In this document: positions 1 through 23,578 of the stretch, piece after piece
Numbering within the stretch: position 1 is the first letter of the stretch
Layout of the letters: the number at the start of each line of letters is the position of its first letter
The notes under the pieces: generated by a model
Told to the model about the DNA's origin: nothing
Databases searched by the model: none
Seen by the model: only the letters and a program-made list of their open reading frames with translations
Made by a program: the position numbers and the translations under genes
Virus record (IMG/VR): IMGVR_UViG_3300025168_000687
Span: 1 to 23,578 of that record
DNA: 23,578 bases
Reading direction: 5' to 3' (one strand)
Origin: a virus

Positions 1-1782
1 AAATCCCATTTTGTTCCAATACGCTGCTGTATAGCCTTTGTACTTCATATCTTTAGGTGCAACAGGTACTTTCTGTGCGTTAGTTTCAGGCTTAAATCCT
101 TGACTTTTAGCTTCTGTTGTACTAATTACACTACCTAAACTTTTAGAGCCTTCCTTGCGTGCGTAAATACGTCGAAACCAGCGATGTTCACAGCGACTGC
201 CACCCTTAAATAACCAAACCGAATAGCTGTCTGAACCACCCTTACCAAACCCTGCATTTACTACTTTAGTGGTCATAGCTGTAATGTCTTCTTTACGATA
301 TACCTTTTTAGCAGCTACCATCTTTTTACAAAACTCCCTAGATGTGCTTTTAGTCTTTGCAGGATTGTACATATATCTAACTAAATATGTTTTCTCCTCT
401 TGACCTTTTTGTTTAGATTTACCATCTTGCTTACTATCTTGGTATGGCTTTGCACTACCTGTACTAGCTAAATTAGTTTGCTCGTTTAACTCTTTTATTT
501 TTTGGTTTAGGTCATCATCATTGTCATAGTCTACTTCTTGTTCGTCTATAACCTCAAAGTCTTTTAGTAGTTCTTCTTCGCTTTGTCCTAAATCTATAAG
601 AGCATCAGCAATATCTGTGTCTACAAATTTATCTAAATCACTAGCTAACTTTACACCTGTTTCTTCTTCTTGTGTTTCATCATCAATAATGTCTTTGTCA
701 ATATCTATAAACTCTAACGGTTGTAAGGTTTTAAAGTATAGGTTTAGCGATATATTGTTGTATGCTAGTATCTTGTCAAATGCTTCTATAAGCAAGTTCT
801 GAAAAGGCTTAATAACCAAGTTCATCATTAGCTTTGTAGCTGTTTCTAATTCCTCTGCGTTGTTTCCAAGCCCTGTATTGTCTTTAATCCCTAAAAGCAT
901 AGGAGATACTACCCTATGCGATACAAGTATCTTACGGCTGCTCTCATCGCTTAAAAACTGATATTGGTTGTGTGCATCACTTAACTGTACAGGGTCTATT
1001 GTAGCTGCTGTTTCAGGGCTGTCGTTAAATGATAATATAAACTTACCTGCATTACTACTACCTGAAAACTTATCGTAAATACGTCTTTCAATCATCTCCC
1101 TTTCTTCTGCACTAGGTGTGCCTGAATTAAAGTTGATAAGCATACTAGGAGATAGTCCTGATTGTATGTTATTTATATGAAAGTTAGATATTTCTTCTTC
1201 TAGGTCTGCATATTGTAACCCACCTTGATAGTCAGGGGTAGCATAGTACTTGTATCCTGCTCTGTAAGGTTTAACGTACACAATCTCAATAGCTTCATTA
1301 CTCATACCAAAAGCAGGTATGCGCTTTACTTGGTTAATACGGTTGTATTTAGCCCAATCGTTAGAGTAGTAATATGCTTCTATTTCTCCTTTGTCGTTGC
1401 ACTTTTCAGCAGCTAGTTGTTCAACAGGTATATGCTCAACCCTTGCTATCTTTTTTCTGTCTTTACTGTAAATTACCTGCATACTACATTGACCAAACAG
1501 TTTAAGGTCTGCACATAGTTTACGTGTACAATCTTTGTGTAGTAGTGTAATAGCTTGTGCGTATGCATCAGGTTTCTTATTGCTGTCGGTAGCATCTAAA
1601 CCCTTACCGTATATCATCTCACTAATACCATTGATAACAGCATTGTTTGTAGGGCTACCATTATAACGGTCTATTAGGTACTGAAAGTATGAGTTTTTAT
1701 CTCCGTATGTTACAAAAGCCTTACCTTTCTTTTCTTCAATAGTAGGGCTAACATAATTCGATAAACTTAAAGCGTGTATCAT
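1..1782 (-). CDS. Phage portal protein with extra C-terminal domain (3' end missing)
   Basis: The reading frame is open from an ATG at 1782 to the window edge (594 codons, no stop), so the C-terminus is missing. The N-terminal 400 or so residues look like a portal protein of Bacteroidota phages: they begin MIHALSLSNYVSP and contain YGDKNSYFQYLIDRYNGS, SEMIYGKGLD and the helix-rich NNAEELETATKLMMN. The portal forms the dodecameric DNA channel at the head vertex. After an acidic linker (about 690-480) comes a second conserved block with SREFCKKMVAAKKVYRKEDI (about 350-290) and SRCEHRWFRRIYARK (about 210-165). I know this type of block from flavobacterial phage head proteins, often attached to the protease; its function is unknown to me. 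The start overlaps the stop of the preceding gene (ATGA). The identification as portal rests on recalled family resemblance and on context. Confidence 0.8.
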   Translation of the reverse strand, partial: MIHALSLSNYVSPTIEEKKGKAFVTYGDKNSYFQYLIDRYNGSPTNNAVINGISEMIYGKGLDATDSNKKPDAYAQAITLLHKDCTRKLCADLKLFGQCSMQVIYSKDRKKIARVEHIPVEQLAAEKCNDKGEIEAYYYSNDWAKYNRINQVKRIPAFGMSNEAIEIVYVKPYRAGYKYYATPDYQGGLQYADLEEEISNFHINNIQSGLSPSMLINFNSGTPSAEEREMIERRIYDKFSGSSNAGKFILSFNDSPETAATIDPVQLSDAHNQYQFLSDESSRKILVSHRVVSPMLLGIKDNTGLGNNAEELETATKLMMNLVIKPFQNLLIEAFDKILAYNNISLNLYFKTLQPLEFIDIDKDIIDDETQEEETGVKLASDLDKFVDTDIADALIDLGQSEEELLKDFEVIDEQEVDYDNDDDLNQKIKELNEQTNLASTGSAKPYQDSKQDGKSKQKGQEEKTYLVRYMYNPAKTKSTSREFCKKMVAAKKVYRKEDITAMTTKVVNAGFGKGGSDSYSVWLFKGGSRCEHRWFRRIYARKEGSKSLGSVISTTEAKSQGFKPETNAQKVPVAPKDMKYKGYTAAYWNKMGF

Positions 1783-2195
1783 AGTACTATATAATCGTTG
1801 TCGTGTGTGTCGTTAGTAGTATATTCGTTTTTATTAACAGAATAATACTTATTTTGCGTTTGGTCTACATCTTGGTCAGTACAGAATATCTTGTCATTGT
1901 ATATTAAGCTAGATAATTCATCACTATCCCAAGTTTGAGTTTCTAATTGCCATTGATTAGTATTAGCACCCCAAACATCTCCATCTGCATTTAATTGCAA
2001 ATCATAAAATCTCCCCTCTACTAAAGTAAAGGTGTGTGATAGGTTTAAGTAATCCCCACTTTGTGTAAGGGTTACGTCAGTTGTGGTAGATACATTAGTA
2101 GTGTCATCCGTTAGTATAAGCGTAGCACTTGTACTATACAATCTAGGTATAAACTCTATTGTTTGCGAACTTGTACTTGTAGTAAGTATCTTCAT
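1779..2195 (-). CDS. Conserved hypothetical structural protein, 138 aa
   Basis: Unrecognised function. The protein is rich in Thr, Ser, Asp and Asn and predicted mostly beta, with a central LVEGRFYDLQL segment, then IYNDKIFCTDQ and a terminal NEYTTNDTHDNDYIVL. Proteins ending in a similar 'IYKDKIFCT..., YxVNxxxY, NDxI' pattern recur next to portal and capsid genes of flavobacterial phages, as I recall, so a virion or head-tail connection role is likely. It starts right after a terminator and directly at a late-promoter-like motif (2196-2208), so it probably heads its own unit with the portal gene, which it overlaps by ATGA. Confidence 0.7.
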   Translation of the reverse strand: MKILTTSTSSQTIEFIPRLYSTSATLILTDDTTNVSTTTDVTLTQSGDYLNLSHTFTLVEGRFYDLQLNADGDVWGANTNQWQLETQTWDSDELSSLIYNDKIFCTDQDVDQTQNKYYSVNKNEYTTNDTHDNDYIVL

Positions 2196-2208
2196 ATAAG
2201 TATAACGC
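2196..2208 (-). promoter_or_regulatory. Late-promoter-like motif abutting ATG of the 138-aa gene
   Basis: On the minus strand this reads GCGTTATACTTAT followed at once by ATG. It matches the shared element CGTTATAnTTAT-ATG found at four other places. A terminator ends about 20 bases upstream, so transcription of the 138-aa and portal genes needs a promoter here. Promoter function is inferred. Confidence 0.55.
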
Positions 2209-2229
2209 TAAAAAGTGAGAATTTGTAAT

Positions 2230-2261
2230 AAAAAAAGAGGGATGCTATTGCACCCCCCTCT
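2230..2261 (-). terminator. Intrinsic terminator after tail-tube-like gene
   Basis: On the minus strand AGAGGG pairs with CCCTCT around an inner GGTGC/GCATC stem with loop AATA, followed by a run of T. It lies downstream of the gene ending at 2317 and just ahead of the motif at 2196-2208. Confidence 0.8.
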
Positions 2262-2316
2262 ATCATAATTAAAACAAGAACTATTCTCTTTCTTTAGCAA
2301 ATATACAAAAAATATA

Positions 2317-2856
2317 TTAAGCAGGAGTAATTGCTGTTGCTGTACTAATGTCAGGTATTGTAGAGAAGAATGGTGGATTAACCTCACTAGCTACTACCGT
2401 AATAGTAAAGCCCTGCAAATCAGCTGCTGCTGCTCCTGTTAAAATTGTACCACCTGTAACCTCTGCACCGTTGTCTTTTCCTACTAGTAAGTACTTTGTA
2501 GTACCTGCTCCATCAGGATATAGTTCAACAACATAGTGCGCCCTACCTCTGTTTAAGAGTTTTATCTCCTCTTGTGTTGCAACATCTAGGTTTTGAAAAG
2601 TAATGTTTAGAGTACTTTCATAAAAAGTAGTTCCATTTTCTCTGCTTGATGTTACGCTTGTTTCTAAAGATGTTTGACCACCTTTTACTTCAAACTTGAA
2701 AAATTCAGCACTATTATCAGTTGGTAGTGTTACCGTTCCTGATGATGGGCTTAACGCTGCTATCGCTGCGCTATAATCAAGTATGTATACATTTTTGATA
2801 CCTGCGTAAGCTGTCTTACAGCCTATGCCTCTACCTTTTGTTATTGCACAACTCAT
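2317..2856 (-). CDS. Probable major tail tube protein, 179 aa
   Basis: The protein is small, rich in Gly, Thr and Ala, with no membrane or enzyme motifs. It starts MSCAITKGRGIGCKTAYAGI and continues with alternating beta-like segments such as FFKFEVKGGQTSLE, STLNITFQNLD and AHYVVELYPDG. The size, the Thr/Gly-rich beta character and the KGGQ/E-type segments fit tail tube subunits of Bacteroidota siphophages, which polymerise around the tape measure. Its isolation between two terminators is consistent with a highly expressed structural gene. It could instead be a head-decoration or neck protein. The ATG at 2856 is preceded by AAATAAATAAAT, a leader style common in Bacteroidota. Confidence 0.6.
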   Translation of the reverse strand: MSCAITKGRGIGCKTAYAGIKNVYILDYSAAIAALSPSSGTVTLPTDNSAEFFKFEVKGGQTSLETSVTSSRENGTTFYESTLNITFQNLDVATQEEIKLLNRGRAHYVVELYPDGAGTTKYLLVGKDNGAEVTGGTILTGAAAADLQGFTITVVASEVNPPFFSTIPDISTATAITPA

Positions 2857-2871
2857 ATTTATTTATTTATT

Positions 2872-2911
2872 AAAAAAGGGCAGGTAGGATATTCCTAGCC
2901 CACCCCTTTTA
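2872..2911 (-). terminator. Intrinsic terminator after major capsid gene
   Basis: On the minus strand AAAAGGGG...CCCTTTTTT brackets an inner TAGGA-ATA-TCCTA hairpin, ending in a T run. It sits between the capsid stop (2924) and the start at 2856. Read-through into the next gene is possible, since no clear promoter separates them. Confidence 0.7.
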
Positions 2912-2923
2912 TGTTGGTTAATA

Positions 2924-3823
2924 TTAACTTAGCAATACAATATCAGAACCGATACCATACTGAATACCTGCTGTATAGCGCATAACTACACGAACATTTT
3001 GTGAACCATCTAGGTCAGCCATATCAATAACTTTAACTTCATTACGGTCATCTAATAGACCTGTACCAAAGAATAAGTTAGATGCTTGTGCAGCAACTGC
3101 TGTGTTATCAGCTAGTCCACCTGTTGTAAACAACTTGATACCTTGAAAGTTCATTTCTGTCTGTCCTACGTTATAAAGTTCTCTATAACCTAGTGCAGCT
3201 TGTGCAGAGATATAAGCCTTAGCAATATTTTGTGAAATATAGATAGTTAAATCTTCTTTTCCATAAACACCGCTTGGGATAGCATCTACAATAGCACCTA
3301 ATTTAGCCACAACATTTGTAGCAGTAATAGCACCACCTGCTGCAACATCTACAACCGTTCCATCTCCACCTAGTTCAGTAGAAAAGCCATTAAAAGAACC
3401 TTCTCCTGCTGTACCACTCCAAATAGATGTTTCAGTTGCCTTAGCAACCTCAGCAGCTACTCTTGCAATAACATAGTCAGAAAATAAAGGAGGCAATTCA
3501 TCAAAAGCACTAAAGCCCATTTGTGCCGCCTCCCAATCCTGATGTAGTTCCTTTCGGCAAATTTGCAGATTTACTTGCATTTCAGAGGGGGTGAGTACTT
3601 TTTCTGTTAGTGTAAGACCTGATGTTGTAGCATCAAAATCACAGTCAGCAGAACGTACAAGGTTAGAAAATGCTCCTACTTTCATAGCAGCTTTATATTT
3701 GATATTAGGAAGGATAGTAATTGCTCCTTCGTCTAAAGTTTTTGCGGATAGCAAAGCAGCACCTAGATACTTCCCTGCAAACTCTCCACTATAACTTGAA
3801 TTTGTAATTGTTGGATTAGCCAT
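2924..3823 (-). CDS. Major capsid protein (HK97-like), 299 aa
   Basis: This should form the icosahedral head shell. The protein begins MANPTITNSSYSGEFAGKYL and has the charge-poor Ala/Gly/Thr-rich composition of capsid subunits. Recognisable segments are NIKYKAAMKVGAF, the NLQICRKELHQDWEAAQMG stretch (an area I associate with Bacteroidota phage capsids), a Gly/Ala/Val-rich middle, LTIYISQNIAKAYISAQA, and a C-terminal block VRVVMRYTAGIQYGIGSDIV typical of the last strands of the HK97 fold. The gene follows the acidic scaffold-like gene by 15 bases and is followed by a terminator, as expected for an abundant product. Start: ATG at 3823 after an AT-only leader (AAATAAATAAA). Confidence 0.85.
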   Translation of the reverse strand: MANPTITNSSYSGEFAGKYLGAALLSAKTLDEGAITILPNIKYKAAMKVGAFSNLVRSADCDFDATTSGLTLTEKVLTPSEMQVNLQICRKELHQDWEAAQMGFSAFDELPPLFSDYVIARVAAEVAKATETSIWSGTAGEGSFNGFSTELGGDGTVVDVAAGGAITATNVVAKLGAIVDAIPSGVYGKEDLTIYISQNIAKAYISAQAALGYRELYNVGQTEMNFQGIKLFTTGGLADNTAVAAQASNLFFGTGLLDDRNEVKVIDMADLDGSQNVRVVMRYTAGIQYGIGSDIVLLS

Positions 3824-3838
3824 TTTATTTATTTAATT

Positions 3839-4438
3839 TTAGTTGTTAATTTTAGACATTACCTTATCAAGAATGCTTGGTTTTCTGTTTTGTGCAAACT
3901 TAACTCCGATATTGTTATTTTTTTGTTCAGGGTTATGAGCAATAGGCTCGGCAGCAGGTTCAGACAATTCCTCTTTTACTTCTTTCGGTAATTCCTCTGA
4001 TAACTCTACTTCATCTTCACTCATTTCTTCTTTCTTCATATCTTCAATCATAGCTTTGATTTCAGATACTGCTTCTGCTAGTTCTTCTTTAGTAACATAG
4101 CCCATTTCTTCTTCTTCTGCTTCTACTTCTTCTTCAGCAGGTGCTTCTTCTTCGTCTAGGTCTTTAATTTCAGCAATGATGCCTTCTTCTGCTACTACTA
4201 GCATCTTACCATCTTCCATAGTATAATCGCCAACAGGCAACGCTACTTTGTCATCTTCGGTAACTATAAATATTTCTTTTCCTGCTTCAAACGCTTCTGC
4301 TTCTAATACAGTACCGTTGTCTAGCTTTGCAGTCGCTAGTTCTACCTTCTCTTGTGATTGCTCAACATCCTTTACAATGTCAGCAGTTTCTTCACCAAGA
4401 AAAGTTTTAATCTTATTTAACATTTCGGTTGCTTTCAT
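3839..4438 (-). CDS. Acidic scaffold-like protein upstream of capsid, 199 aa
   Basis: A 199-residue, strongly acidic protein with long Glu runs around residues 93-155 (for example EEEVEAEEEEMG), preceded by a compact block with LDNGTVLEAEAFEAGKEIFI and VALPVGDYTMEDGKMLVV. The C-terminus turns basic (NRKPSILDKVMSKINN). Capsid scaffolds are typically acidic, helical, with a short basic capsid-binding tail, and lie directly before the major capsid gene, as here. I also recall this 'NGTxLEAExFEAG...VALPVGxY' block next to capsid genes in Bacteroidota phages. A scaffold removed by the XkdF-type protease is the simplest reading. The start is fixed by the late motif running into ATG. Confidence 0.65.
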   Translation of the reverse strand: MKATEMLNKIKTFLGEETADIVKDVEQSQEKVELATAKLDNGTVLEAEAFEAGKEIFIVTEDDKVALPVGDYTMEDGKMLVVAEEGIIAEIKDLDEEEAPAEEEVEAEEEEMGYVTKEELAEAVSEIKAMIEDMKKEEMSEDEVELSEELPKEVKEELSEPAAEPIAHNPEQKNNNIGVKFAQNRKPSILDKVMSKINN

Positions 4439-4451
4439 ATAACTATAACTA
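4439..4451 (-). promoter_or_regulatory. Late-promoter-like motif abutting ATG of scaffold-like gene
   Basis: The minus strand reads TAGTTATAGTTAT then ATG. It matches the common element except for AG in place of CG. The unit it would drive is scaffold plus major capsid. Confidence 0.45.
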
Positions 4452-4474
4452 TTTAATTAACTTATTTTACATTT

Positions 4475-4882
4475 TTAGCTTAGCTGCTTTGCTTTTAATT
4501 CAGCTTCATCTGCAAGCTTTTGTATTTCTTTTACATATTCTTTATGCGCCCCTAAAGTCATTTCAGCATTTTTATATTCATTTGTTTTGGTAACATCAAC
4601 CCCTAGTTCTCTACCATTTCTGACATATTCATTCATAATATTGACTAAAGGTGCACTTATACCAATACCTGCGCTATACTCACTTGCGTATTGTCTAAAC
4701 TCTTTTGCTAATTGAGCAGCTTGTTGGCTTAATTTAACAAATCTACGTTCAGCCTTTTGACCTTGTGAAAGGTCTTTGTCTACTTTTTTTGTAGCACTTG
4801 TTAATTCTTTTAAGCTACTTAACTCTACTTTAGATAGTTGTTCTTTATTTATTTGAGCAATCTTACTCATCGCTTTTTTCAT
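4475..4882 (-). CDS. Helical protein with MSKIAQIxKEQLS N-terminus, 135 aa
   Basis: Unrecognised. The protein is Lys/Glu/Ala-rich and mainly alpha-helical, with coiled-coil potential over about residues 30-70 and 110-135. Residues 4-21, AMSKIAQINKEQLSKVEL, nearly repeat the N-terminus of the next gene upstream (4900-5424), while the rest of the two proteins differs. It sits between the protease and scaffold genes, so a capsid-core or scaffold-associated role is plausible. The DNA is visibly more A+T-rich than that of the flanking head genes, which suggests later acquisition. An internal ATG 9 bases after the first (MKKA then MSKIA) could be the real start. Confidence 0.6.
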   Translation of the reverse strand: MKKAMSKIAQINKEQLSKVELSSLKELTSATKKVDKDLSQGQKAERRFVKLSQQAAQLAKEFRQYASEYSAGIGISAPLVNIMNEYVRNGRELGVDVTKTNEYKNAEMTLGAHKEYVKEIQKLADEAELKAKQLS

Positions 4883-4899
4883 AATTTATATTTTATACT

Positions 4900-5424
4900 C
4901 TAATTAGTTTTTATTAGTTTATTTAATCTATCACGCATTTTAGAAAAACTTGCAGTAGGTATTTTAACACCTAAATCTTTAGCAGCCTTTTCAGCTTGTG
5001 TAATCATTTTCTCAAAAGAAGAAACATTTTTAGTAGCCTCTTTTATTAAAGGTTTACGTTTTGCAACAAATCTATCTGCGTTTTCATCAAATCTTTTAAA
5101 AGAACTTACAGCACCGCTATAATCTTTATCTGCTCTATTACTGTCTTGTCTCGCTGTTTCAAATTCTCTTTCTAATTTTCTAAATTTATCTGATGCTTTT
5201 TCTGCTATCTGTTTAAGTTTCTTTTGTTCTTTTAAAGCACTTGCAGCAAGTTTGCGGTTTTCTCCTATTGTTTTATTAATTTTAATAATTTCTTTTTCAA
5301 GTGTTTGAGATGAATTAAGAGTTTTGTTTAAGTCATCAACAACACCAAGTTCAACCTTTTGAGTAGATAATTGTTCTTTATGTATCTGAGCAATCTTGCT
5401 CATTGCGTTTTTATTTGTTTTCAT
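4900..5424 (-). CDS. Coiled-coil protein with MSKIAQIxKEQLS N-terminus, 174 aa
   Basis: Unrecognised. A highly charged, almost entirely helical protein; the span from about residue 30 to 150 has coiled-coil character (KEIIKINKTIGENRKLA, KKLKQIAEKASDKFRKLE). Residues 7-22 (NAMSKIAQIHKEQLST) share the short N-terminal motif of the neighbouring 135-aa protein. Position after the protease and before scaffold and capsid suggests a head-assembly or ejected internal protein; the shared N-terminus could be a packaging or protease-processing signal. This is inference only. An internal ATG at residue 8 would give a start equivalent to the motif's own Met. Confidence 0.6.
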   Translation of the reverse strand: MKTNKNAMSKIAQIHKEQLSTQKVELGVVDDLNKTLNSSQTLEKEIIKINKTIGENRKLAASALKEQKKLKQIAEKASDKFRKLEREFETARQDSNRADKDYSGAVSSFKRFDENADRFVAKRKPLIKEATKNVSSFEKMITQAEKAAKDLGVKIPTASFSKMRDRLNKLIKTN

Positions 5425-5432
5425 AATATATA

Positions 5433-5564
5433 TTATACTTTACCTATTCCTTGATTTATCAATTTACCTTTACAGCATTTTGTACTATAAGTATCTTTGT
5501 CTGCACATAAACATCCACGTTTACTGCTTTTAGGACTTGTGCGTGATACTGTTAAATCTTTCAT
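5433..5564 (-). CDS. Small Cys-rich protein, 43 aa
   Basis: A 43-codon frame, coupled by ATGA to the gene upstream. The sequence has GCLCADKDTYSTKCCKGK followed by LINQGIGKV: a C-x-C and a C-C pair that could bind a metal or form disulphides. Short proteins with a 'GCLC...YSxKCC.G...QGIG' pattern are, as I recall, repeatedly found in head regions of flavobacterial phages, which supports it being real. Function unknown. Confidence 0.65.
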   Translation of the reverse strand: MKDLTVSRTSPKSSKRGCLCADKDTYSTKCCKGKLINQGIGKV

Positions 5565-5692
5565 CCTTGCCCTCTGTATTTTTTCTTATAATGTTTGCTA
5601 CCCTTTATGCTACTCATTTTAGTTTTAGCGTGTACACCCTTACGTCTTACTTTAGGTTTTATTATATGCGCTACTTCTATTCTTTTAGCCAT
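5561..5692 (-). CDS. Small basic protein, 43 aa
   Basis: A 43-codon frame whose ATG overlaps the protease stop (TAATG). It is very basic (RIEVAHIIKPKVRRKG, KHYKKKYRGQG), without Cys or membrane segments. The tight coupling on both sides and the compositional continuity with the neighbours support expression. It might bind DNA or an acidic head protein; no family recognised. Confidence 0.55.
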   Translation of the reverse strand: MAKRIEVAHIIKPKVRRKGVHAKTKMSSIKGSKHYKKKYRGQG

Positions 5693-6870
5693 TACTTAAT
5701 AGGTATGCAATTAGGTACTAACTTACCATTCTTTCTTTTCATTCCGTACTGCTCATATCCATCAGTACAAGGTGCTTTAAGTTTGTGTTGCTCACAAGGC
5801 ATAAACCAAGTCTTACCCTCATACTCGTGTTCGTGGTAACTCTCACAACCTATATCCTGTGCTGCTTTTATTGCTAGTTCTTTAGTTGCGTAAGCTAGTC
5901 TATCATCTATAATAGCCATAGTATCGCTAACTACTTCACTCGCTAACTCTAACAACCCTAATTCTTTTAGTTTGCTTTCTGACCATCTCTTGGCAGCTTT
6001 ACCACCCCACAACAAGTAAGATATAGTACCACAAGCTTTAGTGTCGCTTTCATCATAATACTCCTCTGCTCTTGACAAGTAAGAGTACATACGTTTTATG
6101 GTGTTTTCGCTAATAGGTTTGCCTTGTGCTAGTTGTTGCGCTCGTATCTTACCTACTTCTGTTGCACATTTGTTGTTTACTTCTTTGTTAAGGTCTATAC
6201 CTCTTTGTGCGTTATTCTTTACAGCATCAGGATAGTCAGAGTAGCTTTCTAGTTCTTCTTTCTTACCATCCTTATAGCGTTTGTCATTTCTTACAATTCT
6301 GCGTATATAAGATAGCATATCTTGTGCTTCTTCTTCTTCAAAGTCATTTATAGGTTCTTTAGGTCTTTCCATCTTGTCAATGAAATAACCCTCTATTGAG
6401 AAGCCTTTTACTTTGCCTGTTTTTACATAGTCATTCCAAACCTCATCGTTGTTTACTTTAACAACACCCATCCAAGTACCCACAGGCACGTTTAAGCCAT
6501 ACTTTCTAGACTTATCGTGTGTTTCATCTTCTACTAGCCAACTCTCTACTAGCGTAAGCCCATTTAGGCTGTGTTGGTGTTCTAGTGTGCTGTTGTTCTG
6601 ATTGCCTTTCATAAGGTACATTTCAGCAGCCTTACGGATAGTGTCTTTAGAGAAGTAAATATAATACTCATCTTCTCCTTTACGTCTGTATATAGGTTTG
6701 TTAGGAATAAGTAAAGCACCTACTAATAGTTGTTTGTCTATTTGCGCTAGTTGTACTTCTTCGTTTTTTAGTGCAACAAAGTCTTCTTCAATGGCAGGGT
6801 TTTCTACAATAGAGATAGCCTCTATACCCTCTACACTATTTTCATCTAAAATAAGTTCAACTATCCTCAT
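5692..6870 (-). CDS. XkdF-type prohead protease with C-terminal extensions, 392 aa
   Basis: The first 168 or so residues match the XkdF/S78-like phage head maturation protease family: a start MRIVELILDE with 'GIEAISIVENPAIEEDFVAL', then LVGALLIPNKPIYRR, the EHQHS segment at residues 97-101 and KGFSIEGYF at 155-163. His98 or His100 and Ser158 are the likely catalytic residues. It should cleave scaffold and capsid precursors. A second block at about 213-304 (SDYPDAVKNNAQRGIDLNKE, then GTISYLLWGGKAAKRWSESK) is a domain I have seen attached to head proteins in many phages but whose role is unknown to me. The C-terminus (about 335-392) has four Cys and ends KLVPNCIPIK. The late motif abuts the ATG. 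Confidence 0.8.
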   Translation of the reverse strand: MRIVELILDENSVEGIEAISIVENPAIEEDFVALKNEEVQLAQIDKQLLVGALLIPNKPIYRRKGEDEYYIYFSKDTIRKAAEMYLMKGNQNNSTLEHQHSLNGLTLVESWLVEDETHDKSRKYGLNVPVGTWMGVVKVNNDEVWNDYVKTGKVKGFSIEGYFIDKMERPKEPINDFEEEEAQDMLSYIRRIVRNDKRYKDGKKEELESYSDYPDAVKNNAQRGIDLNKEVNNKCATEVGKIRAQQLAQGKPISENTIKRMYSYLSRAEEYYDESDTKACGTISYLLWGGKAAKRWSESKLKELGLLELASEVVSDTMAIIDDRLAYATKELAIKAAQDIGCESYHEHEYEGKTWFMPCEQHKLKAPCTDGYEQYGMKRKNGKLVPNCIPIK

Positions 6871-6883
6871 ATAACTATAACGT
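6871..6883 (-). promoter_or_regulatory. Late-promoter-like motif abutting ATG of protease gene
   Basis: The minus strand reads ACGTTATAGTTAT then ATG, a full match to the element shared by five units. It lies in the 30-base gap after the tape measure gene and would drive the head-gene unit. Confidence 0.55.
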
Positions 6884-6900
6884 TTATTTTTTATATTTTA

Positions 6901-8637
6901 CTATATTGATGCGCCCTCTACTATATTACGCTCTAAACTTTGTGCAGTTGTTACGTCTTGTGATGTTACAAACGCTTTAATAGGTCTTTCATTTTGACCT
7001 GCTATTGTTTCTGCTAATTGGTTTCCTGCTCCTGCTCCTACTAAATTAAATGCAGGGGGTTGTGGTGCGCTTGGTCTACTTGGTGCGCTTACGCTTGGTG
7101 TACCTCCTCCACCTGCTACTTGTGGTGTTTTAGTAGATGCGATGGCTTTAACATTTGCTAAACCTGCTACTGTCGCTGCTGCTGCTGCTGCAAACCCTAA
7201 TGCAGGTCCTACAACAGGTATTTTAGAAAGAGATGCGTAACTATTTTGCGCACCCTGATAAGTAGCTATTAAAGCACTAGATATAGCTGCTGCCTTACCT
7301 GCTGCTGTTTCTTTACCCAAATTAGCTGCTAAACCTGCTAAACCTTGTTGAGCATAAGCGAGTTTTTGGTCTTGTGTCATTTTAGCCCAAGTAATCTCAT
7401 TATCAGAAGCTTGTTCGTTAAGACCGTTTATTTTGCCATCAAAGTCTTTTTTAAGAGCAATAAGCATCTCATTCTTTTGCGCTTCGTCAGTTATCTCACG
7501 TTCTATAAGTAGCTTTTTAGCATCATAGTCTTGTTGTAACTCTAGCCTTTCTATCTCACGTTCTGACTTACCTATAAGTGCTAATTCGTTTTGTAAGTCT
7601 GTTTGTTCTCTTAAAAGTGAATTAGTGTTTGTTTGTTGCTCACTTCTAAAGCCTGTTATTTGCGCCTCAATGCCTGCCTGTTCGTTAAGTGCTTCTTGGT
7701 AGGCTATTTGTAAATCTATATTATCTTTGTTTTTAGCTAGTTCTGCTTCTGCTTGTAATACCCTAGCATTCGCATTAGCCATCATAGCTTTTTCTTGTTC
7801 GTCTAGGAGTTTACCTAATTCTTGATTAGCTTTTATACGCTCCTCAAAACTCTTACTTTCGTCATCTCTTGTTTGTCGTAACTGTTCAGCTTGTCTATCG
7901 TATTTTTCAATTAGCCCCTGATTGGCTGCTTCTGCAAGTCTAGCTGTTTTTTCTAGTTCTACATTTGCTGCTGCAGCTTTGCCTGTTTCTTTAACATATT
8001 CAGTAGTCGCTTTAACAACTTTGCTTACCGCTTCTGTGCCTTTGTCAAAAGAATTATTAACTCCTGTAAGTACGTCTATACTTTCTTTCCCTGCACTTTT
8101 AACATCGTCTAATGCACCTACAAAATCCCCTTCGAATACTTTTTTAACAGCACTTGCAATAAACCCCAGAGTATCTAAAAAACTATTAAACCTTTCTATG
8201 ATATTCTCCTTGACTAAATTGCCAAATGTTTGTAGTGAACCAATAGGGTCTTCAAATATAGACTTAAAGAAATCTGTTACTATACTAGAGTTGTTTATAA
8301 TAAAATTAGCAAAGTCATTAAATGCAATAGATATAAACTCAAAAGCCTTATTAAAGCCATCCGCTACTACTTGGTTTTGTTCAAATATTTCTTTTAGCTT
8401 GGCAAAGGCAGCAATAGCCAAACCAATACCTGCTGCTTTTAAAGCATTACCGATACCTTTTACACCTCTTGCTGTGTCTTTAGATGCGCTTTCAACTCCC
8501 TTTAAGCCTTCTTCTGTTTGCTTATTACCTTTAGCTACTTCTTTATTTAAATCTCCAACCTCTTGGGATAAATCCTGTATGCCTTTTAAGGCTTTGTCAG
8601 TTTTTGCTTCTAGGTCTATAATTATTTTTTCTGCCAT
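6901..8637 (-). CDS. Tail tape measure protein, 578 aa
   Basis: The longest mainly helical protein of the tail cluster. It starts with coiled coil (residues 5-60, rich in Lys/Glu/Asp), followed by a hydrophobic segment around 62-80 (GIGNALKAAGIGLAIAAFAK), long charged coiled coils (about 220-400), an Ala/Gly-rich hydrophobic C-terminal part (about 440-500, with ALGFAAAAAATVAGLANV) and a low-complexity Gly/Pro/Ser tail. This layout is characteristic of tape measure proteins, which set tail length and help DNA entry. At about 1.5 angstrom per residue the tail would be some 85 nm. The gene overlaps a 48-aa gene at its start. Confidence 0.85.
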   Translation of the reverse strand: MAEKIIIDLEAKTDKALKGIQDLSQEVGDLNKEVAKGNKQTEEGLKGVESASKDTARGVKGIGNALKAAGIGLAIAAFAKLKEIFEQNQVVADGFNKAFEFISIAFNDFANFIINNSSIVTDFFKSIFEDPIGSLQTFGNLVKENIIERFNSFLDTLGFIASAVKKVFEGDFVGALDDVKSAGKESIDVLTGVNNSFDKGTEAVSKVVKATTEYVKETGKAAAANVELEKTARLAEAANQGLIEKYDRQAEQLRQTRDDESKSFEERIKANQELGKLLDEQEKAMMANANARVLQAEAELAKNKDNIDLQIAYQEALNEQAGIEAQITGFRSEQQTNTNSLLREQTDLQNELALIGKSEREIERLELQQDYDAKKLLIEREITDEAQKNEMLIALKKDFDGKINGLNEQASDNEITWAKMTQDQKLAYAQQGLAGLAANLGKETAAGKAAAISSALIATYQGAQNSYASLSKIPVVGPALGFAAAAAATVAGLANVKAIASTKTPQVAGGGGTPSVSAPSRPSAPQPPAFNLVGAGAGNQLAETIAGQNERPIKAFVTSQDVTTAQSLERNIVEGASI

Positions 8638-8768
8638 TTCGCTTCTCTTTTAATTTTCTTACCTGCACCCATCAAACTATTAGGCAAATGATACTTACCT
8701 TTTGCTATACGGATGTTCTCTGTTTCTCCTTTTGCTAACTCTAATAAGTCTAGTATATTCTTAATCAT
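8622..8768 (-). CDS. Small basic protein between tail genes, 48 aa
   Basis: A 48-codon frame with ATGA coupling to the large gene upstream and a 16-base overlap with the tape measure start. Sequence: MIKNILDLLELAKGETENIR then a basic C-terminus (GKKIKREAKWQKK). Overlaps on both sides strongly favour a real gene. No family recognised; a tail assembly role is suggested only by position. Confidence 0.55.
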   Translation of the reverse strand: MIKNILDLLELAKGETENIRIAKGKYHLPNSLMGAGKKIKREAKWQKK

Positions 8769-10945
8769 AACTTGTTTAATAGTTCTAAATCACTTTTGCC
8801 TGTTAGCAGGTTTGTGTTTACGCTGTTTATAATATACTCCCTTCCATTTATAATAAATACATCTTTAAGTTGATAGTTTAATAATATTCTTAATGGTAAA
8901 AATGCTTTTACTTTTACTAATCTTCTCCTAGCATCAAATGTATCTACTATATAATTCTTATAGTAGTTCTCAAATAAACTGTCATCTTCTGCTAGTCCTG
9001 TATATTCATCTATCTCTGTACCAAAGTTTATAGATTGACTTGTGCCATATGTATTAGATGGTCTATTGTATGTTGATAGGGCTGCTGCTGTTCCTGTACT
9101 ACTACCATTGTAAAAACTTAATTGGTTTCCACTTGTCAAAGTGTCGTTGCTTATATTTAAAATAAGAGGGTCTATATTAATAGGGTTTTGGTCTTTGTCA
9201 GTACAATAGCCGTATTGCATTAAACTTTGAGAACCATCATCTAAATCATTAAGTCTTTCATAAATCATCTTACCGAAAGGTAGTTGTACTACATACTTAC
9301 CTCCTCTGTTTGTAGTTTGTACATCAGGGCTTTCGGCTGTTGTGCTTTCTAGGTCTGCAAATACCTTGTTGTTAATCTCGCTAAAGTTTATACCTAAAAA
9401 TGTATTTGGTTTTTTAAATCTAAAAGCTACTTCTTGGTAAGGTATTGCGAAATTAACATTACCCTCATTAACATCAACAAACTCACTAATATCATAAGAA
9501 GAACCTGCTGTGTAAAAATTATCTAAAGTCATAACCTTAATCTTACCGTCATCTTGTACAAAAGCTGTAAGGTTAAACATCTTAAATAGTCCTGTGAGAA
9601 AATCAATAACTTTTAAATCAGGCATTTGGTCTGATACTACTATATTACTAACAGCACCGTTTGGCGCAATAGCGTTGCCTGTAATTGTTGTGTCATAATT
9701 TGTAATAGAACCACCACCACTTGGGTTAAATATCGAATACCTAAAGTTTATTGTAGGTGTGAATGTTATAGCAGGGTCTTCACTTGTTACCCTATATCTT
9801 ATTGACCTTGTTATACCATATATAGAACCTGGTATATTAGCTGATGTAATTGAAAGCGTACCTGTGCCTGTCGCTGTTGAAATTGTAAAAGGTGTGCCTG
9901 TAACATCTTCTGTAATTATAGTGAATTGTGATGTACTTGTTGCTGTGAAGGTAGTGTAGTAGTAGTGTCCTAAACTTCCTAAAAATGAAGGTTCTGACCT
10001 TGTTGTCCATATAGCTTCGTAATTTGTGCCTGATATTAAATTCATTTTAGAATATGGACCTGAAAATGCGTTTGTGCCTTGTGAATAAGGTGTCCATTGA
10101 TTAGGGCTTGCACTAGAGAAATCAAAACTTGTAATTGGCATATTAACTTCTGCTGTTCCTGTTAAGTTTAAACCTAGCGCACCTTTTACCCTACTTAACC
10201 ACAAATATAAATTACCCCACAAAGGGTTGTTTGTTTCATCAAAGAAATCATCACTTGCACCACTTGTAAAAGTTAATCCTGTAAATGTTTCTATTTCATC
10301 TACAATAGCACTTAATTTTATAGCAGGTTTCAAGTCGTTGTATCTTACTCCGTGATTATGTGAACCGCTACCACCTCCACTTGTATCATAATGTAAATTA
10401 CGGTCATTAGCAGTATTTGTACCACTATCATAAAACAATCTTTCAGTATGTGATATTAAAGGATAGCGTATTGCCCCACTTGCTAAACTACTTTCTAATC
10501 CTGTTTTTACAGTTGATACTCCATAGGTGTGGTCGTAAGTAGTAACTCCCTGAAATACCGTACTTAATTTAGTTTCTTTTAGTTTTGTTTTTAAATCTAC
10601 TGTTTCTCCAAAGAATGTAATTTTGTACGAGTGTGGTTTGTTGTTTTTTAAAGTAACACCATCAAGCCCTATAAAACCCTTTCTAAATGGCAGGTTGTTT
10701 AGTTCTATAATTCCTGACACTAAATCATTAGCATTAAACGAGTATGCTAAATCAATGTTGTAATCGTAATAGTGTTTAAATATCTTATTGTTAGCCTTAC
10801 TTGCAGGTACATTAAAAGATTGACTAAATGCAGTAAATATAGAACCTATGTCTTTTACGTTTTGGATGCTGTCTGTTATTGTAACACTTTCATCCTTAAA
10901 AAGTTCTACCCTTTGGTCTGATATGTATAGCTGTATTACCTGCAC
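8765..10945 (-). CDS. Large tail structural protein, likely tail tip/baseplate hub, 726 aa
   Basis: The protein is beta-rich with many Thr, Ser, Asn and Gly. The N-terminus (MQVIQLYISDQRVELFKDES, then SIFTAFSQSFNVPASKANN) and the C-terminal part (residues about 455-500, DLKVIDFLTGLFKMFNLTAF followed by DGKIKVMTLDNFY; final INGREYIINSVNTNLLTGKS) resemble phage tail hub or tip proteins, where a 'DLK..DFL..LFK.FNL....D..KI.' block is common in Bacteroidota phages. It would sit at the distal end of the tail. The middle is variable in look and may be a receptor-facing insertion. It starts with GTG overlapping the previous stop (TAGTG). Confidence 0.6.
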   Translation of the reverse strand: MQVIQLYISDQRVELFKDESVTITDSIQNVKDIGSIFTAFSQSFNVPASKANNKIFKHYYDYNIDLAYSFNANDLVSGIIELNNLPFRKGFIGLDGVTLKNNKPHSYKITFFGETVDLKTKLKETKLSTVFQGVTTYDHTYGVSTVKTGLESSLASGAIRYPLISHTERLFYDSGTNTANDRNLHYDTSGGGSGSHNHGVRYNDLKPAIKLSAIVDEIETFTGLTFTSGASDDFFDETNNPLWGNLYLWLSRVKGALGLNLTGTAEVNMPITSFDFSSASPNQWTPYSQGTNAFSGPYSKMNLISGTNYEAIWTTRSEPSFLGSLGHYYYTTFTATSTSQFTIITEDVTGTPFTISTATGTGTLSITSANIPGSIYGITRSIRYRVTSEDPAITFTPTINFRYSIFNPSGGGSITNYDTTITGNAIAPNGAVSNIVVSDQMPDLKVIDFLTGLFKMFNLTAFVQDDGKIKVMTLDNFYTAGSSYDISEFVDVNEGNVNFAIPYQEVAFRFKKPNTFLGINFSEINNKVFADLESTTAESPDVQTTNRGGKYVVQLPFGKMIYERLNDLDDGSQSLMQYGYCTDKDQNPINIDPLILNISNDTLTSGNQLSFYNGSSTGTAAALSTYNRPSNTYGTSQSINFGTEIDEYTGLAEDDSLFENYYKNYIVDTFDARRRLVKVKAFLPLRILLNYQLKDVFIINGREYIINSVNTNLLTGKSDLELLNKL

Positions 10946-11871
10946 TATCTTATATTGTTTATTTTGTCAAATGCAAATTCAAACTCTAACGTGTATTGCA
11001 CAAGCCTATCATTGACTGATGTTTTAAATTGCAATGATTTTGTTTTAGGTATAATAGGAGAAGTAGTGCCATCTTTTGTTAGCCATATATGCTCGCTCAA
11101 TAATAGTTCTTCTAATACTAGGTTGTAATTGTCAGCAACAAAAGGAGTGTTTAAGCTAATAGTTTCTTTAGCGTTTACGTTGTATGTAGATACTTGATGC
11201 CTTGTTATGTCGTATGTTGCAGGGCTTGTATTTGTTACAAGGTTAGATTTATAGTTTTCAGAACTTACATTTACTGTTTCTTGCTGTTTAAAGAAAAAAT
11301 ACAATTCTTGTAGTGCGCCAAACTTATTGACAAAAGTAACCTTTGTAGAACCAAACTTTGTATCGCAAACCCTATTGATTGTAAACGTTACTAAAGGACT
11401 ACCTATTTGTTTTATTGTGTCTGTTGTAGATATAGCTATCTGACCCGTTAAGTAGTTTATAGGTATGTAACTAGCTGTGTTGTCAGGTAAGTAAATATCT
11501 GTGTTTGTTTGTATAGCTTGACCTGTACCACCTATTGTTGGGTTTATACCCTCGCTAAACTCTCCATATCCATCATAGCCTACGTCTGAAACAGGTGATA
11601 GTGCAGTTGCAGTTCCTGTACCATTAAGCCCTGTGTATTGTGTTAGAGTTGTACTTATAGCTATTGTAGATGCAGGGTTACTTAACCCAAAAGTATGTGT
11701 TATATAATCTCTTGCTATCTCTGATATATCAAATACCACCACATTGTTAATAGCGTTTTTTGTAATTGTGTATCTTAACGTACCTTCAATACTAACCGCT
11801 ATATTGGCAGATAACATACCAACAGCAGTAGTAGATTTATATTGTGGAGAACGTAGTAATAAGTTTGCCAT
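10945..11871 (-). CDS. Tail structural protein, 308 aa
   Basis: No enzyme motif. The protein is beta-rich and begins MANLLLRSPQYKSTTAVGML, with VVFDISEIARDYITHTFG, TFINRVCDTKFGSTKVTFVN and FGALQELYFFFKQQETVNVS. The 'FVNRFGALQ-x-L(Y/W)FF' type segment is familiar from tail-associated proteins of Bacteroidota phages. Placed between the tail completion genes and the probable tail tip gene, it may be a distal tail or adaptor protein. Three bases separate it from the upstream stop, and its own stop overlaps the next GTG. Confidence 0.55.
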   Translation of the reverse strand: MANLLLRSPQYKSTTAVGMLSANIAVSIEGTLRYTITKNAINNVVVFDISEIARDYITHTFGLSNPASTIAISTTLTQYTGLNGTGTATALSPVSDVGYDGYGEFSEGINPTIGGTGQAIQTNTDIYLPDNTASYIPINYLTGQIAISTTDTIKQIGSPLVTFTINRVCDTKFGSTKVTFVNKFGALQELYFFFKQQETVNVSSENYKSNLVTNTSPATYDITRHQVSTYNVNAKETISLNTPFVADNYNLVLEELLLSEHIWLTKDGTTSPIIPKTKSLQFKTSVNDRLVQYTLEFEFAFDKINNIR

Positions 11872-11873
11872 AG

Positions 11874-12413
11874 TTATTTTCTTTCATATGATGATGATGA
11901 TATAAACTCCTCTAAATCTAGTTTATATGCTTCTATTATTTCTTTTGGTAGTTTCTCGTATGCTTGTTCAAAACTTCTACTAAAAAACTGTGTAGCTTTT
12001 ATACCTTTCTTTTTGATTGACTGTGCTATAATAAACCCTATTGTTTTGTATGTGCCTTTTGCAAACTTACCCTTGTCTCTTAATCTAAATCCTTTCTTTT
12101 TAGCCCACTTACCAAAGATGCCTGTTGCAGCTTCTAGTCCTATAAGGTTAGAACTTGGCTTGTAGCTAAATGGTGTTTTCTTATTTTCTACATAGTTAGA
12201 CTTTGTACCTTTTACACCCCTGTCTACAAATTGACCGTACTCATTCATTAGGAAGTGTATCACAAAAGAACTAGGAGTTGTGTCTAACTTGTATTTAAGG
12301 CTATTGTACAAGGACTTATTGACATTCATCTTACCCTTTGTAAGTCGTGTCCTAGATTGCTGTATAACCCTCTTGGCAAATTTTTCTAGTATGTCCTCTG
12401 TATTGTCTAACAC
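11874..12413 (-). CDS. HK97-gp10-like tail completion / head-tail joining protein, 179 aa
   Basis: A basic protein with an N-terminal amphipathic helix (DNTEDILEKFAKRVIQQSRT), a central FVIHFLMNEYGQFVDRGVKG segment and a basic C-terminal region. The 'Y..FVDRGVKGT' motif is typical of HK97 gp10-like or minor tail proteins of this class, where 'Y(A)xxxExGT' is the usual equivalent. These proteins join or complete the tail. GTG start, overlapping the previous gene by 7 bases. Confidence 0.6.
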   Translation of the reverse strand: MLDNTEDILEKFAKRVIQQSRTRLTKGKMNVNKSLYNSLKYKLDTTPSSFVIHFLMNEYGQFVDRGVKGTKSNYVENKKTPFSYKPSSNLIGLEAATGIFGKWAKKKGFRLRDKGKFAKGTYKTIGFIIAQSIKKKGIKATQFFSRSFEQAYEKLPKEIIEAYKLDLEEFISSSSYERK

Positions 12414-12877
12414 AAGTTTTGGTCGTTAGGTATTTGTATGCTAATGTTACAACTCCATCCTGCTAGTTCGTTCTCAAACCTATCATAGAAAGGTTCACAA
12501 GTAGGGTCACCTGTTAATTGAAACATATCCCTGTATAGTGTGCCTTGTCTTAAAACCCCTGTCAGTTTGTTTATTACAGCTAGTTGAGTGTTTAGTATGT
12601 CTTGCTCGTTATTGTTTCCTATAAACACATCTGTTGTACTTGACTTTGATGTGTCTACAATATCCATTGATAATACAGATATTTGAAAAGTAAGTGTCTG
12701 CTCCTGCATAGTTACGCTGTTTACTATTACGTGTGTTAGCGGAAACATTGTTTGCTTGGATAAATCTATCTCGGACAAATCTCCTGTTGTTACTGTATTA
12801 ACACTACTGTTAGCTAGTAACTCGTTTTTAATCTTATCTAGTACAAGGTAAAACCCTCTTGGTGCTATGTTAGCCAT
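12407..12877 (-). CDS. Probable tail terminator/neck protein, 156 aa
   Basis: The protein has an N-terminal helix (RGFYLVLDKIKNELLANSSV), then beta segments (FPLTHVIVNSVTMQEQTLTF, ISVLSMDIVD) and a conserved-looking C-terminal part with WSCNISIQIPN. This alpha-beta pattern, with the statement of 'I..D......T......Q..' at mid-protein, fits phage neck or tail terminator proteins of the gpU/gp17 type, as does the position beside the gp10-like gene. It overlaps the chaperone-extension stop by 8 bases. Confidence 0.5.
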   Translation of the reverse strand: MANIAPRGFYLVLDKIKNELLANSSVNTVTTGDLSEIDLSKQTMFPLTHVIVNSVTMQEQTLTFQISVLSMDIVDTSKSSTTDVFIGNNNEQDILNTQLAVINKLTGVLRQGTLYRDMFQLTGDPTCEPFYDRFENELAGWSCNISIQIPNDQNLC

Positions 12878-13097
12878 TTCGTTTAATTCTTTTTGCTTCT
12901 AATTCGTTCTTCTCTTTCATAAACTCTAATGCGTATAAACACTCGTGCATATTTAGTTTAGTGATATTTTCAAATCTTGTAATGTTTCCTTGAGCCAATC
13001 CGTATATTGATTGATACCAACCCCACTTTGCTCCAAAGTTTGCTTCTGTTGATAAGTCATTCCCTCCTTGAGTGAATAGTCCATCATAACCTGACAC
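12870..13097 (-). CDS. Tail assembly chaperone, frameshift extension (GT-type) part
   Basis: This frame is open without stops from about 13178 to 12870, in the -1 frame relative to the chaperone gene it overlaps. Its only usual start is a GTG at 13097, giving 75 aa. The content (GAKWGWYQSIYGLAQGNITR, then NITKLNMHECLYALEF and a Glu/Lys-rich end) is the pattern of the downstream half of tail assembly chaperones: W-x-x-x-I-x-x-L-A-x-G-x-I then a helix with 'E-L' and charged tail. In lambda and most siphophages this half is made by -1 slippage from the upstream frame. A slip at 13117-13125 would give a 242-aa fusion (160 + 82 residues). Confidence 0.7.
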   Translation of the reverse strand: MSGYDGLFTQGGNDLSTEANFGAKWGWYQSIYGLAQGNITRFENITKLNMHECLYALEFMKEKNELEAKRIKRNG

Positions 13098-13597
13098 AAT
13101 TCGCTCCCTAAATTGTAAAAAAAAACAATAGAACCTAATACAACTCCTAATGGCATATGCTTGTAATGTAAAGCATCTTTAGCTTCGTATGGCTCTATGT
13201 TATACAGTTTATCGTATTTGCCCTGTATGGGTCTGTAAAGAACTGCCATAGCCCTCTCTATGTTATCCCAATCCCCCAAGTATGTGTCAATGTCTATGTA
13301 CTCTCCAAAAGACATATTATCTAGGTTAGGTATAAATCCATATTTTTTACCATCAAGTTTAAACTCCCTTGTTAGTGCAGGAGTTTCATCAAACATCTTT
13401 GTAAGGGTTTCTACTATTTTTTGTATGTCAGCAGCTTTGATGTTTCTTACAACTGTGTCAGGCACTTGACAAAAGATGCCCACCATTTTAAGGGCTACTT
13501 GGTTTTCAGTTAAGCCTTCAGGTAGTTTTAGATACTGTTGGTATTGACCAAGAGTAATCTCGTTAAGGCTTGTGGGTACGTTTAATTCATACTTCAT
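12953..13597 (-). CDS. Tail assembly chaperone (G-type), 214 aa
   Basis: The protein starts MKYELNVPTSLNEITLGQYQ, then KMVGIFCQVPDTVVRNIKAA, GFIPNLDNMSFGEYIDIDTY and MAVLYRPIQGKYDKLYNIEP. This is the pattern of the conserved Bacteroidota phage protein upstream of the tape measure, equivalent to lambda gpG. It coats the tape measure during tail assembly. I chose the ATG at 13597 rather than an upstream in-frame start at 13693, because the extra residues would come from terminator and promoter sequence and because the late motif ends exactly at 13598. The sequence VFFY at residues 158-161 is encoded by a run of nine T. Confidence 0.75.
   Translation of the reverse strand: MKYELNVPTSLNEITLGQYQQYLKLPEGLTENQVALKMVGIFCQVPDTVVRNIKAADIQKIVETLTKMFDETPALTREFKLDGKKYGFIPNLDNMSFGEYIDIDTYLGDWDNIERAMAVLYRPIQGKYDKLYNIEPYEAKDALHYKHMPLGVVLGSIVFFYNLGSELCQVMMDYSLKEGMTYQQKQTLEQSGVGINQYTDWLKETLQDLKISLN
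13117..13125 (-). other. U-run slippery site for -1 frameshift
   Basis: Nine T on the minus strand, read in frame as GTT TTT TTT TAC (residues 158-161). The heptamer T_TTT_TTT fits the X_XXY_YYZ rule for tandem -1 slippage. The -1 frame is open from 13178 to 12870 and carries the chaperone extension. No clear stimulatory hairpin was identified. Confidence 0.55.
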
Positions 13598-13610
13598 ATA
13601 AATATAACGT
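13598..13610 (-). promoter_or_regulatory. Late-promoter-like motif abutting ATG of tail chaperone gene
   Basis: The minus strand reads ACGTTATATTTAT then ATG. The stretch between the upstream terminator and this ATG is under 40 bases, so a promoter for the tail operon has to lie here. This makes it, with 2196-2208, the strongest case. Confidence 0.6.
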
Positions 13611-13633
13611 ATATAAAGCAGGTTTTTAGGAAA

Positions 13634-13657
13634 TAAAAAAAGGGCTATAAAAGCCCT
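13634..13657 (-). terminator. Intrinsic terminator after packaging unit
   Basis: On the minus strand AGGGCT-TTTAT-AGCCCT is followed by a T run. The stop codon of the 50-aa gene (13645-13647) lies inside the hairpin. Confidence 0.85.
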
Positions 13658-13797
13658 CTGTAAAATTCTTGTGTTCTGTGTAGTAATTCCCACACTTTAT
13701 AATCCTTGTCTTTAGGATGTCTAGCTTTTACGCTTATCCCTATGTCTGTGTGTATGTGGGTTATTATAACTCCTGTGTGTAGTTTATGTAGTTTCAT
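13645..13797 (-). CDS. Small protein, 50 aa, last gene of packaging unit
   Basis: A 50-codon frame starting MKLHKLHTGVIITHIHTDIG and containing several His. It overlaps the previous gene by ATGA, and its stop falls inside the terminator hairpin, as in compact phage operons. No family recognised. The support is the chain of overlaps, not homology. Confidence 0.5.
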   Translation of the reverse strand: MKLHKLHTGVIITHIHTDIGISVKARHPKDKDYKVWELLHRTQEFYRGLL

Positions 13798-13922
13798 CTC
13801 TTACCGTTTTCATCTACCTGTCTGCTGCGCTTGTTTGTTCTGTGGTATTGATACGTTTCTTGCCATTCAGCTAAAGGTATAAACCTAACATTCTCGTCTA
13901 TTTGTTTCTTGGTCTTTTTCAT
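13794..13922 (-). CDS. Small basic protein, 42 aa
   Basis: A 42-codon frame, MKKTKKQIDENVRFIPLAEW then a basic stretch (YQYHRTNKRSRQ). ATGA overlaps on both sides. The FIPLAEWQE segment followed by a basic tail could be a DNA-contacting or protein-docking peptide. No family recognised. Confidence 0.5.
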   Translation of the reverse strand: MKKTKKQIDENVRFIPLAEWQETYQYHRTNKRSRQVDENGKR

Positions 13923-14041
13923 ATCTCCATCTTTTGCTCCCACAGCACAGGTGTCCACTCCTCAAAGGTTTCATTCCAATATACCTCTTGCATAGTTTCT
14001 CCTGTATCTCTAAAGTGTTTGTTTCCTATTTCTACTATCAT
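13919..14041 (-). CDS. Small acidic protein, 40 aa
   Basis: A 40-codon frame, MIVEIGNKHFRDTGETMQEV, ending WTPVLWEQKMEI. It is acidic with Trp at three places, and has ATGA overlaps with both neighbours. It looks like a single short beta/helix unit. Function unknown. Confidence 0.5.
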   Translation of the reverse strand: MIVEIGNKHFRDTGETMQEVYWNETFEEWTPVLWEQKMEI

Positions 14042-14154
14042 AGTCCCATCCATTTATCAGCGTGTGCGCATAGTTGGCAAAACGTGCATACTAATCCAAA
14101 AGCAGCTACGTATATAATTGTGTCAAATATAAAGTTTTCTATCTTACGTTTCAT
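14038..14154 (-). CDS. Tiny probable membrane peptide, 38 aa
   Basis: A 38-codon frame, MKRKIENFIFDTIIYVAAFG, followed by LVCTFCQLCAHADKWMGL. A hydrophobic stretch from about residue 8 to 29 could span the membrane, and three Cys fall near its end. It is the first of four coupled tiny genes downstream of the large terminase, starting after an AACAAACAT leader. Function unknown. Confidence 0.5.
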   Translation of the reverse strand: MKRKIENFIFDTIIYVAAFGLVCTFCQLCAHADKWMGL

Positions 14155-14224
14155 ATGTTTGTTTTTAATTATGATGCTAATATATAAACTATTTAGTTAT
14201 TAACCAAATTGTAAATAACTTTTC

Positions 14225-15376
14225 TTAATGAATGTAGTACTTACCGAAGTTAGGTCTGCTAAGTATAGAGTAACAAGAATATCTGGCAGCATCAATCGTG
14301 TGGTTGAAATCATCCTGTGGAATATTTGTCATCCTACCTGCTCTATCTTCTTTCCACTTGTAGTTTCTAAACTCTTTAATCATATTCTCGCTATCCTTTG
14401 TTACGTGTAGTTTGTATCTTTTAAGTAAGTCTATTCCTGCTAGTACAGAATTAGCACCCTTATAAGACTTCATTACCTTGTGTCCGTATCTACGCAACTG
14501 TTCTATTATTTCAGGTCTTGCACTATCTGCATAAGTCATACCTAATACCTCTACTCCTTTTAGATATTGGTGTATGTCCTCTGTGGTCATCTTTGACCTG
14601 TATAGCATTTCTTTAAAGTATAGGTTGTGGTCTTTCTTGTATGTCGCAACAAGTGTAGTAGGGTCGTTAAATCCAAAGTCCATCCCATAAGCCACAAGCT
14701 GTGCATCATCAGGTATGCTGTCAATCTCTGTGTATTTGAATATAGTTGCTTTGCTAATTGCTCTTTGTCCAAGTCCATATATTCTCCAATAGTTTTCGTC
14801 TGTGTCTTTTAGTAGTTCTATCTCGCTTCTTATGCTATCGTCTATAAAAGGATTGTCTAGGTAAGTAGTGCTATATATTTCTACGTCATCTCTTGGCTCT
14901 AGTCTTTCCCATATCCAATGGTATTCGTCTGATGGGTTTAAGTCTCCTATAATCTTTTCTGTTGTTCTAAATGCTAACTGTTGGAATGCTTCTCTATCAA
15001 GTTCATTCATCTCATTGCAAAAAAGTAAATCCCTTTTGCGCCCTCTAACCTTTTGTGGTTGGTCTAATGATATAAACTCTATAAGGTTGCTATCTAGCTT
15101 ATACTCGTGATTACTTTTGTTGTGGTGCTGCTCATCGTATAAGTCCATACCTTTAAGTATCTCTAGGAAATCTCGCATCACAGTACCCCTTAATGCAGGG
15201 AATGTCTTACGGCATATAGTTATAATCTTGTTATCGTTGTGTTGACAGTAGTGTAGTATTATCCACAGGAGGACATTGTATGTCTTACCGCTTCTTGTTC
15301 CACCAACTTCTAATGTTATCTTCCTATTAGAGTTGGTTAGATGGTTATATACTTTATTTACTTGTATTGTGGTCAA
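14225..15376 (-). CDS. terL: Terminase large subunit, 383 aa
   Basis: The DNA-packaging motor ATPase and nuclease. Walker A is VGGTRSGKT (residues 24-32), Walker B is LLFCNE (117-122), and the RNase-H-fold nuclease domain has YGMDFGFNDPTT (Asp233), TYADSA (Asp284) and NHTIDAARY (Asp362). At 383 residues it is short but within the range for Bacteroidota phage terminases (Terminase_3/Terminase_6 type). No ATG or GTG lies upstream of Walker A in frame; the start is a TTG at 15376 inside the small subunit gene (23-base overlap), just after a TGA. Translation is therefore likely coupled to the small subunit. Confidence 0.93.
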   Translation of the reverse strand: MTTIQVNKVYNHLTNSNRKITLEVGGTRSGKTYNVLLWIILHYCQHNDNKIITICRKTFPALRGTVMRDFLEILKGMDLYDEQHHNKSNHEYKLDSNLIEFISLDQPQKVRGRKRDLLFCNEMNELDREAFQQLAFRTTEKIIGDLNPSDEYHWIWERLEPRDDVEIYSTTYLDNPFIDDSIRSEIELLKDTDENYWRIYGLGQRAISKATIFKYTEIDSIPDDAQLVAYGMDFGFNDPTTLVATYKKDHNLYFKEMLYRSKMTTEDIHQYLKGVEVLGMTYADSARPEIIEQLRRYGHKVMKSYKGANSVLAGIDLLKRYKLHVTKDSENMIKEFRNYKWKEDRAGRMTNIPQDDFNHTIDAARYSCYSILSRPNFGKYYIH

Positions 15377-15713
15377 TCACTTCTACCTTAAAACTCTTTT
15401 GTTTTGTGTCGTGCTTTATCTCTCGCTTTGTACCATTCAATCTGTGCGCTTCGTCGTCATCACTAATCAGCTTCATTAGTCCTATTTGTAATGTTGCGTT
15501 ATCGCTTTCGTACCACTTCTTACGCATCTTAACTTTCATATCAGAACGGTTTTTATTCAATGCGCTTTTTATGTCGTTACATTCGTGCAGCTTATGGTCA
15601 TAGATAGTACGCTTGGAGAAGCCTACATAAGCAGGTATATCCCCTATAAACAATAGGTTGTTATCTTCTATTGCTTTAAGTGCTTCAAGTCTTATTTCTT
15701 CAGTATTATACAT
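15354..15713 (-). CDS. terS: Terminase small subunit, 119 aa
   Basis: The DNA-recognition subunit of the packaging motor. An N-terminal helix-turn-helix is visible (ALKAIEDNNLLFIGDIPAYV then GFSKRTIYDHKLHE, residues about 11-46), followed by a basic helical oligomerisation region and a charged tail. Size, position directly upstream of the large subunit and the overlap support the call. The late motif ends at its ATG, so this gene likely heads the packaging unit. Confidence 0.8.
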   Translation of the reverse strand: MYNTEEIRLEALKAIEDNNLLFIGDIPAYVGFSKRTIYDHKLHECNDIKSALNKNRSDMKVKMRKKWYESDNATLQIGLMKLISDDDEAHRLNGTKREIKHDTKQKSFKVEVIDHNTSK

Positions 15714-15726
15714 ATTAGTATAACGT
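15714..15726 (-). promoter_or_regulatory. Late-promoter-like motif abutting ATG of terminase small subunit
   Basis: The minus strand reads ACGTTATACTAAT then ATG, matching the shared element except for one base (A for T). It would drive the packaging unit. Confidence 0.5.
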
Positions 15727-15741
15727 AATTAGTTTACTTTT

Positions 15742-15834
15742 TTAAAACACTAAATTATATATGCTATTCCAAATAGATATTGTCATTATTCCTATTACTA
15801 TCCAAGCTAATATTTTTGTGTGGTTTATTTTCAT
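15742..15834 (-). CDS. Tiny membrane peptide, 30 aa
   Basis: A 30-codon frame, MKINHTKILAWIVIGIMTIS, ending IWNSIYNLVF. One transmembrane segment covers nearly the whole peptide. ATGA-coupled to the other tiny membrane peptide. Such tiny membrane proteins in phages include lysis regulators and host-membrane modulators, but no family is recognisable. Confidence 0.45.
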   Translation of the reverse strand: MKINHTKILAWIVIGIMTISIWNSIYNLVF

Positions 15835-15926
15835 AAGTTTGTTATTGTTTTAATTAATCCACCTATTGCTCCTATTGTTAGAAAGGTAGCCCATATAATT
15901 ACTATTATGTATATAGCTTTTTTCAC
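15831..15926 (-). CDS. Tiny membrane peptide, 31 aa
   Basis: A 31-codon frame with GTG start overlapping the DnaA-like gene's stop (GTGA). Sequence MKKAIYIIVIIWATFLTIGA, ending GGLIKTITNL: two Lys and then a single hydrophobic segment, so the N-terminus is probably cytoplasmic. Overlaps on both sides support translation. Function unknown. Confidence 0.45.
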   Translation of the reverse strand: MKKAIYIIVIIWATFLTIGAIGGLIKTITNL

Positions 15927-16423
15927 GGTATTACTGTTTCAGAAGCATTGTATATAGTTGCTTGTTGGTTTCTAGGTCTTATATTGTTTCTACGTGTTTC
16001 TTTTAACTCGTTTCTTAGTTCGTCTATCTGACCTTTTAGTTCAACTATCTTTCCTTCTAATACTCTGTTTTCGTACACCATTGTTTCAACAGTAGCAACA
16101 GTACCCTTTTTAGTGTACAAGTTATACACTCTATCGTATGCTTCTTTAAATGCAGGGTTATGGTCGTAATCCCAATCAAAGTTGTTTAGGGAATGTATCA
16201 CAGTTGCGTGTGTCTGCCCTAGTGTACCCCCCATAGCCTTGTAACTCATTTTAGTAGTTAGGGTTAGTATCTTGTAGTATATCTTTCTAGCAAATACTAT
16301 TTCTCTGTGTCTAGTGTTTATTGTTATGTCTTTTCCTGTTTGCTTCTCAATCAAAGTTTTTAGGTGTTGTATGTTCTCCCTGTTTCTTTGTGTAGTATTT
16401 AGTAAGAAGTTTTTGTATTTCAT
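15923..16423 (-). CDS. Stand-alone DnaA domain IV-like protein with coiled coil, 166 aa
   Basis: Residues 37-82 read like the DNA-binding domain IV of the replication initiator DnaA: RHREIVFARKIYYKILTLTT then the signature GGTLGQTHATVIHSLNNF (compare the canonical 'GGRDHTTVIHA'). The AAA+ ATPase domain of DnaA is absent; instead a coiled coil runs over about residues 113-145 (VLEGKIVELKGQIDELRNEL), giving a likely dimer. It could bind DnaA-box-like sites in phage or host DNA, to start replication, block the host initiator, or act as a transcription regulator. It lies between replication/recombination genes and the packaging genes. Confidence 0.75.
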   Translation of the reverse strand: MKYKNFLLNTTQRNRENIQHLKTLIEKQTGKDITINTRHREIVFARKIYYKILTLTTKMSYKAMGGTLGQTHATVIHSLNNFDWDYDHNPAFKEAYDRVYNLYTKKGTVATVETMVYENRVLEGKIVELKGQIDELRNELKETRRNNIRPRNQQATIYNASETVIP

Positions 16424-16438
16424 CTGTATAATAGTTTA

Positions 16439-16528
16439 TTAGTTTCTCATTTGTGTTTTCGTATGCTCTTTGTAGTTCGCCCTTAAAGTAGGCATAACTT
16501 TTTATTAGTGTGGTCTTACGTATCATAG
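16439..16528 (-). CDS. Doubtful tiny ORF, 29 aa
   Basis: A 29-codon basic frame (MIRKTTLIKKVMPTLRANYK then EHTKTQMRN), whose ATG may overlap the preceding tiny ORF. A run of T lies inside. A neighbouring frame over the same span encodes a more protein-like helix, which would be reached by a one-base change in that run. Either reading is weak. Confidence 0.2.
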
Positions 16529-16650
16529 TTTAAAGCATCTAATATAATCATTTCTTCTTTAACCTCTTGTAGCATTTCTAATGCATCTTCATAATCTCCT
16601 AGCTTGATGGCTAGTTGTATGGTTTCCATATCGCTTATAAATCGTTTCAT
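16525..16650 (-). CDS. Small helical ORF, about 41 aa
   Basis: A short frame starting at 16650, MKRFISDMETIQLAIKLGDY then EDALEMLQEV: a charged amphipathic helix pair. It starts 2 bases after the GIY-YIG gene's stop. The exact 3' end is uncertain by several bases. It fits the pattern of tiny coupled phage genes; function unknown. Confidence 0.4.
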
Positions 16651-16651
16651 A

Positions 16652-17473
16652 CTAATAGTGTGTGCATATGTATTTAACTTGTGTTTTATTTAAATCAAAC
16701 CACTCCCCTCTTTGCCTTTGATTATTATATTTTTTATGCAATTCATATTCTACATCTTTATTAAAAATTTTAATCATTTGATATGTTGGTTTTTCCGACT
16801 GCAATGTTTTTTCCCTATTTAGAGGGTCTGCTGATTTGCCTATCTTATAGTAACCTGTGTTATTGTCTTTAAGAATATAAGTTTTTTTATTTTTAGTATT
16901 ATTTTTTTTAACCTTTTTAACTTTCGGTTTTTTAGTTATTAACCTCTTTACAGTTTCTTCTTGATATATAATATATTCATCATATTTAACTAAATCTACA
17001 TAGTTTTGAGAGTATAACTTTTTTTTAACTTTACTATAAAAGTAAAAATCTCTTAAAAAACTATCCAAAGAACCTAAACGAAGATTGTTATAATGTTCAG
17101 CCCAAAATCTTTTCGTTTTGAAATCATCACTAGAATGAATGTGGTCTAAAATTACATTCCTATACTCATCTTGATAAAAATAACACTCCTCAATGTTTTT
17201 TTCCACATACCATCCTATATTATCTTCGAAATCTTTTTTAGTTAAAGTATGGTCAATAAGCAATGTACACTCTAATTCATCAATACTTGATTGAGTGTAT
17301 TTATTATTTAAATCTGTACCTAAATAATAATGAGCATACTCTTTAAATGTTTTATTAAATTCAATAACAGATTGCTCAAGTTTTTTCCCTCTTTCGCTTT
17401 TAAAAACCCAATCTGTATTGTTAATTTTTATTTTAGCTTTTTCGTCTCTTGTGTATATATGTATATTCATCAT
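16652..17473 (-). CDS. GIY-YIG superfamily (T5orf172/MUG113-like) protein, 273 aa
   Basis: Only the C-terminal 75 residues are recognised: KKTYILKDNNTGYYKIGKSA (about 196-216), then YELHKKY and RGEWFDL, the pattern of T5orf172/MUG113 GIY-YIG-like nuclease domains. The usual Y-I-x10-YKIG-x-(S/T)-x-x-P-x-x-R, the E(L)H(K) and the G-E-W-F elements are all present. The first 190 residues are unlike anything I know, charged and helical, possibly DNA- or partner-binding. The gene is much more A+T-rich than its neighbours, like a recently acquired insertion. It overlaps the exonuclease stop by ATGA. A nuclease or anti-host defence function is inference. Confidence 0.7.
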   Translation of the reverse strand: MMNIHIYTRDEKAKIKINNTDWVFKSERGKKLEQSVIEFNKTFKEYAHYYLGTDLNNKYTQSSIDELECTLLIDHTLTKKDFEDNIGWYVEKNIEECYFYQDEYRNVILDHIHSSDDFKTKRFWAEHYNNLRLGSLDSFLRDFYFYSKVKKKLYSQNYVDLVKYDEYIIYQEETVKRLITKKPKVKKVKKNNTKNKKTYILKDNNTGYYKIGKSADPLNREKTLQSEKPTYQMIKIFNKDVEYELHKKYNNQRQRGEWFDLNKTQVKYICTHY

Positions 17474-18240
17474 AGCGTACCTCTTAATGTGTAACTGTTT
17501 AGGTCTGCATCTTCTATAAAGAACATTCTGTATCTGTCTATTGCTTCAAGTGTCTTGCGTTCTCCCTCTAAATAGAAGTCCTCTGATACATCGTATATCG
17601 CTATGTCTAACGTGCCTTTGTCTAAAGCTATAAACGTAAACTCTGTGTAAGGTATGTTAAATAATTGGCAGTATATATAAACTTGAATATCATAACCGTA
17701 TTTTTTAGCTGAATAGGGGAATGCTCGTATGTCGGTTGTAGTTTTTAAGTCTACTATACCTTGCTTACCTAATACATCTGCTTTGCCTCTAAATGGCATC
17801 ATATCTATATTACCAATAGCAGGTGCTTCTGTTTGGCAATCCGTAATAAGTTGTAAGGCTTGTTCGTTTTTAAAGAAAGCATCTATTAACCTTTCGTTTT
17901 CGCTACGCTCTTTTGCTGTAAAGCATTCGCCATACTCCTCTACTGCTTCCTTAAACTTTTTAGCGTTTCTACTTTGTACGTCTATAAATTTTATCTCGCT
18001 GTATTTTTCAGGCTCTAGTATAGCTGTGTGGAATAGATGCCCTGCACGTAAAGCAGGAGATGTTTCATTCTTGCTGTACTTTGTAATGTAATGATATTTC
18101 TTTGGGCTTGTCTGTAACAATTTAATACTACTGCTACTTAATGCGTGTTTACCTAAATGACCATAGTAAAAGCTATCATCATCCATTTTAGCAAGTAACT
18201 CTTTCCTATCCCACTTCTCTCCGTTTAGTAATGTTATCAT
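17470..18240 (-). CDS. PD-(D/E)XK exonuclease, RecE/exodeoxyribonuclease VIII-like, 256 aa
   Basis: Expected to degrade one DNA strand from double-strand ends for phage recombination. Seen: ALSSSSIKLLQTSPKKYHY (residues 33-51), the LRAGHLFHTAILEPEKY block (64-80), GKAD (Asp155), VDLKTT (Asp164-Lys166) and DIQVYIYCQLF (Gln186). The set matches the 'putative exodeoxyribonuclease 8, PDDEXK-like' family common in phages. No annealing protein (RecT/Beta type) was identified nearby; the 129-aa OB-like protein or the DLPF-tailed protein might fill a single-strand-binding role. Confidence 0.85.
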   Translation of the reverse strand: MITLLNGEKWDRKELLAKMDDDSFYYGHLGKHALSSSSIKLLQTSPKKYHYITKYSKNETSPALRAGHLFHTAILEPEKYSEIKFIDVQSRNAKKFKEAVEEYGECFTAKERSENERLIDAFFKNEQALQLITDCQTEAPAIGNIDMMPFRGKADVLGKQGIVDLKTTTDIRAFPYSAKKYGYDIQVYIYCQLFNIPYTEFTFIALDKGTLDIAIYDVSEDFYLEGERKTLEAIDRYRMFFIEDADLNSYTLRGTL

Positions 18241-18254
18241 AGTTTCTCTGTTTG

Positions 18255-18530
18255 TTATAATGTTTTCTCTTGTAGTTTCTCGTATAGTTCTTTATAATCG
18301 TCTGCAAGGTCTTTATACTTATCTCGCTTCTCTCTTAATCTGTTTATGATTGCGTTGGCTTCTTTTATTTGCATCTCACAAGCTGTGGCATAAATATAGG
18401 AGTTTGTTAAATATTCCGTTACGTGCTTCAGTTCTTTATTGTCAGGGCTTTTTTCTAACCACTTCTGTATAATGTGTGAAGCTGCTGTAAAATCGCCTTG
18501 AAATTTAAGTTTTAGTAGTTCCCTGTTCAT
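18255..18530 (-). CDS. Helical hypothetical protein, 91 aa
   Basis: Unrecognised. Sequence MNRELLKLKFQGDFTAASHI then a helix-loop-helix, with a C-terminal coiled coil (INRLREKRDKYKDLADDYKE). It is highly charged. It overlaps the end of the 44-aa coiled-coil gene upstream and lies 14 bases ahead of the exonuclease gene. It may be a helper or DNA-binding factor for that unit. Confidence 0.6.
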   Translation of the reverse strand: MNRELLKLKFQGDFTAASHIIQKWLEKSPDNKELKHVTEYLTNSYIYATACEMQIKEANAIINRLREKRDKYKDLADDYKELYEKLQEKTL

Positions 18531-18639
18531 CTTTCTCTTTTAGCTGTTGTACTACTTGTTCTAGTATCATATACAGCTTTACTACGTGCTGTTCTAGTTC
18601 TTGTATTCTTGCTGATTGACTTGCTCGTTTCTTATTCAT
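18505..18639 (-). CDS. Small coiled-coil protein, 44 aa
   Basis: A 44-codon frame, MNKKRASQSARIQELEQHVV then KLYMILEQVVQQLKEK: a basic N-terminus followed by a leucine-zipper-like heptad pattern. It overlaps both neighbours. It may dimerise or pair with the 91-aa coiled-coil protein downstream. No family recognised. Confidence 0.5.
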   Translation of the reverse strand: MNKKRASQSARIQELEQHVVKLYMILEQVVQQLKEKDEQGTTKT

Positions 18640-18784
18640 TCTTTTCGTCTAGGTAATCGTTTGCATCTATGCATAAAGGATGGTCATCATCCATAGCAAT
18701 ATTAAATGTAGTTCTTAACCCCACACCTCTAAAATAGTCTATGCGTTCTTCCCAACTCATAGCAATAAAATCTTTATTATTCAT
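18632..18784 (-). CDS. Small acidic protein, 50 aa
   Basis: A 50-codon frame, MNNKDFIAMSWEERIDYFRG, ending ANDYLDEKNE, with pI clearly acidic. The ATG overlaps the end of the nuclease-like gene upstream; its stop overlaps the next ATG. The 'SWEERIDYFRG' helix might be a recognition surface. Function unknown. Confidence 0.5.
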   Translation of the reverse strand: MNNKDFIAMSWEERIDYFRGVGLRTTFNIAMDDDHPLCIDANDYLDEKNE

Positions 18785-19253
18785 AACTTACTTTTTTACA
18801 ATAGGCATTAGTGTAACCAAAAAACTTTACTTCCCAATCACAAACTTGTTTATAACTATACTTCCAAATATATGCTTTATTTTTATCAAAAGGCATAACA
18901 AAAGCATAGTAATCCATTTTCTTTTTTCTATGCGCTTCTTCATTAACTAATAAATTTTGCCTTTTATAACCTAAACTTTTTACGTCATAAGTTTTATTTT
19001 CTATTTTAATATCCCAATCGCAAACAGGTTTATCATCTAATAAAGTATTCAGCTTATGGTTTATGTTTTTATTATGTAAATAATTTGACACTATAAGTTC
19101 CCCTTTAATTCCTAAAACATCAACATATAAATCTAAATCTCCTCGCTTATATCTTGGATTGTTTTCTTTTAATTTAGAATTACTTTCGTTTCTTAATCTA
19201 CCAAGATGCTCTGCTACTTCATTTATATATTCAGGATATGTCGTTTTTATCAT
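18777..19253 (-). CDS. Possible PD-(D/E)XK-type endonuclease-like protein, 158 aa
   Basis: Residues about 44-96 contain LGIKGELIVSNYLHNKNINH, CDWDIKIENK and TYDVKSLGYKR: Glu-x-x-(V), then a strand with Asp, then D-V-K, the spacing of a PD-(D/E)XK nuclease core (E...D...DxK). Several Lys/Tyr-rich strands follow (MDYYAFVMPFDKNKAYIWKY). Family members of this shape are often restriction or repair-type nucleases, but I cannot place it in a named family. The gene is more A+T-rich than its neighbours, which suggests a foreign origin, and starts after an AACAAACATAT leader overlapping the gene upstream. Confidence 0.55.
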   Translation of the reverse strand: MIKTTYPEYINEVAEHLGRLRNESNSKLKENNPRYKRGDLDLYVDVLGIKGELIVSNYLHNKNINHKLNTLLDDKPVCDWDIKIENKTYDVKSLGYKRQNLLVNEEAHRKKKMDYYAFVMPFDKNKAYIWKYSYKQVCDWEVKFFGYTNAYCKKVSYE

Positions 19254-19659
19254 ATATGTTTGTTATTATAGCTTGTTTCTCTTGTAACAAATATACACTT
19301 TTATTTTGTTTGTTGGTGTTCCACATTGTAGTTTTAGGACAATACAGTTCTTCAGGCTTTAAATCCTTTAGGTCATTTAGCCAAAACATATAGTTTCCTT
19401 TAGGGTCATTTACAAAGTAAAACTTCTGTATGTCGCTATCCATCTTCATAAGATTGTTATACTTACCAACCTCTAGTATTTTGGTTTCATAGTACTTATC
19501 TCTAAACTTCATTTCGATAACACACTTTAATTCTTTAGGAGTAATACCCTGTGCATCGTATGGTAGCATAGTATCGCCTGTATGTACTAATCTCCATCCA
19601 TCTAGATTAAGAGCAGTAACTAGGGCTTTTTCAAAATTATGTATTGTCTCTAGCTTCAT
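19231..19659 (-). CDS. Hypothetical protein, possible nuclease fold, 142 aa
   Basis: I prefer the ATG at 19659 (MKLETIHNFEKALVTALNLD); a TTG four codons upstream is less likely. The middle has GWRLVHTGD, PYDAQGITPKELKCVIEMKF and YYETKILEVGKYNNLM: a C-V-I-E-M-K strand that could be the E-x-K of a PD-(D/E)XK fold, with an Asp before it. The C-terminal third is polar. It is next to a clearer nuclease-like gene. The fold is guessed from motif spacing only, so function is unassigned. Confidence 0.5.
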   Translation of the reverse strand: MKLETIHNFEKALVTALNLDGWRLVHTGDTMLPYDAQGITPKELKCVIEMKFRDKYYETKILEVGKYNNLMKMDSDIQKFYFVNDPKGNYMFWLNDLKDLKPEELYCPKTTMWNTNKQNKSVYLLQEKQAIITNIYDKNDIS

Positions 19660-19858
19660 ATACCTCGTCAATTTGTACTATCCAACTCTTAATTTTTGTT
19701 GGGCTGCAAGAACAAGGTTCTTCATAAGGGTGTGCATATAAATCAGCGTGCAGTTCACAAATAGTTTTGTAATGTTCTTTAGTTATATTACCTTCTAAAA
19801 TTTTAGAATAAGGCTTCCATTTCTGCCTTTGCTCTTTTGTCATTCTTCCTTTTGGCAT
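19637..19858 (-). CDS. Small hypothetical protein, 73 aa
   Basis: The sequence starts MPKGRMTKEQRQKWKPYSKI, basic, then has Cys-Ser-Cys around residue 50 (EEPCSCSPTKIKSWIVQIDE). The C-terminal part is helical and acidic. The DNA-binding-like basic N-terminus and the CxC are suggestive of a small regulator or cofactor, but no family is recognised. It starts inside the tail of the 41-aa gene and overlaps the next gene by about 23 bases. Confidence 0.5.
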   Translation of the reverse strand: MPKGRMTKEQRQKWKPYSKILEGNITKEHYKTICELHADLYAHPYEEPCSCSPTKIKSWIVQIDEVYEARDNT

Positions 19859-19859
19859 A

Positions 19860-19985
19860 TTATAATTCTATATCGTTCCACTTCTTTCTACGTTCATCAC
19901 ACCCACAGTCAGGATATATCTTTTTGTAAACATATCTTATCCCTGTGTACTTTGTAATGTAATATACTAAATCTCCTAATCTCAT
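19860..19985 (-). CDS. Small protein with C-G-C motif, 41 aa
   Basis: A 41-codon frame, MRLGDLVYYITKYTGIRYVY, then PDCGCDERRKKWNDIEL. The pattern 'GD-xx-(helix)-TGI-...DCGC..RR..(W/L)N' is one I associate with very small conserved proteins in Bacteroidota phages. ATGA-coupled to the sigma factor stop. Cys-Gly-Cys may bind a metal. Function unknown. Confidence 0.6.
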   Translation of the reverse strand: MRLGDLVYYITKYTGIRYVYKKIYPDCGCDERRKKWNDIEL

Positions 19986-20479
19986 AGCTTATCTTTTATT
20001 TTGCGTTTAACTTTCTGATAGGTATTGTAAAGGCTTCTGTACTCTATGTTGGTTTCCCTAGATAATGCAGATATGTTGTTAGTGTCCTGTACAAGTTCAA
20101 ATACCTTTTTGTCGTACCAATGCATCTCGTTTAGTGCTTGGTTTACTTTGTCAAAGGCTTCTTCAAATATCTTTTCATCTTCTAACTCTACCTTTGTCTT
20201 TTCTTCTATTAAGTATTTTATGTAGTCGTCTGTTAGGTCTACAACTTGTGTACGCTGCTCCTTACGACATAAATCTAAAAACATACTACGAAGCACCTTA
20301 TAAATATAATAGTCGTTTATATCGTCTTTATACGAGATATCTATTCCGTTTTGTATAAGTACTAATAGTTTAAGATACATCTCTTGTACCAAGTCCTCGC
20401 TAGTGTCAGGATTGCACCCCCAACTACGACAGTAGCTTATCCATTTATTGTGTTTGCTTGTTAGTATGTCGGTTATCAA
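19982..20479 (-). CDS. Sigma-70-like (ECF-type) transcription factor, 165 aa
   Basis: A phage sigma factor that would redirect host RNA polymerase. Region 2 is visible at residues 28-73 (EDLVQEMYLKLL, then YIYKVLRSMFLDLCRKEQRT); region 4 with the helix-turn-helix at about 122-160 (YDKKVFELVQDTNNISALSR then EYRSLYNTYQKVKRKI). No region 1 or 3 is present, as in ECF-type sigmas. It is expressed in the early unit, well placed to switch on late genes that share the CGTTATAnTTATATG element. A link between this factor and that element is an inference. Confidence 0.75.
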   Translation of the reverse strand: MITDILTSKHNKWISYCRSWGCNPDTSEDLVQEMYLKLLVLIQNGIDISYKDDINDYYIYKVLRSMFLDLCRKEQRTQVVDLTDDYIKYLIEEKTKVELEDEKIFEEAFDKVNQALNEMHWYDKKVFELVQDTNNISALSRETNIEYRSLYNTYQKVKRKIKDKL

Positions 20480-20491
20480 TGTGGTTGTTTA

Positions 20492-20806
20492 TTAGTTAAT
20501 ATACTCTTTTATCTTGTAATATACTGTAAGTTCTTCGTCTTTATTTATATCTCGCAAAGTATATAGCACTCTACACTTTTTGTCTTGTTTTACAATTTCT
20601 TTTATGTAACAATTTGGATGTGTAGAATGGTTTATAAAACCTCCTAGCGGTGTTCTTATCCAAGTAAGCCAAAGGTCTATGTGCGTGATGCCTAGTTCTG
20701 TGCTTATCTTTATATCATCAATAGCAAACAAACCTAAACCATCCACACCTGACTTTTTAATAGTAAGGCTTTTAGGCAAAGGTCTGTATGTATTGTCAAA
20801 ATTCAC
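20492..20806 (-). CDS. SET-domain protein (probable lysine methyltransferase), 104 aa
   Basis: A minimal SET domain: GLGLFAIDDI (residues 23-32), the pseudoknot motif GGFINHSTHPN (55-65) and DEELTVYY (90-97). In the family, 'NHxxxPN' binds S-adenosylmethionine and the Tyr after 'GEEL' is catalytic (Tyr96 or Tyr97). At 104 residues it lacks pre-SET and post-SET Cys clusters, so it is shorter than the usual 130. The GTG start overlaps the helicase stop (GTGA). Its substrate may be a phage or host protein Lys; SET proteins are known in viruses and some phages but unusual. Confidence 0.8.
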   Translation of the reverse strand: MNFDNTYRPLPKSLTIKKSGVDGLGLFAIDDIKISTELGITHIDLWLTWIRTPLGGFINHSTHPNCYIKEIVKQDKKCRVLYTLRDINKDEELTVYYKIKEYIN

Positions 20807-21714
20807 AGTAATTCTATTTGCTCACGTTTTGGATATTGTATAGGGTTCTTACCCTCTATGTTAAAGCCTACGTTATTCTTTACGCTTTCTAATCTTATTG
20901 GGTCTTCAAGTGCTGTACACTTTCCTCCAGTGTCAATATCCTTGCATTTTTTAACGTGAATGTGTGAGTACATCCAATCGCTAGGACTGTACAAGTACCT
21001 GTGTACCGTAAAAAAATTATCACAACGGTTCACGAACATACCGCCAAATTCTATTGATGCCGCACTAGGTGGAATAGGATGCCCTTCATAGTAATGTCCT
21101 TTAGGGTGTTTCTGTCTTAATGCTTCTGTTGCAGCGTGAGCGCATATATAGGTTGAAATTTCATTGTCTTTGCAAAAAATCCTAACGTCTGATAATGCTT
21201 CATAATTATATTCATATGAAGATGAGCCTTTTAGTTTCTCTTTATCTTTTGCTAAACTATTCCAAGGGTCAATAATAAACCCTTGATAATCCCAAGCCTT
21301 TTTAACGTGCTGTGCTAAATCTAGTAGTGATTTGTAAGTGTATATTTTAGAAGCATCTACAAACTTAAAATGCTCGTCAATCCACTTTATACGTTCCTTG
21401 TAAACGCTTTCTTCTATCTTATTAAAAACTTGACCTTCTAAAAACTCTAATATCTTACGATAAAGAGTATAACATTCGTTTTCGCTACTAAACACTAACC
21501 ACTTTATATCGTGTTTAATTGAATATAGTGTCATCAAGTAAAGTAGTACTGATGTTTTTCCAACGTTTGCGTGTCCTAGTACAATATTTAGACTAGAATA
21601 TTTAAAACGCATATGGTTATCAAGTCGAGGAATACCGAGTTTAAGACCTGTTTTTAAAGTCCCTGCTCGATATTCATCCAACTTCTTTAATTGTTTATCT
21701 AGCTGTATAAGCAT
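20803..21714 (-). CDS. RecA/DnaB-fold replicative helicase-like ATPase, 303 aa
   Basis: Walker A is GHANVGKTS (residues 47-55), with a catalytic-type Glu in SSENE (76-80), and Walker B is GFIIDPWNSL (145-154). A later strand with ICAHAATEALRQKHP (190-204) is the sensor-like motif of the DnaB/RadA family (compare 'H..K' or 'H....R'). The N-terminal DnaG-binding domain of DnaB is missing; only the motor remains, as in small phage helicases. It probably unwinds DNA for replication, possibly loading onto DNA covered by the small DLPF-tailed protein just upstream, which it touches by one shared base. Confidence 0.8.
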   Translation of the reverse strand: MLIQLDKQLKKLDEYRAGTLKTGLKLGIPRLDNHMRFKYSSLNIVLGHANVGKTSVLLYLMTLYSIKHDIKWLVFSSENECYTLYRKILEFLEGQVFNKIEESVYKERIKWIDEHFKFVDASKIYTYKSLLDLAQHVKKAWDYQGFIIDPWNSLAKDKEKLKGSSSYEYNYEALSDVRIFCKDNEISTYICAHAATEALRQKHPKGHYYEGHPIPPSAASIEFGGMFVNRCDNFFTVHRYLYSPSDWMYSHIHVKKCKDIDTGGKCTALEDPIRLESVKNNVGFNIEGKNPIQYPKREQIELL

Positions 21715-21980
21715 TAGAAAGGCAAGTCTGCTTCTCGGTCAGGAGAGTGTTGTGCTGTTGTTACTTCCTTTGACTTCTGTACTTCATAAGTGTTAAGCAT
21801 TGAGTACAATCCTTTCTCACTTTTAGCTATCGTAATTGGAATAGAACCACGTTCATTGACGTTTGCTCTATTTTGGTTAATCCAATTTATCATCTCGTCT
21901 GCATTTATTTTAATGTCGCAAACTATCCATTCCTGTTTGTTGTCGAATATTCTCAATCCGTCTACCCAAGTTTTAGTCAT
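21714..21980 (-). CDS. Small protein with SSB-like C-terminal tail (DLPF), 88 aa
   Basis: The first 60 residues (KTWVDGLRIFDNKQEWIVCD, then INADEMINWINQNRAN) form a compact alpha-beta block. The last seven residues, READLPF, resemble the acidic D-D-x-(I/L)-P-F tail by which single-strand-binding proteins recruit replication and repair enzymes. The gene sits between an OB-like gene and the helicase, which fits a replisome adaptor or a compact single-strand-binding protein. I recall similar 'TKTWVxGL' proteins in flavobacterial phages without assigned function. Confidence 0.6.
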   Translation of the reverse strand: MTKTWVDGLRIFDNKQEWIVCDIKINADEMINWINQNRANVNERGSIPITIAKSEKGLYSMLNTYEVQKSKEVTTAQHSPDREADLPF

Positions 21981-21991
21981 AATATTTATTT

Positions 21992-22381
21992 TTATCCGTT
22001 AAACACGTAGTTCTCAAATGTACGTGCTAAATTAATTATTTCTGTTGTGTTTATTTCTTTCCCTGCATACAAGTCAGTTGCTCTATTTAAACTGCTTTGT
22101 CTTATAATGTATCGCTGTACATCATCTTTAGGGTTAGAATAGTTTCCTTTAGGAGCAGTTGGTACGCTGCTTTTCTTACCAAGTATTTTAGCCTTGTTTT
22201 TATTTTGGTCTAAATCATACTCAACTTCATCTCCTTCACTAAATGTCAATTCTTTAGGAGAATAAACATTAGGGTTGTGTCCATTAGCAAATGTTACTGT
22301 GTATTTATTCATAGTAACTCCGTCAGGTAGTTTAAAACTTTCGCCTTTTACTACTGTATTTACTTTACTAGTATATATCAT
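21992..22381 (-). CDS. Possible ssDNA-binding/OB-like protein, 129 aa
   Basis: Residues 1-70 are beta-rich (MIYTSKVNTVVKGESFKLPD then NKYTVTFANGHNPNVYSPKE, GDEVEYDLDQNKNKAKILGK), in a pattern like a small OB fold. A polar linker follows, then a helix block (RYIIRQSSLNRATDLYAGKE, then TTEIINLARTFENYVFNG) that resembles the 'R..SLxRA.(D/E)' region seen at the ends of phage single-strand-binding proteins. Both are fold-level resemblances. It overlaps the 42-aa coiled-coil gene upstream by 14 bases and precedes the DLPF-tailed gene by 11 bases. Confidence 0.5.
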   Translation of the reverse strand: MIYTSKVNTVVKGESFKLPDGVTMNKYTVTFANGHNPNVYSPKELTFSEGDEVEYDLDQNKNKAKILGKKSSVPTAPKGNYSNPKDDVQRYIIRQSSLNRATDLYAGKEINTTEIINLARTFENYVFNG

Positions 22382-22496
22382 TTGTCATTATTTGTTGTGT
22401 GAGTATCTCTATTTTAGCTTCTAACTCCTCTACTTTTTTTCGAAGGGCTACGGCTTCTTGCTCTCTTAACCGTAATAAGTCATCTTTATATGTCAT
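22368..22496 (-). CDS. Small coiled-coil protein, 42 aa
   Basis: A 42-codon frame, MTYKDDLLRLREQEAVALRK then KVEELEAKIEILTQQIM: a Leu/Glu heptad pattern, hence a leucine-zipper-like dimer. It begins directly after a Bacteroidota promoter and overlaps the next gene. It may be a regulatory or replication-adaptor peptide; no family recognised. Confidence 0.55.
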   Translation of the reverse strand: MTYKDDLLRLREQEAVALRKKVEELEAKIEILTQQIMTNDIY

Positions 22497-22508
22497 ATGC
22501 CAAAGCTA
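22497..22508 (-). promoter_or_regulatory. Bacteroidota-type promoter (TAGCTTTG) running into ATG
   Basis: On the minus strand TAGCTTTG (22501-22508) fits the Bacteroidota -7 consensus TAnnTTTG and is followed by GCAT and ATG. It lies directly after the NinG terminator. A T-rich stretch occurs about 20 bases upstream, but no clear TTTG -33 box. The expected start site falls at or next to the ATG. Confidence 0.65.
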
Positions 22509-22523
22509 CAAAAAATATTTTAA

Positions 22524-22557
22524 TAAAAAAGGGTCAGTAATTAAACCAACCCTTTTT
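22524..22557 (-). terminator. Intrinsic terminator after ninG-like gene
   Basis: On the minus strand AAAAAGGGT pairs with ACCCTTTTT around a 14-base loop, followed by T's. It is located between the NinG-like stop and the promoter at 22501-22508. Confidence 0.75.
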
Positions 22558-22595
22558 CAAACAAACATATAGAGAAACTAACCTACAAGCGCAGG

Positions 22596-22958
22596 TTATA
22601 CTTTAAACTTTTCAATCAACTCATTTAGGTCATCATTAGAGAGTTTTACTAAACCCCTAGCTTTTTGTTGTAACTTTTCTGCTGTGCCTTCTCCATACTC
22701 TTTGTCTAAATTAAGCCCAAAGGTGTACTGTTCTCCTTGACCAAATAAATTGCATTTAGGGCATTGTACCTGTACGTTTATAGAACACCATCTAGTTGCA
22801 TAGTGTTTACGGCTCATAAAGTGTCCTGCGTGTAATCTACTTACATCATCTACTTTGCCACAAGTAAAACATTCAGCTTTACCATTGTTTGCAAATCTAT
22901 TGCGGATGTATAGGCTGAACACACTATCTAGCTTCTTTACTATTTTGCCTCTAGTCAT
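22596..22958 (-). CDS. ninG: NinG-like recombination endonuclease (HNH-type zinc protein), 120 aa
   Basis: The protein carries C-F-T-C (residues 30-33), LHAGHFMSR (42-50) and QCPKCN (65-70), with RW at 56-57 before the second Cys pair: the zinc-binding and His/Asn pattern of lambda NinG/Rap, a branched-DNA endonuclease. Lambda NinG is 204 aa, so this is a shorter form, missing the N-terminal part. It likely resolves recombination intermediates together with the exonuclease of this cluster. It overlaps the upstream gene by ATGA. Confidence 0.8.
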   Translation of the reverse strand: MTRGKIVKKLDSVFSLYIRNRFANNGKAECFTCGKVDDVSRLHAGHFMSRKHYATRWCSINVQVQCPKCNLFGQGEQYTFGLNLDKEYGEGTAEKLQQKARGLVKLSNDDLNELIEKFKV

Positions 22959-23167
22959 TTGTCCATAGCTTGTAGTAAAGACTTACCAACAGGCTCGTTA
23001 ATGCCTTGAATAGCTTTGTATATTTTTCTTGACATACGCTTTACTTCTTGCTTCTCGGTCTTTGTGCTGTCGCTTCCTAAATTTGTGTACATATTACAAT
23101 CTAATTCTAGTAGCTTGTCTATCTTCTGATTGTCTGTTGTTTGTTCTGCTAATATGTTCTCTATCAT
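22955..23167 (-). CDS. Small hypothetical protein, 70 aa
   Basis: The sequence is MIENILAEQTTDNQKIDKLL, then acidic and polar, then KRMSRKIYKAIQGINEPVGK. It is mostly helical, without Cys pairs or membrane segments. It is the first gene after the Bacteroidota promoter at 23168-23179 and is coupled by ATGA to the NinG-like gene, so it probably works in the same early step. No family recognised. Confidence 0.55.
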   Translation of the reverse strand: MIENILAEQTTDNQKIDKLLELDCNMYTNLGSDSTKTEKQEVKRMSRKIYKAIQGINEPVGKSLLQAMDK

Positions 23168-23179
23168 ATGCCAAAGATA
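23168..23179 (-). promoter_or_regulatory. Bacteroidota-type promoter (TATCTTTG) running into ATG
   Basis: The minus strand reads TATCTTTG (23172-23179) then GCAT and ATG, the same layout as at 22497-22508 with a single base difference over 15. The A+T-rich repeat stretch lies just upstream. A recognisable -33 box is not evident. Confidence 0.65.
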
Positions 23180-23214
23180 AGCCTACTTCTAAACATCTAA
23201 AAATATACTTTTAA

Positions 23215-23364
23215 ACACATATATAGTAACTATTATATAGTAGTTTTTATTTGTAGTTATATGCTATTTATAGTAGATGTTATATAGTAGTTATATGTTA
23301 TATACTTGTTAATACTATATATCAATATTATATATAACTATATATATATATATATAACTATATA
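23215..23364 (-). repeat. A+T-rich stretch with short direct repeats
   Basis: No gene. About 150 bases of nearly pure A/T. Direct repeats seen: TTATATAGTAG at 23233 and 23280; GTAGTTATATG at 23253 and 23287; TATATAACTA at 23331 and 23351, separated by a (TA)n tract. The sequences recall the late motif (TTATA..TTATATG). The stretch separates the holin-like gene from the early unit, so an origin of replication, a promoter region or a protein-binding array are all possible. Confidence 0.6.
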
Positions 23365-23578
23365 TTATTTAGTGATTTTTTTGTATTTTTCAAAACCTCT
23401 GCTGCCAAAATATGCAACATAAACTGTAACTAAAAGTGTTTTAAGAAGTTCTACCCATTCACTACCTACTTTAAAAGGGCTATCACTACTATCTAAAACA
23501 ACAAACAAAGTGGTCATAAATGTTAAGTAAAGTAATGTAAGTGGTCTTGTGTTTTTGGACAGCCAACTGTCTGATGTC
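23365..23578 (-). CDS. Holin-like membrane protein, C-terminal part (5' end missing)
   Basis: An open frame runs in from the window edge and stops at 23365 (71 residues visible). It starts TSDSWLSKNTRPLTLLYLTF, followed by a hydrophobic stretch and later LLVTVYVAYFGSRGFEKYKK. Two membrane segments are visible, around visible residues 14-28 and 46-60. The 'DSWLSKxxRPLTL' start of a helix and 'AYFGSRGxEK' ending match 3-TM holin-type proteins (GTA_holin_3TM-like) of Bacteroidota phages, as recalled. It would help release endolysin through the membrane. No endolysin lies in the window; it may be upstream. Confidence 0.6.
   Translation of the reverse strand, partial: TSDSWLSKNTRPLTLLYLTFMTTLFVVLDSSDSPFKVGSEWVELLKTLLVTVYVAYFGSRGFEKYKKITK

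Follow-up and report, generated by a model that had tools for sequence, protein, structure and literature searches.

What function is served by the short element that directly precedes five start codons of this virus, and which factor recognizes it? The window, by which we mean the whole analyzed stretch of 23,578 nucleotides, carries five copies of the element on the minus strand, each adjoining an ATG. The coordinates reported for them in a preliminary description correspond to the motif without the ATG and agree with ours within 1 base. We suggest that the five copies are very probably late promoters read by the host RNA polymerase together with an ECF-type sigma factor encoded by the phage, an interpretation drawn from sequence comparisons, without 5′-end, binding, or expression data. 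The putative promoters are as follows.

15711-15744, minus strand: late promoter 1, TerS-like gene; block TAAAAA from 15744, core CGTTATA at 15725-15719, predicted +1 at the A of the ATG (15713)
13595-13628, minus strand: late promoter 2, g12953; block TAAAAA from 13628, core CGTTATA at 13609-13603, ATG at 13597-13595
6868-6900, minus strand: late promoter 3, XkdF-like protease gene; block TAAAA from 6900, core CGTTATA at 6882-6876, ATG at 6870-6868
4436-4469, minus strand: late promoter 4, g3839; block TAAAAT from 4469, core AGTTATA at 4450-4444, ATG at 4438-4436
2193-2225, minus strand: late promoter 5, g1779; block CAAAT from 2225, core CGTTATA at 2207-2201, ATG at 2195-2193

The motif as first described was incomplete, since the first core base of the g3839 copy (4450, position −12) is A and not C, and a second, upstream block (YAAAA) had been missed. 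The full 15-mers (2193-2207, 4436-4450, 6868-6882, 13595-13609, and 15711-15725) have 0, 1, 0, 0, and 1 mismatches to CGTTATANTTATATG, respectively, and they are the only sites in the window with at most one mismatch. When up to three mismatches were allowed, CGTTATANTTATATG had 14 matches in the window against 6.8 expected, a number that none of 100 shuffles reached. GTTATANTTATATG occurs four times in the window, always on the coding strand, and its reversed control does not occur. A scan of the window with the two-block pattern found matches at the five starts, one of them also in a second register, and none on the other strand. The shorter core GTTATANTWAT with at most one mismatch showed no enrichment in the window (18 matches versus 15.4 expected; 24 of 100 shuffles as high), and the window alone is therefore weak evidence, with the related phages being decisive. 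Sigma-70 promoter matches in bases 1 to 20000 were not above those in shuffled sequence (68 versus 72.6).

The genes behind the five elements, together with the two hairpins that lie before promoters 2 and 5, are listed below.

15354-15713, minus strand: TerS-like gene, named by its position before the terminase large subunit, with no family match of its own
14225-15376: terminase large subunit (TerL), Pfam Terminase_3
12953-13597, minus strand: g12953, head of a unit; phrog_32199 (unknown function), weak match to tail phrog_166 (E 0.04)
5692-6870, minus strand: XkdF-like protease, Peptidase_S78_2
3839-4438, minus strand: g3839, directly before the major capsid gene (2924-3823)
1779-2195, minus strand: g1779, directly before the portal gene (1-1782)
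13639-13659, minus strand: terminator-like hairpin with a T-tail, before promoter 2
2234-2261, minus strand: terminator-like hairpin with a T-tail, before promoter 5

PHROG matches of the TerS-like gene were found only at E 0.08. The start of g12953 at 13597 is an ATG inside a longer GTG open reading frame listed to 13693, and the unit that it heads probably holds tail genes. It had been proposed that two copies follow a terminator, and hairpins are indeed present at 2261-2234 and 13659-13639, 26 to 29 bases before the motif. Because these terminator-like hairpins precede the two copies, transcription would need to restart there. Terminator-like sites overall were no commoner than in shuffles (9 versus 8.8). 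In relatives, the T-run before the motif is kept at 14 of 16 dereplicated g1779 starts and 13 of 24 g12953 starts, and it is hardly kept at the other three genes (0/15, 1/19, and 0/18).

The preliminary description had called for a scan of related phages, and in 160 related loci the motif was found to be conserved at the heads of late genes. GTTATAnTwAT adjoins an ATG in 141 of its 166 coding-strand matches, compared with 0 of 27 on the other strand; the latter count leaves out the window, whose own five copies had been read in the plus orientation. The reversed pattern gave 12 and 10 matches. With the window's five included, 145 of the 146 ATG-abutting matches were assigned to the same five genes, the exception being a protein cut to 6 amino acids, and no match was found in ten other gene classes of the relatives. 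Counted with the window, the family has 25 matches at the TerS-like gene, 35 at g12953, 21 at the XkdF-like protease gene, 46 at g3839, and 18 at g1779. After dereplication, 60 of 92 late starts have CGTTA within 45 nt, in 40 cases exactly 12 nt before the A, versus 3 of 172 other starts. At some late starts of relatives the element could not be recognized, for example at g1779 in L095 and L098 and at TerS in L046 and L068. In the cultured Nonlabens phage P12024L, CGTTA lies 12 nt upstream of six starts and 11 nt upstream of one more, and at six of these seven starts CAAAW is located 17 to 18 nt further upstream; before gene 179 the upstream block is CAACA instead. In bacterial genomes, the host scan turned up just two records. 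Among the matches listed in the open-access literature, none dealt with this motif or with the late promoters of Bacteroidota phages.

The observed architecture consists of YAAAA, 13 nt, and then C−12 G−11 T−10 T−9 A−8 T A, with the A of the ATG counted as +1. Among 57 aligned sites, only the YAAAA block and CGTTATA stand out. In some relatives, 13 to 32 nt separate the element from the ATG, and the distance between upstream block and element is mostly retained: YAAA begins 19 to 17 positions before the core at 39 of the 40 abutting sites and at 14 of the 17 moved ones, with CAAA at −18/−17 in 8 of the 17. Of 176 abutting sites, 174 have T at −1, and the moved sites have A at the +1 offset in 29 of 33 rows and TA in 22 of 33; three of these rows (L070, L078, and L087) represent one site counted again in a second register. 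None of the 166 coding-strand matches abuts a GTG or TTG start. As given in the accessible part of the source (PMC6411747), the −10 element of Mycobacterium tuberculosis (Mtb) sigmaH is numbered G−11 T−10 T−9. By this ECF numbering and the conserved T−1/A+1, transcription would begin at the first base of the start codon; the late mRNAs are therefore probably leaderless, a prediction from the −10 distance and the T−1/A+1 pair for which no 5′ ends have been mapped.

It is conceivable that the promoters are as proposed but that transcription starts a few bases before the ATG or a few bases into it, in which case the mRNAs would not be strictly leaderless. This is unlikely but deserves consideration, since a leader is evidently tolerated at the moved sites and since, in the excerpt available of a study of phages 7-11 and phiEco32 (PMC8948821), initiation takes place 6 to 9 bp from the element at a distance that varies. 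However, the sigmaH numbering (PMC6411747, as excerpted), the conservation of T−1/A+1 at abutting and most moved sites, and the lack of abutting GTG or TTG starts argue for the A of the ATG. It had also been suggested that the element serves, in the mRNA, to signal translation initiation at the heads of late units, a reading to which its usually exact junction with the ATG (141/166) and the description of Bacteroidota without Shine-Dalgarno sites (PMC6847099, available in part) lend some appeal. We give it next to no credence and reject it, because both blocks move together away from the ATG in some relatives; in addition, transcription would have to restart after the hairpins at two copies, and the variation of the element tracks sigma residues. 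This separability from the ATG supports the promoter interpretation, as does the finding that the promoters within one phage mostly change together.

The proposed reader is encoded outside the late region.

19982-20479, minus strand: ECF-type sigma factor, 165 amino acids, TTG start as listed; proposed reader of the five promoters
20264-20287, minus strand: codons of S65 (20287-20285), D69 (20275-20273), and R72 (20266-20264), computed from the start of the open reading frame

The protein matches NCBIfam TIGR02937 (sigma70-ECF) over residues 13 to 165 with an E value of 4.3e-11, its score of 42.7 being just under the curated cut-off of 42.9, and TIGR02937 matches all 37 members of the sigma set A2 at E ≤0.01. 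The match to Pfam Sigma70_r2 (E 6e-5) is likewise just under the curated cut-off, and no Pfam match was obtained for region 4 of the window protein. The predicted structure (pTM 0.45) has fold matches to ECF sigma complexes for both domains, namely 1h3l for sigma2 (Z 8.3, 68 aligned, rmsd 2.2) and 2h27 for sigma4 (Z 8.5, 65 aligned, rmsd 2.6). With 165 amino acids, against about 160 to 200, and with regions 2 and 4 only, it satisfies the size and domain test for ECF group 4. A sigma gene was found in 20 of 20 TerL loci with at least 8.2 kb upstream, and in 22 of 22 and 6 of 6 records of at least 25 kb, 11 of the 22 being previously known carriers. A tblastn comparison of the window sigma with phage isolates gave no match. 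The sigma of P12024L, whose gene is located before TerL, resembles it only weakly (26.6% over 64 amino acids, E 2e-4); it still joins the alignment, and it is absent from the 72 rows of the co-variation ranking.

Promoter bases were observed to co-vary with sigma residues. Among 72 dereplicated relatives, residues 72, 69, and 65 each ranked first of 159 columns in predicting −12, −11, and −10, respectively, with a promoter caller that used neither the bases −12 to −10 nor sigma. This caller made register errors (GTTTA, TTTTA, and AAGTA for TTATA; TTATA for L328; ACATA for L066), and its threshold dropped 8 of 134 loci; the calls were corrected by hand for the tree of base changes. D69 and S65 align with N92 and N88 of sigmaH in an alignment to sigmaR. 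The part of the sigmaH study available states that N92 and N88 read −11 and −10 and names no base contact for the residue matching R72 (PMC6411747). A prediction made in advance for the TGATA phages was borne out; the forecast that the AGTTA phages would have neither R nor K at residue 72 did not hold. Residues and bases do not correspond one to one: N69 occurs with either T or G, Q69 with either A or T, and K72 with either T or A, and in the clade of the window the g3839 promoter has A at −12 despite R72. One variant is present at all scored promoters in 112 of 146 loci (shuffled mean 26.8, maximum 39), TerS being left out and eight known variants being scored.

On the tree, the bases change 2 times at −12, 2 times at −11, and 3 times at −10. 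Independent switches of specificity are few in number, a sign test for any single position cannot attain 0.05, and shared ancestry weakens the residue rank test. In the g12953 tree, L339 stands apart from the other non-CG phages, giving 2 changes instead of 1; this placement is weakly supported and is not used as proof. A single D69/R72 switch was also considered and rejected; it had rested on one event, which further sigma scans split into separate residues. An ECF specificity code has reportedly been described by Todor et al. in 2020. We consider it reasonably likely that the sigma/promoter pairs of the family form a natural, mutually orthogonal series, with residues 72, 69, and 65 setting −12, −11, and −10, and that the leaderless late promoter sets (CGTTA, CGATA, CTATA, TTATA, TATTA, TGATA, AGTTA, and TGTTA) were rewritten together when sigma changed.

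These data also bear on whether the promoters are read by a host sigma, either the primary sigmaA or a host ECF sigma, with the phage sigma serving another purpose. The location of its gene outside the late region would be compatible with this, and a partial resemblance of the element to the host −7 box had been noted. However, the core CGTTATA lacks the TTTG of the Bacteroidota primary-sigma −7 consensus TAnnTTTG and resembles an ECF-type CGT box, so the host −7 box was rejected; moreover, the late promoters of one phage vary jointly and in parallel with three residues of its own sigma. A host sigma is thus a very improbable reader. The earlier suggestion that the phage sigma is the reader gains support from changes that track three residues of the DNA-reading helix, although recognition itself is inferred. 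In the mechanism we favor, this sigma, carried by the host RNA polymerase, would bind the five late promoters, each made up of the A-rich YAAAA block, the 13-nt spacer, and the −10 element CGTTATA; both the binding and the late timing are inferences. Region 2 would read C−12, G−11, and T−10 via R72, D69, and S65, and transcription would most likely start at the A of the ATG, yielding leaderless mRNAs for the packaging, tail, protease, capsid, and portal units, whose start site and leaderless translation are likewise inferred.

ECF promoters have a −35 element with an AAC/AAT-type core and a spacer of about 16 to 18 bp. The promoters of the window meet the two-block design with a CGT/GTT-type −10 element but not this −35 core and spacer, and because their upstream block is YAAAA and their spacer is 13 nt, they are ECF-like, not textbook ECF promoters. 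The likeness to ECF group 4 (Mtb sigmaH and Streptomyces coelicolor sigmaR) extends to a sigma of sigma2 and sigma4 only, a two-block promoter, and a GTT-type −10 read by sigma2 helix residues, with an optimum spacer of 17 bp for sigmaH (PMC6411747, in the part available); the differences are that the gene is a phage gene, the upstream block is A-rich and closer to the core, and the targets are virion genes. Phage sigmas that drive late promoters are already known from phiEco32 (phi32_gp36) and 7-11 (SaPh711_gp47), in which they redirect the host RNA polymerase. The accessible text on these phages (PMC8948821) describes the 7-11 late promoters as bipartite (GTAAtg-16-aCTA) and upstream of late genes, and states that divergent phiEco32-like sigmas have different promoters. 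The window family likewise has a common promoter motif upstream of late, mostly structural genes. In contrast, phiEco32 and 7-11 have enterobacterial hosts, another consensus and spacer, and mapped start sites, whereas in the window family the element adjoins the ATG and the natural specificities form a graded series. T4 gp55 is also a phage specificity factor for late genes. T4 late transcription employs gp33 and the sliding clamp gp45, and, compared with T4 late promoters, those of the window family have a conserved upstream block. The promoters of Flavobacterium psychrophilum SM6 differ in serving a cellular regulon that includes T9SS genes.

What appears to be new, judging from comparative sequence data, is the leaderless layout and the natural series of re-wired specificities. 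The promoter set is common to a large family of marine bacterial viruses and heads each virion gene block, and the change of three key promoter letters with three sigma amino acids points to a phage protein as the late-gene switch. If true, this would provide a late-transcription mechanism for a widespread, probably Bacteroidota-infecting phage group and a natural experiment on the joint evolution of a regulator and its sites. It would suggest the regular use of leaderless mRNAs, versus only 5.5% of the mRNAs examined in F. psychrophilum SM6, the studied flavobacterium, according to the portion of the report available (PMC9723704). The residue-by-base code for the −10 element would be directly testable and could be used for orthogonal expression in Bacteroidota.

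The element that heads the late genes of this 23.6-kb virus record was found five times by a sequence scan, as the preliminary description had stated. The gene-sized ORFs under discussion all lie on the minus strand, and the copies head the following genes:

TerS-like gene, followed by TerL (identified by Pfam Terminase_3)
g12953
XkdF-like protease gene
g3839, which precedes the capsid gene
g1779, which precedes the portal gene

The check suggested in the description, a search of related phages for the motif, was made in 160 relative loci from two scans (the best 80 of more from each; many are near-identical copies, and a few contigs contributed two loci). GTTATAnTwAT matched their coding strand 166 times, with 141 matches directly 5' of an ATG, and the opposite strand 27 times, never before an ATG; a reversed control pattern gave 12 and 10 matches on the two strands. 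The repetition of the motif exceeds chance. Including the window's five, 146 abutting matches fall at the same five genes (46 at g3839, 35 at g12953, 25 at the TerS-like gene, 21 at the XkdF-like protease gene, and 18 at g1779), except for one that could not be placed, its protein being cut to 6 aa at the locus end. In the dereplicated set, 60 of 92 late starts have CGTTA no more than 45 nt away, 40 of them at one identical distance; for the starts of other genes the figure is 3 of 172. A wider scan of 495 loci plus the window counted distinct ATG-abutting contexts whose ORF reaches 40 aa or runs off the locus end. CGTTATA or TTATATATTA gave 202 on the coding strand, 195 of which match one of the five genes, and none on the opposite strand; contexts without an ORF numbered 2 and 1, respectively. 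The remaining seven comprise five encoding proteins with 'NP..NPR' or 'KNPR' plus 'FPEML', another small protein (locus L326), and one cut to 4 aa. A third pattern, CGTTAATA, gave five contexts with an ORF, all from the Nonlabens phage isolate P12024L, and 2 and 15 without.

In relatives L283 (14385), L288 (5585), L370 (7031), L391 (6537), and L223 (4552), an abutting element also stands before ORFs 173-208 aa long that have 'NPR' and 'FPEML' close to the start; these are probably a further late-unit head.

Alignment of 57 dereplicated sites on CGTTA revealed conservation in two places, CGTTATA itself and, at −18 to −14 relative to the core, YAAAA; most sites also keep the T just before ATG. 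In 39 of 40 abutting sites YAAA starts at −19 to −17 before the core. The alternative raised in the preliminary description, a translation signal at the heads of units, does not withstand the sites in which the element has detached from the ATG (core 13-32 nt upstream): YAAA keeps this distance in 14 of 17, and CAAA stands at −18 or −17 in 8. The TerS genes of L043-L045 have one extra base between element and ATG, and those of L006, L011, L022, and L041 have an intact element 32 nt upstream. In P12024L, CGTTA precedes seven starts, six by 12 nt and one by 11 nt, and all but one of them (gene 179) also have CAAAW another 17-18 nt upstream. Judged on sequence alone, the element is a promoter and not a translation signal.

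Behind the intact promoter of L006 (9445), L011, L022, and L041 stands a divergent TerS variant, the 32-nt stretch (AAGCGGTTTACAATAAC...) separating element and ATG, which looks like gene exchange with the promoter retained. In L046 (9173), the TerS promoter seems to have been captured by another gene, because a 159-aa ORF begins within the element.

Separate clades use TTATA, TGATA, CGATA, CTATA, TATTA, or AGTTA with unchanged spacing. Where a locus has two or more abutting elements, a single variant is used throughout in 112 of 146 cases (shuffled mean 26.8, maximum 39; TerS excluded, only the eight known variants scored). The 34 mixed loci combine CGTTA with AGTTA (31, AGTTA mostly at g3839), CGTTA with TTATA (2), or CGATA with CTATA (1). 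Such agreement within a phage would point to a trans-acting factor.

The 165-aa product of 19982-20479 (minus strand) matches the ECF sigma factor model TIGR02937, which also recognizes each of the 37 proteins in alignment A2, and a PDB profile search matched it to sigmaR (1h3l, E 0.0075). Its AlphaFold2 model (pLDDT 85, pTM 0.45) retrieved Mycobacterium tuberculosis initiation complexes, with sigmaH and sigmaL complexes in the first ten (best Foldseek E 5e-4); the best Z was 10.3 over 157 residues (rmsd 5.5), and single domains fit at 2.2-2.6 Å. Helical bundles easily attain a Z of about this magnitude, and the weight of the identification therefore lies on the sequence match. The gene is present wherever the contig is long enough: in 20/20 TerL loci on such contigs, in 25/36 records of one set (the 11 without it are all ≤22.7 kb), and in 9/32 of another, including 6/6 of at least 25 kb.

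In the sigmaR match, S65, D69, and R72 of this protein align with residues that we equate to sigmaH N88, N92, and R95, an inference from published residue numbers. PMC6411747 assigns contact with the −11 G:C pair to N92 and, within G-11 T-10 T-9, contact with the −10 base to N88; its accessible parts state no contact for R95.

Sigma residues and element bases over 72 dereplicated sigma rows (the elements were called without sight of the three bases or of sigma; register errors of the element caller account for several odd cells)
Residue 72, base −12: R, C 43, T 1, A 1; K, T 21, A 3, G 3
Residue 69, base −11: D, G 40, T 1, C 1; N, T 17, A 1, G 3; Q, A 5, T 1; A/S, T 3
Residue 65, base −10: G, A 20, T 4, G 1; S/T/C/N, T 45, A 2

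Mutual information over 159 sigma columns was highest at R72 for −12, S65 for −10, and D69 for −11, the last with others close behind (0.75 versus 0.74); this ranking assumes exchangeable columns and is weakened by shared ancestry. Advance forecasts gave G65, D/N69, and K72 for TGATA phages (observed GNK, one record) and S/N/T/C65, D/N69, and a residue 72 other than R or K for AGTTA phages; the latter failed at residue 72, three records having NDK. The CGATA forecast (GDR) was examined solely on a contig seen earlier. On a tree built without the three columns, base and residue changes numbered 2 and 2 (−12), 2 and 3 (−11), and 3 and 3 (−10). Where independent pairs differ, the direction is uniform for −12 and for −10 and holds for −11 in 0.8 of the random pairings; the pairs were too few for a sign test to reach significance.

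If the A of the ATG is taken as +1, the core reads C-12 G-11 T-10 T-9, matching the sigmaH −10 element numbering. The base just before the ATG is T in 174 of 176 distinct abutting sites, and among the 166 coding-strand matches abutting elements are never followed by GTG or TTG. In 33 moved rows (three are second registers), the offset equal to +1 is occupied by A in 29 rows and by TA in 22, the ATG lying further downstream. On these grounds leaderless mRNA is expected where the element abuts the ATG, and a leader of 1 to ~30 nt elsewhere; no 5' ends have been mapped.

At 22508-22494 and 23179-23165 (minus strand), a host-type −7 box (TAnnTTTG) is separated from the ATG by the four bases GCAT; L005, L006, L011, L023, and L138 show this 4-nt gap at one gene or at both. 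Over all loci the gap is only weakly favored (50 versus 36 on the other strand). It is possible that early genes, too, are leaderless, with host sigmaA as their reader. A host-like TATATTTG box ~40 bases before a terminator-like hairpin (2305-2234, minus strand) could mark a short RNA or attenuator in the interval from the capsid unit to promoter 5. The neighboring proteins of 4475-4882 and 4900-5424 (minus strand) share AMSKIAQIxKEQLS near both starts, a likeness noted for the start region only.

Among isolates, the capsid protein matched only Nonlabens phages P12024L/S (~29% identity; 4 of 50,697 records). The host is likely in Bacteroidota, since a Bacteroidia MAG-titled contig holds a capsid relative (52%) and a sigma relative, but this is not shown. 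A Woesearchaeota MAG chromosome-titled contig (L539, 8155-10855) carries relatives of the protease, g3839, and capsid genes, the g3839 relative being preceded by CAAAA and CGTTATATTGATATG; we regard it as a chimeric assembly or an integrated phage.

As far as the accessible parts of the sources state, phage sigma factors with late promoters are established, bipartite in 7-11 (PMC8948821), Flavobacterium psychrophilum has a CGT-box promoter class (PMC9723704), and an ECF residue-base relation is published for autoregulated bacterial cases (review PMC8103513). No prior report of such a system was among the literature matches listed, which were open-access only. Novelty lies in the proposed late system for this phage family, in the placement of its element against the ATG, and in a natural set of re-wired specificities.

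Follow-up and report, generated by a model that had tools for sequence, protein, structure and literature searches.

A minimal stand-alone SET domain protein of a probable flavobacterial phage and its relatives in marine phages and bacteria

Introduction

Which protein, if any, would a phage methylate with a bare SET domain? In human cells, SET enzymes methylate histones. The question is raised here by a small gene in the IMG/VR virus record IMGVR_UViG_3300025168_000687, of which positions 1 to 23,578 were analysed (23,578 nucleotides, hereafter the window). An original prediction, made from the sequence alone, described a protein reduced to the core SET fold, regarded such a gene as unusual in phage, and took the adjoining helicase and sigma factor genes as a sign that the substrate belongs to the replisome or the transcription machinery. 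We compared this gene with its viral and bacterial relatives and modelled the structure of its product. The interpretation was partly supported: a minimal SET domain with active-type elements and a gene pair that recurs in near relatives stood up, but rarity in phage and a substrate deduced from the neighbours did not.

Results

The gene is located at positions 20492..20806 on the minus strand, starts with GTG and codes for a minimal stand-alone SET domain protein of 104 aa, recognised by Pfam SET, by PHROG 28741 and in an AlphaFold2 model. Its location, its length and its core motifs are those originally given, GLGLFA, NHSTHPN and EELTVYY all being found in the protein. The neighbours are also present as described and were correctly labelled in kind. 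Upstream, a gene for a RecA/DnaB-like helicase domain protein of 303 aa (20803..21714, minus strand), DnaB_C-like and matching the phage primase/helicase family PHROG 18375 (E=7.5e-36), shares a GTGA overlap with the SET gene (20803..20806, minus strand), in which the stop codon TGA of the former meets the start codon GTG of the latter. Directly downstream, an ORF starting 12 bp after the SET gene (19982..20479, minus strand, TTG start) encodes a sigma-70/ECF-like factor of 165 aa, which scored 42.7 bits against a cut-off of 42.9 with TIGR02937 and 6e-5 with Sigma70_r2.

The protein matched the Pfam SET profile (PF00856) with an E-value of 4.1e-12 and 46.9 bits, against a curated cut-off of 22.4 bits, with only the latter half of the profile aligned (residues 56-98). 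The match to PHROG 28741 is full-length (E=1.6e-22, residues 6-99 on profile positions 2-95 of 100) and is shared by 98 of the 99 relatives, while every one of the 99 members of alignment A2 matches Pfam SET at E<=0.01. Among solved structures, the SET domains of yeast COMPASS and human MLL were retrieved at E=6e-8 to 1e-5. Comparison of the window gene with its diverged close relatives (L003, L005, L006 and L007) gave dN/dS values of 0.09-0.26; the gene is under purifying selection in its nearest relatives. Taken with the Pfam, PHROG and solved-structure matches, these values indicate that the ORF is not a chance one. It is kept as a protein, most likely as an enzyme.

The window phage is probably a flavobacterial phage, since the protein at the capsid position (2924-3823, minus strand) matches Nonlabens phages P12024L/S only, the helicase has its best matches in Maribacter and Cellulophaga phages, and the terminase in Bacteroidales phages. 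The restricted matches of the capsid-position protein further point to a poorly sampled group of flavobacterial phages. In the annotated phage collection, no SET match was found in these related Nonlabens, Maribacter, Cellulophaga and Bacteroidales phages, and the sigma-like ORF had no match. Other genes of the window also drew our attention. The gene for the terminase large subunit (14225-15376, minus strand) has an apparent TTG start. The only domain recognised in a 166-aa protein (15923-16423, minus strand) is Bac_DnaA_C (1.8e-8), the C-terminal part of DnaA that binds DNA; the AAA+ ATPase is missing. Between this gene and one for an exonuclease VIII-like protein lies a gene (16652-17473, minus strand) whose product ends in a MUG113/T5orf172 (GIY-YIG-like) domain.

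According to the original prediction, the SET enzyme would methylate its operon neighbours or the machinery in which they work, namely the phage helicase and replisome, or an RNA polymerase acting together with the sigma factor of the phage. Indeed, both the helicase-SET-sigma order and the GTGA overlap are kept in 8 of 8 near-identical contigs (the window and its seven closest), some distant members of the family lie near replication genes such as that for DNA polymerase, and the family of the sigma-like factor occurs within the examined flanks of six other viral loci. However, almost nothing of this arrangement is left outside the window clade. Across 61 other non-redundant viral loci, the adjoining genes on the same strand came from 41 families on the upstream side and from 34 on the downstream side. 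Among the neighbours are genes for endonuclease VII, HNH nucleases, DNA polymerase, ribonucleotide reductase, peptide deformylase and the baseplate. The SET gene overlaps the upstream gene in 42 of these 61 loci, whatever that gene is, so that the overlap with the helicase gene is not special but follows the rule.

The near relatives themselves also argue against a functional tie to the helicase. Among the window, L003, L005, L006 and L007, the helicase gene (20803-21714 in the window) falls into two allele classes approximately 25% apart in protein, and recombination has left a boundary within its final 100-200 bp, ahead of the SET gene. Compared with the window, L003-L006 are 61-83% identical over the helicase body and then 83-99% identical through SET and sigma, whereas the identity of L007 is 95-99% for most of the helicase but 85-90% in SET. 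Thus, L007 differs from the window by 5 amino acid changes in the helicase but by 17 of 104 residues in SET, the most different SET protein of the set, and L003 shows the reverse pattern, with 73 changes in the helicase and 8 in SET. Variation in the SET gene therefore does not track that of the helicase or its allele classes. This removes the adjacency argument, while the helicase itself could still be a substrate. With neighbours that mostly differ beyond the closest kin and a helicase body that recombines independently, we rejected the neighbours as a guide to a replisome or transcription substrate, and we consider the operon-based explanation unlikely. Gene content downstream of the sigma gene is variable as well among near-identical phages (window ~18600-19860; L002, L004, L005 and L007), where we observed 73/146/158-aa ORFs, a 159-aa ORF, a second sigma-like 192-aa ORF with a 134-aa ORF, or a 169-aa ORF. 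Several of these look nuclease-like by eye, without a clear family match, as in a variable cargo spot.

The family is widespread in viruses. It was detected in at least 542 IMG/VR contigs in one scan, and a second scan with a cyanophage-type query returned 100 contigs. In the annotated phage collection, 6 of 50,697 records carry it, corresponding to four phage genomes: P-SSM7 and P-RSM6 (two records each), Pelagibacter phage Kolga and marine virus AG-345-P14, in which the gene is labelled hypothetical or left unannotated. The family is thus rare among isolates only. Earlier annotations of SET proteins exist for uncultured Caudovirales in BFVD, and ORF62 of phage Ps15 is mentioned in passing as a SET protein in PMC9025141. 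These occurrences contradict the view that such proteins are unusual in phage. Phage SET proteins and PHROG 28741, catalogued without an assigned function, are already on record; our literature search returned no study of their function and no characterised phage protein lysine methylation, phage SET proteins appearing in passing mention only.

The PHROG 28741 members of P-SSM7 and P-RSM6 (Prochlorococcus) and Kolga (Pelagibacter) are full-length homologues, 45-51% identical to the window protein and with the same motifs, but their contexts differ from that of the window, with ribonucleotide reductase genes in P-SSM7, gp25/baseplate in P-RSM6 and an AAA protein in Kolga. The homologue in P-SSM7 is PSSM7_204. 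In three contigs (L048, 479-1233; L051 and L054, 5582-6336), two SET genes of the family stand in tandem in the same phage with a 4-base overlap, and a heterodimer is possible there. Such a SET domain is also contained in PHROG 34170 (296 aa) and in the uncultured-virus protein A0A218ML49 (971 aa). Fusion ("Rosetta stone") proteins gave no substrate clue, as the SET domain stands alone, without any fused domain, in all 230 loci inspected. Plasmids yielded weak half-length Bradyrhizobium SET matches only. A link to defence was dismissed, the single marginal match (PDC-S58, E=0.008) being taken as fold similarity.

Cellular relatives come mostly from marine bacteria, according to their record labels. 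In one Flavobacteriaceae genus (that of G001), which is marine and streamlined with genomes of 1.3-2.2 Mb, the gene is chromosomal (loci such as L117, L131 and L142) and present in 21 of 22 genomes, with its own signature R[LT]PLGGFINHHEIPN. Across the Flavobacteriaceae as a family, about a dozen of 249 genomes have a strong match, and the distribution in Porticoccaceae is patchy (7 of 98 genomes at any match strength). We searched for phages with the Flavobacteriaceae-type SET sequence and found none, for which reason this clade looks chromosomal. In the tree, Flavobacteriaceae copies form one clade (99% SH-aLRT) and Porticoccaceae copies another (98%), apart from the phage lineages, in a weak and unrooted topology of 100 columns with few resolved forks that gives no direction of transfer between phages and bacteria. 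Several other contigs labelled cellular are phage-like, L107 being nearly identical to Kolga and L140 close to P-SSM7. The chromosomal copies adjoin genes for a GDSL lipase, an SBF transporter and a glycosyltransferase family 9 protein, and in Porticoccaceae, by the look of the sequences, FabB-like, peroxiredoxin and SSB genes. These neighbours were uninformative as to the substrate, and those of the lipase and glycosyltransferase kind also speak against the operon-based explanation.

A second alternative is that the substrate is a phage product, either a virion or DNA-packaging protein or the SET enzyme itself, and not a host protein. Several relatives do lie two or three genes from the terminase large subunit gene, and two neighbours match a baseplate wedge subunit. 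However, no structural gene is constantly linked, and the chromosomal copies in hosts have no phage genes around them. We rank this alternative just after the operon-based one, and likewise as improbable.

The positions expected of a catalytic SET domain are the best conserved in the family. Over approximately 190 distinct relatives, G25, N59, H60, N65 and E92 are 100% conserved and Y97 is 99% conserved, its sole exception being an ambiguous X. These residues belong to the GxG motif G23-L24-G25, the first part of the SAM site (20732..20740, minus strand; G23 99%), to the family signature and SET core motif RTPLGGFINHSTHPNC (residues 51-66; 20609..20656, minus strand), in which R51, G55 and F57 are also at 100%, and to EELTVYY (residues 91-97; 20516..20536, minus strand), supported by alignments to MLL. 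All catalytic-SET motifs (GxG, NHSxxPN and ELxxxY with the final tyrosine) are thus present. N59-H60 are the canonical SAM-contacting pair of SET enzymes, and Y97 aligns with the second tyrosine of MLL "ELTYDY", the catalytic one. The SAM contacts and the catalytic tyrosine of known SET enzymes are thus among these conserved positions. Further invariants are L10, S19 and G39, along with H42 at 98%; together with R51, G55, F57, "YRPLP" and "RTPLGGF", they make up a recognisable family signature. The MLL Phe/Tyr switch position is occupied by V, L or I in the family (V95 in the window protein), which would point to di- or trimethylation if the SET enzymes of known biochemistry are a guide. The original description of a minimal SET domain is therefore supported, with all the elements that an active methyltransferase should have.

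Structure prediction, which had been proposed as a check, returned a SET fold. The AlphaFold2 model, built from alignment A2 (99 sequences, rows from phage records left out), had a mean pLDDT of 91.7 and a pTM of 0.81, and the SET beta-fold is present in the predicted structure. The PDB matches listed by Foldseek were SET domains throughout, with MLL1 at the top, and VIA-align gave a Z of 12.4 to the MLL1 SET domain over 98 of 104 residues and of 11.4 to vSET (3kma) over 87 residues. In profile alignments, the matched core of the PHROG 28741-type family was ~30 residues shorter than that of MLL1 and ~18 shorter than that of vSET, from which we conclude that the SET-I insert is essentially absent. 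With only seven residues after Y97 and no cysteine cluster, there is no post-SET domain either. The window protein thus has neither the SET-I insert nor the cysteine-rich post-SET region of the classical MLL/SUV39 histone methyltransferases, and "only the core SET fold" was an accurate description. It does combine the two traits of a short stand-alone viral SET protein and a vSET-like fold. The lid of the substrate channel, supplied elsewhere by SET-I and post-SET, is absent, and activity on peptides could be weak or nil. Inactive SET-like domains such as SET_TTL of TTLL12 are known, and a catalytically dead fold serving as a binding or structural module would fit such a possibly incomplete channel and the weak second match of the window protein to Pfam SET_TTL, but conservation that peaks at precisely the SAM site and the tyrosine is not what one would expect of a binding module, and we regard this as the least probable of the three alternatives.

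Discussion

MLL/COMPASS SET domains, the best sequence and fold matches of the window protein, work with WDR5/RBBP5/ASH2L on histone H3K4; they differ by the SET-I insert and the post-SET zinc region. The vSET protein of chlorella virus PBCV-1 (1n3j/3kma), a histone H3K27 methyltransferase, is also viral and stand-alone, with ~100-120 aa and the same fold (profile E=9e-14), but it is only 23% identical and belongs to a virus of a eukaryotic alga that has histones. Chlamydia NUE, Legionella RomA/LegAS4 and the Methanosarcina SET protein are prokaryotic SET methyltransferases as well, whereas the bacterial effectors are larger and target eukaryotic histones; this group gave weak local matches only. 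Methanosarcina SET acts on the DNA-binding protein MC1-alpha, from which a prokaryotic chromatin protein can be a substrate (references in PMC10117894 and PMC3980110). Together with the methylation of host histone H3 by vSET, also cited in PMC10117894, it provides a precedent for the reading given below.

Our preferred reading, to which we assign a probability of roughly 60%, is that the SET protein works as an active, SAM-dependent lysine methyltransferase and modifies in trans a protein that many hosts have in common. It builds on the fold, the motif conservation, the purifying selection, the family spread, the stand-alone form and the lack of neighbour linkage. The small single-domain protein would bind S-adenosylmethionine and methylate lysine side chains of another protein, perhaps as a dimer as in the algal-virus vSET. 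Because SET-I, the post-SET zinc cluster and any targeting domain are absent, the substrate groove would be open and specificity would come from the bare core. In marine tailed phages, the gene itself behaves as a mobile accessory element, inserted in any available tightly packed operon. The phages that carry relatives infect very different hosts, and other relatives are chromosomal in marine Flavobacteriaceae and Porticoccaceae; a host protein found in many bacteria is therefore a more likely target than the helicase or the sigma factor encoded next to the SET gene. A nucleoid protein, a ribosomal protein and an RNA polymerase subunit are candidates, and, most contigs being fragments, a conserved phage-encoded substrate may lie elsewhere in the genomes.

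A bolder version, which we put forward only tentatively, is that the smallest SET methyltransferases include a subfamily dedicated to marine phages. Whether the infected cell belongs to the Alphaproteobacteria, the cyanobacteria or the Bacteroidota, its members would modify a single bacterial component that is highly conserved (ribosome, nucleoid protein or RNA polymerase), and the gene would also have become fixed in marine Flavobacteriaceae with streamlined genomes. Phage protein lysine methylation is almost unstudied. The family described here is large and minimal, occurs in cultured phages (P-SSM7, P-RSM6 and Kolga) and is fixed in a marine bacterial genus, and the substrate is therefore open to direct proteomics. 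Should a conserved host machine turn out to be the target, this methylation would be a general way for ocean phages to reprogram cells.
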